A stretch of DNA of 64,000 nucleotides, taken from contig NZ_FVZC01000009.1 of the NCBI RefSeq assembly GCF_900166585.1, positions 2,243,444 through 2,307,443 of the forward strand, given 5' to 3'. Positions 1 to 64,000 of this stretch are shown here, piece after piece (positions within the stretch are counted from its first letter, which is position 1; each line of letters begins with the position of its first letter). Origin of the DNA: Mesobacillus jeotgali (GTDB taxonomy: Bacteria > Bacillota > Bacilli > Bacillales > Cytobacillaceae). The notes under the pieces were generated by a model that was not told the origin of the DNA, ran no database searches, and was given only the letters and a program-made list of their open reading frames with translations. The translations under genes were made by a program, and so were the position numbers.

Positions 1-845
1 TTACCGCCGTAGGCTCCAACTGGGAGTCCTCCGCCGATTACCTTTCCCAGGCATGTCAGGTCAGGCGTTACATCGAAATAGCCCTGGGCACAGTTATAGC
101 CCACACGGAAACCAGTCATGACCTCGTCGAAAATCAATACTGTACCAAACTGAGTTGTGATTTCACGCAAGCCTTCGAGGAAGCCTTCAACTGGAGGCAC
201 AACACCCATATTTCCGGCAACTGGTTCAACGATGACGCCAGCGATATCATCACCATACTGTTCAAATGCATAGCGAACGCTCTCAAGGTCATTATAAGGC
301 ACTGTAATCGTGTTTTTAGCAACACCCTCAGGAACACCCGGGCTGTCAGGCAAACCAAGTGTAGCGACACCTGAGCCAGCTTTGATGAGCAATGAATCGC
401 CATGGCCGTGATAGCATCCTTCGAATTTAAGGATCTTGTTTCGGCCTGTATACCCACGCGCCAGGCGCAAGGCACTCATTGTTGCCTCAGTTCCCGATGA
501 TACCATTCTCACCATTTCAATGGATGGCACCCGGTCAATGACAAGCTGTGCCAGCTCGTTCTCAACAACGGTTGGCGCACCAAAGCTTGTACCAAGCTCA
601 GCTACCTTCTTGATTCCTTCGACCACTCTGTCATTTGTGTGGCCAAGGATCAGTGGTCCCCAAGATAATACATAGTCAATATATTCATTGCCATCGATAT
701 CATAGATTTTTGACCCTTTTCCTTTTTCCATGAAGATCGGATCCATATCCACTGATTTGAACGCGCGGACAGGGCTGTTCACTCCGCCTGGCAAAAGTTC
801 CTTCGCTTCCTTGAAAGCTGCAATTGATTTATCATATGAGCGCAT
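1..845 (-). CDS. hemL: glutamate-1-semialdehyde 2,1-aminomutase, C-terminus cut by window edge
   Basis: PLP enzyme that converts glutamate-1-semialdehyde to 5-aminolevulinate, the second step of the C5 route to haem. The first 281 codons of about 430 are present; the end lies beyond the left edge. The protein opens [20 protein letters not shown], then shows the PLP-phosphate region [16 protein letters not shown], the YHGH motif, the FDEVMTGFR segment and [16 protein letters not shown]. The lysine of LGK falls at residue 268, where the Schiff-base lysine is known in this family. A GAGGGA ribosome site precedes the ATG. It is the last gene of the hemAXCDBL operon, 66 nt after hemB. Confidence 0.97.
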
Positions 846-911
846 ATTATCCCTCATTTCTTATTGGCTACCCTTGTTTTGTAATCATAACAGTATCAGC
901 AACCCGATGTA

Positions 912-1892
912 TTACTGTTCTCTCAGCCAGCGTGCTGCATCCTTTGCGTGGTAAGTGATGATCAGGTCTGAGCCTGCGCGCTTCATTCCTGTCAGCATTT
1001 CCATGACAATGCTCTTTTCATCGACCCAGCCGTTTTGTGCTGCAGCTTTAACCATTGAATACTCACCGCTGACATTATAAATGACAACTGGCAGGTTGAA
1101 GTTGTTTTTCACATCACGAACGATGTCTAGGTATGGCATTCCTGGCTTCACGATCAGGAAGTCAGCACCTTCCATTACATCGGATTCAGCTTCGCGCATT
1201 GCTTCAATACGGTTTGCAGGATCCATCTGGTAGGATTTGCGGTCTCCAAACTGTGGTGTGCTTTCTGCCGCTTCACGGAATGGTCCGTAAAATGCGGATG
1301 AATATTTTACAGCGTAGGACATAATCGGCACATCCTGGAATCCAGCTTCATCAAGGGCAAAGCGAATAGCGGCAACGAAGCCATCCATCATGTTAGATGG
1401 TGCGATGATATCCGCTCCCGCCTTCGCCTGGCTGACAGCTGTCTTTCCAAGAAGCTCAAGAGAGGGATCATTCAAGACCTTGCCGTCTTCAATAACGCCG
1501 CAGTGACCATGGCTTGTGTATTCACACAGGCATGTATCTGCGATGACGACCATATCTGGGAAATCCTTTTTGATTACACGGGTGGCTTCCTGAACGATTC
1601 CATGGTCATGGTATGCCTGGCAGCCTACTTCATCTTTTTCATTTGGAACGCCAAACAGCAGCACGGATTTGATTCCTAATGCTTCTATTTCAGTCATTTC
1701 TTCTTTCAGGTTATCAAGAGATAAATGATAGACACCTGGCATAGAAGAGACTTCATTCTTAACATTCTCTCCTTCTACGATAAAAAGCGGGTAGATCAAG
1801 TCTTCTGTGCGAAGATAGTTCTCACGTACAAGTGCGCGCATGTTCGCTGACTGGCGAAGACGGCGATGGCGGCTGAATTCAAGATGTTTCAT
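912..1892 (-). CDS. hemB: delta-aminolevulinic acid dehydratase (porphobilinogen synthase)
   Basis: Condenses two 5-aminolevulinate molecules into porphobilinogen. The product is 326 aa starting [14 protein letters not shown]; a GGAGG site sits just upstream at 1901-1905, so a longer open frame running to 1976 is not used. The cysteine-rich zinc segment [14 protein letters not shown] is intact. Both active-site lysine segments are visible: [16 protein letters not shown] and [12 protein letters not shown]. Only 4 nt separate it from the hemD stop, so the ribosome site lies at the hemD end, which suggests coupled translation. Confidence 0.97.
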
Positions 1893-1896
1893 AAAT

Positions 1897-2673
1897 TTAC
1901 CCTCCAGTTTGTATATACTTGGCAACGCTTTTAAGCATCTCTTCAACGGTGTATTTTTCCGGCATAGCATGGACATTCAAACCCCACTGCTCTGCCTTCC
2001 TTTTGGAGACAGGACCAATGCAGGCAACGATACATTGCTCAAGCTTGCACCTTAAATTATATTCTTCTACAATCCCCATAAAATGATCGATCGTAGAAGG
2101 GCTTGTAAATGTAAGTATATCAAGTCTTTCATCACTTAGCATCTGAACCAGCTTGTCCCTGCTGTCTTGTGGAAGATAGGTTTCATAGATAATAACTTCT
2201 TCCACGATGGCTCCCTTTTTCTTTAAGGAAGAGGAAATATAGTCCCTGGCCAGGTTCCCTTTTGGTATCAAGATTTTTTCGCCTGCCTTTACTTGGGGCA
2301 AAAATTCATCGATGAACCCTTCAGCCACATATTCCTCCGGCATAAAGTCTGCTTTAACTCCCCTTTCCTCAAGGGAAGCTCTCGTTTTGTCACCTATGAC
2401 AGCTACTTTACGGAAAGACGGCTTACTGTTTCTAAAAAACGAAAAAAATGTTTCAACCGTCACATTGCTAGTAAAGATAACCCAATTATAAGTATGTAAT
2501 TCATTTAATATACGAAGCAATTTTTCAGAAGCTGCAACCGGGTGAAAGGCAATAAGAGGGATTTCCACAGGAATCCCTCCATTTCTAGCAACCAATTCAG
2601 AGAAAGGCTTCGAATGGGCCTTTCCCCTGGGAATCAATACTGTTCTATTTTGCAGCGAAAAAGGCGCTATCAT
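1897..2673 (-). CDS. hemD: uroporphyrinogen-III synthase
   Basis: Cyclises and inverts ring D of hydroxymethylbilane to give uroporphyrinogen III. The family is poorly conserved; the call rests on its place between hemC and hemB, the length of 258 aa, the N-terminal VLIPRGKA segment, the [12 protein letters not shown] segment and the [10 protein letters not shown] motif typical of HemD. Its ATG overlaps the hemC stop in an ATGA arrangement at 2670-2673, indicating translational coupling. Confidence 0.94.
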
Positions 2674-3605
2674 TCACTCTCAAGCTCCTGCTTTACCTTG
2701 TCAATCAAATCTTTTGCACCCTGGCTGATTAATTTATCGGCAGCAAGCTCTCCAAGCTCCTCTGGATTCGTTCCTATTACCTGCTCCTTAATAATCGTCT
2801 TTCCATCCGGTGATCCAACAAGAGCAGTCAGAACGATTTCTTCCTTATCATTGATGTGCGCATATCCGGCAATCGGCACCTGGCAGCCGCCCTCCATCTT
2901 ATTCAGAAATGCTCTTTCAGCTCTTACAGTGGCGCTTGTTTCAGCTGAAGTGAATTTCTCAAGAAGCTCAAGCAGTTCGATGTCATCACCGCGGCACTCA
3001 ATCGAAAGCGCTCCCTGCCCGACAGCTGGCACACAGAGGTCCGGATCGATGAATTCCGTGACAACATCACTTGCCCATCCCATCCGCTTCAACCCGGCAG
3101 CTGCAAGGATGATTCCATCATAATCTTCTGTTTCCAGCTTTGCGAGTCTTGTATCAATATTTCCGCGAATCCATTTCATTTCAAGATCTGGACGCTGAGC
3201 CAATAGCTGCGCACTTCTGCGCAGGCTGCTGGTGCCAATTACAGATCCCGGCTTCAGTTCTTTAAAAGGCACATGCCCGCTTGAAATCAAGACATCTCGG
3301 TGGTCTTCTCGCTGAGGAATGGACCCGATGACAAGTCCGTCTGGCAATACAGCAGGCATATCTTTCATGCTATGTACAGCCATATCAATCTCTTTATCAA
3401 GCATGGCTTGCTCAATTTCTTTGACAAAAAGTCCTTTTCCTCCAACTTTTGATAGAGTGACATCCAGAATTTTGTCTCCTTTTGTGACAATTTCCTTTAC
3501 TTCAAATTCAAAAGGTGCACCTAATTGTTTCAGCTGTTCGATAACCCAATTTGTTTGTGTCAATGCCAGTTTACTCCGTCTGGAGCCAACGATAATTTTT
3601 CTCAT
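2670..3605 (-). CDS. hemC: porphobilinogen deaminase (hydroxymethylbilane synthase)
   Basis: Polymerises four porphobilinogens into hydroxymethylbilane. The 311-aa product begins [18 protein letters not shown] and carries the conserved VHSMKDMP and [11 protein letters not shown] motifs. The cofactor-attachment cysteine lies in LSIECRGDD at about residue 241, matching the known dipyrromethane cysteine. A good ribosome site, GGAGG, lies at 3611-3615. It starts 13 nt after the hemX stop, within the haem operon. Confidence 0.97.
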
Positions 3606-3617
3606 GACAGCCTCCTA

Positions 3618-4451
3618 TTACTGATACCAAAAATGGAATGATGATAATTTTCCGAAAAGAAAGAAGTTGATTAAAACAATCAGGAACGCTGCAACATTCC
3701 ATAATGAAAGTGATTTCCCATACATTTCTTTGCCGACCCTTAAATACAGGTAAATACTGTAAAATGCAAGGACAATGAAAGACCCTATCAGCTTGGCATC
3801 ATACCAGGCAAGATCCGGAACCTTGATCCATGCCCATTGCAGCCCAAGAATCAAGCTTAGGATCAGCATTGGCACTCCAATGACATTCAATATATAAGAC
3901 CAATAGTCCAGCCTAGATAAATCAGTTATCCTCCATAACAGCTTACCCCACTTTTTCCGCTTTAAAAGGTCATATTGGAGAAGATAAAGCAGCGAAAAGA
4001 CGAACGAAATTGAAAATGCCCCATATGAGAGGATTGCCATCGTAATATGGATGAGCAGGAGCTCTGATACCAGCTGTTCAGACATAACATTGGAATCATA
4101 TTGCACTGGCGCAAATGTATGAATCGCCATGATAATGAACCCGAGTATATTCGTGAAAAATACAATGAAATCCACTTTCAGCAGTTTGTTGATTGCCAAA
4201 GACAGCGTGACCAGCACCCATGCATAAAAATATAGCCCTTCAAAAAGGGTCAGTACTGGGAAACGGCCTGTCCCGACCATGTAAAAAATAAGGAAAATCG
4301 TCTGGAAACCCCATACAAATGCAAGTAACCAGAAGGCAATTTTGTTCGCCCTCCGGTTACGGTTAAGAAAGTCGATAAAATATAAAAGTACGCTTGCCGC
4401 ATAAATCACAATGGTTATTTCATGGAGACGCGTAATATAAAGATCACCCAT
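3618..4451 (-). CDS. hemX: HemX, cytochrome c assembly (CcsA-like) membrane protein of the haem operon
   Basis: Polytopic membrane protein of 277 aa with about eight hydrophobic segments, related to the CcsA/ResC cytochrome assembly family. In B. subtilis HemX lowers the amount of HemA glutamyl-tRNA reductase; whether it does so here is inference. The tryptophan-rich loop LQWAWIKVPDLAWYDAKL resembles the CcsA signature region. I choose the ATG at 4451, because GAGGTGG is spaced correctly for it; an in-frame GTG at 4460 would overlap that ribosome site. Confidence 0.92.
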   Translation of the reverse strand: MGDLYITRLHEITIVIYAASVLLYFIDFLNRNRRANKIAFWLLAFVWGFQTIFLIFYMVGTGRFPVLTLFEGLYFYAWVLVTLSLAINKLLKVDFIVFFTNILGFIIMAIHTFAPVQYDSNVMSEQLVSELLLIHITMAILSYGAFSISFVFSLLYLLQYDLLKRKKWGKLLWRITDLSRLDYWSYILNVIGVPMLILSLILGLQWAWIKVPDLAWYDAKLIGSFIVLAFYSIYLYLRVGKEMYGKSLSLWNVAAFLIVLINFFLFGKLSSFHFWYQ

Positions 4452-4465
4452 GGGCACCACCTCTC

Positions 4466-5812
4466 TTATGCCTGAAAAGAAGGCTGAGGTGAAGGAATTT
4501 TCACCTGCTTTGTTTCAGCTGTTTTCATTCCTTCTTGTTCAGCGACCAGCTGTTCAATATTGAAAATCTTGACGAAAAGATCAAGAGCCGCTTCCGCATC
4601 AGGTGCAGCAGCAAGTTCTTTCGCCTGAAGAATCGGGTCTTTAAGAAGCTGGTTGATGATACTCTTCGTATGCTTGTTCAGAACCTTTTTATCACGGTCG
4701 GAGAGATTTGGCAGTTTACGTTCGATGCTTCTCATCGTCTCTTCCTGGATGGTAAGAGCCTTGACTCTCAATGCAGAAATGACTGGCACAACACCAAGGG
4801 TGTTTAACCATTGCTTGAATTGAACGATTTCAGCTTCAATCATGATAAGAATTTTCTCGGCTGCCTTCTGGCGTTCCTGAAGGTTCGCTTCGACTATCCC
4901 TTCCAAATCGTCGATATCATAAAGGAAGACATTCTCCAGTGCCGCGATTTCAGGATCAAGGTCACGGGGAACAGCAATATCCACCATGAATAAAGGCTTT
5001 CCTTTACGCTTTGATTCAACCTTTGCCACCATATCCTTAGTTACAACAAAATCCTTCGCTCCTGTTGAACTAATCAGGATATCAGCATCTTCCAGAGCAG
5101 TCTGGAGCTCATCCAGACTTTTGGCCACTCCAGAAAAACGGTTAGCCAAGTCTTCAGCTTTCTGGAAAGTACGATTGATGACGGTAACTTTTTCCGCTCC
5201 ATTTGCATGGAGGTTTTGGATCGCAAGCTCACCCATTTTTCCTGCACCGAGGATCAGTACGTGTTTTTGATCCAAAGTACCGAAAATCTTTTTGGCAAGT
5301 TCTACAGCCGCATAGCTGACCGAGACAGCATTCGCGCCAATATCTGTTTCAGAATGGCCGCGTTTTGCAAGCGTGACAGCCTGTTTGAACAACTGGTTGA
5401 AAACAGTTCCCGTCGCGTTTTTTTCAAGGCCAAGCATGAAGCTTGAACGTACCTGCCCAAGAATCTGGGTTTCACCCAAAACCATTGAGTTCAAGCCGCA
5501 AGAAACCTTGAATAAGTGTTCAATCGCTCCATCCTGTTCGTAAATGAACAAGAACGGCGTGAATTCTGCCTGAGGGATCCCGAACCATTCAGATAGAAAC
5601 TCTTTGATATAGTATCTGCCAGTGTGAAGCTGATCCACGACGGCATAAATTTCTGTACGGTTGCAAGTTGATACGATGACATTCTCAAGGATGCTCTTCT
5701 TTTGCTGAAGCGCGCTCATTGCTTCCCCGAGATTTGCTTCATTAAATGTCAACCTTTCGCGGATTTCGACAGGGGCAGTTTTATAGTTAAGACCGACAAC
5801 GATAATATGCAT
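4466..5812 (-). CDS. hemA: glutamyl-tRNA reductase
   Basis: First committed enzyme of the C5 haem pathway; reduces glutamyl-tRNA(Glu) to glutamate-1-semialdehyde using NADPH. The 448-aa product starts [20 protein letters not shown], with the thioester-forming cysteine at residue 50 in [11 protein letters not shown]. The NADPH-binding [13 protein letters not shown] follows, and a C-terminal dimerisation helix region ends the protein. The frame is open up to 5932, but homology and a G-rich ribosome site about 9 nt upstream support 5812. It is the first gene of the operon. Confidence 0.97.
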
Positions 5813-6069
5813 TATGAATTGACACCCCCACATAGAAATTGCATAATTGGCTAAGGCAATTATACATGAGTTTTCTCTCTTATAACGTTGTAAATGTGAA
5901 CAACTCTTGAATAAAAATTTATATAATGGCATTGATTAAATTGAACTATTTTTTCTGTTGATTTGTTATACTTTTATACTATCTAGTAAGCAAATAAACA
6001 TACTCCCTAATGTACCTTATCAAAGTTTGTCCTTGAATTCAAGTGAGCCTTATTGGAAGTGGTGAAAGA

Positions 6070-6555
6070 ATGAAAAATCAGAAAATCATACCCGGAATGA
6101 TATTGATTGGATTTGGCGTCTATTTTTATCTCCAACAGGAGAATATTTCGCTGTTCAATGAGTTTTATACCTGGCCAACGCTTTTAATAATCGTCGGTTC
6201 AGCCTTTTTAGTGCAGGGTTATTGGGGCAAGGATTATGAATCCATCTTCCCAGGTGTGATCCTGGTTGGAATCGGAATTCATTTTCATGTAGTCAATAAG
6301 TTCGAACTATGGCCGGATCATCTTGGAGCGTTTATATTGATCATTGCTCTCGGATTTTTGCTGCGCTATCAGAAAACCGGCAATGGCTTGTTCCATGGAA
6401 TCCTTTTTCTTATTTTAGCAGGTTTGCTGCTGTTTTATGACAGAGTGACCGCATGGCTCGGGTTACTGGAAAATGGAGTTGCGAGTGCATGGAGATTTTG
6501 GCCTGCAGCCTTGATATTGATCGGCATATACTTATTATTCATTAAGAAAAAATAA
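6070..6555 (+). CDS. ysxD: YsxD-like membrane protein with LiaI/LiaF-type transmembrane region
   Basis: A 161-aa integral membrane protein of unknown function, divergent from hemA. It starts MKNQKIIPGMILIGFGVYFY and has five or six hydrophobic segments alternating with short polar loops ending in WP or LWP motifs, a pattern seen in the LiaI-LiaF-like transmembrane family. The C-terminus is the basic LLFIKKK. I choose the ATG at 6070 over the in-frame start at 6043 because GGTGAAAG precedes it. The symbol rests mainly on position between hemA and ysxC, as in B. subtilis. Confidence 0.75.
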   Translation: MKNQKIIPGMILIGFGVYFYLQQENISLFNEFYTWPTLLIIVGSAFLVQGYWGKDYESIFPGVILVGIGIHFHVVNKFELWPDHLGAFILIIALGFLLRYQKTGNGLFHGILFLILAGLLLFYDRVTAWLGLLENGVASAWRFWPAALILIGIYLLFIKKK

Positions 6556-6666
6556 GAAAACCCGCACCATTATGTAACGGCTCCCGTTTAGGGAGGAAAA
6601 TCCTTAAATCACATCCAGTTTGGCAGGAGAAATAGCAGTGTAATTAAGACTCTATTCAACATAGTG

Positions 6667-6697
6667 AAAAACCCAGAACAAATGGCTCTGGGTTTTT
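6667..6697. terminator. bidirectional intrinsic terminator
   Basis: The stem arms AAAACCCAGA and TCTGGGTTTTT flank a 9-nt loop, and both strands end in a T-run. It lies between the convergent ysxD and lipoprotein genes and can serve both. Confidence 0.75.
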
Positions 6698-6757
6698 GAA
6701 TCTTTATAAACTTCTTATTCAAAGCTGGTTGGTTGAAAAGTGTAAGAAGACTCGGGA

Positions 6758-7177
6758 CTATTTCATTAATGTCTCTCCTGTTAAAATTTCGTATAGAGCT
6801 GCTGAATCTTGCTTTGTTAATGTCACATATTTATCGCTATCGGTAACCATCTCTAAATTTTCACCATTTGGGCTAATCCATAATAAATAGGAAGCTATTT
6901 TATCTTCGCTACCGTCGCTATTCTTAGCTGGAAATTGAAATTGATAGTCGGCATAGCGTGCCATTTCTACTTTCACATTTTCCCAATTAGCATTTTTAAC
7001 TATATCTATTGCTTCTTCAACCTGTTTTTTTTGAGTGACTTCTTTGAAGTCTTCAAAAATATTTTCTTCACCAGTTCGTTTCTGTACAGTTATTTTTTGC
7101 GCATCCCCCTCATTTAAACATCCTGAAGCAACAAAGAGTACACCTAGTAAAGAAAAAAACAGTAACATCTTTTTCAA
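6758..7177 (-). CDS. small lipoprotein of unknown function
   Basis: A 139-aa predicted lipoprotein. A hydrophobic signal peptide ends in the lipobox VASGC, with Cys20 as the lipid-modified residue. The mature part is charged and ends LYEILTGETLMK. I do not recognise the family beyond a general resemblance to small Bacillus lipoproteins. The start is a TTG at 7177, directly preceded by a GGGGGGAG ribosome site; an ATG three codons in (7168) is the alternative. It sits alone between two terminators and is not part of the conserved hem-ysxC order, so it is probably accessory. Confidence 0.7.
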   Translation of the reverse strand: MKKMLLFFSLLGVLFVASGCLNEGDAQKITVQKRTGEENIFEDFKEVTQKKQVEEAIDIVKNANWENVKVEMARYADYQFQFPAKNSDGSEDKIASYLLWISPNGENLEMVTDSDKYVTLTKQDSAALYEILTGETLMK

Positions 7178-7558
7178 TCTACTCCCCCCTTTTATATTTA
7201 CTTTCTTATCGGACTAAACTTCATCATTAAAGGGAATATCTATTTTTTACAATTGTATCACACAAATCCTTACATGAGAGATCCTAGGAAGAGGTACTAA
7301 GGGGGACATGATGTAAATTGACAAGTTATGTTATCTAGCACCCTAATTAGCAACCCATTTTTAGCTGTACAATGGATATTGTTTACTTGTCCTAATTGAG
7401 CTGCCAATAGAAGTGCCAGTACAAATATTGATTTACAGACAAAAAAAGCGGATCTAATTCAATTGAGAATTAGACCCGCTTTTTTAAATGCTATTTGTAA
7501 TCTTCTCTCCCAAAACGGACCCCCTTAACCATTTATGGTGCAGGTTTTGAATCGGCTG
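7178..7558. other. 381-bp intergenic stretch, no gene seen
   Basis: It holds the ribosome site and upstream region of the lipoprotein gene, a stretch without a supported reading frame, and the terminator at 7441-7485. A short GGGGGACATGATGTAA near 7300 looks like a start followed at once by a stop and is not a gene. Confidence 0.6.
7441..7485 (-). terminator. intrinsic terminator of lonA-ysxC
   Basis: A long stem with arms AAAAAAGCGGATCTAATTC and GAATTAGACCCGCTTTTTT closed by a short loop, about 75 nt after the ysxC stop. The stem ends in T-runs on both strands. Confidence 0.8.
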
Positions 7559-8143
7559 CTATCTCATGAAGCTACCTAATACAGACCAGGCTTTGTCTTT
7601 CCCTTCCCCTGTTTCTGAGGAGAAAAGAATGATTGTATCATCCGGGTCTAAATCAAGTGTTTCCTTAGTAATCTTCAGATGTTTTTGCCATTTTGATTTT
7701 GGGATTTTATCAGCTTTAGTCGCGATGATGATGACTGGAATTCCATAGTGCTTTAGGAAATCATACATCATCACATCATCCTTTGAAGGTGGATGCCTCA
7801 AGTCGACGATCAGCAGCATCGCTTTCAATTGTTCCCGTGAAGTAATGTATGTCTCAATCATTTTACCCCATGCTTCACGTTCTGATTTAGATACTTTAGC
7901 GTACCCATATCCTGGAACATCAACAAAATGAAGCATTTCATTGATCAAGTAAAAATTCAATGTCTGCGTCTTCCCCGGCTTGGAAGAAGTCCTGGCAAGA
8001 GCTTTTCTGTTAAGCATTTTATTGATAAAAGAAGATTTACCAACATTTGAACGTCCTGCAAGAGCGAACTCAGGAAGATTGCCTTCCGGATACTGGTTCG
8101 GCCTTACAGCACTGATTACGATTTCTGCACTGTTTACCTTCAT
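7559..8143 (-). CDS. ysxC: ribosome biogenesis GTPase YsxC/EngB
   Basis: Essential GTPase for assembly of the 50S ribosomal subunit. The 194-aa product has the P-loop GRSNVGKSS at residues 30-38, the [10 protein letters not shown] switch I region, DVPGYG (G3), IIATKADKI (G4) and FSSETGEG (G5). Its ATG overlaps the lonA stop at 8140-8143 (ATGA), so the two are translationally coupled as in B. subtilis. Length agrees with the family. Confidence 0.96.
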
Positions 8144-10467
8144 TTAGAATCACCGCTGGCTAGAGCGTGTTTCAATACTTCATCTACATGTGAAACTAAC
8201 ACAAATTCAAGCTCCTTACGTACACTTTCAGGAATATCATCAATATCTTTTTCATTATCCTTTGGACAAATAACCTTGGTAAGACCGGCCCTGTGAGCAC
8301 TCAAGGATTTTTCCTTGAGGCCGCCAATAGGCAATACCCGTCCTCTAAGCGTTATTTCTCCTGTCATTCCTACTTCCCTGCGGATCGGCTTTCCTGATAA
8401 AGCGGAAACCAGCGCAGTAGCAATCGTTATTCCCGCTGAAGGACCATCTTTAGGAACAGCACCTTCAGGGACGTGGATATGAATATCATTTTTCTCATGG
8501 AAATCCGGATCAATGTCCAAATCCTTCGCCTTTGAACGAACATAGCTGAATGCTGCCTGTGCGGATTCCTTCATTACATCCCCAAGCTTCCCAGTCAGCA
8601 CAAGTTTTCCTTTTCCAGGAGATAGAGAAACCTCAATTTGGAGAGTATCTCCTCCAACCGTTGTATAGGCGAGTCCTGTCGCAACTCCAACCTGATCCTC
8701 CAGTTCAGCCTGGCCATACCGGAACTTAGGTTTGCCCAGGAATTCTTCCACGTTCTTGTCGTTGACAATCACACGCTTCTTCGTGCCGGAAACAACAATC
8801 TTCGCGGTTTTCCTGCAAATGGACGCAAGCTGCCTTTCAAGGGAGCGGACACCGGATTCACGCGTATAATAACGGATCACCTTTGTGATCGCCTCGTCCT
8901 TCATCTGAAGCTGTGATTTTGACAGACCATGGTCCTTGATTTGTCTAGGGAGCAAATGGTCTTTAGCAATATGCAGCTTTTCCTGCTCTGTATAGCCGGC
9001 AATATTAATGATCTCCATCCTGTCTAGCAATGGTCCAGGAACTGTGGCCAGATTATTGGCTGTAGCGATGAACATTACTTTCGAAAGATCATATGTCTCT
9101 TCAATATAATGGTCGCTGAAGTTATGGTTCTGCTCTGGGTCCAGAACCTCAAGCATGGCTGCAGATGGATCTCCGCGGAAATCACTGGACATTTTATCAA
9201 TTTCATCAAGCAGAAATACAGGGTTGATTGTACTTGCCTTCTTCATCCCCTGGATGATCCGTCCCGGCATCGCCCCTACATAGGTCCTTCTGTGTCCGCG
9301 GATTTCTGATTCATCGCGAACTCCGCCCAATGAGATGCGCACAAAGTTCCGGTTCATGGACTTGGCAATCGATTTGGCAAGACTCGTCTTTCCAACCCCT
9401 GGAGGTCCCGCAAGGCACAGTATCGGTCCTTTCAATGAGTTCGTCAGCTTTTGGACAGCCAGATACTCCAGGACGCGTTCCTTAACTTTTTCAAGGCCGT
9501 AATGATCCTGATCAAGGATTTTTTCAGCCTTGCTGATATCCAGATCATCTACAGTAGCCTTGGACCATGGCAAAGAAACCAGCCATTCAATATAATTTCG
9601 GATAACGGCACTTTCGGCAGAGGTTGTCGGAACTTTTTCATAGCGGTCGAGTTCCTTCAATGCCGTTTCCTTCACATGTTCAGGCATTCCAGCGAGCTCA
9701 ATCTTTTCGCTTAGCTCGGAAATCTCACCTGTTTTTCCTTCTTTCTCGCCCAGTTCCTTCTGAATGGCCTTCATTTGTTCACGAAGGTAATATTCCTTCT
9801 GGGTACGCTCCATGGAACGTTTTACGCGCTGGCCAATTTTCTTTTCAAGGCCAAGCACTTCTTTTTCATTATGGATAATTTCAATGACACGGTTCATCCG
9901 TTCTTTTGTGTCGATTGTCTCAAGAATTTCCTGTTTTTCCTTCAGCTTAAGCGGAAGGTGGGATGCGATAATGTCCGCCATCCTACCTGGCTCTTCAATA
10001 TCAGAAACGGATGCATACGTTTCCGCGGAAATCTTCTTGGACATTTTTATGTATTGTTCGAAATACTCAAGCATTGTCCTCATCAACGCTTCATCTTCGA
10101 CATCTTTTGAATCATCGTCTTCAAACGTTCTAACCTTACACGAAAAATGATCATTTTCCTCGAAGAATTCAATGATTTCAGCTCTGTACAATCCTTCAAC
10201 CAATACGCGGATCGTTCCGTTAGGAAGCTTCAGCATCTGTTTGACACGAGTCAGCGTACCCATCTGGTATAAATCCTCTTCGCCCGGTTCATCTATGGAT
10301 ATATCTTTTTGAGTAGTGAGATAGATTAAATGGTCATCCACCATTGCCTTCTCCAGTGCCTGTACCGATTTTTCGCGGCCTACATCCAAATGCAGGACCA
10401 TTGTCGGATACACAAGCAAACCGCGCAGCGGCAGGAGAGGGACAGTGTATTCATTCTTGTTCACCAT
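8140..10467 (-). CDS. lonA: ATP-dependent serine protease LonA
   Basis: Cytoplasmic AAA+ protease that degrades misfolded and regulatory proteins. The 775-aa product has the N-terminal substrate-binding LON domain, a coiled region around residues 190-270, and the AAA+ module with Walker A GPPGVGKT and Walker [11 protein letters not shown]. The C-terminal protease domain has the catalytic serine in PKDGPSAGI, at about residue 678, and a lysine about 43 residues later in [16 protein letters not shown] site precedes the ATG. The downstream ysxC overlaps its stop. Confidence 0.97.
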
Positions 10468-10519
10468 GGCATTGCACCTCCAACTTGCATTGTATTAAAC
10501 CATAATACTTTGTTGTTCA

Positions 10520-10549
10520 ATTCTATCGCATTTATTTTCTAGTGTCTAA
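10520..10549 (-). promoter_or_regulatory. possible sigma-A promoter of lonA
   Basis: On the minus strand TTAGAC (10544-10549) and TAGAAT (10520-10525) are 18 bp apart, about 50 nt before the lonA start. The match is moderate. Confidence 0.4.
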
Positions 10550-10751
10550 TATCTAGAGCGTATTGCCTTATTTCGACCTATTGATTAGTATCCTGATATT
10601 CACGAGAAAATATGTCTAAATCATAAAGGACTTTAACGGACAAATCTTTGTTTATGACAGCTACAAATCCTTTTCCTTTTTCAGGGAGAAATAAACCCAT
10701 ATTGAAGCGGGATTTATTACTGGATCGATGAGTTCTGGCAGACGATGCCAT

Positions 10752-10780
10752 AAAAAAAGAACGCTGCACGCGTTCTTTTT
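10752..10780 (-). terminator. intrinsic terminator of lonB
   Basis: Arms AAAAAAGAACGC and GCGTTCTTTTT enclose a TGCAC loop, directly after the lonB stop. Confidence 0.8.
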
Positions 10781-10787
10781 CAAATGT

Positions 10788-12455
10788 TCAGCTTGTCTCT
10801 TTTTGCGTCAAATCACTGGCAGCCTTGATGATCTGCTCTCTGGGGTATTCTTTTAAAAGAGCGATATCAAAGACTTCATCCAGATGGGTGACTGGAATGA
10901 TTTCAATTCCTGTAATTTCATTAAGGATCGTCTGAACGTTTTCCTTTGGAATGATGACCTTTTTGGCACCAGCTTTTTTTGCAGCCTTCACCTTTGGATA
11001 GACGCCTCCGATTGGCTTAACATTTCCGTGGATACTGATCTCACCAGTCATTGCGACGGTATTATCCATCGGGATTTTATAGATGGCAGAATAAATTCCC
11101 GTGGCCATGGCAATACCGGCAGATGGCCCATCAATTGGTGTACCACCAGGGAAATTCACATGGATATCAAACTCGTCAGCCGGAACACCCATGGACCTGA
11201 GAACAGTGATGACATTTTCAATCGAACCACGTGCCATGCTTTTTCTGCGGATCGATTTGCCCTGTCCGCCAATGCTTTCTTCATCCACAATTCCTGTGAT
11301 GTTGATTGACCCTTTATCCTTAGCCTTTATGACTGTTACCTCGATTTCAAGAAGGGCACCAGTATTCGGCCCATAGACAGCAAGGCCATTTACAAGCCCT
11401 ACCGCGGACTTTTCGTTAATCCTTCTTTCCATTCTCGGTGTCAACTGGCTGGAATGCACAACCCATTCAATTTCCTCTTCCTTGATATATGAGCGTTCGT
11501 CAGTAATAGCCAGGCCTGCAGCAATTTGCACCATATTGACGGCTTCACGGCCATTCCGCGCATAATTGGACAAAATCTCTATCGCTTTATCGCTCATGGT
11601 CAGTTGTACTTTTTCAGCTGCATTTTTAGCCACTGCAGATATTTCTTCCTGGGTTAACTCTCGGAAAAATACTTCCATGCATCTGGACCTGATCGCTGGA
11701 GGGATTTCGCTTGGAGTTCTCGTTGTCGCGCCTACAAGGCGGAAATCAGCTGGAAGCCCATTTTTGAAGATGTCGTGGATATGACTCGGTATTTGGGTAT
11801 TTTCCTCATTATAATAGGCACTCTCTAAGAATACTTTCCTGTCTTCTAGTACTTTTAAAAGCTTATTCATCTGGATTGGATGGAGTTCACCTATCTCATC
11901 AATGAATAGGACTCCGCCATGTGCATTGGTCACCGCTCCTTGCTTTGGCTGAGGTATACCAGCCTGTCCCATTGCTCCTGCCCCCTGGTAAATCGGGTCA
12001 TGCACCGATCCGATCAGCGGGTCTGCAATCCCTCTTTCATCGAATCTGGCAGTAGTAGCATCCAGCTCAACAAATACTGACGATTTTTTGAAAGGCGATT
12101 TTTGATTTTGCTTTGCCTCTTCTAACACGAGCCTTGCCGCAGCAGTTTTTCCTACTCCCGGCGGCCCATAAATGATGACATGCTGAGGATTGGGTCCGCA
12201 CAAAGCAGCTTTCAATGCCTTAATTCCATCTTCCTGTCCAACAATATCCTTAAAGCTGGACGGCCTGACTTTTTCAGCAAGCGGCTCACTTAGTGAGACT
12301 GACCTCATCTTTCTTAACTGTTCCATTTCCTTTCGGGATTCCCGATCAATTGATACCTTTTGCGTCCTCTGATTCCTAAGCAGATTCCAGAAATACAGCC
12401 CGATAATGATACCGAAAAAAAGCTGTATAAATAAGGCGATTCCGGTCCAACTCAA
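10788..12455 (-). CDS. lonB: membrane-anchored ATP-dependent protease LonB (sporulation)
   Basis: Forespore-associated Lon-type protease. The 555-aa product begins with one membrane segment (residues 5-24), then an AAA+ domain with Walker A GPPGVGKT at 97-104 and Walker B VLFIDEIGELH. The protease domain has the catalytic serine in TPIDGPSAGIAMATG and the lysine in KPIGGVYPKVKAAKK. It lacks the large LON substrate domain of LonA, as expected. A sigma-F/G-like promoter lies upstream at 12497-12526, agreeing with forespore expression known in B. subtilis. Confidence 0.95.
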   Translation of the reverse strand: MSWTGIALFIQLFFGIIIGLYFWNLLRNQRTQKVSIDRESRKEMEQLRKMRSVSLSEPLAEKVRPSSFKDIVGQEDGIKALKAALCGPNPQHVIIYGPPGVGKTAAARLVLEEAKQNQKSPFKKSSVFVELDATTARFDERGIADPLIGSVHDPIYQGAGAMGQAGIPQPKQGAVTNAHGGVLFIDEIGELHPIQMNKLLKVLEDRKVFLESAYYNEENTQIPSHIHDIFKNGLPADFRLVGATTRTPSEIPPAIRSRCMEVFFRELTQEEISAVAKNAAEKVQLTMSDKAIEILSNYARNGREAVNMVQIAAGLAITDERSYIKEEEIEWVVHSSQLTPRMERRINEKSAVGLVNGLAVYGPNTGALLEIEVTVIKAKDKGSINITGIVDEESIGGQGKSIRRKSMARGSIENVITVLRSMGVPADEFDIHVNFPGGTPIDGPSAGIAMATGIYSAIYKIPMDNTVAMTGEISIHGNVKPIGGVYPKVKAAKKAGAKKVIIPKENVQTILNEITGIEIIPVTHLDEVFDIALLKEYPREQIIKAASDLTQKETS

Positions 12456-12496
12456 TGTACATTCCCTCCCGTAAGTTGATACTATTCGCTTTAACC

Positions 12497-12526
12497 TAGT
12501 ATCCCCCTGAGAGTGTTGGAATAAAC
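12497..12526 (-). promoter_or_regulatory. sigma-F/sigma-G type promoter of lonB
   Basis: On the minus strand GTTTA (12522-12526) is followed after 15 bp by GGGGATACTA (12497-12506). The latter fits the sigma-F/G -10 consensus GGNNANANTR at every defined position; the -35 matches four of five bases of GYATA. lonB is sigma-F dependent in B. subtilis. Confidence 0.55.
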
Positions 12527-12686
12527 AATATTTTCATGTGAATTTTTCCACCTGAATTGACCATTGGTTGAGTGAGAATTAATGATATTTCACTGTTTGC
12601 CAACCTGTTGAATTTGGATTTTATTTTGAGGGATATATCTTTTTCGTTGGATTGCCTTTTGACAGCTTTAAGTTTTTGACACCACA

Positions 12687-13830
12687 GTGTACGAAGTTGG
12701 CCTGTGTTCTGACAGCTTTTCCTCTTTTATCACCAAAGCTGTCCAAAGGTCGCTGATGTTTGGACAGCTTTTCCTTTCTTAACACCATCGCTGTCCAAAG
12801 TTTGCTGATGTTTGGACTGCTTTTCCTCTTTTATCACCAAAGCTGTCCAAAGTTCGCTGATGTTTGGACAGCTTTTCCTCTTTTATCACCAAAGCTGTCC
12901 AAAGTTCGCTGATGTTTGGACAGCTTTTCCTCTTTTAACACCAAAGCTGTCCAAAGTTCGCTCATGTTTGGACTGCTTTTCCTCTTTTAACAACAAACCT
13001 GTCCAAAGTTCGCTGATGTTTGGACTGCTTTTCCTCTTTTAACACCAAAGCTGTCCAAAGTTCGCTGATGTTTGGACTGCTTTTCCTCTTTTAACTCCAA
13101 AGCTGTCCAAAGTTCGCTCATGTTTGGACTGCTTTTCCTCTTTTAACAACAAACCTGTCCAAAGTTCGCTGATGTTCTGACAGCTTTTCCTCTTTTAACA
13201 CCAAAGCTGTCCAAAGTTCGCTATTGTTTGGACTGCTTTTCCTCTTTTATCACCAAACCTGTCCAAAGGTCGCTGATGTTTGGACAGCTTTTCCTCTTTT
13301 ATCACCAAACCTGTCCAAAGTTCGCTGATGTTTGGACAGCTTTCCCTCTTTTATCACCAAAGCTGTCCAAAGTTCGCTGATGTTTGGACAGCTTTTCCTC
13401 TTTTAACTCAAAAGCTGTCCAAAGGTCGCTATTGTTTGGACTGCTTTTCCTCTTTTAACATCAAACCTGTCCAAAGTTCGCTGATGTTTGGACTGCTTTT
13501 CCTCTTTTATCACCAAACCTGTCCAAAGTTCGCTGATGTTCTGACAGCTTTTCCTCTTTTAACTCAAAAGCTGTCCAAAGGTCGCTATTGTTTGGACAGC
13601 TTTTCCTCTTTTATCACCAAAGCTGTCCAAAGTTCGCTGATGTTCTGACAGCTTTTCCTCTTTTATCACCAAACCTGTCCAAAGTTCGCTGATGTTCTGA
13701 CAGCTTTTCCTCTTTTATCACCAAACCTGTCCAAAGTCGGCTTTTGTTCTGACAGCTTTTCCTCTCTTAACAACAAACCTGTCCAAAGTTCGCTCCGGTT
13801 CCAACAGCTTACTTTTATTCCAAGGAGCAA
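12687..13830. repeat. 52-bp tandem repeat array 1 (21 units)
   Basis: The core CTGTCCAAAG recurs at 12739 and then every 52 bp exactly to 13779, 21 times with no insertion or deletion, with degenerate half-units at both ends. Each unit has a left arm [G/C]CTGTCCAAA, an 11-nt centre (usually GTTCGCTGATG), a right arm TTTGGACAGC or a variant, and a 21-nt linker, mostly TTTTCCTCTTTTAYCACCAAA. The arms can form a stem of up to 10 bp followed on the + strand by a T-rich tract. Right arms come in three forms ending GGACAGC, GGACTGC or CTGACAGC. It lies between the clpX terminator and the region upstream of lonB. I know no function for it. Confidence 0.97.
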
Positions 13831-13853
13831 ACATACAAAGGGGTGTAATAAAT

Positions 13854-13885
13854 CAAAAAATCCCGGTGAAATATTCACCGGGATT
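13854..13885 (-). terminator. intrinsic terminator of clpX
   Basis: Arms AATCCCGGTGAA and TTCACCGGGATT with a short loop and a T-run on the minus strand, just after the clpX stop. It separates clpX transcription from repeat array 1. Confidence 0.85.
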
Positions 13886-13892
13886 GATAATA

Positions 13893-15164
13893 TTAGGCTG
13901 AATTTCTTTCGTCTTTGAGGACTGTTCCGTCTTCAAGGACTAGCTTTGGCGGCATGTTGTTTTCGACTGTTTCCTTCGTGATGATGCATTTTACGATATC
14001 GTCACGTGATGGAAGGTCGAACATGACATCAAGCATGATACCTTCGATAATGGAACGCAATCCGCGTGCTCCTGTTTTGCGCTCGATTGCCTTTTTCGCG
14101 ATCTCGATTAAAGCATCATCTTCAAATTCAAGCTCGACATCGTCAAGCTCAAGCATTTTCTGATATTGCTTCACAAGTGCGTTCTTCGGCTTTGTCAGGA
14201 TTTCTACCAGTGCTTCTTCGTCAAGCGGAGTTAGGCTGGCGATTACAGGGAGACGGCCGATGAATTCAGGGATCAAACCGAATTTCAGCAAGTCTTCAGG
14301 AAGTACTTTTGACAGTAATTCCTTCTTATCTAAATCTTCTTCTTTTTTATCAGAGCCAAAGCCGATTACTTTCTGGCCGAGACGGCGTTTGATGATTTGT
14401 TCGATACCATCGAATGCCCCGCCGCAAATGAACAGGATATTTGTAGTATCAATCTGGATGAATTCCTGATGAGGATGCTTTCGTCCCCCTTGTGGCGGTA
14501 CGCTTGCAACCGTTCCTTCAAGAATTTTAAGGAGTGCCTGCTGTACTCCTTCACCTGAAACGTCCCTCGTGATGGAAGGATTTTCAGATTTCCTTGCAAT
14601 TTTATCGATTTCATCGATGTAAATGATCCCTTTTTCAGCTTTCTCAACATCGTAATCAGCTGACTGGATCAATTTCAAAAGGATATTTTCGACGTCTTCA
14701 CCGACATATCCCGCTTCTGTTAATGATGTAGCATCCGCGATTGCGAATGGAACATTGAGAATACGGGCCAATGTTTGAGCAAGTAATGTTTTACCGCTTC
14801 CAGTAGGACCTATCATAGCAATATTACTTTTTGATAGTTCCACATCATCAATCTTGCTGTTTGAGTTGATACGCTTATAGTGGTTGTAAACGGCTACAGA
14901 CAGGTTTTTCTTTGCCTGGTCCTGGCCAATTACATACTCATTTAGAATATCGCGGATTTCCTGTGGCTTCGGAACATCCTTGAACTCAACCTCTTCTTCA
15001 GTGCCAAGTTCTTCTTCAACAATTTCTGTGCACAATTCAATACATTCGTCACAGATATAGACGCCTGGTCCAGCAACCAATTTTCTGACCTGATCCTGGG
15101 TCTTGCCGCAGAAGGAACATTTGAGTTGTCCTTTTTCGTCATTAAATTTGAACAATGCCTTCAC
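13893..15164 (-). CDS. clpX: ATP-dependent Clp protease ATP-binding subunit ClpX
   Basis: AAA+ unfoldase that feeds substrates to ClpP. The 423-aa product has the N-terminal zinc-binding domain with cysteines at 16, 19, 38 and 41, Walker A GPTGSGKT near residue 119, Walker [12 protein letters not shown], the pore loop GYVGEDV, sensor segments and the IGF loop in [10 protein letters not shown] used to dock ClpP. It precedes lonB in transcription order but is separated from it by a terminator and the repeat array. Confidence 0.97.
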
Positions 15165-15489
15165 CCCTTGAGAACTTCTAAAACATATATAAAGCTGCGA
15201 TTCATAAGCAAACGAACGGTTAAGTAACAGTTTTTCTGCTGCATTCGAGCAGGTATGTATTGCATTGTATCATATTTTGCCAGGGTACAGGAAATAATAA
15301 CCCTCGGCCATTTAAGTTTCGCGCTTATGAATCGAAAAAATATGTACTAAATCATCTTATCCATAATTCAGGCCATTAAATCGGCATATACGAAATTACT
15401 AAAAATTTATGTATGTATATATTGGTGATAAATTGTAGAAAACAAGGCACGATATACTCGCGCCTTGTTTCTATATCTTCCTGATTCTA
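15165..15489. other. 325-bp gap between tig and clpX
   Basis: Contains the tig terminator (15438-15471) and the clpX upstream region. A possible -10 TACAAT lies near 15270 on the minus strand, but I could not pair it with a convincing -35. No gene is visible. Confidence 0.5.
15438..15471 (-). terminator. intrinsic terminator of tig
   Basis: Arms GAAACAAGGC and GCCTTGTTTTC around an internal CG-rich helix, directly after the tig stop. Confidence 0.75.
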
Positions 15490-16779
15490 TTATGCAACAG
15501 ACTTGCTGTTTTCTACAAGGAAATCAACTGCTTTTTTAAGTTGAAGGTCACCTTTGATTCCTTCAAGGCTTCCGCCAAGTGCAGTTTTGATTTGGTCAGC
15601 AGTCATATTGTACATTTCAGACATCTTTTCAAGCTCTGCATTAACTTCTTCATCAGTAACTTCGATGTTTTCAGCTTTTGCGATTGCTTCAAGAGTCAGG
15701 TTAACGCGAACTCGTGTAGCAGCTTCTTCTTTCATTTGTTCACGAAGAGCAGCTTCGTCTTGACCAGAGAACTGGTAGTATAGGTCAAGGTTCATGCCTT
15801 GCATTTGCAGGCGCTGTTCGAATTCGTTAACCATGCGGTCGATTTCAGTATCGATCATTGCTTCAGGAACTTCGATTTCTGCGTTAGCTGCTGCTTTTTC
15901 AACAACAGTGTCACGTTCGAAGTGTTCCTTCTGGTGTGCTTTATCGTGAGCCAGGCGATCTTTGATTTTAGTCTTAAGCTCTTCTAAAGTTTCAACTTCT
16001 TCATCAGCATCTTTTGCGAACTCATCATCAAGCGCTGGAAGTTCTTTGCCTTTGATTTCGTGAACTTTTACTTTGAAAGTTGCAGGCTTTCCTGCAAGCT
16101 CAGCAGCGTGATACTCTTCTGGGAAAGTGACTTCAACATCTTTTTCTTCGCCAGTAGCTGTACCAACCAGTTGTTCTTCGAAACCAGGAATGAATGAACC
16201 TGATCCAAGTTCAAGTGAATAGTTTTCAGCTTTGCCGCCTTCGAATGCTTCGCCATCAACGAATCCTTCGAAATCGATGACAACACTGTCGCCATTTTCT
16301 GCTGTACCGTCTTCTTTAACAACAAGCTCTGCCTGCTTTTCTTGCAATGCTTTTAGTTCGTTTTCAACTTCTTCGTCTGTAACGTTTGTGTCGAATGCTT
16401 CTACTTCAAGTCCTTTGTACTCGCCAAGCTTCACTTCTGGCTTAACAGTTACAGTAGCCTTAATGATAAGGCTCTTACCCTTTTCGATTTGTTCAACATC
16501 GATTTCAGGACGGTCAACTGGCTCGATTCCAGTTTCTTCGATTGCATTTGCATATGCTTCTGGAAGAAGGATATCAATTGCATCTTGATATAAAGACTCT
16601 ACGCCGAAACGCTTTTCGAACATTTGGCGAGGCATTTTCCCTTTACGGAATCCTGGTACGTTAATTTGCTTAACGACTTTCTGGAATGCAGCGTCAAGAC
16701 CTTTATTGACCTTTTCAGCATCAACTTCAATTGTTAGAACCGTTTGGTTCCCTTCTCTTTTTTCTACCTTTGCAGACAT
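15490..16779 (-). CDS. tig: trigger factor, ribosome-associated peptidyl-prolyl isomerase chaperone
   Basis: Binds nascent chains at the ribosome exit tunnel and assists folding. The 429-aa product has the N-terminal ribosome-binding domain with the signature [19 protein letters not shown] (about residues 41-59), an FKBP-type domain around 160-245 ([20 protein letters not shown]) and a helical C-terminal cradle. A GGAGGG site precedes the ATG. It stands alone, between ysoA and clpX, as in B. subtilis. Confidence 0.97.
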
Positions 16780-16936
16780 ACAGTTCCCTCCAACAATAAT
16801 CTATTGTCATCTTCATTCGACGATGAATACTCTTGTTAACCAAGTAATATTCCAGATTAAATGTAAAATAGAATGATTTTTACATAATACAACCACTACA
16901 TTATAACACAGGATTATTTCGTTTCAACAGCCAGGA

Positions 16937-17959
16937 CTATATTATCGGGTAAGAAATTTCTTCTAGCTTCCTGATAAAGTCGAGAACCTGTGCTGTTTCT
17001 TCATGCGGACTGCTGTAAAGATCAGCGAAAGTCTCAAGCGGATCGTCAAATCCATAGTACTCATTGGCAATGAAATGACTTGCTGCAGCCCATGCCGGAG
17101 AATTGCCGACAGGATTTTTATACGGGTAAATCAGGAAGAAATAACGCTCGACCAGGCTCTGTACCTGCTCAAACAATACAGGATCCTCATTTTCTATTTC
17201 ACGGCTTAACAGCTGCAGTACTCCACTGTCCTCGATATACTCCTTGACATCTGGCAGCTGAGCAGGGAAAAACGATTCTTCCCAGCCGAATTTATTTACG
17301 GCAAGCTCCTCTGCGTAACCCTGTTCTCTTAATATATTGACCAGCATTGTTTTTAAAAAGGGATGACCCTCTTCTGACCGTGTAAATTCTTTAATAATCT
17401 TGATAAAAGGACGGATATTTACATTCGCAAGACTTGCTAAAGCCATCACCTGTTGATTGAGGTCGTCCGAGCCAAACAGATCAAGCGCCTGTTCTTCTGG
17501 TTGTTCATCATCTATCTCTGCAATTTCATTTCTTTCAATTCCATCGATCATCTTTCTGCCAAACTCGAGCATTTTGATAAAATGCTCGTGTTTATCTGCG
17601 GGAATCTCCCTTTCTTCCAAAAGAGCTTCAATAGTAGTTACCATTTCACTGTACTCATTCAGCTGGACGAGGATCATTAAGTACATTTCAATTACCTGTA
17701 TGTAATCACCCAATCCGCTCTTAAGCATCTCTGCCGCTATATCTTTGGCTTGCTTCAGGTTTCCCGTTTCGTAATGGGCAAGTATAAGCCCAACATATAT
17801 ATCGCTGTTCTCAGGATCGTGATCCAGGGCCTGCTCAAGATATTGGATAGCATCCCTGTACTTTTGCTGTTTCATATAATCGAGGCCTTTTTCCAAAAGG
17901 CGCTTTTCCAGGCCAGGAAACAGGATCACATTATCCTTATTTGAATCCCGCTTTTTCAT
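16937..17959 (-). CDS. ysoA: TPR-repeat protein YsoA
   Basis: Cytoplasmic protein of 340 aa with tetratricopeptide-like helices near the N-terminus (GLDYMKQQKYRDAIQYLEQA, then ENSDIYVGLILAHYETGNLK). The rest is helical and acidic, of unknown role. Position between tig and leuD matches B. subtilis ysoA. The ATG at 17959 is preferred: AAGGCGG is 8 nt upstream of it, whereas the in-frame ATG at 17965 would lie almost on top of that site. Confidence 0.85.
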   Translation of the reverse strand: MKKRDSNKDNVILFPGLEKRLLEKGLDYMKQQKYRDAIQYLEQALDHDPENSDIYVGLILAHYETGNLKQAKDIAAEMLKSGLGDYIQVIEMYLMILVQLNEYSEMVTTIEALLEEREIPADKHEHFIKMLEFGRKMIDGIERNEIAEIDDEQPEEQALDLFGSDDLNQQVMALASLANVNIRPFIKIIKEFTRSEEGHPFLKTMLVNILREQGYAEELAVNKFGWEESFFPAQLPDVKEYIEDSGVLQLLSREIENEDPVLFEQVQSLVERYFFLIYPYKNPVGNSPAWAAASHFIANEYYGFDDPLETFADLYSSPHEETAQVLDFIRKLEEISYPII

Positions 17960-18046
17960 ACACATACCGCCTTACTTTATAAAAAATAACAATATTGTTT
18001 TCCCAGATGCATCTTCAGCTTTTTAGAAAGTGTAGCATGATTTCAT

Positions 18047-18084
18047 GAAAAAACAAAAAGATTCACAAGTGTAACTTGTGAATC
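18047..18084 (-). terminator. terminator of the ilv-leu operon
   Basis: Arms GATTCACAAG and CTTGTGAATC with a TTACA loop, then a T-rich tail on the minus strand, about 75 nt after leuD. Confidence 0.85.
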
Positions 18085-18159
18085 AATCAATTTTATAAAT
18101 GCAGTATTAATAAGCTTAACTGGTAGCCTGCAAAAAAACAGCTGATGCTTATAAGAATG

Positions 18160-18756
18160 TTAACATCTTGTTGAAGCAGGATTATCCTCATATTCCTTGA
18201 TATGCTCTTCAAGCTGGAGGGTCAATTCAATCTCATCCCAGCCGTTCAGGAGCATATTATACCAATATGGGTGAATCTCAAATTCTGCTTTGAAGCCTTC
18301 TTTGTCATAAACACATTGGTGTTCAAGTGAGACGGTCAGTTCGTACACCTGACCGGCTGCTTTCTTGAGTAAAGAGGCCACCACCTCTTCAGGCAGTACA
18401 ACAGGGAGGATTCCGTTTTTCAGGCAGTTTTGCTTGAATATATCTGCAAACGACGGGGCAATCACCACCTTGAATCCATAATCCTGCAATGCCCATGGCG
18501 CATGCTCCCTTGATGAGCCGCAGCCAAAGTTTTCATTCGCGATCAAAATAGATGCTCCCTGGCTGGCAGGGTGGTTGAGTTCAAACCTTTCATCTAATTC
18601 ACCGCTTGGCTTGAAGCGCCAATCATAGAACAAATACTGCCCAAAGCCGGTTTTCTCGATTCTTTTGAGGAATTGCTTTGGAATGATTTGGTCTGTGTCC
18701 ACATTTGTCCGATCCATTGCAGCAGCATTACCTGTCATTTCTTTAAAACTGGCCAT
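18160..18756 (-). CDS. leuD: 3-isopropylmalate dehydratase small subunit
   Basis: Forms isopropylmalate isomerase with LeuC, converting 2-isopropylmalate to 3-isopropylmalate. The 198-aa product has NVDTDQIIPKQFLKRIEKTG near the N-terminus and the substrate-loop segment NFGCGSSREHAPWAL. AAAGGAG precedes the ATG. The gap to leuC is 134 nt, larger than is usual for this pair; no gene or clear hairpin is visible in it. Last gene of the ilv-leu operon. Confidence 0.97.
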   Translation of the reverse strand: MASFKEMTGNAAAMDRTNVDTDQIIPKQFLKRIEKTGFGQYLFYDWRFKPSGELDERFELNHPASQGASILIANENFGCGSSREHAPWALQDYGFKVVIAPSFADIFKQNCLKNGILPVVLPEEVVASLLKKAAGQVYELTVSLEHQCVYDKEGFKAEFEIHPYWYNMLLNGWDEIELTLQLEEHIKEYEDNPASTRC

Positions 18757-18890
18757 TTGAGACTCCTTTCATCGTAAAATGGGATTTTGGCAAAATGACC
18801 CGAAATTCTTCTTCCTCGAAACATTTTTCACTTCTTTAGTAATGATTTTCATATTAATATCGTTCAAGAAACCGGGCTAAGAAGTAAAAC

Positions 18891-20300
18891 CTAAACTGGA
18901 ACTCCGGCCAGTGTCCTGACATCAACAAAGTGTCCGTACAGCGCCGCAGCAGCAGCCATGGCCGGACTGACTAAATGTGTCCGTGCCCCCGCGCCCTGCC
19001 TGCCCTCGAAGTTTCGATTCGACGTGGAGGCGCAATGTTCTCCAGCTGGTACAATATCAGCATTCATGCTCAGACACATACTGCAGCCTGATTCTCTCCA
19101 TTCAAAACCTGCTTCGATAAAGGTTCGGGCAATGCCTTCTGTTTCTGCAGCCATTTTGACCTGCTGGGACCCGGGTACGACAATCGCATATACTCCGGCA
19201 GCGACTTTCTTTCCTTTGATGATCTGGGCAGCTGCGCGTAAATCCTCTATCCTTGAATTCGTGCAGGAGCCGATGAATACCCTGGAAACACGGATAGCAG
19301 TGATAGGCTGGCCTTCCTCAAGTCCCATGTACTCAAATGCCCTTTGGACGGCTTTCTTTTCGGCCTCGGTTTCACATTCAGCTAAATAAGGCACTCGGTG
19401 CGTTACCTCTGCAGTCATAGCAGGATTGGTGCCCCAGCTGACCATCGGAGCAATTTCGTTTCCATTTACCATGATCACATCATCGTGTTTAGCATCCTTA
19501 TCCGAAGCGAGCTGCTGCCATTCCAGGATTTGATCGAGAAACTCATCTCCCTTTGACACGTATTTCCTTCCATTTAAATACGCAAAAGTCTTTTCATCTG
19601 GAGCAACAATTGAAGCTTTTGCCCCGCCTTCAATTGACATATTGCAAATGGTCATTCTCTCTTCCATCGACATATTCCTGATCACATCACCGCAGAATTC
19701 GATTACATATCCGGTTCCGAATTTGACCCCATATTTACTGATGATGAAGAGGATCACATCCTTGGCACTGACTCCAGGCCCAAGTGAGCCTGAAACCTCA
19801 ATTTTCAATGTTTTAGGCTTTGCCTGCCAGAGTGTCTGGGTTGCGAGCACATGCTCCACCTCACTTGTTCCAATCCCGAAGGCAAGGGAACCGAATGCAC
19901 CGTGTGTCGATGTGTGGCTGTCTCCGCAGACGATGGTCATTCCTGGCTTCGTCAATCCCAGTTCTGGCCCGATGACATGGACGATACCCTGTTCAGGGCT
20001 GTCAAGATCCGCTAGCTGTATGCCAAACTCCAGACAGTTGTTTCTCAACGTGTCCATCTGATTCCTGGCCACCTGGTCATTGATTTCCCGTCGATTAATG
20101 GTAGGCACATTATGGTCCATCGTCGCAAATGTCAGATCAGGCCGCCTTACTTTCCTATTTTTCATCCTCAGCCCTGAAAATGCCTGCGGGGAGGTTACTT
20201 CATGGACAAGGTGCAGGTCGATGTACAAAAGATCCGGCCTGCCCTCTTCCATATGGACGACATGCTTCTCCCAAATTTTTTCTATGATCGTTTTACCCAA
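18891..20300 (-). CDS. leuC: 3-isopropylmalate dehydratase large subunit
   Basis: Catalytic 4Fe-4S subunit of isopropylmalate isomerase, 469 aa. Cluster cysteines appear in [12 protein letters not shown] and in [25 protein letters not shown] is also conserved. The best start is a TTG at 20300, giving [15 protein letters not shown] as in homologues, with GGAGG five nt upstream at 20306-20310. The longer in-frame start at 20324 would place that ribosome site inside the gene. Confidence 0.95.
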
Positions 20301-20333
20301 AATATCCTCCCCTTCCTTAATCATTATTCTTTT

Positions 20334-21446
20334 TTAAGCGTACGCGCCCATGATATTAAAAATTGCTTCATTGTCGAGCAGGGCCGCTTTGATTTCATCT
20401 GCCATTTGTTCAGTAGTTACTGGGAAATTCCCCAGCAAAGCGATATCACGAGTCCTGCTTCCTGATTCAAGCACCTGCTTGACGGCGTTCTCTACTGCTT
20501 CGGCTTCTTCCAACAACCCAAAGGACATTCTCAGCATCATAGCAGCAGAAAGGATCATCGCTATCGGATTGGCTGCGTTCGTACCAGCAATATCCGGTGC
20601 GGAACCATGGATCGGTTCATAGAGGCTGGGCCCTTTGGTCGAGACGCTGGCAGATGGCAGCATGCCAAGCGATCCGGTCAGCACTGAAGCTTCATCACTT
20701 AAAATATCTCCAAACATATTTTCGGTTACGATGACATCAAACTGTCGCGGATTTTTAATCAGCTGCATTGCCGCATTGTCAACGAGCATATGCTCGAGCC
20801 TAACATCAGGATACTCCCTTGCGATTTCTTCAGCTGTTTCCCTCCACATTCTGCTTGATTCCAGGACATTAGCCTTATCGACAGAAGTGACCTTTCCTTT
20901 ACGCGTCGTTGCAAGCTCGAACGCATAGCGGATGACCCTCTCAATTTCTTTTTTCTGGTAAAACAAAGTATCAACTACGGAAGCCTCACCTTTCTGGAAG
21001 GTTCTTTCGCTTGGTTTCCCGAAGTAAAGCCCTCCTGTCAGTTCCCTGACTACAACCATATCTGCTCCCTCGACGACTTCCTTGCGCAGTGGTGAAACAT
21101 CAGAAATACTGGAGTAATATTGGACTGGCCGGACATTTGCATATAACCCAAGCTCTTTCCTGATTTTCAACAACCCTTTTTCCGGACGGATATGCCCCGG
21201 CATTCGATCCCATTTCGGTCCGCCCACTGCCCCTAAAAGGACTGCATCGCTAGTTTTGCAGAGTTCCAGTGTGTGCTCTGGAAGCGGGGTGCCATATTCA
21301 TCAATGGCTGCCCCTCCAATTTCTCCATATACACAGTGGAATTTATGCCCGAAAAGCTCGGCTACTGCCTGGAGGATAGTGACCGCCCCCTTGCTTACTT
21401 CTTTCCCTACGCCATCTCCCGGCAGGATTGCGATCCTTTTTTCCAT
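20334..21446 (-). CDS. leuB: 3-isopropylmalate dehydrogenase
   Basis: NAD-dependent oxidative decarboxylation of 3-isopropylmalate in leucine synthesis. The 370-aa product starts MEKRIAILPGDGVGKEV and shows the family signature around TENMFGDILSDEASVLTGSL, with substrate-binding VRELTGGLYFG. It ends with a tail close to the leuC ribosome site. Member of the ilv-leu operon. Confidence 0.97.
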   Translation of the reverse strand: MEKRIAILPGDGVGKEVSKGAVTILQAVAELFGHKFHCVYGEIGGAAIDEYGTPLPEHTLELCKTSDAVLLGAVGGPKWDRMPGHIRPEKGLLKIRKELGLYANVRPVQYYSSISDVSPLRKEVVEGADMVVVRELTGGLYFGKPSERTFQKGEASVVDTLFYQKKEIERVIRYAFELATTRKGKVTSVDKANVLESSRMWRETAEEIAREYPDVRLEHMLVDNAAMQLIKNPRQFDVIVTENMFGDILSDEASVLTGSLGMLPSASVSTKGPSLYEPIHGSAPDIAGTNAANPIAMILSAAMMLRMSFGLLEEAEAVENAVKQVLESGSRTRDIALLGNFPVTTEQMADEIKAALLDNEAIFNIMGAYA

Positions 21447-21476
21447 TACACTCGCCTCCGCTTTTTTATTAGTTGT

Positions 21477-24039
<2,563 letters not shown>

Positions 24040-24061
24040 CTATTAAAAAAATTAGTTATCA

Positions 24062-24577
24062 TCAGACAAAAGAAAATGTTTTTTGCTGAGTGGTCCGCTG
24101 GTTCCCCCTCGGGAAAGCTGTCGTTCCGGTACGGGCCATTTCCCTGATTCCATATGGTTTGATCAAATCGATAAACGCTTCAATTTTTTCTGTTTCACCT
24201 GTCAATTGGATGATGATGCTATCCTTGCTGACATCTATCACCGACGCCCGGAAAGGCTCAATGATTGAATAGATTTCTGTGCGGTTATGAGGAAGGACCG
24301 GCACTTTCACTAAAACAAGCTCGCGGGCTACAATTGCCTGATCACTGATATCCGCCACCTTCAGGACATCAATCTGCTTGTTCAGTTGCTTTGTAATTTG
24401 CTCGACCATCCTGTCATTCTCGACATGGACAACACAAGTCATCCGAGAAACTCCTTCCTGTTCGGTATGGCCCACTGAAATGCTCTCGATATTGTAGTTG
24501 CGTTTTGTAAAAAGATTGGTGATCCTGTTCAGAACTCCCGGCCGGTTCAAAACCGTCAACGTTATGATTCGTTTCAT
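24062..24577 (-). CDS. ilvH: acetolactate synthase small (regulatory) subunit
   Basis: ACT-domain regulatory subunit of acetohydroxyacid synthase, conferring valine feedback. The 171-aa product begins [20 protein letters not shown] with the ACT signature [16 protein letters not shown]. Its ATG overlaps the ilvB stop (24574-24577, ATGA), so the two subunits are translationally coupled. Confidence 0.97.
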
Positions 24578-26283
24578 TTTTTCACTCCCACCATTTCGTG
24601 GATTCCTTTTCCCGGAGCAATCATCGGATATACATTTTCGTCTCCATCCACTCTGAAATCGAGCAGCACTGGTTCATCATTATTGAGGACTTCATCCAGG
24701 ACTGCACTGGCTTCTGCTTCAGTGCGGATTTCAAATCCTTTTATGCCATAAGCTTCTGCCAGTTTGACGAAGGATGGCTGTACTGGGTTTTTACTGTGTG
24801 AATACCTTTCTTGATAAAAAATCTCCTGCCACTGCCTCACCATTCCGAGTGCCATGTTGTTGAAAATCGCAATCTTGATCGGCAGCTGGAATTCTTTGAT
24901 GACCGCAAGTTCCTGGGTTGACATTTGAAAGCCTCCATCGCCAAGAACAGCGATAACACAAGCATGCGGGTCTGCGAGCTGTGCTCCAACACTAGCTGGA
25001 AGACCAAATCCCATTGTCCCCAGCCCTCCTGAGGTGACCCATCGATCAGCTGTATTGAACTGATAGAATTGAGCTGCCCACATTTGATGCTGGCCGACAT
25101 CGGTAACGACAATCGCCTCGCCTGCAGTTTTTTCATAGAGCAATTCCATCACCTTTTGCGGTTTAAGAACCTCACTGTCTTCGTAATGATAAGGAAAGTC
25201 CCTTTTCCACACGGCGAGCGATTCAATCCACTCTTGCTGCTGCGGCGGATTCCCCTCCAGCTTGATCAGCTGCCTTAATGCTTCACCTGCATCTCCAACA
25301 ACGGGAATTTGCGTTGGGACATTCTTGCCGATTTCAGCCGGGTCAATGTCTATATGGGCAACTGCTGCATGTGGGGCGAAATGCTTTAGATTGCCGGTCA
25401 AGCGGTCATCAAAACGCGCCCCAATATTGATCAACAAGTCACAATGGTAAAGAGCCATATTGGCCGTATAGCAGCCATGCATCCCTGCCATTCCCATGAA
25501 TAGTTCATGTCCAGCAGGAAATCCTCCCAAGCCTAACAGTGTGTGGACAACTGCTATGTTTTGCTGTTCAGCATATTCTTTTAGTAGATTCGAAGCCCGG
25601 GCATGGAGGACACCGGCGCCGGCGAGGATGACTGGCTTTTTAGCTTTGCTGACTGCTTCTGACAATTTCCTGACCTGTAGGAAGTTCGGCTCAGTTGTCG
25701 GCTGGTATCCCGGAAGATGGACATCCTGCTCTTCCGGCACTTCTGTTACTCCGGCTGCCAGATCTTTCGGAAAATCGATGACGACCGGGCCAGGTCTGCC
25801 GCTTGTCGCTATATAAAAAGCTTCTTTGATGATCCTCGGAATGTCTTTGATTTCCCTGACCTGATAGTTGTACTTCGTGATTGGTGTGGTGATTCCAAGA
25901 ATGTCAGCTTCCTGGAAGGCATCCGTACCGATGACGCCTGTAGCCACCTGGCCAGTAAAAACGACCAATGGCAATGAGTCCATCATCGCATCGGCAATTC
26001 CGGTGATGATGTTGGTCGCGCCTGGCCCTGAAGTTGCAATCACTACTCCCGGTTTCCCGCTGATCCTTGCATATCCTTCCGCTGCGTGGATTCCTCCCTG
26101 CTCATGCCTTGGCAGCACATGAAGAATCTTGGAATCATAGAGTTTGTCGTAAATTGGCAGGACAGCACCGCCGGGATAGCCAAAAATGACTTCGACGTTT
26201 TCCTTTTCCAGGGCTTTAAGCAGTAAATCCGCACCGCTTACTTCACTTGTTTTAGCCTTTGTTTCCTTCAAGGCAGCTTCCAT
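24574..26283 (-). CDS. ilvB: acetolactate synthase large (catalytic) subunit
   Basis: Thiamine-diphosphate enzyme that makes acetolactate or acetohydroxybutyrate. The 569-aa product has the catalytic glutamate region [20 protein letters not shown], the FAD/central domain ([11 protein letters not shown]), and the thiamine-binding [18 protein letters not shown] to NNMALG stretch. First structural gene of the ilv-leu operon, about 130 nt after a T-box terminator. Confidence 0.97.
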
Positions 26284-26409
26284 TTATCGAACCTCCTTTT
26301 GTATATAAGCTGTTTCTCGCATTGATGGTTGCTTTTCCAATGAGAGGGACTTATTGGACCCAAATGTTTGGCTGTTAAAGCAATAAACTCTGCGGAAATA
26401 GCTTTTTTC

Positions 26410-26712
26410 AAAAATAAAAAAGCCCATCCATCTCCATATGCCTGGATTTCCCAGGCAAAGGGATGGAATAGGCTTTATCTCCTTGTTCCACGGTACCACC
26501 CTTCTTCACGCTTTACGCGTGCGCTCGTGATTTTGATAACAAGTGCGGGGCACTCGGCCAGTTTTACTTGGATTCCTTTCAAACTGGCGCTCCAGGGTGA
26601 GTTCATTCAATACGGCATCACCGGCTCCCAGCTAACCCGGCTCTCTGTGCATGCTGATTGCATTGAATTACTTGTCCCTGTCTTTGCTTTATCTATATTC
26701 AATTAGACTAGT
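26410..26712 (-). promoter_or_regulatory. T-box leader, probably leucine-responsive, ahead of ilvB
   Basis: On the minus strand the T-box core AAGGGTGGTACCGTGG is at 26490-26505. A Stem I region with GACAGGGACAAGTAA lies about 170 nt upstream, and a specifier region reads GAACTCACC. The CTC triplet at 26599-26601 corresponds to leucine, as for the B. subtilis ilv-leu leader. Downstream, a stem built on AAAGCC and GGATGGGCTTTTTT (about 26410-26475) is the intrinsic terminator. Uncharged tRNA-Leu would favour the antiterminator and expression of ilvBHC-leuABCD. Confidence 0.9.
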
Positions 26713-26731
26713 TTGGTATTGGCAGATTCTA

Positions 26732-26760
26732 ATGGTATAACTCACGTATTGTCTTGTAAA
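26732..26760 (-). promoter_or_regulatory. possible sigma-A promoter of the ilv-leu operon
   Basis: On the minus strand TTTACA (26755-26760) and TACCAT (26732-26737) are 17 bp apart, just upstream of the T-box leader and 10 nt after the ilvE stop. The -10 is weak. Confidence 0.35.
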
Positions 26761-26769
26761 AGAATTCTA

Positions 26770-27675
26770 TTAACTTACTTGATGGGCTTTTTCCGGGTAG
26801 ACCTGGATTCCTTCTGCTACGACTCTTGCTCTGAACTCACTCAAGATGTTTTGCGTGTGCTCTCCCGGTACGCCATCGCCAATGACTCTTCCATCTACTT
26901 TAACCACCGCAATCACTTCGGCTGCGGTCCCGGTAAGGAATACTTCATCCGCGGTGTATACATCATGGCGGGTAAATGGTTCTTCCTTCACCTCGTAACC
27001 TAGTTTTTCCGCTATTTCAATGACTGCATTCCTCGTGATTCCTTCAAGAGCTCCAACATAGCCTGGCGGTGTGAAAAAGCTGTTGCCTCTTACGATAAAA
27101 ATATTGTCTGCTGAACCTTCGGCAACATAGCCCTGATCATTGAGCATTAAAGCCTCGCTTACATTAGCCAGATGCGCCTCAATCTTTACCAGAACATTAT
27201 TTAAATAATTCAATGACTTCACTTTTGGGCTTAAAACATCAGGGCGATTTCTTCTTGTGGCTACCGTAACAATTTCAAGTCCGCTTTCATATAATTCCTT
27301 CGGGAAAATAGACAGCGGCTCAACAATGATAACGATATTCGCATTCGGGCACTTGAAGGGATCCAGTCCCAGGTCACCGACACCCCTCGAGACGACAATG
27401 CGGATATAGGCATCTCGTAATTGGTTCCGCTCAACTGTCTGTACAACAAGATCAGTGAGCTCCTCTTTAGAGTGGGGCATGTTCAGCATAATGGATTTGC
27501 CTGAACGGTATAGCCGATCCATATGTTCATCCATCCTGAAAATATTGCCGCTGTATACCCGTATCCCTTCAAAAATACCATCACCGTATAAAAAACCATG
27601 ATCATATACTGAAATCTTGGCATTTTCCTTGGTGACGAATTCACCATTCAAGTAAATCCACTGATCGGGCACCAT
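26770..27675 (-). CDS. ilvE: branched-chain amino acid aminotransferase
   Basis: PLP enzyme (fold class IV) for the last step to valine, leucine and isoleucine. The 301-aa product has the N-terminal DGIFEGIRVYSG segment, catalytic lysine in SPKVKSLNYLNNVL, and EGSADNIFIVRGN with TPP following. Start chosen at the ATG 27675, where AAAGGAG is five nt upstream; the in-frame GTG at 27681 abuts that site. It stands upstream of the T-box, so it is transcribed from its own promoter and only read-through would link it to ilvB. Confidence 0.95.
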   Translation of the reverse strand: MVPDQWIYLNGEFVTKENAKISVYDHGFLYGDGIFEGIRVYSGNIFRMDEHMDRLYRSGKSIMLNMPHSKEELTDLVVQTVERNQLRDAYIRIVVSRGVGDLGLDPFKCPNANIVIIVEPLSIFPKELYESGLEIVTVATRRNRPDVLSPKVKSLNYLNNVLVKIEAHLANVSEALMLNDQGYVAEGSADNIFIVRGNSFFTPPGYVGALEGITRNAVIEIAEKLGYEVKEEPFTRHDVYTADEVFLTGTAAEVIAVVKVDGRVIGDGVPGEHTQNILSEFRARVVAEGIQVYPEKAHQVS

Positions 27676-28008
27676 CAACACTCCTTTAATAAATAGACGC
27701 TTTAAATTAGTAAAATTTAGGTTTAAAAAAATACAATTTTACACAATTGGCTATTGCTATAAAACTGTATGGTGCAACTTGTATTTTATATTTGAGGATT
27801 ATCTTACGCCCAATTTATACACTCGTCAACACCCTTTTTCTAAATTATTTGATAATTTAGATTTGTTAATCAATTTGTATACGCTTACATTGTTGATATA
27901 TTCACATTTTAAAATTTTTAAATTTTTTTTAATCTATTTTCCTAATTGCAATCCAAAATACAAAAAAACTCACCTTCCAGGAAGGTGAGTTAAGGTATGT
28001 AGTTTAAA
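27676..28008. other. 333-bp AT-rich gap between ilvE and tRNA-Arg
   Basis: Very AT-rich, with long T and A runs around 27890-27935. It holds the ilvE upstream region and the terminator after the tRNA. AT-rich sites of this kind can bind CodY, but I see no clear CodY box. No gene is visible. Confidence 0.5.
27962..27990 (-). terminator. terminator downstream of tRNA-Arg
   Basis: Arms ACTCACCTTCC and GGAAGGTGAGT with a T-run on the minus strand, 19 nt after the tRNA 3' end. Confidence 0.85.
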
Positions 28009-28085
28009 TGGCGTCCCAGGAGAGATTCGAACTCCCGACCGTACGCTTAGAAGGCGTATGCTCTATCCGGCTGAGCTACTGGGAC
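28009..28085 (-). tRNA. tRNA-Arg (anticodon TCT)
   Basis: The acceptor stem GTCCCAG pairs with CTGGGAC, followed by discriminator G and an encoded CCA. The D-arm is AGCTCAGCCGGATAGAGC. The anticodon stem TACGC/GCGTA holds the loop CTTCTAA with anticodon TCT at 28049-28051 (+ strand aga). The T-arm is CGGGAGTTCGAATCTC. It reads AGA arginine codons. Confidence 0.97.
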
Positions 28086-28149
28086 ATAGTGGTTTTTTAA
28101 AGACAAGATTTATTATATTAGCCAAATAACTAAATGTCAATAAAAAATG

Positions 28150-28185
28150 AAATTTTTTTCCGAGGGGAATTTTATTCCCCCTCAG
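28150..28185 (-). terminator. hairpin after ysnB, probable terminator
   Basis: GAGGGGGAAT and ATTCCCCTC form a stem shortly after the ysnB stop. The tail on the minus strand is A-rich before the T-run, so termination strength is uncertain. Confidence 0.45.
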
Positions 28186-28203
28186 AAACCTATTATAGTA
28201 GCA

Positions 28204-28728
28204 TTAGCCTTTTTTGTGAAGTGAAAACTCCTGCCTCAAATCAGATAGCTCTCCATTACCATAGTCATAGAATCTCAATAAGACTTTTTGATCACGCAGC
28301 TCTATAATTCCGTAGGTCCTTTCCCTTCTTCCTCGCGGGAGTCTGATGCTGCCCGGATTAATGAAGAGCACATCATCGATCATTTCGGCTCCCAGGATAT
28401 GAGAATGCCCAAAACACACTATATCCGCCTGTACTTCTTTTGCCTTATAGTATAAGTTTACGAGGGTCGATTTGACTGAGTACAAATGCCCGTGGGTCAC
28501 AAAGATTTTCACATCGTTTATCATATGAGTTTCATCATCAGGGAAACTACCGTAAAAATCGCAATTTCCCTTGACTGAATGGAAATTCACGATAGCAGCG
28601 TCCTTCTCGGAGAGTTCAGAATCGCCGCAGTGAATCATCAGGTCCATATCGTTTCCATGAAGACTTTTAATTCCTTCAAGCACCTCTGTTGATCCATGGC
28701 TGTCACTGACAATCAACACTTTGCTCAT
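28204..28728 (-). CDS. ysnB: YfcE/YsnB-family metallophosphoesterase
   Basis: Predicted calcineurin-like phosphodiesterase of 174 aa. Metal-binding motifs are in order: VSDSHG (near residue 7), HCGDSEL, VKGNCD, THGHLY and FGHSHI, then NPGSIRLPRG. Its physiological substrate is not established. It follows rdgB by 3 nt, matching the B. subtilis rph-ysnA-ysnB order. Confidence 0.93.
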   Translation of the reverse strand: MSKVLIVSDSHGSTEVLEGIKSLHGNDMDLMIHCGDSELSEKDAAIVNFHSVKGNCDFYGSFPDDETHMINDVKIFVTHGHLYSVKSTLVNLYYKAKEVQADIVCFGHSHILGAEMIDDVLFINPGSIRLPRGRRERTYGIIELRDQKVLLRFYDYGNGELSDLRQEFSLHKKG

Positions 28729-28731
28729 GTT

Positions 28732-29325
28732 TCACTCCCGCTCCCTGAGAGCTTCATCCAGTTTTCGAATTGCGGTCGCCCGGTGGCTGATACTGTTTTT
28801 TTCGTCTGATGACAACTCTGCCATTGCCTTGCCTTCTGCCTCGACAAAGAAAATCGGGTCATAGCCAAACCCGTGGGTTCCCCGCCGTTCATGAAGGATC
28901 CGGCCTTCGCATGTTCCGAAAACCGTCAGTGTTTCCCTTCCCGGCTCTGCCATCGCCAAAGCACAACAGAATCTGGCGGCACGCTCGTTTTCTGGCACAT
29001 TTTGCAGCTCATCAAGAACCTTGTCGATGTTTGCCTCATCATTCTTTTCAATTCCGGCATATCGTGCAGAATAGACACCAGGACGACCCTCCAGGGCATC
29101 AATTTCAAGGCCAGAATCATCCGCAATCACACGGACTCCAAGAATTCTTGCAATTGTTTCAGCTTTAAGGACTGCATTTTCCTCAAAGGTTGAACCTGTT
29201 TCTTCGACTTCTTCAAGCTCCGGGTAATCCAGCAGCGTTTTAACAGTCAGCCCCTTTGGTAAAAAAAGCTTTTCAAACTCTTTTGCTTTTCCTTTGTTTT
29301 TTGTTGCGATAATGACTGATTCCAT
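28732..29325 (-). CDS. rdgB: XTP/dITP diphosphatase (RdgB/HAM1 family)
   Basis: House-cleaning pyrophosphatase that removes deaminated purine nucleotides such as dITP and XTP. The 197-aa product has the N-terminal [16 protein letters not shown], the [20 protein letters not shown] signature and the [11 protein letters not shown] region, followed by [10 protein letters not shown]. It is the YsnA homologue, located between rph and ysnB. Confidence 0.96.
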
Positions 29326-29338
29326 TTTGAGATCTCCC

Positions 29339-30094
29339 CTAGCTTTTATTTGCTCCCTCGATTTTGGCCGCTAATTCCTCTCCCAGGGCTGCTTTCTGCT
29401 TTTCGAATAGTTCCGTTATCCCATCCTGGGCCGCCTTTAAAAGCTCCTGCAGCTGGCCGTATGAAAAAGTAGCTTCTTCTCCTGTCCCCTGGAGCTCAAC
29501 AAATTCCCCATTGCCTGTCATAATCACATTCATGTCGACATGGGCAGCGGAATCTTCTACATAATTCAGGTCAACAACAACTTCTCCATTTTTCAGGACT
29601 CCGACACTTGTTGCAGCAAGTAAGTCCGTTACTGGGAATGCCGAGAGTTTCTTTTGCTTACTAAGCTTTTCTAGAGCCTGTGCCATGGCAATGAAAGCTC
29701 CTGTAATCGATGCGGTACGAGTGCCGCCGTCTGCCTGGATGACATCACAGTCAATCCAGACTGTCCGCTCTCCAATCGCCTCCAGATTCACGACTGCCCG
29801 CAATGCTCTGCCAATCAAGCGCTGGATTTCCATTGTTCTCCCGGAAATTTTGCCTTTTGCCGCCTCACGAATATTCCTTTGCTCTGTAGCTCTAGGCAGC
29901 ATGGAATACTCAGCAGTGATCCACCCTTTTCCCTCACCACGCATAAATGGCGGCACACGGTCCTCTATGCTCGCAGTACAGATGACTTTCGTATCTCCCA
30001 CAGAAATCAGCACTGAGCCCTCCGGGTGTTTTAAATAATCAGTTTCAATATGTATTGGTCTTAATTGTAAGGGTTCTCGCCCATCAAATCGCAT
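29339..30094 (-). CDS. rph: ribonuclease PH
   Basis: Phosphorolytic 3'-5' exoribonuclease that trims tRNA precursors. The product is 251 aa from [17 protein letters not shown], with [39 protein letters not shown] and [19 protein letters not shown] as family motifs. The frame is open to 30145, but an AGGAGGG site at about 30102-30108 fits the ATG at 30094. Confidence 0.97.
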
Positions 30095-30152
30095 AAAAAA
30101 GCCCTCCTTAGCATGATAAAAAACAATCGGCCTGCCTGGAAACACAATAAAT

Positions 30153-30179
30153 AAGAGGCAGGAAATACGCCTGCCTCTT
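30153..30179 (-). terminator. probable terminator of gerM
   Basis: Arms AAGAGGCAGG and CCTGCCTCTT with a 7-nt loop lie between gerM and rph; the following sequence on the minus strand is T/A-rich. Confidence 0.6.
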
Positions 30180-30214
30180 TGAATGTCTTTATTTAGTATA
30201 TCAAAATCTTGCTA

Positions 30215-31276
30215 TTAAAAACTACCTGTGTTAACTTTTTCAGGCCTTGTAACCGGCTCTGCCAGTTTCTCACCTGTTTCTGACAGGATGTCTGCCTTTC
30301 CATTTACAGTCAGGGCGACACTCTCAACTCCTTCCTGCTCTGTCAGTGACAGGACAAGAGAATTCAGCAGATGTTCTGAAACCATTTTTTCTTCTAGGAT
30401 GGATTCATTAAAGTCCAGCGTCACCTTGCCATCCTCATTTTTTGGATCATTAAGCAGCTTTACATCTGCCTGGAATTCCGAAAGCAGATTCGAAGCAAAT
30501 GCAGGACCCTCTACAAGCTCGTTGACAACTGCGGTGATGTTATCTTTTACATCATTGCTGACCCGCTTTGTTACCGGAACATAGTAATAGGCTCCTTCCT
30601 CACCGCCAATATAATAAACTGTTAGTGCTTTTGTATTTGTGATATCTACAACATCAGAATTGTCGATATTGATCCCATCTGCACGGCTCAATTCTCCTCC
30701 AATCGGAGTTCCGTTTACCGGCATGGCTTCAAGTGGGGTGCCATTCATCTGAAGCTTAACCTCATTGATGGAATCAAACTGTGTAAGCGTCCATGTCACA
30801 GCCTGAAGGATTCTTTTTTCATCCTCTTTTTTGTAGGTTGCGAATTCCTTTGAAAAATCAACTGTTGCTGTTCCATCCTTGATGTTCACTGACATTTGCG
30901 TGTCAGCTGGAAGGACAGCCCTGAAGCCATTAGGGAGCATTTGCTCGACAGGTCCATTTGCGACCAGATATTCTAATGCCTGTTTTGCGACGCTCTCGGT
31001 TTTAGGAAGTTCGAGCGTTTGGGAAACGACATAACCATTTTTATCGATCAAGTACAGTTCTGTCTGAACAGATGTCTCCACCGCTTCTTTGCCGTCCTCT
31101 TTTGTTTCTGTAGAAACATTTTCATCAACTGCTTTCCCGTCTTCCATGATCGTAACATCCTGTGGCGGATCGATTTTCTTCTTTTCCTCGCCGCCGAACA
31201 GTCCGCAGCCTGACAGGAATACCGTAGTTGCCAATGTAGCAGCTGTAACGACCACAGCCTTTTTATTTTTTGACAT
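30215..31276 (-). CDS. gerM: GerM, sporulation and germination lipoprotein with two GerMN domains
   Basis: Lipoprotein needed for spore formation and germination in B. subtilis, where it works at the engulfment membrane. The 353-aa product starts MSKNKKAVVV with lipobox LSGC (Cys24). It is followed by an acidic linker and two GerMN domains: about residues 75-200 (LYLIDKNGYVVSQTLELPK) and 215-330 (LTVYYIGGEEGAYYYVPVTK). The start at 31276 has GGAGGG upstream; the open frame extends to 31309. In B. subtilis it is sigma-E controlled; I could not find a convincing sigma-E promoter here. Confidence 0.93.
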   Translation of the reverse strand: MSKNKKAVVVTAATLATTVFLSGCGLFGGEEKKKIDPPQDVTIMEDGKAVDENVSTETKEDGKEAVETSVQTELYLIDKNGYVVSQTLELPKTESVAKQALEYLVANGPVEQMLPNGFRAVLPADTQMSVNIKDGTATVDFSKEFATYKKEDEKRILQAVTWTLTQFDSINEVKLQMNGTPLEAMPVNGTPIGGELSRADGINIDNSDVVDITNTKALTVYYIGGEEGAYYYVPVTKRVSNDVKDNITAVVNELVEGPAFASNLLSEFQADVKLLNDPKNEDGKVTLDFNESILEEKMVSEHLLNSLVLSLTEQEGVESVALTVNGKADILSETGEKLAEPVTRPEKVNTGSF

Positions 31277-31377
31277 ATAAATCCCTCCAAAGACAGTTTG
31301 TACTATCATGTATACGAGCCTTTCAACATTTTAGACCGTCTGAGAGAAGATTTTTTGGATAGGCTGTTTAAGCTGTT

Positions 31378-31405
31378 AAAAAAAAGACCTCCGTTGCCGG
31401 AAGTC
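31378..31405 (-). terminator. intrinsic terminator of ysmB-racE
   Basis: GACTTCCG and CGGAGGTC pair (one G-T) around a GCAA tetraloop, followed by eight T on the minus strand, just after the racE stop. Confidence 0.85.
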
Positions 31406-31409
31406 CGTG

Positions 31410-32207
31410 TTATCCTAATTTAATTTTCTCTGCGTTTTCTATCGGCCTTTCCAGCCACTGGGACGCGATTGAAGAAAAGATTGTCCTTGAGCCAGTCATG
31501 TAAAATGAATGCTCAGGAAGCTCGTCCCGATCGGCAAACATGTCGCTATGGCCTAGTATTGTACTCACTTCACGCGCCGTTTCCTCTCCTGAACTTATAA
31601 CCTTGACTTCATCTCCCATTTCCTCTTTGATGAGCGGCTCAAGCAAAGGATAGTGGGTGCAGCCCAGGATCAATGTATCCAGGCCCTGTCCCTTTAATGG
31701 TTTCAGGGTGTCAGTTACGACCTTCTTCGCAACATGCCCATCATACTCCCCACTCTCAACAAGCGGCACGAATTTTGGGCAGGCAAGTGCTGCAACAGAA
31801 GTTCTACGATTGATTGATTTCAGCGCATGCTCGTACGCACGGCTTTTAACGGTGCCTTCAGTACCGATAATTCCGATTTTATAATTTTCGGTTACCTTGA
31901 TCGCTGTCCTTGCGCCCGGCTGGATAACACCCAGTACCGGAATGGATAGTTCTTCCCTGATTTCTTCAAGGACCACCGCTGTCGCTGTATTGCACGCAAT
32001 GACAAGCATTTTAATATTCTTTTCCAGCAGGAACCGGGTCATTTGCCAGGTGAATCTCTTCACTTCTTCAACAGGCCTCGGGCCATAAGGGCAACGGGCC
32101 GTATCACCGACATAGATGATCTGCTCATATGGCAGCTGCCTCATGACTTCCTTGGCAACAGTTAACCCGCCTACTCCTGAATCAATGATTCCGATTGGTC
32201 GGTTCAA
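31410..32207 (-). CDS. racE: glutamate racemase
   Basis: Makes D-glutamate for peptidoglycan (and poly-gamma-glutamate where present). Catalytic cysteines are in VIACNTATA (Cys72) and [27 protein letters not shown] and [11 protein letters not shown] are intact. I prefer a TTG start at 32207, giving [11 protein letters not shown], with GAGGCGAG upstream; this lines up with B. subtilis RacE. A GTG at 32228 or longer frames to 32282 would overlap ysmB. The start falls 10 nt after the ysmB stop. Confidence 0.94.
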
Positions 32208-32217
32208 AAAACTCGCC

Positions 32218-32670
32218 TCATTCTCCACGCATTTCTTGATGTAATTTTGCCAGCCCTTCCTTAAGCGATACGATTTCTTCACCGGAGAAATCCTTCAATA
32301 CTTCCTGAAGGTACAGCTGGCGTTTCTTGATTACTTCATCGATGATCCTTTCCCCTTCGTCAAGGAGATGGATGCGTACTACTCGTCTGTCATTAGGGTC
32401 TTTCACCCTTACAACAAGTTGATTCTTTTCCATCCTGTCAACAAGATCCGTCGTCGTACTGCATGCCAGGAACATTTTATTCGACAATTCCCCGATCGTC
32501 ATATCACCGTCTTCAAACAGCCATTGCAGGGCAATGAACTGTGGCGGTGTAATCGTGTAATTACTTAGCAATTCCCGGCCCTTCTGCTTAATAATACCCG
32601 ATATGTATCTTAAATCCTTTTCGATATCAGCAACCGTCTCCAGCCCCTGGTTAATCCCTTCAACCTTCAT
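32218..32670 (-). CDS. ysmB: MarR-family transcriptional regulator YsmB
   Basis: A 150-aa winged-helix repressor-type protein, target unknown. MarR features are visible: helices around [20 protein letters not shown], recognition region [20 protein letters not shown] and wing [20 protein letters not shown]. The ATG at 32670 is chosen; TAGGAG lies upstream. It is followed closely by racE, as in B. subtilis, so both are likely cotranscribed. Confidence 0.9.
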
Positions 32671-32822
32671 CCGTAACAACTCCTAAATAAAATGCTTTAT
32701 CCAAAAGACCTGGTTTCCAAGCCAGAATGATATTAATACTATTGCCCTTATTTTCTACTTTTTTCGGGAAAATTTCAAGATACAATTCTGAAATGAGCCG
32801 ACAAAGGCCCTTTAATATCTTA

Positions 32823-32850
32823 ACCGGCCAACCCTGCAGGATTGGCCGGT
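32823..32850 (-). terminator. hairpin after gerE, possible terminator
   Basis: ACCGGCCAA and TTGGCCGGT arms with a CCTGCAGG-like centre follow the gerE stop. There is no strong T-run, so it may be a weak terminator or a protective hairpin. Confidence 0.5.
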
Positions 32851-32855
32851 CATGA

Positions 32856-33080
32856 TTAAAGTTCTAGCTCTCCCATTCGCAGGAGCTCTACAACAGCTTG
32901 GGAACGCCCCTTTACACCAAGCTTTTGCATGGCGTTTGAAATATGGTTCCGAACTGTCTTTTCGCTGATAAATAATTCACTAGCGATCTCTTTTGTTGTT
33001 TTGTCTTGTACTAACAGTTCGAAAACTTCTCTTTCGCGTTTAGTGAGTAATGGCTTGTGAGTATATTCATTTTCCTTCAA
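32856..33080 (-). CDS. gerE: GerE, late mother-cell transcription factor
   Basis: LuxR/FixJ-type helix-turn-helix protein of 74 aa without a receiver domain. It regulates late coat genes together with sigma-K in B. subtilis. [20 protein letters not shown], then [20 protein letters not shown] and the C-terminal [17 protein letters not shown] are diagnostic. An AAGGAGGG site lies upstream. Length matches B. subtilis GerE exactly or nearly so. Confidence 0.96.
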
Positions 33081-33144
33081 GTATTGTAACCCTCCTTGCC
33101 TTCGCCAGCTGTGAACTGCGGGGTGGGTATAAATTTAGTCAAAA

Positions 33145-33172
33145 TATCATATGTGAAGGAAAGTATTGAAGT
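33145..33172 (-). promoter_or_regulatory. possible sigma-K promoter of gerE
   Basis: On the minus strand CATATGATA (33145-33153) fits the sigma-K -10 consensus CATANNNTA, with an AC 17 bp upstream as a minimal -35. gerE is sigma-K dependent in B. subtilis. Confidence 0.4.
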
Positions 33173-33344
33173 GACACATAATTAAGGGACTTCATGCCAA
33201 ATTTTACAATTAGGCTGTTGTACAGTTGTAAATTGATTTTCAAGGTCCGTAAAATAATGTGTTGTCCAGGCTTTTTTTGCTGATTTTAAAGGATAAAACC
33301 AGAAAGCGATACCCGAAAATTATTTTACTGAATGTCTTGAAGGA

Positions 33345-33812
33345 CTATTGAACGGCGGATTTCTTGCTTTTTAAAAATAGATCCCTCATTTCTTCTGTCC
33401 ATCGTACACCTTTTCCTGTTTTTTTGGAAATCTGGACAATTGTCCCCCTGCCGGCAAGGCAAATTGAACCATCAGATTTCTTTGCCATATAGTGAAGGTC
33501 GACGGAAGAATTGCCAATTGAGCTGGCTTTCACAAAAATTTTCAAGTCCTCATCAAAAAAAATCTGGCTCAAATAATCACACTGCAAATCCGCAACAACC
33601 GGGATCGTCTCATTTTCCGGTTTTACCCAATCCTGCATGAATCCCTGGCTCTTGAAATATTCAATCCTCGCTTGTTCGAAATATGTAAATGGAACAGTGT
33701 TATTCAAATGCCCGAACATATCCGTTTCAGAGAAGCGTACCTTCACTTTATAAAAAAACTCAAATTCCTCTTCCCAGCTGACAATTTCGTCAATGTAATC
33801 CATCTTCTTCAT
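33345..33812 (-). CDS. ysmA: acyl-CoA thioesterase YsmA (hotdog fold, 4HBT family)
   Basis: Predicted thioesterase of 155 aa. The signature region RFSETDMFGHLNNTVPFTYF holds the catalytic aspartate of 4-hydroxybenzoyl-CoA-type thioesterases, and QDWVKPENETIPVVADLQCD follows. The ATG at 33812 has TGGAGG upstream. A FadR-like palindrome lies just upstream of the start (33832-33849), suggesting a link to fatty-acid metabolism. It sits between gerE and sdhB as in B. subtilis, apart from the inserted nuclease and sortase. Confidence 0.88.
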   Translation of the reverse strand: MKKMDYIDEIVSWEEEFEFFYKVKVRFSETDMFGHLNNTVPFTYFEQARIEYFKSQGFMQDWVKPENETIPVVADLQCDYLSQIFFDEDLKIFVKASSIGNSSVDLHYMAKKSDGSICLAGRGTIVQISKKTGKGVRWTEEMRDLFLKSKKSAVQ

Positions 33813-33831
33813 GTTGTAACCTCCAGTAAAC

Positions 33832-33849
33832 TGAATGAACATTCATTCT
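33832..33849. promoter_or_regulatory. FadR-like operator ahead of ysmA
   Basis: TGAATGA-ACAT-TCATTCT is an inverted repeat matching the B. subtilis FadR consensus TGAATGA-N4-TCATTCA at all but the last defined base. It resembles the box in front of fadR in this window (59064-59081). Confidence 0.6.
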
Positions 33850-33897
33850 TTTCTTTATTATAAATTTTTTTTTGTTGTTTGGAAATAAAAACAGGTT

Positions 33898-33938
33898 AAA
33901 AACAGAAAGGAAGGATTGGGAGACCCAATCCTTCCTTG
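33898..33938 (-). terminator. terminator of the extracellular nuclease gene
   Basis: Arms AAGGAAGGATTGGG and CCCAATCCTTCCTT with a short loop, then a T-rich tail on the minus strand. Confidence 0.85.
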
Positions 33939-33943
33939 AATAA

Positions 33944-36220
33944 TCAGCTGGCATTTTTATAGCCGCACGCTCTTGCTTTTTTATCGTGTCCCAAGTGTTT
34001 TCCGTTATTGTCCATTACCTTTCCTTTTGCGTTTCCGCTTTGCTCCGGACACTGCTTTTGCTTAAGGTCGATTTGAACCATGACAGGATCATGGTCACTT
34101 GCCCGCCCATGCTCCTCCATATACATAGAATTAATATTGATGATATCCGCCTCACTGCTGTCAGCAAGATGATTGGATACCAGAATATGATCAAGTACCT
34201 GAGAATTTCCCTGAAAATTATAAGTGAACCTTTCTTCTGCAGGCAATGTTTCAATCATGTTTGTTAATTGCCCGTTTTCCAATGCCTCAATTGGTTGGGA
34301 ATACTCAAAGTCGTTCAAATCCCCAAGAACAACGACATTTGCTTCAGGATCCTGTGAGTATATCCCTGCGACAAATTCGTTCAGCAATTTAGCAATCTCA
34401 ATTCTTTTTGCCTCGCTATCAAGGACTGGCGGCTGGATTTTGCCGAATAATGGGGTGTCTCCGCCTTTTGAGTTAAAATGGTTGGCGATGACGACTACAT
34501 CTTCCCCTTTGAATTCAAACTCTGCAGCCAATGGTTTCCTTGTATCTTCAAAAATAGGATTCTGCGGGTCGATTCTACCCGGATTCAATGTCAGACCGCC
34601 ATTTTCATAGGCAACAGCTTCTGTCGAAGTGCCTTTAGGTGCCTCTTTTAACTGTACACGTTCCGGATTATATAGGTAGCCCACACGAATGTTTCCGCCC
34701 GGCGCTCCTCCATCCTGGTTATACTCTGGGGCAATATCAGTCCAGCTGTATGCAGGTCCGCCCTGCGCAGTAATTTCATCGATCAAAGCCTGGTAGCTCA
34801 TCGATGCATCTGAAGAACCGCTGGCTGTCTGGCCGTCATTATCTTGTACTTCAACAAGACCGATAATATCAGGCGATTTCAAGTTGTTAATTATCGAATC
34901 TGCAATTCTTTTAGTCTTTGCAGCATCTGTTTTTGCTGAGAAGTTTTCAATATTATAGCTGGCAATTGTCAATTTATCCTTTTCAGTCTCTAATTTCGTC
35001 AAATCTTCAACAAATTGGGCTTCAGTCAACTCTGGAAGCGTATCCTGATCCACCAAGATTTTGAAATTTGAGAAGCTGTAACTTACTACACCAGTGACTA
35101 GTCCATTAAAACGGTCTCCTGTTTTCGCAACAAAGTCACGATTGATGAGCAGGAACAGCCTTTCAGGATTGCTGCTTTCCTTAGTCAGCAAGATTCCGCC
35201 TTGCGGGCTGTATACCTTTCCATCAACCTTATTGGCGATGACAGGCACCTCGCCATATTTCTGCGGTCCGATGACCTGGGGACTTTCAACTCCGATTCTC
35301 ATACCCTCGAGACTTTCATAAAAGTCGATGCCATCCTCGGCAGGATCAAAGACACCGAATTGATCATTATCAATGATTTGTGATGGCGGAATTCTGTCTT
35401 GGCCAATGACGACGGCATCAGGCAGCTTGTTGCCAGAAGCAATCTTAGTAACTGCAGTCGCGTTTATTTCAGTCATTGCCAGGTCAGTCTGCAGCTTTTC
35501 ACTGTAGCCATCAAGAACCCATTCCTTCACAAGGCCATCAACTTTAACCGAATCACCTACAGCAAGACCATGAGACTTTTGGTAAACATATACCGCTTCC
35601 GAAGTGTTTGGGTTACCATCCTCTTCTGGTTCCTGCATAAAAAACGCGCTGCTGCCATCAATTTTTGTTACAATGCCTGTAACTCCGGCAACATTTTGGT
35701 CCTTATAGGGTGAGGAATGACCTTCTCCCTGAATATCATGGATTTTCAAACCTGTAACAGCGGGTGGCTCAGGCTCTCCCTGGTTTCCGCCGCTGTCCTC
35801 AGCGAAGCGCATAGCTGTAGGCGACTTAAGGCCTGGTACGGTGAAATATGCTTGAAGTGAACCTGTCACCTGCACTTTTTTACCGATAATATCTGGATTG
35901 GAAGATAAACCAAATGAATTCCTGAAAGAGGTACTGATCTGGACAGGCAGAATTTTGCTTGCATCCTTTTCATCAGGATTGTCTGCCAGTGCAAGATTAT
36001 AATCATTTCCGAATGGAGCTTCAAAATCATAGGCATTGGTGCCTGTAGTATGTGCTACTATGTATCCTTCAACTGTTCCCGTACCACTGTTATTTTCTAT
36101 CGCCTGCTGGACAGTCAGGATTGGTTCAGCTGATGTTTGGCCAGGGAAAGGTGAAACATAGCCCATAAGCAGAATAACCGCTGTCAGCAAAGAAAAAAGT
36201 TTTTGACGAAAGTTCCCCAC
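33944..36220 (-). CDS. secreted endonuclease/exonuclease/phosphatase-family nuclease (ExeM/YhcR-like)
   Basis: A 758-aa secreted protein. A signal peptide covers about residues 1-31 (ending GQTSAEP). OB-fold-like domains follow: about 36-140 (GTVEGYIVAHTTGTNAYDFE) and 155-260 (GVTGIVTKIDGSSAFFMQEP). The catalytic EEP domain runs from about 415: ASYNIENFSA, GLVEVQDNDG, IANHFNSKGGD, VVLGDLNDFEYS, LDHILVS, RASDHDPV. All metal and catalytic motifs look complete. Likely degrades extracellular DNA or nucleotides. It ends in a basic tail with no LPXTG motif or membrane anchor, although a sortase gene lies just upstream. Absent from the corresponding B. subtilis site, so accessory. Confidence 0.88.
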   Translation of the reverse strand: MGNFRQKLFSLLTAVILLMGYVSPFPGQTSAEPILTVQQAIENNSGTGTVEGYIVAHTTGTNAYDFEAPFGNDYNLALADNPDEKDASKILPVQISTSFRNSFGLSSNPDIIGKKVQVTGSLQAYFTVPGLKSPTAMRFAEDSGGNQGEPEPPAVTGLKIHDIQGEGHSSPYKDQNVAGVTGIVTKIDGSSAFFMQEPEEDGNPNTSEAVYVYQKSHGLAVGDSVKVDGLVKEWVLDGYSEKLQTDLAMTEINATAVTKIASGNKLPDAVVIGQDRIPPSQIIDNDQFGVFDPAEDGIDFYESLEGMRIGVESPQVIGPQKYGEVPVIANKVDGKVYSPQGGILLTKESSNPERLFLLINRDFVAKTGDRFNGLVTGVVSYSFSNFKILVDQDTLPELTEAQFVEDLTKLETEKDKLTIASYNIENFSAKTDAAKTKRIADSIINNLKSPDIIGLVEVQDNDGQTASGSSDASMSYQALIDEITAQGGPAYSWTDIAPEYNQDGGAPGGNIRVGYLYNPERVQLKEAPKGTSTEAVAYENGGLTLNPGRIDPQNPIFEDTRKPLAAEFEFKGEDVVVIANHFNSKGGDTPLFGKIQPPVLDSEAKRIEIAKLLNEFVAGIYSQDPEANVVVLGDLNDFEYSQPIEALENGQLTNMIETLPAEERFTYNFQGNSQVLDHILVSNHLADSSEADIININSMYMEEHGRASDHDPVMVQIDLKQKQCPEQSGNAKGKVMDNNGKHLGHDKKARACGYKNAS

Positions 36221-36390
36221 ATTGATTCCTCCTCAGATTATATCCGACAGAATAAGATCCCTGTCAGAAGGAATATAACATGGATATTTCAGCTATTCCA
36301 TGCAGTGTATGTTAATTATTCCTAAATTTAGAAAAATGAATACATAGTATGAAAACGCTTTATATTAAAATAGTTACCATACTCCCGCAC

Positions 36391-36431
36391 AAAGAAAACC
36401 AGCCAGGACTTTTGGCCCTTCCTGGTTTTTT
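36391..36431 (-). terminator. probable terminator of the sortase gene
   Basis: AAAACCAGGA and TCCTGGCTGGTTTT form an imperfect stem with a T-run, immediately after the sortase stop. Confidence 0.65.
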
Positions 36432-36437
36432 GCTAGA

Positions 36438-37019
36438 TTAATTGCCCTCAGCTGTCCTCCTGGCATAAATGATATAACGGTAAGGAGCATCGCCTATATA
36501 ATTGAAAGGGTAACAGGTGGTCAGAATAAGTTCTTCTTCAGTATGTTGGAGAGTAATGATGCTAGTGTCTTCAGCACTTACAATCTTTGTTGCAATGATT
36601 TCGTATGTATAGTCCCCATAAGGCATTTTCATTGTCAAATGATCCCCCAATTTCAGGTCACCTGCTTTTCGGAAAACTGTATCACGATGGCCTGAGAGGA
36701 CGATTTGCCCTTTTTCATCCGGGTAAAAGGAGTCTTTATAATGGCCTACTCCCTTGTCCAGATCATCCGGGTCCGTCCCTTCTACAATCGGCAGCTCCGC
36801 TTCAATTCTTGGGATTACCAGCAATCCTGATGCATCGCCAGTATCTGGCTTGAACTCTTCCTTTTTCATCTTCAGATGATTATCTTTAACTAAATCTCTG
36901 GCGGCTGCAAGGGAAATCATCTCCTGGCGTTTGATATCCCATAATTGGAACACACCAATGGTGAGAATGACGATCCCGCTGAGGATAATTACAATAGCCA
37001 ATATTTTTGGTATTTTCAT
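36438..37019 (-). CDS. class D-type sortase
   Basis: Membrane-anchored transpeptidase of 193 aa with one N-terminal transmembrane segment (about residues 5-26). Catalytic triad residues are visible: His111 in LSGHRDTVF, Cys169 in LTTCYPFNYIG and Arg181 in APYRYIIYARR. The TLQHT region and length fit class D (YhcS-like) sortases. AGGAGCGG precedes the ATG. In B. subtilis YhcS partners the nuclease YhcR; the adjacent nuclease here resembles YhcR in part, but no sorting signal is seen in it. Confidence 0.9.
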   Translation of the reverse strand: MKIPKILAIVIILSGIVILTIGVFQLWDIKRQEMISLAAARDLVKDNHLKMKKEEFKPDTGDASGLLVIPRIEAELPIVEGTDPDDLDKGVGHYKDSFYPDEKGQIVLSGHRDTVFRKAGDLKLGDHLTMKMPYGDYTYEIIATKIVSAEDTSIITLQHTEEELILTTCYPFNYIGDAPYRYIIYARRTAEGN

Positions 37020-37092
37020 ATACCGCTCCTGATTAAGTCTTTAGTATCAGTATACCAAGATGCCCTCTTGTATAAAAAGCACTTTTTTAAAA

Positions 37093-37127
37093 TGAAAAAA
37101 CCTCCTCTTCCAAATGGAAAAGGAGGC
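37093..37127 (-). terminator. intrinsic terminator of sdhCAB
   Basis: Arms CCTCCTTTTCC and GGAAGAGGAGG on the minus strand with an ATTT loop and a T-run. It lies beyond the structured element that follows sdhB. Confidence 0.8.
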
Positions 37128-37168
37128 TGTATTTTTTATAAAGAATAGCTTTTTACCCTTAGATTATT

Positions 37169-37293
37169 GTCCAAGTTCAGCGCCTAGCCAGTTTTCATCC
37201 TGGAGTTGGCTTCCTCAAGTATCTTGCGAGAAGCATTAGCTTTGAGCAGCTCGAGTCGCTTATTGGGGCTGACCAAGGCGCTTGCGCTTTTCT
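37169..37293. repeat. possible dispersed structured repeat 3' of sdhB
   Basis: About 125 bp with inverted ends: GTCCAAG...GCGCCTAGCC on the left and GGGGCTGACCAAGGCGC then TTGCGC on the right, with CTCGAGTCGCTT between. I recall similar blocks dispersed in many Bacillaceae genomes, but I could not check. It abuts the sdhB stop exactly and would form part of the sdh mRNA 3' end. Confidence 0.5.
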
Positions 37294-38055
37294 TTATACT
37301 TGGTCGCTTCCGAAGAAGTTCTTGAAAGATTGGAATGTTGTATCACGGTTCAAGGCAGCGATTGATGTAGTCAACGGAATGCCTTTAGGGCATGACTGAA
37401 CACAGTTCTGGGAGTTACCGCAGTTTGCAAGTCCTCCGTCTCCCATGATCGTTTCAAGTCGTTCTCCTTTGTTCAAAGCACCAGTTGGGTGAGCATTGAA
37501 CAGGCGAACCTGTGACAATGGCTGCGGTCCGATAAAGTCAGACTTGCTGTTTACGTTCGGGCAAGCCTCAAGGCACACACCGCATGTCATGCACTTGGAT
37601 AGTTCGTAAGCCCATTGGCGCTTTTTCTCAGGCATACGAGGTCCCGGTCCAAGATCGTAAGTTCCATCGATAGGAATCCAAGCTTTAACTCGCTTCAGTG
37701 AATCGAACATGCGGCTGCGGTCAACCTGCAGGTCACGGACAACCGGGAATGTTCTCATAGGCTCCAGTCTGATTGGCTGCTCCAGCTGGTCTACAAGCGC
37801 AGAACATGACTGGCGCGGACGCCCATTGATGACCATTGAGCAAGCACCACAAACCTCTTCAAGGCAGTTCATATCCCATGCGATTGGAGTAGTAGCCTCT
37901 CCTTTTGCATTAACAGGATTACGGCGTATCTCCATAAGCGCGGAAATCACATTCATATTTGGGCGGTAATCTAGTTCAAACTCTTCCTGATAAGGGGCTG
38001 AATCAGGAGTATCCTGGCGGCTGATGATAAAACGGACAGTTCTTTTCTCTGACAT
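37294..38055 (-). CDS. sdhB: succinate dehydrogenase iron-sulfur subunit
   Basis: Electron-transfer subunit of complex II, passing electrons from SdhA flavin to the SdhC haem/menaquinone site. The 253-aa product has the plant-type 2Fe-2S motif CLEEVCGACSMVINGRPRQS and C-terminal clusters CMTCGVCLEACPN and CVQSCPKGIPL. It follows sdhA by 5 nt. The stop codon lies directly against a structured repeat element. Confidence 0.97.
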   Translation of the reverse strand: MSEKRTVRFIISRQDTPDSAPYQEEFELDYRPNMNVISALMEIRRNPVNAKGEATTPIAWDMNCLEEVCGACSMVINGRPRQSCSALVDQLEQPIRLEPMRTFPVVRDLQVDRSRMFDSLKRVKAWIPIDGTYDLGPGPRMPEKKRQWAYELSKCMTCGVCLEACPNVNSKSDFIGPQPLSQVRLFNAHPTGALNKGERLETIMGDGGLANCGNSQNCVQSCPKGIPLTTSIAALNRDTTFQSFKNFFGSDQV

Positions 38056-38060
38056 GCTTA

Positions 38061-39818
38061 TTACTCCCCTTTCTTCTTGGAATAATCTCGCTTACGCGGT
38101 TGGATTAATGAAGTATCGACATCTTCATAATGGAATGCTGGCGCAGAGTTAGCATCAACAAACTTCGCCATTGTTGTTTTCAGGAAGTCCTCATCGTTAC
38201 GGTCAGGGAATTCCGGTTTATAGTGAGCTCCACGGCTTTCATTACGGTTATATGCGCCGATCGTGATAACACGGGCAAGCTGGAGCATGTTTTGAAGCTG
38301 ACGTGTGAATACGGCGCCCTGGTTGCTCCATTTAGCTGTATCATTAATATTGATATTTTTGTAACGCTCCATCAATTCAACGATTTTCTCATCTGTTTTC
38401 TTCAGTCTGTCATTGTAACGAACAACTGTGACATTGTCTGTCATCCATTCGCCAAGCTCTTTGTGAAGGACATATGCGTTCTCTGTTCCATCCAATGACA
38501 TTACATTGTTCCACTTCTCCTGTTCCATTTTGACAGCATCATCAAACAGAACTGAAGAAACAGCATCCGCGCTCTTTTCAAGGCCATTGATGTAACGGAT
38601 TGCGTTAGGACCAGCGACCATTCCGCCATAGATTGCAGACAGCAGGGAGTTGGCCCCAAGACGGTTCGCACCGTGCTGTGAGTAATCTACTTCACCAGCT
38701 GCAAACAGGCCAGGAATATTTGTCATCTGATCATAGTCAACCCACAGTCCACCCATAGAATAGTGAACAGCAGGGAAGATTTTCATAGGAACTTTTCTTG
38801 GATCGTCTCCCATGAATTTTTCATAAATTTCAATGATTCCGCCAAGCTTGATGTCAAGCTCTTTAGGATCCTTATGTGAAAGGTCAAGATATACCATGTT
38901 TTCGCCGTTGATGCCGAGCTTCTGGCTTACGCACACATCGAAGATTTCACGTGTAGCGATATCACGAGGCACAAGGTTTCCGTAAGCTGGATATTTCTCT
39001 TCAAGGAAATACCAAGGCTTACCGTCCTTGTAAGTCCATACTCGTCCACCTTCTCCACGTGCAGATTCACTCATTAGGCGAAGTTTGTCATCACCAGGAA
39101 TTGCCGTTGGGTGAATCTGGATGAATTCTCCGTTAGCATAATATCCGCCCTGCTGATAAACGATTGCAGCAGCTGAACCCGTATTGATTACTGAGTTCGT
39201 TGTTTTACCGAAAATGATACCAGGTCCACCAGTTGCCATGATGACGGCATCAGCAGCAAATGATTTGATTTCCATTGAAGTCAGGTTTTGTGCTACCACC
39301 CCGCGGCAGACACCTTCCTCATCCTTAACTATTCCAAGGAATTCCCATCCTTCATACTTTGTGACCAAACCAGCCACTTCATGGCGGCGGACTTGCTCAT
39401 CCAAAGCATAAAGAAGCTGCTGTCCAGTTGTCGCACCAGCAAATGCTGTACGGTGATGCTGTGTACCTCCGAAACGGCGGAAGTCCAGCAATCCTTCAGG
39501 TGTACGGTTGAACATTACACCCATACGGTCAAGAAGGTGGATGATTCCTGGTGCTGCTTCAGCCATTGCTTTTACAGGCGGCTGGTTTGCAAGGAAGTCA
39601 CCGCCATAAACTGTATCATCAAAGTGCTCCCAAGGAGAGTCACCTTCACCTTTTGTATTTACTGCGCCGTTAATTCCGCCCTGTGCACAAACAGAGTGGG
39701 AACGTTTTACCGGCACAAGAGAAAACAGTTCAACAGGAGTTCCTGTTTCTGCAACTTTTATAGTAGCCATTAAGCCAGCCAAACCGCCGCCGACTACGAT
39801 AACCTTACCTTTACTCAT
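38061..39818 (-). CDS. sdhA: succinate dehydrogenase flavoprotein subunit
   Basis: Catalytic FAD subunit oxidising succinate to fumarate. The 585-aa product has the N-terminal FAD-binding VVGGGLAGLMATIKVAE and the SVCAQGGINGAVN segment carrying the region of covalent flavin attachment. Substrate-site motifs IQIHPTAIPGD, SESARGEGGRVW and SQHGANRLGANSLLSA are also present. Middle gene of sdhCAB. Confidence 0.97.
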   Translation of the reverse strand: MSKGKVIVVGGGLAGLMATIKVAETGTPVELFSLVPVKRSHSVCAQGGINGAVNTKGEGDSPWEHFDDTVYGGDFLANQPPVKAMAEAAPGIIHLLDRMGVMFNRTPEGLLDFRRFGGTQHHRTAFAGATTGQQLLYALDEQVRRHEVAGLVTKYEGWEFLGIVKDEEGVCRGVVAQNLTSMEIKSFAADAVIMATGGPGIIFGKTTNSVINTGSAAAIVYQQGGYYANGEFIQIHPTAIPGDDKLRLMSESARGEGGRVWTYKDGKPWYFLEEKYPAYGNLVPRDIATREIFDVCVSQKLGINGENMVYLDLSHKDPKELDIKLGGIIEIYEKFMGDDPRKVPMKIFPAVHYSMGGLWVDYDQMTNIPGLFAAGEVDYSQHGANRLGANSLLSAIYGGMVAGPNAIRYINGLEKSADAVSSVLFDDAVKMEQEKWNNVMSLDGTENAYVLHKELGEWMTDNVTVVRYNDRLKKTDEKIVELMERYKNININDTAKWSNQGAVFTRQLQNMLQLARVITIGAYNRNESRGAHYKPEFPDRNDEDFLKTTMAKFVDANSAPAFHYEDVDTSLIQPRKRDYSKKKGE

Positions 39819-39926
39819 CGTGACTCACTCCCTTAAATCCAAGTCTGTCTTTCATATCCCTAAAAAAGTAATTCTATTTCTCAGCCTAAGCTGCACATTA
39901 TTTGTTCATTTATTTCAGAAATGAGC

Positions 39927-40535
39927 TTATACAAACGCCAGGATCGCGCGGACTCCAACAATGGAAAGCGCAATGAAAACCCCGATTGTGATATAAGTAG
40001 AAATCACTTGTGAACGTGGTGTAACAGTGATTCCCCAGCTTACGAGGAAAGACCATAATCCGTTTGCGAAGTGGAAAGTGGTAGAAATTACACCAATTAA
40101 ATAGAACCATAGCATGAATGGAGTTGATAGAATAGTCTCCATCATCTGGAAGTTAACATCTGCACCAAAGGCTGCGGCAATACGTGTTTCCCATACATGC
40201 CATGCCACAAAGACCAATGTGATGACCCCGGATACACGCTGGAGCATGAACATCCAGTTTCTGAAATGGCCATATTGGCCTATATTGTTTTTAGCTGTAA
40301 AAGCAATATATAGACCGTAAATTGCATGGAATAATAATGGTAAGAAGATAATGAAGATTTCTAGAAAGTACCTGAAAGGCAACTGCTCCATAAAATGTGC
40401 TGCGTTATTAAATGATTCTTCTCCCCCTGTAGCAAAATGGTTTACTACAAGGTGCTGCGTTAGGAATAGACCTACTGGAATAACACCCAGTAAAGAATGC
40501 AGCCTCCGCCAATAAAACTCTTGTCTACCTGCCAT
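39927..40535 (-). CDS. sdhC: succinate dehydrogenase cytochrome b558 subunit
   Basis: Membrane anchor of complex II, di-haem cytochrome b of the Bacillus type, 202 aa with five hydrophobic segments. Conserved histidines occur in FLTQHLVVNHF, LFHAIYGLY, VAWHVWETR and TFHFANGLW. The ribosome site is G-rich (AGGGGGG). In B. subtilis this leader is a target of the iron-sparing sRNA FsrA; the G-run would suit a C-rich sRNA here too, but that is inference. Confidence 0.96.
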   Translation of the reverse strand: MAGRQEFYWRRLHSLLGVIPVGLFLTQHLVVNHFATGGEESFNNAAHFMEQLPFRYFLEIFIIFLPLLFHAIYGLYIAFTAKNNIGQYGHFRNWMFMLQRVSGVITLVFVAWHVWETRIAAAFGADVNFQMMETILSTPFMLWFYLIGVISTTFHFANGLWSFLVSWGITVTPRSQVISTYITIGVFIALSIVGVRAILAFV

Positions 40536-40990
40536 AAGTATACCCCCCTGAAATTTGGCCGTGATGTCCAGGCTTCTCTCCCCATCCCTATTAACCTAAG
40601 AGACTGATTAAACCTAACATCAAAAAAAAATAAGTATTTCTTACAATTATGTGACATGTTCATTTTACTCCCATCATAATAGAGCGTCAAGAAAACGGAT
40701 ACATAAAAATGCTTATATAAATAAAATTTTTAAAATATATTGGTATTGTAAAAATCCCACTTTTTAATCATTCCAAGCCCTGAAAGGTTATATTAAAATA
40801 ACACTATTGCCCTTTTACAACCATTTAAAAAAATAAATTTTTGAAATTCCAAGTTACGGGTATGGTATAAACATGGAAAAAAATTATAAAATCTTTAAGG
40901 AAACAAAATTTAACAGTCTTTAATTTTTACCATCGCCGGTTGTTTTCTTGGCAAATTGTTTATAATAGATTAATAGAAAGAGGGGAGAAC
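40536..40990. other. 455-bp divergent control region between sdhC and yslB
   Basis: Holds the sdhC leader of about 120 nt, the sdh promoter at 40662-40690, and an AT-rich stretch leading to a TATAAT-like element near 40960 for yslB. No gene is visible. Confidence 0.6.
40662..40690 (-). promoter_or_regulatory. sigma-A promoter of sdhCAB
   Basis: On the minus strand TTGACG (40685-40690) and TAAAAT (40662-40667) are exactly 17 bp apart, giving a leader of about 120 nt before sdhC. Confidence 0.65.
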
Positions 40991-41443
40991 ATGAGCGAAA
41001 CAACAACTTCTGAACAAAAGACCGAAAGCAAGCCTCTTGCTGTTTCTGCTTTCGGATATGAATTGATCAGGGACGAGCTTTTAGCGGAACTGCTCGGCAA
41101 AGACACACCTGAAATCCTTTACTGGGCCGGCAAAAGGCTCGCGCGCAAATATCCATTATCAAGCCTGGAGGAGACGATCCACTTTTTCCTGGAAGCGGGC
41201 TGGGGTCATCTCACCGTCAAAGAAGAATCACGAAAAGAAATGCTGCTCCAACTCAGCAGCGAACTGATTTCCTCCCGACTCAAAAAAAATCCAAACGCAA
41301 CCTTCCAGCTCGAAGCGGGATTCATCGCCCAGCAAATTGAACACCAGAAAAAAGTAACAGCAGAAGCCTTCGAACACCCGAATAAAAAATCATTGAAAAT
41401 CCTGTTCACAATCAAGTGGGATAAGACTGATATTATAGAGTGA
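40991..41443 (+). CDS. yslB: YslB-family (DUF2507) protein
   Basis: A 150-aa cytoplasmic protein of unknown function. The family core is visible in AFGYELIRDELLAELLGKD, then YWAGKRLARKYPL and FFLEAGWGHL. The ATG at 40991 has AGAGGGGAG upstream; the frame is open from 40940. It sits between sdhC and lysC as in B. subtilis, transcribed away from sdh. It may bind a hydrophobic ligand like related V4R-type folds, but that is not shown. Confidence 0.9.
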   Translation: MSETTTSEQKTESKPLAVSAFGYELIRDELLAELLGKDTPEILYWAGKRLARKYPLSSLEETIHFFLEAGWGHLTVKEESRKEMLLQLSSELISSRLKKNPNATFQLEAGFIAQQIEHQKKVTAEAFEHPNKKSLKILFTIKWDKTDIIE

Positions 41444-41497
41444 ATGGAAAAAGCAGAAGCTTTAACAAGATACTGTTTTATAATGCCAGCTTTATCT

Positions 41498-41560
41498 TAA
41501 GGGTTACTGCGCACGAATTTGGAAAAAATTTCGAAATTCGGTCGCAGTAACCTTTTTATT
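41498..41560 (+). terminator. intrinsic terminator of yslB
   Basis: A long imperfect hairpin with arms AAGGGTTACTGCG and CGCAGTAACCTTTTT, and inner CGAATTT/AAATTCG pairing, followed by a T-run on the + strand. Confidence 0.9.
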
Positions 41561-41649
41561 GTGGCTGGAATTTGAGCTATTACGGTTTTTCTAGCGCAAT
41601 ACATTTTGTTTGCCCTCCATACTGATACAATGACCAATTTAGAGGCACA

Positions 41650-42600
41650 TACTAATCTTCGGGCACATGTTCCTCTTACTTGTTACCGAACCCTTTTGTT
41701 CCTCCACTTTTCGGGCACATGTTCTTCTTACTTGTTACCGAAATCTTTTGCTCCTCCACTTTTCGGGCACATGTTCCTCTTACTTGTTACCGAACCCTTT
41801 TGCTCCTCCACTTTTCGGGCACATGTTCCTCTTACTTGTTCCCGAAACCTTTTGTTCCTCCACTTTTCGGGCACATGTTCCTCTTACTTGTTACCGAAAT
41901 CTTTTGCTCCTCCACTTTTCGGGCACATGTTCCTCATACTTGTTCCCGAAATCATTTGTCACTCCACTTTTCGGGCACATGTTGCTCTTACTTGTTACCG
42001 AAATCTTTTGCTCCTCCGCTTTTCGGGCACATGTTCTTCTTACTTGTTACCGAAATCTTTTGCTCCTCCACTTTTCGGGCACATGTTCCTCTTACTTGTT
42101 CCTCCACTTTTCGGGCACATGTTCCTCTTACTTGTTACCGAAATCTTTTGCTCCTCCACTTTTCGGGCACATGTTCCTCTTACTTGTTACCGAAACCTTT
42201 TGCTCCTCCGCTTTTCGGGCACATGTTCCTCTTACTTGTTACCGAAATCTTTTGCTCCTCCGCTTTTCGGGCACATGTTCTTCTTACTTGTTACCGAAAT
42301 CTTTTGTTCCTCCGCTTTTCGGGTACATGTTCCTCTTACTTGTTACCGAAATCTTTTGCTCCTCTGCTTTTCGGGCACATGTTCTTCTTACTTGTTACCG
42401 AAATCTTTTGCTCCTCCACTTTTCGGGCACATGTTCCTCTTACTTGTTACCGAACCCTTTTGCTCCTCCTTTTTTCGGGCACATGTTTCTCATACTTGTT
42501 ACCGAACTCATTTGCTCATCCACTTTTTCGGCACATGTTCCTCTTACTTGTTACCGAAACCTTTTGTTCCTCCACTTTTCGGGCACATGTTTCCCTTATG
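41650..42600. repeat. 52-bp tandem repeat array 2 (19 units)
   Basis: CGGGCACATG recurs at 41660 and then every 52 bp to 42580, 19 times, except for one 36-bp step between the units at 42076 and 42112 caused by a 16-bp deletion. Unit: left arm TTCGGGCACA, 13-nt centre TGTTCCTCTTACT, right arm TGTTACCGAA (TGTTCCCGAA in two units), then a 19-nt linker ATCTTTTGCTCCTCCACTT. Arms match 8 or 9 of 10. All three + frames stay open across the array because the unit has no stop and 52 is not a multiple of 3. It lies between the yslB and lysC terminators, so neither gene should transcribe it. Confidence 0.97.
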
Positions 42601-42699
42601 TGACCGTCTGCTCTCTCGTTTCCTTCCGGATGGCTCATACCGATGGACTGAAGCGCTGTCTCCTCTTGCACCCGAACAAGAGTCAGCGTCAATATCTGA

Positions 42700-42729
42700 A
42701 CAAAAAGCTTTCCCAGCCGGGAAAGCTTA
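42700..42729 (-). terminator. intrinsic terminator of lysC
   Basis: Perfect 10-bp stem AAGCTTTCCC/GGGAAAGCTT with a 4-nt loop and T-run on the minus strand, just after the lysC stop. Confidence 0.85.
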
Positions 42730-42739
42730 TTTTACCTGC

Positions 42740-43972
42740 TTAATTCGTCTTAACCGCTCCTGAATACAGCTCAAATGCTTCATGAAGCGACTCAACGGCG
42801 GTTACCATTTGTTTTTCACTTACGACTGTGGAAACTTTGATTTCGGAAGTGCTGACCATTTTCACCTGGATGCCGTTTCCTTCGAGGACTTCGAACATCT
42901 TCGCGGCAACCCCCGGATTTGATACCATGCCGGATCCTACGATTGACACCTTTGCAAGGCCAGTTTCTGATTCGATTGCCTGATAGTTCAGGGTCTCCTT
43001 ATTACGCTCCAGTACATCCAGTGTTTCTGGCAGATCATTGCTCTTGATGGAGAATGAAATGTTGGCAGTTCCTGCTTCTGTCCGGCTTTGGACGATGATA
43101 TCGACATTGATTTGATTTTGTGCAAGTGTCGTGAAAATCGTAGAAAGCCCTTTTAAGGAAGTGCTCACCCCAAGGACTGATACTCTAGTGATTTTGTCTT
43201 CAAATGCCACTCCGCGTACAATTAGATTTTGTTCCATTTCATTCTCCTCCTCGATGATGGTGCCTCTTTCTTTTTCCATGCTTGATCTTACTTCAATAGG
43301 CAGTCCGTAGTTCTTGGCAAATTCGACCGCACGCGGGTGCAGCACTCCTGCCCCCAAATTTGCCAGTTCAAGCATTTCATCATAGGAAACACTCAGTAAC
43401 TTCCTGGCGCTTTTTACAAACCTAGGATCGGTCGTGAATACTCCGGTTACGTCTGTATAAATATCACATTTGTCTGCCTTCAATGCGGCTGCAAGAGCAA
43501 CTGCAGTGGTGTCTGATCCTCCGCGGCCAAGTGTCGTGATTTCCCCATCATCCGTTACTCCCTGGAATCCAGCGACAATCACTACCTTTCCTGACTTCAG
43601 CTCTTTGGAAATCCTGTCAGTATCAATATCAATTATCCGGGCATTGCCATGAACGGACTCGGTTTTGATCCCAGCCTGCCAGCCTGTAAAGGAAACTGCC
43701 TCAATTCCGCTTTGTGAAAGCGCCATAGAATAGAGTGCAATTGTAATTTGCTCTCCAGTCGTAAGGAGCATATCCATTTCCCTTTTGGATGGCGTCTTGG
43801 AAATATCATTCGCCATGTCGACAAGATGGTCGGTCGTTTTTCCCATGGCCGATACCACGACAACTACATTATTTCCGTTCTTTAATTCTTCTGCTGTCCT
43901 TAAAGCAGCATTCCTGATTCTTTCAACACTGCCAACCGATGTTCCGCCGAATTTCTGTACAATCAATCCCAT
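42740..43972 (-). CDS. lysC: aspartokinase II, alpha and beta subunits from overlapping starts
   Basis: Phosphorylates aspartate, the entry to lysine, threonine and methionine synthesis. The 410-aa alpha chain begins MGLIVQKFGGTSVGSVERIR and has TTLGRGGSDTTAVALAAAL and YTDVTGVFTTDPR, then two ACT domains from about residue 255. As in B. subtilis, an internal in-frame start (ATG at 43237, residue 246, MEQNLIVRGVAFEDK) has a strong GGAGGAG site at about 43242-43250 and would give a 165-aa beta subunit. A lysine riboswitch precedes the gene, consistent with the lysine-responsive isozyme. Confidence 0.96.
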   Translation of the reverse strand: MGLIVQKFGGTSVGSVERIRNAALRTAEELKNGNNVVVVVSAMGKTTDHLVDMANDISKTPSKREMDMLLTTGEQITIALYSMALSQSGIEAVSFTGWQAGIKTESVHGNARIIDIDTDRISKELKSGKVVIVAGFQGVTDDGEITTLGRGGSDTTAVALAAALKADKCDIYTDVTGVFTTDPRFVKSARKLLSVSYDEMLELANLGAGVLHPRAVEFAKNYGLPIEVRSSMEKERGTIIEEENEMEQNLIVRGVAFEDKITRVSVLGVSTSLKGLSTIFTTLAQNQINVDIIVQSRTEAGTANISFSIKSNDLPETLDVLERNKETLNYQAIESETGLAKVSIVGSGMVSNPGVAAKMFEVLEGNGIQVKMVSTSEIKVSTVVSEKQMVTAVESLHEAFELYSGAVKTN

Positions 43973-44077
43973 AAGTTTCCCCTGCCTCTTCTACTGTTTT
44001 GTGCCTCTTAAAGAGTTTCATGGCTTTTCCGCATATGTATTTTCCCCTGGCCTTTAAAAAAAAGAGCCATAAAAACA

Positions 44078-44315
44078 GAAAAAGCAATGGAAGTGGCTCC
44101 CATTGCTTGATAAACGTTTTTATACGCTGCAACATGAGATAGCACTCCAAGATGGCAATCTTGACAATCCTGCGTTTATTCAACGAAGGACCAGCGAGAA
44201 AATCGATAGGCATTCCCTCACTTCGGCGAACATCCCCTTTCAAAACCCTTCCTCGAATCCTATAATTCTCCGGGATTTTACTCTTGAAGCTCGCACCTCT
44301 ATCTTCACTTTAATA
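44078..44315 (-). promoter_or_regulatory. lysine riboswitch (L-box) and terminator ahead of lysC
   Basis: On the minus strand the aptamer shows AGAGGTGCGAGCTTCAAGAG near its 5' end, then GGATGTTCGCCGAAG, CTCGCTGGTCC and CTTGGAGTGCTATCTC, all typical of L-boxes. The expression platform ends with AGCAATGG and CCATTGCT arms and TTTTTCTGTTTTT at about 44078-44110. Lysine binding would favour this terminator and lower lysC expression. Confidence 0.9.
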
Positions 44316-44347
44316 CTCTAAAGTGATAACAATATGAAATTTTTATT

Positions 44348-44356
44348 ATTATAGCA
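44348..44356 (-). promoter_or_regulatory. extended -10 promoter element of lysC
   Basis: TGCTATAAT on the minus strand is a perfect extended -10, about 35 nt upstream of the L-box. The -35 is weak. Confidence 0.45.
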
Positions 44357-44378
44357 TACAAAAAAATAGAATGCTACC

Positions 44379-46151
44379 TTAATTCTGTAATTTCTGATAT
44401 AGTTCCTGTGCTACATTTGCTGGCAGTCCTGCCGCAGCTAGTTCTTCAACAGTGGCCTCGCGCATTTTTTTCACTGAACCGAAATGCTTCAAAAGAGCTT
44501 TCTTGCGTTTCTCTCCAATGCCATCGATATCGTCGAGTATGGACTGAAAAGCACTCTTCCCCCTCAACTGGCGGTGGAAGGTGATTGCGAAACGGTGGAC
44601 CTCATCCTGAATTCTTTGCAGCAGATAAAACTCCTGGCTGTTCCGCGGCAATTCGATTACCTGCAATGGATTGCCATAGAGCAGCTGTGAGGTCCTGTGC
44701 TTGTCATCCTTGGCAAGACCTGCAATCGGAATATCGAGCCCCAATTCATTCTCGAGGACATCCCGTGCCGACTCAATATGTCCTTTACCGCCATCGATGA
44801 TGATTAAATCGGGCAGCGGCAAAGCCTCTCTCAATACGCGGGTATACCTGCGGCGCACGACTTCCCTCATCGATTCGTAATCATCCGGCCCTTTAACCGA
44901 TTTAATCTTGTATTTCCTGTATTCCCTTTTCTCAGGCTTGCCGTCGATAAATACTATCATTGCGGAAACCGGGTCAGTTCCCTGGATATTCGAGTTATCG
45001 AAAGACTCGATTCGATGTGGAGTGTAGATTCCCATCTGCTTTCCAAGGTTTTCAACTGCCTTGATGGTCCTTTCCTCATCACGCTCAATCAGCGAGAACT
45101 TTTCTTCCAGAGCAATACGCGCGTTTTTGGAAGCCAAATGGACAAGCTCTTTTTTCTTGCCGCGCTGTGGCTTAAGGACTTTTACACCAAGCAAGCCCTC
45201 AGCCATTTCCAGATCGACGCTTTCGGGCACCAATATTTCTTTTGGCTTGAAATGCTCATTTTTTGAGTAAAACTGACCTAGGTACGTCAGGATATCTTCC
45301 TCAGGTTCATTATGGATTGGGAACATCGATACTTCCCGCTCGATCAGTTTTCCCTGGCGAATAAAGAACACCTGGACGCACATCCAGCCCTTATCGACAG
45401 AATAACCAAAAACGTCCCGGTCGGTAAAATCTGTCGTGGTCATTTTCTGCTTTTCCATCGTCGCCTCGATATGGGCAATCTTGTCGCGAAATTCCTTCGC
45501 CCGTTCAAAATCCAGGTCTTCGGCAGCAGCTGCCATTTTGGCCGTCAGATCTTCCTTGATTTCCTTGTAACCGCCATTCAGGAACCTGGCAATCTCATCG
45601 GTAATCTGCTTGTACTCCTCCTTGCTGACTTCCTTGATACATGGTGCAAGACACTGGCCCATGTGATAATAAAGACAGACTCGGTCAGGCAGAGTCGAGC
45701 ATTTTCTGAGCGGATAAATCCTGTCGAGCAGTTTTTTCGTCTCATTTGCCGCCTGTACGTTAGGATACGGTCCAAAATATTTGCCGCTGTCCTTCTTGAC
45801 CTTCCGGGTAATGATCAGCTTTGGATGGCGCTCTGCCGTAAGCTTGATGAAGGGATAGCTCTTATCATCCTTGAGCATGATATTATACTTCGGGTCATAT
45901 TTTTTGATCAGGTTGATCTCAAGAAGCAGTGCCTCCATATCGGAAGAGGTGACAATATACTCAAAGTCCTCGATTTCATTGACAAGCCGAAGCGTTTTGC
46001 CGTCATGCGATCCGGTGAAATAGGAACGCACCCTGTTTTTCAAGACCTTGGCTTTCCCGACATAAATGATGGTTCCCTGCCTGTCCTTCATTAAATAACA
46101 TCCTGGCTGTGCAGGGAGAAGAGCAAGCTTATTTTTAATTTGCTCATTCAT
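44379..46151 (-). CDS. uvrC: excinuclease ABC subunit C
   Basis: Makes both incisions in nucleotide excision repair. The 590-aa product has the GIY-YIG domain ([20 protein letters not shown]), the UVR/UvrB-contact helix around residue 200 ([17 protein letters not shown]), an RNase H-like endonuclease region ([20 protein letters not shown]) and C-terminal HhH motifs ([20 protein letters not shown]). The ATG at 46151 has AGGAGG upstream and overlaps the stop of the preceding membrane-protein gene by 8 nt. Confidence 0.96.
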
Positions 46152-47628
46152 GCGATTCACCTCCTGTTACGGTGTCCAATTTATATAAAACAATCTCATG
46201 ATAGACTGGATCGAAAATCTCATTTGATTTAAATGTTTTTATTTTTTCAATCTTCCCTTGAAGGTTAAACCCCTGGGAACGGAAGCCGTCAACTACACTA
46301 TTGGTTAGATAAACGCTTTTCCCTTCATATAAACTCTGGTCATGAAGGAATATTTTATAGGTGTAGATTCGCTTATGCGCAAAGGGCATTTCCAGGAACT
46401 GAAGCACTCGTGTTTCCTCCCAAGTGTATAGCACAAAATCGCCGGTCTGCCCCTCGAGATAATCTGCGAGCTGATAAACAGCCGGTGATGACTCGGCCTG
46501 CTCCTGCACATAGCCTGATGAAATAATTGCCTGGGCAATGATTACGGCTACAGCAAGAAATCTGGCAAAACCTAATGCTCTCTTTTTTAAAAAAACAATC
46601 AAGCAGAGAAACACCAGCAGCAGCGCAAGGGGCAATATATGCCTTGGCTTCTCGATATTCTGGGCAAAAAGCGCCCATCCGCCATAAGCAAGCATCAGCA
46701 ATATACCTAATCGGACAGTGCTATGCTTCAAGATCCTGCTTTTGGGAGCCGGCATAAAAATGAATATACCGATAAGTATATATAATACCATCAAAACAGC
46801 TGTTCGTGAAAATATTCCCCACCATAAAATGTTGGTAAACAAAAATGCTTGCAGCCTTTCCAGTATGGATAGTTCATTCGATATCGAAGTGCCTCCCCAT
46901 TCCTGAAAGTGGCCGCCGGTGAATCCGAATGCCAGCTCCAGGAAATTGCCAAGGCTTCCTTCTGTTAAAATGATCCCGGCAACCCAAATTAGCTGAAACA
47001 GGCCAGCAATGGCCGAAAACTTAAGAATATCAGGCAAATTCAGCTGTTGTTTGGTCCATTTTTTATAAAAAAGATAAATGAGCCCGATTCCCATCGGAAT
47101 ATAACTCAATCTGATCCCTAAAAGCACACTGAATAAAAACAACGGCAGGAGCATCCATTTCCCCGAATCTCTAGATTCAGCTGCCACTATGCTCCAGAAG
47201 TACCACCAGAATGCGGCAAGCGCTGCTCCTTCAGACATCGGCTGATTGACGATAATCAAAGGAAAGCTGGCTGTATAAATAGCTGCTGCCACAACGAAAG
47301 CATTCTCTTTTTCTACAACTCTTGATGAAAGAAAGTAAACGGGTATGATTGAGCTTGCATAAAATAGTACATTGAATGCCACCAGGGCCTGACCTGGATT
47401 GTGCACAATATTTTCGGTGAGCAAGCCACCTAAGATAAAATACGGATATCCTGGAAAATGCGGCTGCATCGCCCTTATGTCGTACCTTTCAAGGGCAAGG
47501 GCAAAATCCACCTGATCCCATGATGAAACGAATGGATTCAGTGAATTTAACTGGACAGCAAAAATATAAAGAACCGCAATCATACTCAGTCCAAGTACTA
47601 TTACCCTGTTCACTTTTTCAGAAGCCAT
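46144..47628 (-). CDS. polytopic membrane protein resembling GT-C glycosyltransferases
   Basis: A 494-aa protein with about ten hydrophobic segments. After the first membrane helix comes an extracytoplasmic loop, [20 protein letters not shown], holding acidic residues where GT-C (family 39-like) enzymes place their catalytic aspartate. The C-terminal 120 residues form a soluble domain ([15 protein letters not shown]). I infer a lipid-linked sugar transferase but cannot name the substrate. It overlaps uvrC by 8 nt and so may be cotranscribed with it. No counterpart is known to me at this position in B. subtilis; it belongs to the accessory block. Confidence 0.6.
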
Positions 47629-47670
47629 TTATCTTCACCAACTAACTTTCAAAAAATTATTTTAAGGTAT

Positions 47671-47704
47671 GAAAAAAGTACAAGGAATTTCCCTGTACTT
47701 TTTC
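47671..47704 (-). terminator. terminator of the FTR1 operon
   Basis: Arms AAAAAGTACA and TGTACTTTTT with a short inner helix, between the FTR1 gene and the GT-C-like gene; T-runs on both strands. Confidence 0.8.
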
Positions 47705-47737
47705 TGGAGAGAGGATCATAATACCTCACAAAAGTTC

Positions 47738-48664
47738 TTATTTTACTTGTGGGTTGAGCACGTTCACCTGTTTTTCTGCCTTTTTGTTTTCGGCAGCTTT
47801 CACTTTACTGCTGCGTGATGAGGTAAAGAGGTAAATTGCCGTGAAGTATCCAATATACGCAATGACTTCTTCAATGGAAGGCATTGATGAATATCCGAAT
47901 AAAGCCTTCAGGAAGATTCCTACATCTCCTGACAGCAACGGAGCGACACCATGGTCCCGCAAATAATGGGCATGGTCAATCGGATGTTCCGGCAACAGCC
48001 AGGTAATATCATAAACATGGTACATAACACTGCCGATCAAATTTATATCCTGCATCATAGAAATCGCCTGGACCAGCAAACCTGCTGCAATCAGGATGAT
48101 GAATGCTCCAGTGATTTGGAAGAATGTTTTAAGCTTAACCTTCATTGTACCTTTAAAGAACATGTAAGATACAACTACTGCAATTATCGTTCCTGTTATC
48201 GCTCCCCAACCCTGCATCGCGGCACCGATATTCCCGCCAGTGATCGCAGCGAAGAAGAATACAGTTTCAATTCCTTCTCGCAATACTACTAGGAATGAAT
48301 GGATGACCATTCCAATGATATTTCCAGTGGAAATAAATTTATTCATTTTTCCTTCCATATTGCCCTTTAGGTCTTTGCTATGGCTGGCCATCCAGAATAC
48401 CATCTGGGTTAGAAGGACAGTCGATACAACCATGATTCCGATTTTCAGATAAATCTCACTGCCCATTGCGGCAAATCCAGTGAAGACTACCTGAAACAGA
48501 ATGGCTACTCCTATACTTGCAAGAACAGCAAGGCCTGCGCCCAGCCAAACATACTTGGTATACTTTGGATTACCAGTCCTCTTTAAGTATGTTGTAATGA
48601 TGCCAATGATTAATAACGCTTCCAATACTTCACGAAAAGTGATCAATAATGCTTGTACTTCCAC
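47738..48664 (-). CDS. FTR1/EfeU-family iron permease
   Basis: High-affinity iron permease of 308 aa with seven or so membrane segments. Both REXXE iron-binding motifs are intact: REVLE at residues 11-15 and REGIE at 129-133. I take the GTG at 48664 (MEVQALLITFREVLEALL), which has GGGGAG eight nt upstream; an in-frame TTG at 48685 has no such site. It is the second gene of a Fur-controlled operon. The usual EfeB peroxidase partner is not present in the window. Confidence 0.92.
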   Translation of the reverse strand: MEVQALLITFREVLEALLIIGIITTYLKRTGNPKYTKYVWLGAGLAVLASIGVAILFQVVFTGFAAMGSEIYLKIGIMVVSTVLLTQMVFWMASHSKDLKGNMEGKMNKFISTGNIIGMVIHSFLVVLREGIETVFFFAAITGGNIGAAMQGWGAITGTIIAVVVSYMFFKGTMKVKLKTFFQITGAFIILIAAGLLVQAISMMQDINLIGSVMYHVYDITWLLPEHPIDHAHYLRDHGVAPLLSGDVGIFLKALFGYSSMPSIEEVIAYIGYFTAIYLFTSSRSSKVKAAENKKAEKQVNVLNPQVK

Positions 48665-48700
48665 TGCTGATTCTCCCCTCTCCAAGGTGTCATCGTAATT

Positions 48701-49456
48701 TTAAGATCTTCTTTTTCTGATTCCAATTATCACTAAAGCAGCAAGGACAGCAACAATCAGGACCAAAGGAATCCAATTTCGCAAATTCGACAAGTCGGTC
48801 CAGTCCTTTTTGCCTGTTGCAGCAACTTCCTCGCCTGTGTCAGAGAAGTGTCCTACTTCAAGGCTGGGAAGATTGAATTGCTTTTGCAAAGCCTTTAAAA
48901 TTTCATCTTTTGTTGTTTTAAAAGTTTCAATGTCAGATGGCTTCTTCCCGACTCCAAAAAGTCCGGGATTCCCCAAAGCTTCAAGTGCTGTATCAAAGTC
49001 CGCTTTAATTTGTTTATCAAGTTCAGGATCTTTTGCTTCCACGTTTGGCGACAGCGCCTGATATGTAGCAAAGCCTTTGGCAAGAAGTTTTTTAGAAGTA
49101 TCATACTCCTCAAAACTCTTTTCAATGCTCTCAAGCCTTCTTGCAATATTCAAAACCAAAAGCTTCTCCATATTGTCAATAGTGGCTTCTTTATCCTTAT
49201 CATTCAAGCTTTCCATAATGACTTCTCCAGGCTCAGGTCCCATGTGCATATCAACTTCTTCTTTTACTGTTTCAAACAGAGACGTTGCTGCCGAGAAGTT
49301 TGGAGGGTCCTCATCAAGTTTCAGCTGCATCTCCTTATAGACCTCAGCGACTTTCTCTTCATTGGGGTCACCATATGAATATGCGCTGGCTGTCATCGGA
49401 ATGCTGCTGCTGAGAATGAATATCAATGAAAAACAAAAAAATATAGTTTTTTTCAT
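48701..49456 (-). CDS. secreted, C-terminally anchored partner of the FTR1 permease
   Basis: A 251-aa protein with an N-terminal signal peptide (about 1-25, ending TASA), a long helical acidic extracytoplasmic region and a C-terminal transmembrane segment (WIPLVLIVAVLAALVIIGIR) followed by KRRS. The helical part resembles the extracytoplasmic region found fused to some bacterial FTR1 proteins. I infer that it delivers or oxidises iron at the permease; no cupredoxin or peroxidase motif is visible. First gene of the operon, directly under a Fur box. Confidence 0.65.
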   Translation of the reverse strand: MKKTIFFCFSLIFILSSSIPMTASAYSYGDPNEEKVAEVYKEMQLKLDEDPPNFSAATSLFETVKEEVDMHMGPEPGEVIMESLNDKDKEATIDNMEKLLVLNIARRLESIEKSFEEYDTSKKLLAKGFATYQALSPNVEAKDPELDKQIKADFDTALEALGNPGLFGVGKKPSDIETFKTTKDEILKALQKQFNLPSLEVGHFSDTGEEVAATGKKDWTDLSNLRNWIPLVLIVAVLAALVIIGIRKRRS

Positions 49457-49482
49457 TAGTCGTTTTCCCTCCTACAATGATA

Positions 49483-49511
49483 ATGATAATGATTATCAAT
49501 ATGTATGTCAA
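49483..49511 (-). promoter_or_regulatory. promoter and Fur box of the FTR1 operon
   Basis: On the minus strand TTGACA (49506-49511) and TATCAT (49483-49488) are 17 bp apart. The spacer and -10 are covered by a perfect 7-1-7 Fur box, TGATAATGATTATCA (49484-49498). The -35 overlaps the last codons of the upstream glycosyltransferase gene. Iron-loaded Fur should block the promoter. Confidence 0.85.
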
Positions 49512-50281
49512 TCATATTTGATAAACGTCACTTTTTTGTCACTATTTTTACTGCTTTTACGTTGGAATTTCTCTTCCCCGGATACCTTAATGACCGGCCT
49601 TGTCATTTCGCGATATACGGCGGGCACGACATTCGTCATATATTTCTTGAAGGAAATGAAGGATGTACCAGTTGTCCTCACTCGGTATTTTATCGGTACT
49701 TCAAGAACCCTGTAACCCTTTCTCACAAGGTTCAGCGTCAATACTTGAGCATAATTGTAATCATGAATAATCTCCGCATGCTTCAGCACCTGCCGGGAGA
49801 AGGCCCTCATTCCTGATTGTCCATCATACAGCCACTTTCTCAATAATAAGGTTTGCAGGAAGGTAAAAATATAGTTGCCCATCCTGCGGTGAAATTTCAT
49901 TCCTTTTATTGTGCCCATAAAACGGGATCCCATTGTATAATCTGTCTCACCATTGATAATGGGTTTAACTATGTCAGGAATCTGCCATGCGGGGTATTCC
50001 CCATCTGCATCAATCATTACGCCGACGTCTGCCCCCATTTTGTAGCATGCATCCAGTCCTTCTCGGACCGCGGCACCGAGGCCGCGGTTTTTTTCAAAGC
50101 TGATGATATGGTCGGCTCCCGCTTTTCTCGCTTCAGCAACCGTTCCATCTGTTGATCCATCATCAATGACTAGCACTTCTACTTGATCAACTCCGGCAAA
50201 ACTGCGCGGAATATTGCCAATCACTTCACCTATTGATTCCTCTTCATTAAATGCAGGTAAAAATACGATAACTTTATTCAA
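49508..50281 (-). CDS. family 2 glycosyltransferase
   Basis: GT-A fold glycosyltransferase, about 257 aa, resembling dolichyl-phosphate or undecaprenyl-phosphate sugar synthases. Motifs: VIVFLPAFNEEESIGEVI, VLVIDDGSTDGT, NRGLGAAVREGL, the metal-binding DADGEYP, and GQSGMRAFSR. I suggest a TTG at 50281, giving MNKVIVFLPAFNEE with an 8-nt overlap of the preceding gene; an ATG at 50314 would overlap by 41 nt. Last gene of a four-gene operon; no terminator follows before the FTR1 promoter, so some read-through into the iron genes is possible. Confidence 0.85.
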   Translation of the reverse strand: MNKVIVFLPAFNEEESIGEVIGNIPRSFAGVDQVEVLVIDDGSTDGTVAEARKAGADHIISFEKNRGLGAAVREGLDACYKMGADVGVMIDADGEYPAWQIPDIVKPIINGETDYTMGSRFMGTIKGMKFHRRMGNYIFTFLQTLLLRKWLYDGQSGMRAFSRQVLKHAEIIHDYNYAQVLTLNLVRKGYRVLEVPIKYRVRTTGTSFISFKKYMTNVVPAVYREMTRPVIKVSGEEKFQRKSSKNSDKKVTFIKYD

Positions 50282-51749
50282 ATCGATTCTCTTCTTTCTC
50301 TGCTTTGATTGCATCCATCAGCACTTTTCCCCTGCTGCTGGCCGGGTATGGCGCTCCCATCAAATAAGATATCGTCGGAGCAAGTGAGACCAGACTATGC
50401 TTTTCCTGGACTTTATTTCCCTTCTTGATATGCGGTCCATGCATGAAAAATGGAACGAATCTTTCCCCTTCGTCAAGGTGGCCATGGCCTCCTATGCCAT
50501 CAGCCTGCCCATGGTCTGCACAAATGACCAGTGTGGTATTCTCCATTTTCCCTTCAGCCTCGAGCCAATCTACGAATTCCTTGATCAGCGCATCGGCTTC
50601 CTCGATTTTTTCAATGTAATCATCATATAGCACCCCGCGGCTGTGACCAACCTGGTCTGTTCCGATCATTTGCACGATAAACAGGTCAGGATCCTGCTCA
50701 TCCATTATCTTTCTTGCCCTTGCAAGCATATTGGTGTCTGCCTTGTCCTTATGCATTACAGCTGTTACCGTCTCAACATCGCTCCCCATTGCATCAACGA
50801 GATGGGCAATGCCCAGCAGTCTTCCTCTTTTGCCGACTTTCCTGAGCGAGTCAAAAATCGTTTCGGCATTAACACCGAGCTTATAGACCATGTTCGATTT
50901 AATGCCGTGTTCAAACGGATAAGTACCCGTGAACATTGAGCTAAAACAAACGACCGTCCTTGCAGGATACAAGGTTTCCATGTTCAGGAATTCTGTACCA
51001 TTCTCTTTTAATTGATCGAGAAAAGGGGTACTCGCTTCGTAAAATCGTTCCTTGCGCATACCATCGATAACAATGACGATCACTTTGTCTGAAAGGCCGT
51101 TTTCAGGTACTTCCGGTCCCTCATCCTTTGTATAGGTATCGTACGCCTTCGGTTTCCAGTCAAATAAATATCTGTGCAAAATAAACGCAAATAGCAATAC
51201 GAAGCCGTAAAATAAAGCCATGTCCATGAGCGGCAGACCCAGATTACCAGAGAAAGCGATAAATGACATTTCCCATAAGGACAGAAGCAGCAATACTTTC
51301 AGAAGCTGTTCCTGGGCATTTCCGCTGGTCGTATCACTGTTCTTTAACACCAGTTTCCAAAACCTTGTGAAGTTTAGCCAGGAAGTGCCAATTCTCAAGT
51401 GGTAATAAAGCGTACCCCAGAAAAACACAGTGAAGAAAAAATAAAGGCCAGCCGCAAACAGCAGCAAATTCAAATTAAGGTCAGGCCACAAGATAATAAA
51501 AACAATAAACGGAATCCATAAATAGTTTCTCAAAAACAGCGGAAAATCATAAATAAAATACATAATAAAGAGCGGCAGTACCGTGAGCAGAGCGATAAGA
51601 AAATCCATTATCCCTTCCGCACTGCCCAAATCTCCGAGGTGGAATAAAAGCATCGTGCCAACTGTAAAAATTGGCGTGAAAGGCTTCCCTTCATTAAGCA
51701 AATTCCAGCTTCGGGCCGCGAATTTTTCAAATTTAGATGCGCTTTTCAT
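50274..51749 (-). CDS. membrane-linked alkaline phosphatase superfamily enzyme (phosphodiesterase-like)
   Basis: A 491-aa protein with an N-terminal membrane region of about six segments (residues 25-200) fused to a soluble AP-superfamily domain. Metal ligands and nucleophile region are visible: VIVIDGMRKERF, YPARTVVCFSSMFTG (probable threonine nucleophile), GTDQVGHSRG, ICADHGQ and GGHGHL. It resembles nucleotide pyrophosphatase or phosphoglycerol-transferase-like enzymes. In this operon it may remove or transfer a phospho-group on a glycolipid; that is inference. Its start overlaps the preceding gene (ATGA at 51746-51749). Confidence 0.8.
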   Translation of the reverse strand: MKSASKFEKFAARSWNLLNEGKPFTPIFTVGTMLLFHLGDLGSAEGIMDFLIALLTVLPLFIMYFIYDFPLFLRNYLWIPFIVFIILWPDLNLNLLLFAAGLYFFFTVFFWGTLYYHLRIGTSWLNFTRFWKLVLKNSDTTSGNAQEQLLKVLLLLSLWEMSFIAFSGNLGLPLMDMALFYGFVLLFAFILHRYLFDWKPKAYDTYTKDEGPEVPENGLSDKVIVIVIDGMRKERFYEASTPFLDQLKENGTEFLNMETLYPARTVVCFSSMFTGTYPFEHGIKSNMVYKLGVNAETIFDSLRKVGKRGRLLGIAHLVDAMGSDVETVTAVMHKDKADTNMLARARKIMDEQDPDLFIVQMIGTDQVGHSRGVLYDDYIEKIEEADALIKEFVDWLEAEGKMENTTLVICADHGQADGIGGHGHLDEGERFVPFFMHGPHIKKGNKVQEKHSLVSLAPTISYLMGAPYPASSRGKVLMDAIKAEKEENRFE

Positions 51750-52666
51750 GATTCGTTGCCCCTTTCTCTAGTCCATTTCTTCAAAAAATGAATCGGTACC
51801 GGGTATGCAGCAAAGGCAATACCTCCGACGATGAATGAAAAGATATATTTCAGTCCATGGGTGATGATAGCAGCAGTATAGGCATCTGCAGCAGCTACGC
51901 CATTAGCTCCCAATGCAAAAACCATTATAGCCTCATAGCTGGCAATTCCTCCCGGTGTGATCTGAAAGATTTGCCCAGCAACCGTAATGCTGTTGACCCA
52001 GATTGCTTGTACAAAGCTGATGACACTATCTCCGCTTAGAATAACACCATAGATCACTGCCGCTTCCAGCATCCAGCTGGCCAGGGTCAACCCGAGTACC
52101 CAAATTCCCCGCCAGCCTGAAAAGGCATCTTTCATGATAGATAATTGTCTGTCAAAAAAAGAGCGGAATTTATAGTAAACAACTATAGATACGGCAGCTC
52201 CGGGTACTGCAACCCAAACAAGAACGATCCCGGGGAACGGCAGTTCAAGGAAAGCCAGCCCGATCAACGCTAAGGTAAATAGGATTGCGGTATCCATCAA
52301 GCGCAGGACTATGACTGAATAGAAAGCTGCCTGTCCTGTAATGCCAGGCTCTCTGGTCTTCATAACCCCGATCCTCGCAAAATCTCCCGCTTTGACAGGC
52401 AGGAGATGGTTCAGCAGCATACTATAAAACAAGCCATACATACAAGTTGAAAGACGTACATGATTTTTCAGATACAGCTTCCAGGCAATGCCTCTGGCAA
52501 AGAAAGCAAGAAAATAGCTTCCGAAAATGAACAGCAGTGCTTCAGGTTTATCAGCAATGGCATTTAATTCACCAAGCACACTGCCTGCATCAAGATAGTA
52601 GATCGTCATCAGGAGAAATGCCCCGATTAATAGAAACGCTATGGTTTTTTTATAGAAATTTTTCAT
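51746..52666 (-). CDS. lysylphosphatidylglycerol synthase TM region/UPF0104-family membrane protein
   Basis: A 306-aa polytopic membrane protein with about eight segments of the flippase-like family also found as the N-terminal half of MprF. Typical motifs are YSMLLNHLLPVKAGDFARIG and the late FQITPGGIASYEAI. Members lacking the synthase domain are thought to move lipids across the membrane or to aid such transport. Its 5' end overlaps the epimerase gene by 17 nt and its stop overlaps the next start, so the four genes are tightly coupled. Confidence 0.8.
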   Translation of the reverse strand: MKNFYKKTIAFLLIGAFLLMTIYYLDAGSVLGELNAIADKPEALLFIFGSYFLAFFARGIAWKLYLKNHVRLSTCMYGLFYSMLLNHLLPVKAGDFARIGVMKTREPGITGQAAFYSVIVLRLMDTAILFTLALIGLAFLELPFPGIVLVWVAVPGAAVSIVVYYKFRSFFDRQLSIMKDAFSGWRGIWVLGLTLASWMLEAAVIYGVILSGDSVISFVQAIWVNSITVAGQIFQITPGGIASYEAIMVFALGANGVAAADAYTAAIITHGLKYIFSFIVGGIAFAAYPVPIHFLKKWTRERGNES

Positions 52667-53600
52667 TATTCTTTGCCCATGCCACCGTTTCAGCTATCCC
52701 TTTGCTGAATTCCATCTCTGGTTCATAACCAAGCAATTTCTTCGCAAGTGAGATATCAGCCCATGTCCTGTCTACATCTCCGGCCCGATCTTCTTCGCGC
52801 TTTATTTTCATGTCCGGGTAATAAACCTTTAGTTCGCCCAGCAGCTGAGTCATTGAAACAGGCTGGCCCGAGCCGATATTGATAATGGCGCTTTGCTGCA
52901 GATTTTGCAGAGCCAGGCTGATACCATTCACGATGTCTCCAACATATGTATAGTCGCGAGAACCACCCTTGCCAAAAATAGTTATCTCTTCGCCATTTTC
53001 CAACTTCTTTATAAAGTTGGCGATGGCCATGTCCGGCCGGCCCCAAGGACCATAAACGGTGAAAAAGCGAAGGATTTTGACATCTATATTGTAAAGATGT
53101 CCATACACATGGCAAAAGGATTCAGCAGCATATTTGGAGGCCGCGTAAGGTGATATCGGCTTGCCAGTTGCCATCTCCTCTTTAAAGGGTATATTGTTCA
53201 TCATCCCATATACCGATGAAGAGGAAGCAAATATAACCTGCCTCACACCTGAAATACCTGCTCCTTCAAGTACATTAACAGTTGCCTTTACATCGTAATC
53301 TATGTATTCCAATGGGCGGAGGATAGAATATGCAACTCCCGGCAATGCGGCCAGGTGAACAATCGCTTCCGGCGAAATTTTTTTGATAATTTCGGTGGTC
53401 TCATTACGGTCAAGGAGATTGGTTTGGCAGAACTGAAAATCGCCAGTTCTTTTTATGTTCTCAAGATGCTGTTGTTTTCTGTCAACCGAATAGTAAGGAT
53501 GCAGGTTATCGATGATTGCCACCTCGTGCTGCTCCTTGAGCATTTTGACAGCAAAATGGCTTCCGATAAATCCCGCGCCCCCAGTAATCAAAATCTTCAT
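52650..53600 (-). CDS. NAD-dependent nucleotide-sugar epimerase/dehydratase
   Basis: Extended short-chain dehydrogenase of 316 aa. The Rossmann motif GGAGFIGSHFAVKML is at residues 7-21, with HLAALPGVAYS, the catalytic SSSSVYG and YAASK, and the RFFTVYGPWGRPDMAI substrate region. It is closest in look to UDP-glucuronate or UDP-glucose 4-epimerases; the exact substrate cannot be read from sequence. The ATG at 53600 has AAAGAGGTG upstream. First gene of the glycan or lipid operon. Confidence 0.85.
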   Translation of the reverse strand: MKILITGGAGFIGSHFAVKMLKEQHEVAIIDNLHPYYSVDRKQQHLENIKRTGDFQFCQTNLLDRNETTEIIKKISPEAIVHLAALPGVAYSILRPLEYIDYDVKATVNVLEGAGISGVRQVIFASSSSVYGMMNNIPFKEEMATGKPISPYAASKYAAESFCHVYGHLYNIDVKILRFFTVYGPWGRPDMAIANFIKKLENGEEITIFGKGGSRDYTYVGDIVNGISLALQNLQQSAIINIGSGQPVSMTQLLGELKVYYPDMKIKREEDRAGDVDRTWADISLAKKLLGYEPEMEFSKGIAETVAWAKNNEKFL

Positions 53601-53649
53601 GATTACACCTCTTTCTTTCCTAAGCCATTTTACCATAATATTTCATCTA

Positions 53650-53683
53650 AAAAGCGAAAATAGAGCCGCATCACTGCGGCTCC
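53650..53683 (-). terminator. terminator of the Fur-controlled lipoprotein gene
   Basis: Perfect stem GAGCCGCA/TGCGGCTC with a 4-nt loop and a T-rich tail on the minus strand, right after the stop at 53690. Confidence 0.85.
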
Positions 53684-53689
53684 CAAATT

Positions 53690-54901
53690 TTATAGCAAAC
53701 CATTTACTGCTGAAATGACAGCGTCGCCTTTTGCCTTTGCATCTTCTGGCTCATTTTCCGAAATGGCATTGAACCAAGCTTCAGCGTCAGCAAATACTGC
53801 CTGTGTTTTTTCTTCGCCTAATTTTTCAGTCATCTGGCCTTGCAGCATCTTTAGGAACATATTGCCTTCCATAGCACTTACTTTCGCTTCGACTGCATTT
53901 TCTGCTAGAAGGTTTGGTGCTTTTTCGTAGTAGCCTTTGATTTTGCCAGCTACCGCTTTTGCGAATAAAGCATTTGTTTCTGTAGATTTGATTGTAGCAG
54001 GATCCGTTGTGTTAATGGTGAAGAGTTTGTCTAACTGAGCTGCAGCAGCTTCATCCCCACCGCCAAGTGAACCTTTAATCGCCTGGTAGAAGCCCCAAGC
54101 TTCTGCCTGCATGATGGACAATTCTTTTGAATCTTTTCCTTCTTTCGCTCCTGCTTCCATCTTCTCAGCGTATGACTTCGCTGCCAGGTAGTAGCTTCTG
54201 TAGATTGATTTATCCGTTACCTGAAGGAATACCTGGAAGTCTTCTGCGTTTCCAGAGTTAAGTGCTTCTTCCTGGGCTGTCAATCCTGAGTTAATGTTTT
54301 CTACAAGACTTGAGTCCCCACTGAGTTCATAATACGTATCACGCTTTTCCGCTGTTGGAATGAAAACTTTTTCAGCCAGATGCTTGATTTGCGCAAATGC
54401 TAGATCAGCATCTTCTTTTTTATCCTCTGTCAGAGCAGCAACAGCTTCTTTTTGAAGTGCTTTTTGATTTTGATAGAAATAGGATTGAGTGGTCTTGTCG
54501 ATTAACTGAACAGAGATGATTGGCTCCATCTCGCCATTTTTACCCGCCGCAATAGCAGCCTGGATTGCCTGGTCAAATTCAGGGGTAAGCTCAGCTATAT
54601 CCTTCTGAAGCCCAGCATCATATTTTTCCTTGACTGTATCCCAGTTAACTTTTTGTTCTTCCTTTGCTTTTGAAAGCTCTGTCATCATTTCAGCATACGC
54701 TGCAGCCTGCTTTGCAGCATCTGTGTCTTCTACATTCACTTCTTTAGTTTCTTGTGTCTTTGTGTCTTCTGGTTTCTTTTCTGTTTCTGCCTGCTTTTTG
54801 TCTTCTGGTTTCTCAGCAGATTCATTTCCTCCGCAAGCTGCAAGGACAGTACTCGCCATTAAAAAACTCGCAAAAATCACTTTAAGGTGCTTCTTTTTCA
54901 T
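53690..54901 (-). CDS. iron-regulated lipoprotein with internal helical repeats
   Basis: A 403-aa lipoprotein with lipobox LAAC (Cys23), a Lys/Glu/Thr-rich linker to about residue 60, and a helical body. Two segments look duplicated: VQLIDKTTQSYFYQNQKALQ and LQVTDKSIYRSYYLAAKSYA, sharing DK-S/T-x3-SY-F/Y-Y. This suggests two or more repeats of about 120 residues. The tyrosine- and acid-rich helices could bind iron, but no known motif proves it. It is monocistronic, with its own promoter, two Fur-like boxes and a terminator. Probably works with the FTR1 system a few genes downstream. Confidence 0.7.
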   Translation of the reverse strand: MKKKHLKVIFASFLMASTVLAACGGNESAEKPEDKKQAETEKKPEDTKTQETKEVNVEDTDAAKQAAAYAEMMTELSKAKEEQKVNWDTVKEKYDAGLQKDIAELTPEFDQAIQAAIAAGKNGEMEPIISVQLIDKTTQSYFYQNQKALQKEAVAALTEDKKEDADLAFAQIKHLAEKVFIPTAEKRDTYYELSGDSSLVENINSGLTAQEEALNSGNAEDFQVFLQVTDKSIYRSYYLAAKSYAEKMEAGAKEGKDSKELSIMQAEAWGFYQAIKGSLGGGDEAAAAQLDKLFTINTTDPATIKSTETNALFAKAVAGKIKGYYEKAPNLLAENAVEAKVSAMEGNMFLKMLQGQMTEKLGEEKTQAVFADAEAWFNAISENEPEDAKAKGDAVISAVNGLL

Positions 54902-54945
54902 TGTTGTGATCCCCCTATGTAATATGTTTTGGTGTTATTAATAAT

Positions 54946-55002
54946 TGATAATGATTTTCATTGACAATTGTTATTATAATCGAGAATGATTTTCACTGTC
55001 AA
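54946..55002 (-). promoter_or_regulatory. sigma-A promoter with two Fur-like boxes
   Basis: On the minus strand TTGACA (54997-55002) and TATAAT (54973-54978) are 18 bp apart. On the + strand CGAGAATGATTTTCA (54981-54995) fills the spacer, and TGATAATGATTTTCA (54946-54960) lies in the transcribed leader. The second differs from the Fur 7-1-7 consensus by one base, the first by three. Confidence 0.8.
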
Positions 55003-55075
55003 CGAACTTTGTAAGAAAACTTTGACAAAGTATTGAACATTCCCAATTATTATGTCCAAACATTGCTTCATAACG

Positions 55076-55108
55076 CAAAAAATCCCGCCTTCAAAAGAGG
55101 GCGGGATT
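55076..55108 (-). terminator. intrinsic terminator of trxA
   Basis: Arms AATCCCGCC and GGCGGGATT with a T-run on the minus strand, directly after the trxA stop. Confidence 0.85.
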
Positions 55109-55122
55109 CTTCTTATTTTAAT

Positions 55123-55437
55123 TTAGATATGCTGCTGCAGACGTCCTGCAAGTGCTTCTTTAGGCTGGAAACCAACAACTTTATCAACTTGCTGGCCATC
55201 CTTAAGGATAAGCAAAGTCGGGATGCTCATGATGCCGTATTGAGCGGCAGTTTCCTGGTTGTCATCAACATCAAGCTTTACGATTTTTACTTTGTCGCCC
55301 ATTTCTGAATCCAATTCTTCAAGCACAGGAGCGATCATCTTACAAGGGCCGCACCATGGAGCCCAAAAGTCAACAAGCACTAGGCCTGATCCAGTTTCGT
55401 TAGCAAAAGTTGCGTCAGTAGCATGTGTAATAGCCAT
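55123..55437 (-). CDS. trxA: thioredoxin
   Basis: General disulfide reductase, 104 aa. The active site WCGPC lies at residues 28-32 (cysteines 29 and 32), preceded by LVDFWAP, with the cis-proline loop SIPTLLI at about residue 73. AGGAGG precedes the ATG; a TGATATACT extended -10 lies about 55 nt upstream. Own terminator. Confidence 0.98.
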
Positions 55438-55571
55438 TTGAAAGCCTCCTAAATAAATCTGAATAATATCGTCAGTATATCATCGTTTTCCAATAGATGC
55501 TATTTATTTGCTCTTGTTGTAATTTACCCTTTTTAGTATGGAATATTCCCCTTTTTTCCTCCGTAAAAAGT

Positions 55572-55602
55572 AAAAACGGACGTTTCTCACGTCCGTTTTT
55601 TC
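55572..55602 (-). terminator. terminator of the fadR-fadB-etfB-etfA operon
   Basis: Arms AAAACGGACGT and ACGTCCGTTTT with T-runs on both strands, just after the etfA stop. Confidence 0.85.
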
Positions 55603-55610
55603 CTGTTATT

Positions 55611-56588
55611 TTATGCGTTGACTTTAAGCTTCTTGAATTCTTCAGTAAGCATTGGCACGACTTCAAATAAATCACCAACAATACCGTAGTCAGCCACTTT
55701 AAAGATATTTGCTTCTGGATCTTTGTTGATGGCTACAATGACTTTAGAGTTCGACATACCAGCAAGGTGCTGGATTGCTCCAGAGATACCGGCTGCGATA
55801 TACAAGTCCGGTGTTACAACCTTTCCTGTCTGGCCAATCTGCAGTGAATAATCACAGTAGTCCGCGTCACATGCTCCGCGGGAAGCGCCTACTGCTCCGC
55901 CAAGAACGTTTGCCAGTTCCTTTAGAGGCTCGAAGCCTTCTTCACTCTTGACTCCGCGTCCGCCAGCCACAACGACCTTTGCTTCTGAAAGATCTACGCC
56001 TTCCGTTGCTTTACGGACAACATCCTTAATGATGGTTCTTAGATCCTTGATTTCTGCGGAAACAGCTGATACCTCACCGGATTTGCCCGCATCCTTTTCC
56101 AGCGGAGCAATATTGTTTGGACGAATTGTCGCGAAAACAAGGCCATCAGTGACAATTTTCTTTTCAAAAGCTTTTCCTGAATAGATTGGACGAGTAAATA
56201 CAAGGTTCCCTCCTGCTTCCTCTACCGCTACTGCATCAGAGATCAGTCCTGAATCCAATTTGCTCGCGATTTTCGGCGCAAGATCTTTTCCAAGCGATGT
56301 ATGTCCGAAGATTATGCCTTCCGGGCTTTCCTGCTCGATTACAGCCATCAATGCCTGTGAAAAACCGTCTGGTGTATATTGTGCAAGCTTGGCATCTTCT
56401 ACTGTCACAACTTTATCCGCGCCATACTGATATAGATCGTTTCCTAAAGAACTTACAGAGCCACCGATCAATACTCCGACAACTTCTCCGCCTTCAGCAA
56501 CTGTTTTTGCAGCTGCGATTGCTTCGAAAGAAACATTTCTTAGTTGTCCGTCACGTGCTTCTCCTAATACTAATACTTTTCTCGCCAT
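55611..56588 (-). CDS. etfA: electron transfer flavoprotein alpha subunit
   Basis: FAD-binding subunit of ETF, which accepts electrons from acyl-CoA dehydrogenases. The 325-aa product has the N-terminal VLVLGEARDG and the C-terminal FAD-binding signature: VVAGGRGVKS, GASRGACDADYC, QIGQTGKVVTPDLYIAAGIS and AINKDPEANIFKVADYGIVG. It follows etfB by 37 nt and ends the operon. Confidence 0.97.
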   Translation of the reverse strand: MARKVLVLGEARDGQLRNVSFEAIAAAKTVAEGGEVVGVLIGGSVSSLGNDLYQYGADKVVTVEDAKLAQYTPDGFSQALMAVIEQESPEGIIFGHTSLGKDLAPKIASKLDSGLISDAVAVEEAGGNLVFTRPIYSGKAFEKKIVTDGLVFATIRPNNIAPLEKDAGKSGEVSAVSAEIKDLRTIIKDVVRKATEGVDLSEAKVVVAGGRGVKSEEGFEPLKELANVLGGAVGASRGACDADYCDYSLQIGQTGKVVTPDLYIAAGISGAIQHLAGMSNSKVIVAINKDPEANIFKVADYGIVGDLFEVVPMLTEEFKKLKVNA

Positions 56589-56625
56589 TTGATTTACCTC
56601 CTGCGTATTATTCTTCCTTTATGTG

Positions 56626-57399
56626 TTAAACAACTTTTGCTTCTGTGTGAAGCAGGCTGACAAGCTCTTTAACCTGGTCGGCAAGCTCGCCTTGAAGGAC
56701 TTTCCCTGCCTCTTTTTGCGGAGGAAGATAAATTTCGATTGTTTTAGTCTTTGCTTCTACATCATCTTCGTCAAGATCAAGATCATCAAGCTCAAGCTCT
56801 TCAAGCGGCTTCTTCTTTGCTTTCATGATCCCTGGAAGAGATGGGTAACGAGGCTCATTCAGCCCCTGTTGTGCAGTTACAAGAACAGGCAGGCTTGTCT
56901 CAATGACTTCTGAATCCCCTTCAACGTCTCTAGTGATTGTAGCAGTAGTTCCATTGATTTCCAGTTTAGTAATCGTTGTTACATAAGGCATTCCCAGCTG
57001 TTCAGCCACACGTGGCCCTACCTGGCCTGATCCGCCATCGATTGCGACATTTCCGCCAAGGATCAAGTCTGCTTCTTTATCCTTAAGGTATTCAGCAAGG
57101 ATTTTGGCAGTTGTGAACTGATCGCCATCTTCTACGTCATCTTCAATATTGATTAATACAGCTTTGTCTGCTCCCATTGCTAATGCTGTGCGCAGCTGCT
57201 TTTCTGTTTCTTCATTGCCTACAGAAACAACAGTAACTTCGCCGCCATGAGCGTCTCTTACCTGGATTGCTTCTTCGATTGCGTACTCATCATAAGGGTT
57301 GATGATGAATTCGGCACCATCTTCATTGATTTTGCCGTTTGAAATCGTAATTTTTTCTTCTGTATCGAATGTCCTTTTCATTAGAACGTAGATATTCAT
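56626..57399 (-). CDS. etfB: electron transfer flavoprotein beta subunit
   Basis: AMP-binding subunit of ETF, 257 aa. It starts MNIYVLMKRTFDTEEKI, with NPYDEYAIEEAIQVRD and the signature region VEGDSEVIETSLPVLVTAQQ then LNEPRYPSLPGIMKAKKKP. The ATG at 57399 has AGGAGGGG upstream; the frame is open to 57426. Partner of EtfA in beta-oxidation. Confidence 0.96.
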   Translation of the reverse strand: MNIYVLMKRTFDTEEKITISNGKINEDGAEFIINPYDEYAIEEAIQVRDAHGGEVTVVSVGNEETEKQLRTALAMGADKAVLINIEDDVEDGDQFTTAKILAEYLKDKEADLILGGNVAIDGGSGQVGPRVAEQLGMPYVTTITKLEINGTTATITRDVEGDSEVIETSLPVLVTAQQGLNEPRYPSLPGIMKAKKKPLEELELDDLDLDEDDVEAKTKTIEIYLPPQKEAGKVLQGELADQVKELVSLLHTEAKVV

Positions 57400-57487
57400 T
57401 TGTTCCCCTCCTAAGTATTCAAACATTTTAGCTGTTCTAAAGATTAGAAAAATTTATAGCAAAAAAATATTGATGCTAAAAGTTTGC

Positions 57488-58261
57488 TTATCTGCCTTTA
57501 AACTCCGGCTGCCTTTTTTCCAGGAATGCTTTGATTCCTTCCTGGCCATCCTCTGACAGGAAAACATCGCCGAAGAGTTTCGCCTCTTCCTTAACCCCTT
57601 TATAGAAGGTTTCATGCTTGGTATAATTCAATAGTTTGATAGCAGCACCAATGGATACAGGACTCTTCTTCGCAATCTTCCCAGCAAGCTTGTATGCGTT
57701 TTCAAGCAATTCCTCTTCTGGGTAGGCATGGTTAGCCAGACCGTATTGAACTGCTTCCATCCCTGAAATCGGATCACTTGTAAACAGCATTTCCGCCGCT
57801 CTGGCAACACCAACATATCTCGGAAGGCGCTGACTGCCTGCAAATCCTGGAATTAATCCCAGCTGAAGTTCCGGCAGGCCTAATTTCGCATTTTCAGCAA
57901 CCAGCCTGAAATGGCAAGCCATGGCAAGCTCCAGTCCGCCGCCCAGTGCCGCACCATGAATAGCTGCGATTATCGGTTTTGGATAATACTCCATGCGTTC
58001 GAAAAGATCTTGTCCATACTCCGCCAGTTTCGCAAAGTCTTCACCAGTTTTGATTGTGGTAAACTCCTTGATATCTGCACCTGCAGAGAAGAATCTGCCT
58101 TCACCGTGAATCAAGACTACCCTGATATCTTCATTTCCCTCGATTTCATCAAGCACTGCGGAAATTTCCTTTAGCAATCCTGAAGCAAGGGCATTCGCAG
58201 GCGGACGGGCAATCGTGATGGTTGCAATCCTGTCCTCCGTAGACCATTTAAGATATTCCAC
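57488..58261 (-). CDS. fadB: enoyl-CoA hydratase/isomerase family protein
   Basis: Crotonase-fold enzyme, 257 aa, for the hydration step of beta-oxidation (YsiB/FadB of B. subtilis). Oxyanion-hole segments FFSAGADIKEF and HGAALGGGLELAMACH are intact, with catalytic glutamates in GLPELQLGLIPGFAGSQRL. The start is a GTG at 58261 with AGGAGGGG five nt upstream; the open frame continues to 58297. Between fadR and etfB. Confidence 0.93.
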   Translation of the reverse strand: MEYLKWSTEDRIATITIARPPANALASGLLKEISAVLDEIEGNEDIRVVLIHGEGRFFSAGADIKEFTTIKTGEDFAKLAEYGQDLFERMEYYPKPIIAAIHGAALGGGLELAMACHFRLVAENAKLGLPELQLGLIPGFAGSQRLPRYVGVARAAEMLFTSDPISGMEAVQYGLANHAYPEEELLENAYKLAGKIAKKSPVSIGAAIKLLNYTKHETFYKGVKEEAKLFGDVFLSEDGQEGIKAFLEKRQPEFKGR

Positions 58262-58370
58262 ATTTTCCCCTCCTTTGCATGAAGACAGGCTTCGCACCGA
58301 GGTGCGAAACTTGCCTTTTTACGTACCGTTTCCACACGATCCTGTACACAGGCCGATGGAAAGGACTTGA

Positions 58371-58973
58371 TTAAAGGACCGGTTTGGCACCGTGGTAACC
58401 GCAGCCATTGATCAGCAGCTGGTGTACCGCTTGAGCCAGGTCAGGCAGATTATACTTCTGTTCATTCATTACCCATGAAGTGACAGTTTCATCCACCGTA
58501 CCAAAAATCATCTGCCTTGCAAGACGCAAATCCAGGGAGCTAGAAAACTCTCCATTCTCTATGCCTTCCATAATGATTTTGTCAATCAGCATTAAGTAGC
58601 CTTTAAGTACCTCGTTGATTTTATGACGGAGATCCTTATTGGACTGCCTTAACTCCAGCTGGGTTACAATTGCAAGATGCCGGTCCTGGGAAAGCATTTT
58701 GAAATGCGTTTCGACCAACATGTATAATTTCTCTGTTGCTGTCTTTTTTCCTGCAATTTTTTCTTGGATATTTTCAACAAAGTAACCCATCTTCTCCTGG
58801 AACAGAGAAATCAGTATGTCTTCCTTATTCTTGAAATACAAATAAATGGTCCCGTCAGCCACTCCAGCCTGTTTTGCAATCTTAGAAACTTGCGCCTGGT
58901 GATAGCCGTTTTCTGCGATTACGACGACTGCCGCATCAATTATTTGCATATACTTCGGCCTGTTCTTTTTCAT
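58371..58973 (-). CDS. fadR: TetR-family regulator of fatty-acid degradation FadR
   Basis: Acyl-CoA-responsive repressor, 200 aa. N-terminal helix-turn-helix: YMQIIDAAVVVIAENGYHQA, then KIAKQAGVADGTIYLYFKNK. The C-terminal domain would bind long-chain acyl-CoA. The ATG at 58973 has GGAGTGA upstream; the frame is open to 59078, but that would run into the operator at 59064-59081. Position next to lcfA, fadB and etfBA agrees with B. subtilis YsiA. The palindrome ahead of the gene suggests autoregulation. Confidence 0.92.
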   Translation of the reverse strand: MKKNRPKYMQIIDAAVVVIAENGYHQAQVSKIAKQAGVADGTIYLYFKNKEDILISLFQEKMGYFVENIQEKIAGKKTATEKLYMLVETHFKMLSQDRHLAIVTQLELRQSNKDLRHKINEVLKGYLMLIDKIIMEGIENGEFSSSLDLRLARQMIFGTVDETVTSWVMNEQKYNLPDLAQAVHQLLINGCGYHGAKPVL

Positions 58974-59063
58974 ATCGTTCACTCCCGCTCCAGGAAAAGC
59001 ACAAGCATTAACTGCTACAGTGGCACACTCCCGTTTACGATTTTTGTCTGGAATACTTTTTAC

Positions 59064-59081
59064 TGAATGAATCGTCATTCA
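59064..59081. promoter_or_regulatory. FadR operator ahead of fadR
   Basis: TGAATGA-ATCG-TCATTCA is a perfect inverted repeat matching the B. subtilis FadR consensus. It lies just downstream of the -10, where it would block transcription. Confidence 0.8.
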
Positions 59082-59088
59082 TATTTTT

Positions 59089-59117
59089 ATAATAGTATTC
59101 ACTCATATTTCTGTCAA
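59089..59117 (-). promoter_or_regulatory. sigma-A promoter of the fadR operon
   Basis: On the minus strand TTGACA (59112-59117) and TATTAT (59089-59094) are 17 bp apart, just upstream of the FadR operator. Confidence 0.65.
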
Positions 59118-59149
59118 GGAATTGTATCTCACCTGGACAAGCTTTCTCT

Positions 59150-59181
59150 GTCAAAAAGAAAGAGCCGATTAAAGCCGGCTT
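59150..59181 (-). terminator. probable terminator of lcfA
   Basis: AGCCG and CGGCT pair around an AT-rich loop, then a T-rich tail on the minus strand, right after the lcfA stop. The stem is short. Confidence 0.55.
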
Positions 59182-59188
59182 TAAAAAG

Positions 59189-60892
59189 TTAAGCTCGCTT
59201 CTGCTGGTCTTCCTGATTTTTAGCTTTTTCTTCATCTACCAGTGCTCTTCTTAGAATCTTGCCGACTGCTGTCTTAGGCAGTTCTTTTCTGAATTCATAC
59301 AGTCTGGGCACTTTATATGCCGCCAGGTGCTTGCGTGAATACTCATTAAGTTCAACTTCCGTGACCTCAGCGCCTTCCTTCAGCACGACATATACTTTTA
59401 CTGTTTCCCCTCTGTATGGATCAGGTATGCCTGCCGCCACAACTTCCTGGACTGCAGGATGTTCATATAGGACTTCTTCGATTTCACGCGGATAGATATT
59501 GAAGCCTCCTGCAATGATCATATCCTTTTTCCTGTCGACAATATAGAAATATCCTTCTTCATCCATATAGCCAAGATCTCCTGTCAAAAGCCAGCCATCC
59601 TTAAGCACTTGCTCCGTTTCTTCCGGCCTGTTCCAGTATCCCTTCATTACCTGCGGACCCCTTACTGCTATTTCACCAATTTCCCCTGGCGGCAGCGGTT
59701 CACCGTTTTCCATTGAAAGGACAACAGAATCAGTATCCGGCCAGGGCACCCCGATGCTTCCTTTTACACGTTTTTTGTCCCAAAGGAAATTCGCATGAGT
59801 GACTGGCGACGATTCAGTCAGGCCATATCCTTCAACCAGCTTGCCTCCGGTTATTTCCTCGAACCTCTCCTGAACCTCGACAGGCAGTGGTGCTGAGCCG
59901 CTGATGCAGGAATCGATGGACGACAAATCATATTTTTTTAGGTCAGGGTGATTGAGCAGACCAATATAAATTGTTGGTGCTCCCGGAAACAATGTTGGCC
60001 TTTGCTTCTGGATTGTCTTTAAGGTTGTTTCAGGATCGAATTTCGGCAACAGGACCATTTTTGATCCTTGCATGACTGACAGGATCAAGACAGCAGTCAT
60101 TCCATAGACATGGAAGAAAGGCAGGATCCCGAGAACCGTTTCTTCCCCTTCCTTGCACTTATACAGCCAGGCATTGCTCATTGCTGCATTGGCAATCAGG
60201 TTTTTGTGCGTCAGCATGACCCCTTTCGGGAATCCGGTTGTACCTCCCGTATATTGCAGAAGGGCAAGGTCTTCATCAAAATCATATTCATATTCTTTGA
60301 TTTTGCCAGCTGGCTTTTTCATAATTTCTGTAAAAAGATGGTTCTGGCCTTCATGCTTCACGTTCACAATGATTCCATACTGTTTTTTCTGGATGAAAGG
60401 ATAGACGAGATTCTTAGGAAAAGGAAGATAATCCTTGACAGCGGTTACAATTACGTTCTCCAAATCCGTATTTGCCATGACCTTTGACACCCTTGGGAAA
60501 AGAATATCCAGAGTGATGATTGCTTTCGCTCCTGAATCCTTCATCTGGTATTCAAGCTCTCGCTCCATATACAGCGGATTTGTTTGGACAACGATTCCGC
60601 CCGCCATCAGGATTGCATAGTAACTGATAATTGACTGGGGAGTGTTTGGGAGCATGATTGCCACCCTGTCTCCTTTTTCAATTCCCAACTCTTGCAGATA
60701 AGCAGCCAGTTTTTTTGCATAATTGTAAACTTGCTTATACGTCAATTCTTTGCCCATGAAGTGGATGGCCACTTTCTCTGGATATTTCTCGGTAGTCCTC
60801 TTTAAATAATCCTGGACGGTTGCTTCCTGAAGATCCAGATGGGCGGGGATTTCCGGAGGATATTGCGACAGCCATGGCTTTTCTACTTCCAT
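59189..60892 (-). CDS. lcfA: long-chain fatty-acid--CoA ligase
   Basis: Activates fatty acids to acyl-CoA at the membrane face, consuming ATP. The 567-aa ANL-superfamily product has the P-loop-like YTGGTTGFPKGVMLTHKN, GYGLTESSPVTH, the TGDLGYMDEEGYFYIVDRKK hinge and the catalytic lysine in PKTAVGKILRRAL. AAGGAGG precedes the ATG. In B. subtilis it heads the fadR operon; here a hairpin and a new promoter separate the two. Confidence 0.96.
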   Translation of the reverse strand: MEVEKPWLSQYPPEIPAHLDLQEATVQDYLKRTTEKYPEKVAIHFMGKELTYKQVYNYAKKLAAYLQELGIEKGDRVAIMLPNTPQSIISYYAILMAGGIVVQTNPLYMERELEYQMKDSGAKAIITLDILFPRVSKVMANTDLENVIVTAVKDYLPFPKNLVYPFIQKKQYGIIVNVKHEGQNHLFTEIMKKPAGKIKEYEYDFDEDLALLQYTGGTTGFPKGVMLTHKNLIANAAMSNAWLYKCKEGEETVLGILPFFHVYGMTAVLILSVMQGSKMVLLPKFDPETTLKTIQKQRPTLFPGAPTIYIGLLNHPDLKKYDLSSIDSCISGSAPLPVEVQERFEEITGGKLVEGYGLTESSPVTHANFLWDKKRVKGSIGVPWPDTDSVVLSMENGEPLPPGEIGEIAVRGPQVMKGYWNRPEETEQVLKDGWLLTGDLGYMDEEGYFYIVDRKKDMIIAGGFNIYPREIEEVLYEHPAVQEVVAAGIPDPYRGETVKVYVVLKEGAEVTEVELNEYSRKHLAAYKVPRLYEFRKELPKTAVGKILRRALVDEEKAKNQEDQQKRA

Positions 60893-60937
60893 CTTGTTGC
60901 CTCCTTTATTTAAAATTTTTTGAAAATTCTATCTCTC

Positions 60938-60966
60938 ATTATAATATAATGGTCTTTTTATGACAA
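60938..60966 (-). promoter_or_regulatory. sigma-A promoter of lcfA
   Basis: On the minus strand TTGTCA (60961-60966) and TATAAT (60938-60943) are 17 bp apart. No FadR-like palindrome is seen here. Confidence 0.65.
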
Positions 60967-61040
60967 TTAGAATAGTTTTTTGCAGGATAATAGGGACAAA
61001 CTCCTATAAAACACTCTAGCAACACTGCAAGGATTCATAG

Positions 61041-61067
61041 AAAAAACCGCCATTGAAGGCGGTTTTT
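61041..61067 (-). terminator. intrinsic terminator of mutS2-yshE
   Basis: Arms AAAAACCGCC and GGCGGTTTTT with a 6-nt loop, directly after the small ORF at 61077. Confidence 0.85.
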
Positions 61068-61076
61068 CAAAACTTT

Positions 61077-61160
61077 TTATGCAATAAACATCATATAGAT
61101 CATGCCGACCAACAGGAACAATCCACATAAAATCAGCAAGATTTTCGCCAGTTTTTCCAT
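61077..61160 (-). CDS. possible 27-residue membrane microprotein
   Basis: An ATG-started frame of 27 codons begins MEKLAKILLILCGLF and continues as a single hydrophobic helix ending MMFIA. It fills the space between the yshE stop (18 nt upstream) and the terminator at 61041-61067. AGGGGG lies 12 nt before the ATG and GGAAC is closer, so the ribosome site is imperfect. I do not recognise the protein. A hydrophobic helix behind a short charged start fits a small membrane protein cotranscribed with yshE. Confidence 0.5.
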   Translation of the reverse strand: MEKLAKILLILCGLFLLVGMIYMMFIA

Positions 61161-61178
61161 CTGTTCCAAATCCCCCTG

Positions 61179-61583
61179 TTAAATTCCAGCCCCGATGATA
61201 TACGAAAGACCGACGGATATGACCATGGAAATCAGGCCGACTGCACGGTTATCGTTTTCTATTTCTTTATCTATGTTGAACTTCGGCGTCAGGAATTCAA
61301 AAATAAAGTATCCAATCAAAAGCAGCACAAATCCGTAAACACCCCAGTTGACCATTGTGAGAAGGGAATCATGCTGGTTGATGGAATGGCGGAATATATT
61401 GGCTACCCCGAAAATTTTCCCGCCGGTAGCCATTGCTACTGAAAGATTTCCATTTTTGATTTCATCCCAGTTCCTGTATTTAGTGACCAATTCAAAGACT
61501 GCCAGAAATACAACCATACAGAGAATCGCCACACTGTAATAACCTGCTGTTACCACAAATTCATTTTCCCAGAAATGCGCCAT
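61179..61583 (-). CDS. yshE: DUF350-family membrane protein YshE
   Basis: A 134-aa protein with four hydrophobic segments: after a short N-terminus, GYYSVAILCMVVFLAVFELV, then ATGGKIFGVANIF, VNWGVYGFVLLLIGYFIFEF and a final helix ending LSYIIGAGI. The DUF350 pattern and the position between lcfA and mutS2 match B. subtilis YshE. Function unknown. A GGGAG site precedes the ATG. Confidence 0.9.
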   Translation of the reverse strand: MAHFWENEFVVTAGYYSVAILCMVVFLAVFELVTKYRNWDEIKNGNLSVAMATGGKIFGVANIFRHSINQHDSLLTMVNWGVYGFVLLLIGYFIFEFLTPKFNIDKEIENDNRAVGLISMVISVGLSYIIGAGI

Positions 61584-61671
61584 ATCTTATCTCCCTGAAT
61601 ATATTTTACCCTAATGCCTATTATAATGGTTTCCGGCGTCATTTAATATTTATTTTAGCCTGTTGAATCCA

Positions 61672-64000
61672 CTATTTGAATTCCACAACCGTCACACCCG
61701 TTCCGCCTTCTCCGGCGTCGCCGAAACGGATCTTTTTGACAGACCGGTGGTTGCGCAGATATTCCTGTACACCCTGCCTTAATGCCCCTGTCCCTTTTCC
61801 ATGGATAATGCTGACTCGCGGATATCCGGCTAGCAAGGCATCGTCAATATATTTCTCGACCCTCATAAGCGCATCCTCATAGCGCTCACCTCTAAGATCC
61901 AGCTCAAGCCCTACATGGAAGTCCTTGCCTTTTACGGTAGCGATCGGTCGTGTTTCTGCAGGTTTCGGAGTATTGATATATTCCAAATCAGTTTCTTTCA
62001 CTTTCATTTTGAGAATGCCAATCTGGACTTGCCACTCTTTTTCATTCACTCGTTCCACAAGATGGCCTTTCTGGCCAAAGGTCAACACATTGACCTCATC
62101 CCCTGGCTTAAATTCATGCCTTGCAGGTTTAGCCTTGCTGCCCTTTTGGACCTTATTGAGCTCCGGGGTTGCCTCACTTAAGCGCCTCTTTGCATCGATC
62201 AATTCATGCTCCTTGATTTCCGCACCTTTTTCCATCCTCAGCTTACGCAGCTCACGGATGACTTCTTCTGCTTCATCCTTCGCTTTTTCCACAATGGACG
62301 CTGCTTTAACCTTTGCCTTCTCAGAGAGTTCATCCTTTTTCTGATAATACTCAGCCATTTGCTTTTGCATATCCCTATGGAGGTTTTCTGCATCCTTCAG
62401 CAGCTGGTGGGCTTCTTCTCTGTCCCTTTCCGCCTGCTTGCGGCTGGACTCAAGGGAAGCAATCATGTTTTCTACCTCATTGCTGTCAGCACTGATATAA
62501 GATCTGGCTGTATCAATGACAGTTTCCTTCAAACCGAGTCTCTTGGATATTTCAAACGCATTGCTTCGTCCCGGCACACCAATCAGAAGCTTATAAGTCG
62601 GGCTCAGAGTTTCCACATCGAACTCAACGCTCGCATTGATGACTCCCTCACGATTGTATCCATATGCTTTTAGCTCTGGGTAATGGGTTGTCGCAATTAC
62701 CCTTGCCCCGCGTTTATATACCTCATCAAGAATAGAGATTGCCAGTGCTGCACCTTCCTGTGGGTCGGTACCTGCGCCAAGCTCATCGAAAAGAACAAGG
62801 CTGTTATAGTCAACCTTATTTAAGATTTCAACGATATTGACCATATGGGATGAAAAGGTACTCAAGCTTTGCTCGATTGACTGTTCATCTCCAATGTCTG
62901 CATATACCGATCCGAAAACAGCTACTTCCGATCCGTCCAGCGCAGGGATCTGCAATCCAGCCTGAGCCATTAGCGTACAAAGTCCTACAGTTTTCAGCGT
63001 AACCGTTTTACCCCCTGTATTCGGACCTGTGATGACAATCGTCGTATAATCACTTCCCAGAGTGACACTATTCGGGACAACCTCCTCTATTGAAATCAGA
63101 GGATGTCGGGCCTGGAAAAGGTTGATTCGGCCCTCGTCATTGACGATTGGCTTCGAACCCTTGATTTTGCTGCCATATCGGGCCTTGGCAAACATGAAGT
63201 CCAGCTCGCCCATAATCCTTACAATCACCAAGAGTTCATCATGGTGCTCGGCCGTCAGTGCAGAAAGCTCTGACAGGATTCGTTCAATTTCCTGCTGTTC
63301 TTTTACCCTTATGGTCTGGAGTTCATTATTCAGCTGAACCACAGTCTGCGGCTCGATGAACAGAGTCTGCCCAGAAGAGCTTTGATCATGAATAATGCCG
63401 CCATAATGGGAGCGGTATTCCTGTTTGACAGGAATGACAAAACGATCATTCCTGATGGTGATGATGGCATCCGAGAGCATTTTTGAAGCATTGGATGAGC
63501 GAATCATGCTTTCCAATTTTTCACGAACCCTTGCTTCCCTTGTCCGTATTTGCTGCCTCAGCGACCTTAACGCTTCACTTGCTCCATCAAGTACTTCGCC
63601 GCCTTCATCGATTGAGTTCCTGATCGATTCCTCAAGGTTAGCCAGTACGATAATTTCTTCAGTATAGCTCAATAATATCGGCACTTCAGTCACTTCTTGC
63701 AGATCCTCAACGAAACGCTTCATCTGCCTGCTGGCATGGACAGTACTTGCTACCTGCACCAGTTCAAGCGGGCTAAGCATACCGCCGATCTGCGCTCTTT
63801 TCACATGAGGCCTGATATCATGTATGCCGCCTAACGGTACATTTCCCTTTAGTCTTAGGACCTTTGCTGCTTCATCAGTTTCTTCCTGCAAACGGGAAAC
63901 CTCGGAAAAATCGACCGATGGCATCAAGGCTATCGCCTTTTCACGTCCCAATGAGGATGAAGTATGTTCAATCAGCTGGCTCCTGATTTTATCAAATTCC
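61672..64000 (-). CDS. mutS2: MutS2 endonuclease/ATPase, N-terminus cut by window edge
   Basis: MutS-family protein acting on recombination intermediates and, in B. subtilis, on collided ribosomes. About 775 of roughly 785 residues are present; only about the first ten codons lie beyond the right edge. ATPase motifs: [37 protein letters not shown] and [13 protein letters not shown] long coiled coil follows (about 520-620), and then the C-terminal Smr nuclease domain, [20 protein letters not shown] and [18 protein letters not shown]. Confidence 0.96.

Follow-up and report, generated by a model that had tools for sequence, protein, structure and literature searches.

Tandem 52-bp repeats of Mesobacillus jeotgali share an odd-axis dyad, follow the direction of replication and may be arrays of protein-binding sites

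Background

What keeps tandem repeats of unlike sequence at one unit length in the spacers of a bacterial chromosome? Repeats of 52 nt have posed this puzzle since they were catalogued, being constant in size, without a shared sequence and without a known function. They are in print for Bacillus as a class of “52 nt tandem repeats”, for which protein polymerisation on DNA and small RNAs have been proposed; Table 1 of the same work lists B. selenatarsenatis and two relatives, now titled Mesobacillus (PMC8161180, Subirana and Messeguer 2021). Two arrays found in 64,000 nucleotides of Mesobacillus jeotgali DNA (the window) belong to this class, with which they share the period of 51-53, the non-coding position, the presence of several families per genome and the short conserved words that recur with their reverse within one repeat (PMC8161180). 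The odd-axis register, the low variation of half-sites, the replication orientation and the persistence of sites with change of family, all reported below, are absent from the text of PMC8161180, and the literature that we searched did not show a description in print of the shared layout, the polarity or the half-site constancy.

Results

Two arrays between transcription units

Array 1 (12674-13794) has a period of 52, 21.6 copies and a 90% match according to TRF. Array 2 (41658-42598) has the same period and about 18 copies, in two TRF rows of 8.5 and 9.7 copies that join at one 36-bp short unit near 42060-42136. The sequence-only reading had divided the units into arm, centre, arm and linker of 10-11-10-21 in array 1 and 10-13-10-19 in array 2, and both divisions of 52 bp can be read directly in the sequence. 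The arms of array 1 reach 12 bp (AAGCTGTCCAAA / TTTGGACAGCTT); an example at 12839-12876 consists of AAAGCTGTCCAAA, 11 bp and TTTGGACAGCTTTT and holds TGTC-19-GACA (27 bp). The 10-mer arms of array 2 match at 8 of 10 positions, and its example at 41660-41688, CGGGCACATGTT...ACTTGTTACCG, holds GGGC-19-TACC (27 bp). Allowing up to three mismatches, the array 1 palindrome gave 131 + 159 matches in the genome versus 0 for the reversed control, and the array 2 element 18 + 70 versus 0 for its control.

Both arrays sit between called open reading frames, gene calls following a simple longest-ORF rule and not a gene finder. They are noncoding: the unit is not a multiple of 3, and the long ORFs across array 2 are 156-bp readings of the 52-bp repeat. 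Array 1 is flanked by clpX (13893-15164, minus strand; Pfam zf-C4_ClpX and AAA_2) and on the opposite side by a minus-strand gene at 10788-12455 (Pfam Lon_C and AAA), presumably lonB by B. subtilis gene order. A terminator-like hairpin (13859-13885, minus strand) stands directly past clpX, before the array. Array 2 lies between two convergent genes, a DUF2507 gene at 40991-41443 on the plus strand, which we take to be yslB, and an aspartokinase-type gene at 42740-43972 on the minus strand (Pfam AA_kinase and ACT), presumably lysC, with a lysine riboswitch upstream at 44132-44309. A terminator-like hairpin at 42705-42728 separates array 2 from lysC; this hairpin and that of clpX are both outside the arrays. 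Also outside array 2, the hairpin GGTTACTGCG...CGCAGTAACC followed by TTTTT (41502-41557, plus strand), noticed by eye and absent from the terminator scan, is likely the yslB terminator.

Unit length within the genome and among congeners

In 28 evenly spaced 20-kb stretches (560 kb of 4.63 Mb), TRF gave 27 non-overlapping arrays of 2.8 copies or more. The period was 51 (n=4), 52 (n=10) or 53 (n=4) in 18 of them and 50 or 54 in none; among the other nine, at least two (L016, period 24; L048, period 26) fall within 52-bp arrays. L038, which duplicates part of L022, was excluded, and L266 and L291 were left uncounted as repeats of L276 and L265. The expectation that 52 would stand out among periods of 50-54 was thus borne out in that 52 is the commonest, yet the unit length is better given as 52 ± 1, because 51 and 53 are real and frequent siblings. 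The further proposal, that 52 bp makes five helical turns and so brings every palindrome to one face, gained no support: it is a matter of arithmetic, and indels of about 10-11 bp, which helical phase would tolerate, were not preferred among repeat distances (52 bp, n=1025; 51, n=17; 53, n=15; 42, n=1; 62, n=0).

TRF detected arrays at the clpX-lonB site in 15 of 21 congeners, with copy numbers from about 2 to 22, and arrays of two families occupy the yslB-lysC site in 11 of 21. In G011, G017 and G019 no array was detected in 238 kb of sampled stretches; the array system is probably dispensable, since some congeners show no arrays in such samples.

A common dyad with a fixed gap

The arrays have a common internal layout consisting of an odd dyad axis, a centre of some 9 bp that varies (offsets 0-4) and conserved half-sites at offsets 5-17, outside which lies a variable, purine-biased linker. 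The word KGKY (TGTC, GGGC, GGGT) begins 13 bp from the axis. The half-sites include AAASCTGTC, CGGGCACA, AAGGGTAC and others; the unmatched centre of the best dyad measures 5 to 25 bp, depending on the array. The gap from CTGTC to GACAG was 19 in 722 places, with at most 7 at every other gap from 0 to 48, and the same ruler with flanking bases gave 19 (n=745), 18 (n=4), 20 (n=2) and 23 (n=1). Among 10 sequence clusters of Mesobacillus units, each represented by the member with the best dyad, six representatives carry KGKY at −13 (TGTC three times, GGGC once, GGGT twice); of the other four, CGGC stands in one, another had its dyad scored on an even axis, and two are singletons without KGKY. Characteristic short words and their reverse complements are common to the arrays of one genome.

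The two arrays had been described as alike in layout and unrelated in sequence. The likeness of layout stands, but they are not wholly unrelated, because both carry KGKY (TGTC and GGGC, respectively) equidistant from the dyad axis. The view that they represent one element class was supported beyond the window: odd-axis dyads that keep this register and a 51-53 bp period occur again in further families of this genome, in one closed congener, in a small number of genomes from other genera and families, and in some of the published consensi of other species. Of 27 published consensi tested, 20 had a shuffle p ≤0.05 and 18 of these an odd axis. Of these 18, nine have KGKY, a word chosen before scoring, at offset 13 on one side or both (five of them on both), and the other nine lack it there; each of 18 other offsets had 0-2. 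One of the misses, alkalitelluris 71, was scored on the linker axis; its other axis has TGTC-19-GACA.

Half-sites vary less than linkers

In 30 arrays that were not pattern-chosen, each with 3.5 or more copies and four or more units in phase, half-sites were less variable than linkers in 22 (means 0.086 versus 0.169, p=3e-4). In the remaining eight they were not, and array 2 is among these exceptions (half-sites 0.099, linker 0.044, loop 0.060). The 4-bp core was less variable in 89 of 101 arrays of a wider, partly ascertained set; the named loci L078-L157, 80 of 112 stretches found and chosen by the F1 pattern, have ascertained diversity values, which were used solely in this core comparison.

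In arrays of the F1 family (half-site AAA-S-CTGTC), offset 15 was non-complementary in 65 of 87, while offset 16 paired in 84 and offset 17 in all 87; pairing at offsets 10-14 was built into how that 87-array set was made. The mispairing at offset 15 is easier to reconcile with half-sites that are read as duplex than with a stem. Covariation in the F1 stem reached a Watson-Crick total of 4.52 where permutation gave 4.20 (p=0.02), with positions 1-3 and 8 exceeding the permuted values and 7 and 9 falling below them; it was not used as evidence, because it is confounded by subfamilies.

Arrays are oriented by replication

With the leading strand assigned from local GC skew, the purine-rich strand coincided with it in 61 of 63 arrays, with a mean leading-strand purine fraction of 0.636 versus 0.524 in 373 non-array spacers. 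The exceptions were L022:2-715 (0.38) and L036:6686-7220 (0.43, where the local skew is just 0.011). Pattern-chosen named loci showed a weaker polarity (63/78; 45/54 where |skew| is at least 0.05). Arrays 1 and 2 share one replichore, and with the arrays excluded the GC skew of the window is −0.114. The sequence-only reading had noted that both are pyrimidine-rich on the plus strand, and indeed the plus-strand purine fractions are 0.37 and 0.29; this fits the replication orientation, which had not been proposed there, with the purine-rich reading of both arrays on the minus strand, the leading-strand reading for array 1. The array 2 family occurs at six loci in its own genome, and its motif follows the polarity at all six according to the nearest local skews. 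Arrays between two head-on genes were purine-rich on the leading strand in six of six cases, the strand being less sure in four of them because the local skew is weak (0.007-0.030). Given these arrays, orientation by neighbouring genes is unsupported.

Discussion

We tentatively favour, at a probability of roughly 0.4, the reading that these are replication-oriented tandem arrays of a putative dimeric DNA-binding site, holding an extended protein-DNA complex between transcription units. A putative dimeric DNA-binding protein, or a related set with drifting specificity, would bind the half-sites; side-by-side dimers on one array could then form the extended complex, which may mark or shape the chromosome in these spacers and would owe its direction relative to the fork to the linker. 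In favour of this reading are the fixed 19-bp gap, the register common to unlike sequences, the low half-site variation, the mispairing at offset 15, the polarity, the position of the clpX and lysC hairpins outside the arrays and the persistence of sites among congeners. The earlier proposal that a binding protein measures the geometry is helped by the low half-site variation and may hold. Against a binding site, the protein would need different specificities for the families of one genome, and homogenisation by recombination could also account for the constant lengths. The arrays without extra half-site constraint, array 2 among them, the published consensi that lack KGKY at offset 13, the congeners without detected arrays, the weak skew at four head-on arrays and the weaker polarity of pattern-chosen loci count against it as well. 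In its widest form, which we regard as doubtful though conceivable, the reading would give several Bacilli lineages chromosome-wide, replication-polar protein-binding arrays built on one conserved dyad (KGKY, 19 bp, RMCM) at a pitch of 51-53 bp. These would form a system so far unrecognised, one that marks direction or organises the nucleoid by means of a DNA-binding protein of its own and keeps its geometry as the half-site sequence drifts.

A replication-driven satellite without function is rather unlikely in our estimation. Since the lagging template has the leading-strand sequence, palindromes would form hairpins on the single-stranded lagging template, and slippage or template switching would enlarge the array only where the purine-rich strand is the template; polarity and constancy would then, with the same doubt, be by-products of copying. 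Array polarity that tracks replication and not neighbouring genes agrees with this, as do the wide range of copy number at one site among congeners and the fold of a 104-nt array 1 piece, which is better than that of shuffled sequences (DNA z −7.1 and −5.1; RNA z −7.2 and −4.5), but the equivalent array 2 piece folds weakly (RNA z −2.9 and −1.8; DNA z −3.0 and −2.6). Mirrored mismatches on the leading strand at offsets 5-17 likewise favour hairpins, G-T (32) exceeding A-C (14) where near-equal numbers were expected (42.0 and 44.7). Such growth leaves unexplained the lowest variation in the half-sites, the common register and 51-53 bp period across unlike sequences and species, and the pairing failure at a fixed position in most F1 arrays. 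We consider it improbable that the arrays act as RNA, either as read-through transcripts whose hairpins and single-stranded linkers would be bound by mRNA or by a protein such as Hfq or Rho, or as a Rho-dependent or intrinsic stop in the pyrimidine-rich head-on RNA. Read head-on, the linkers are rich in U and C, an array from another genus opens with a terminator-like hairpin right past a stop codon, and a published search of RNA-seq reads found 52-nt repeat transcripts in B. coagulans (PMC8625621). Nevertheless, array orientation is independent of the direction of flanking genes, neither array matched Rfam at the gathering threshold, and an RNA hairpin has no obvious need of an exact 19-bp gap. 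Terminator-like sites numbered 2 and 3 in the array 1 and array 2 regions versus 1.2 and 1.6 in shuffles, with just one inside each array; with totals near shuffle level, these two arrays were rejected as intrinsic terminators, for which each unit would need a GC-rich, short-looped hairpin and a T tract.

That a copying system makes the 52-bp units had also been suggested and found no support; as a dedicated or mobile system of the REPIN/RAYT kind, or one resembling CRISPR adaptation, we hold it very improbable. The fixed unit at many loci, including the six of the array 2 family, would suit it, and HUH elements have a polarity on the lagging template that the arrays resemble. REP/REPIN elements with RAYT transposases are intergenic, palindromic and present in many copies, as are the arrays, but they do not form 52-bp tandem arrays. 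The presence of Y1_Tnp does not follow the arrays, being absent from array-rich G016 and G020 (and array-poor G019) and present in array-poor G011 and G017, so that Y1/RAYT was rejected as builder. Array 1 had no match in phages or plasmids and array 2 none in plasmids. CRISPR arrays are likewise periodic, intergenic and partly palindromic, but have unique spacers, whereas here the whole 52 bp repeats.

Returning to the binding-site reading, we compared the arrays with known systems and candidate proteins. CIRCE elements are single sites at heat-shock operons, not arrays. The CIRCE operator of HrcA, TTAGCACTC-N9-GAGTGCTAA (PMC1676014), shares with the arrays the 27-bp dyad and, by their variation profile, the 9-bp variable centre, but its half-site TTAGCACTC is not theirs. 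An HrcA paralogue was rejected as array binder: 17 genomes, array-rich or array-poor alike, each have one HrcA-sized hit (361 aa). No match was found at E 0.001 in G001, G016, G018 and G019, where the gene may lie just below the search threshold (full-length hits ranged from about 4e-4 to 1e-3); G008 and G009 have an extra short hit. As short polar signals, KOPS and the SpoIIIE recognition sequences (SRS) resemble the arrays in their skew to the leading strand. As linker signals SRS were rejected: GAGAAGGG occurred in 0 of 37 arrays (background skew 25:5) and the word GGGNAGGG in 1 of 37. RTP fork barriers were rejected likewise, with PF02334 above cut-off in none of 21 genomes and weak matches below it in six. 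CTCCTCC in the array 2 linkers brought anti-Shine-Dalgarno decoys into consideration, an idea dropped as a general account because GGAGGA is on the leading strand in only 9 of 37 arrays. A gene carried beside the arrays was also rejected: when 143 flanking ORFs of this genome, two from each side of an array, were compared, few similar pairs were found. The closest pair, presumably DoxX-type membrane proteins, is 88% identical (174 and 171 aa) and is separated by one or two genes from two 53-bp arrays; a second, with 43% identity and each member directly adjoining an array, we take to be NERD-domain proteins. Two such pairs make no pattern of a carried gene.

The hidden register and the replication orientation make the puzzle of the 52-nt repeats testable, since they provide bases to mutate, an orientation to flip and relatives to compare. 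If no protein reads the arrays, they would be a clean case of satellite growth that depends on the replicated strand. If a protein does read them, they would be a new way of marking replichore direction or of shaping the nucleoid in Bacilli.

Results

Array 1 (12674-13794) was delimited by TRF as 21.6 copies of a 52-bp period and array 2 (41658-42598) as two 52-bp rows of 8.5 and 9.7 copies that meet in a 36-bp unit, within a genome of 4.63 Mb (window at G000:C9:2243444-2307443). The ORFs flanking array 1 are clpX and lonB (Pfam zf-C4_ClpX and Lon_C), those flanking array 2 the convergent yslB and lysC (Pfam DUF2507 and AA_kinase/ACT), names that we take in part from the presumed correspondence with B. 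subtilis gene order. A terminator-like hairpin separates clpX from array 1 and another separates lysC from array 2. The window further holds an ordinary T-box leader (26456-26693) and an ordinary lysine riboswitch (44132-44309), both on the minus strand.

The unit of the array 1 family, F1, is built with high precision: CTGTC and GACAG are separated by 19 bp at 722 places, whereas every other gap from 0 to 48 accounts for seven cases at most, and the spacing from one element to the next is 52 bp in 1025 cases, against 17 for 51 bp and 15 for 53 bp, any other distance seen (up to 170) occurring one to five times. Fixed gaps were also found outside F1, in AGGGT-19-ACCCT (22 cases), CGGGCA-18-TACCG (44) and GTCCGAA-11-TTCGGAC (210). 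When aligned on the dyad axis, the fixed-gap families carry TGTC, GGGC or GGGT (KGKY) at offsets -13 to -10. Of 129 unit consensi, 87% have a best inverted repeat above the 95th percentile of their shuffled versions. Single-linkage clustering placed 145 units in 10 sequence clusters, one of which took 122 units; among the representatives, chosen as the best dyad of each cluster, six have KGKY at -13 and a seventh has CGGC. Of the remaining three, one had been scored on an even axis, and the other two, both singletons, gave no fit. The register was then sought outside Mesobacillus in the 27 consensi of PMC8161180 Table 1, KGKY having been chosen from these clusters before the table was seen. 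There the inverted repeat beats 95% of shuffles in 20 of 27, with an odd axis in 18 of these 20, and nine of the 18 odd-axis consensi have KGKY at offset 13, five of them on both sides and the rest on one, as against 0-2 of 18 at each of 18 other offsets. Since two of the nine are from thermoamylovorans and litoralis 42 is akin to coagulans 8, while the oceanisediminis consensus is similar to a Mesobacillus family, about six or seven are independent.

The sequence-only reading had taken both arrays for one element class with a 52-bp unit that an enzyme or binding protein might measure. In 28 evenly spaced 20-kb stretches of the genome (560 kb), where non-overlapping tandem arrays were counted, 18 of the 27 with at least 2.8 copies have a period of 51-53 and none of the 27 a period of 50 or 54; the stricter cut of at least 3.8 copies leaves 12 of 16. 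Lowering the cut to 1.9 copies gives 23 arrays with a period near 52 or 156 bp, which would extrapolate to some 190 in the whole genome. Twenty such stretches of the closed congener G004 contained 19 arrays with a period of about 52, 104 or 156, and 60 kb of G018 a single array of 104 bp; three other congeners (G011, G017, G019) gave none in the 238 kb sampled. In G011, tRNA-like sequences stand in tandem at L216:1-1124, the repeat periods being 150 and 136 bp.

Variation within arrays is distributed unevenly along the unit. In 101 arrays of at least five units, a set containing loci picked by the F1 pattern, diversity is lowest at offsets 10-13 (0.047), followed by 14-17 (0.067) and 5-9 (0.089), and reaches 0.199 at the centre (0-4) and 0.182 in the linker. 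For the 30 arrays that come from the window, from the even sample or from G004, the means are 0.086 in the half-sites (offsets 5-17), 0.169 in the linker and 0.139 in the centre; the half-sites are the less variable part in 22 of 30 comparisons with the linker (p=3e-4) and in 23 of 30 with the centre. Array 1 agrees weakly (half-sites 0.073, linker 0.087), whereas the second part of array 2 is opposite (0.099 and 0.044).

When the purine-rich strand of each array was set against the sign of the GC skew of nearby non-array sequence, it coincided with the leading strand for 61 of the 63 arrays compared, which come from G000, G004 and four other genomes; a separate count gave 36 of 38 rows, one being a duplicate. 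All 19 arrays of G004 follow this polarity, changing strand where the skew changes sign (between 2.19 and 2.40 Mb), as do the seven distinct arrays of G265, G292, G169 and G080. The purine content of the leading strand averages 0.636 in arrays versus 0.524 in 373 non-array spacers, and values of at least 0.6 occur in 76% of arrays versus 3.2% of spacers. Furthermore, all six arrays flanked by two genes that both oppose replication follow replication, the leading strand being less sure at four of them (L010, L034, L193, L195), where local skew is only 0.007-0.030. Sequence polarity agrees with purine polarity: the array 2 motif CGGGCACA...TTACCG (up to three mismatches) is on the lagging-coded strand at six of six genome loci by the nearest skews, and GACAGGTT is on the leading strand in 14 of 37 arrays and its complement in one. 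Polarity is weaker at the named pattern-chosen loci (63 of 78; 45 of 54 at |skew| of at least 0.05), where many exceptions are nearly equal in purines and pyrimidines. The SpoIIIE-type octamer GAGAAGGG shows a 25:5 leading-strand skew outside arrays in sampled G000 sequence and is absent inside them.

The array 1 pattern reaches at least 16 matches (two strands summed) in 17 of 21 congeners and 0-8 in the other four, its loci including records titled Mesobacillus subterraneus, M. selenatarsenatis and M. boroniphilus, and gives 0-2 matches in each of 130 genomes of other genera of the family; within the family it is thus common only in the genus of the window. Arrays with a TGTC...GACA dyad of other sequence, with equal period and polarity, occur in one other genus of the family and, beyond it, in genomes from two further families of the order; the 51-bp array L286, outside the genus, has an inner gap of 18 rather than 19. 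In another genus of the family, L215:7580-8775 is a 21-copy 52-bp array of TTGTC-19-GACAA; ahead of it, directly after a stop codon, lies a terminator-like AAGCTGTC...GACAGCTTTTTT that may have seeded the array. Mesobacillus-type arrays are also held by a record titled Chryseobacterium sp. ISL-80 (L090, L099-L101, L106 and others), probably a misnomer.

Between clpX and lonB, TRF detected an array in 15 of 21 congeners, its length ranging from about 2 to about 22 units, and none in five (G009, G011, G017, G018, G019); G001 shows, by eye, a degenerate piece only. In a two-gene tree the clade that holds the other array-rich species excludes G018, G019 and G011 (support 83/92) and includes G017 (100/99), whose array-less state thus looks like loss; the branch of G009 is aberrant and its position unsure. 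Between yslB and lysC, TRF detected 52-bp repeats in 11 of 21 loci, of a GGGCACA type in eight and a TTATCCGCACAT type in three (one of the 21, L059, is truncated ahead of lysC), and diverged units are visible by eye in some TRF-negative species. In several species a hairpin of GGGCACAG...CTGTGCCC type directly follows the yslB stop (L051, L053, L058, L060, L065), measuring 27 bp with GGGC-19-GCCC by eye in L051 and L058; it is thus conceivable that this hairpin is related to the array unit, or ancestral to it, in single copy.

Discussion

Repeats of this class have been described before: in 176 Bacillus genomes, 1886 of 4029 tandem repeats measure 51-53 nt (Subirana and Messeguer, PMC8161180), with species-specific sequences, B. 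selenatarsenatis and two relatives being named, and a function given as unknown, for which a protein polymerising on DNA or small RNAs were proposed. Titles and abstract openings yielded no report of a replication orientation or a common dyad register, which the authors' 2020 paper could state.

An exact spacing, a register common to different sequences and half-sites less variable than the centre are the expected trace of a dimeric DNA-binding protein, and a candidate of this kind would read both half-sites of the unit. The array dyad equals in size CIRCE, the HrcA operator, for which PMC1676014 gives a 9-9-9 plan. A stem is the poorer account of the dyad, because in F1 the two sides are unpaired at offset 15 in 65 of 87 arrays, though offset 16 pairs in 84 and 17 in 87. 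A role at the RNA level, for which matches of B. coagulans RNA-seq reads to 52-nt repeats, reported by the same authors as above (PMC8625621), speak, appears unlikely. Somewhat less doubtful is a neutral satellite with growth dependent on which strand is replicated, a reading to be set beside the polarity on the one hand and the half-site constraint on the other. The copying system that the sequence-only reading had also entertained is improbable as the builder of the arrays.

Among known proteins, neither RAYT, RTP nor HrcA paralogues track the arrays in their presence. G000 has four Y1 transposase genes of near-equal score (G000:C9:369882 and 692304 on the plus strand, 1664926 and 2035810 on the minus strand), each on the leading strand of its own replichore by the nearest sampled skews. 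Array-flanking ORFs showed no recurrent gene family beyond a few paralogue pairs. One pair, 43% identical and presumably resembling NERD-domain proteins, directly adjoins two arrays of different families (left of L037 array 6254, right of L048 array 10307).

Through their polarity the arrays are linked to replication. We therefore favour, at a probability of roughly 0.4, the reading that they are runs of protein-binding sites by which the chromosome would be marked or shaped with respect to the fork.
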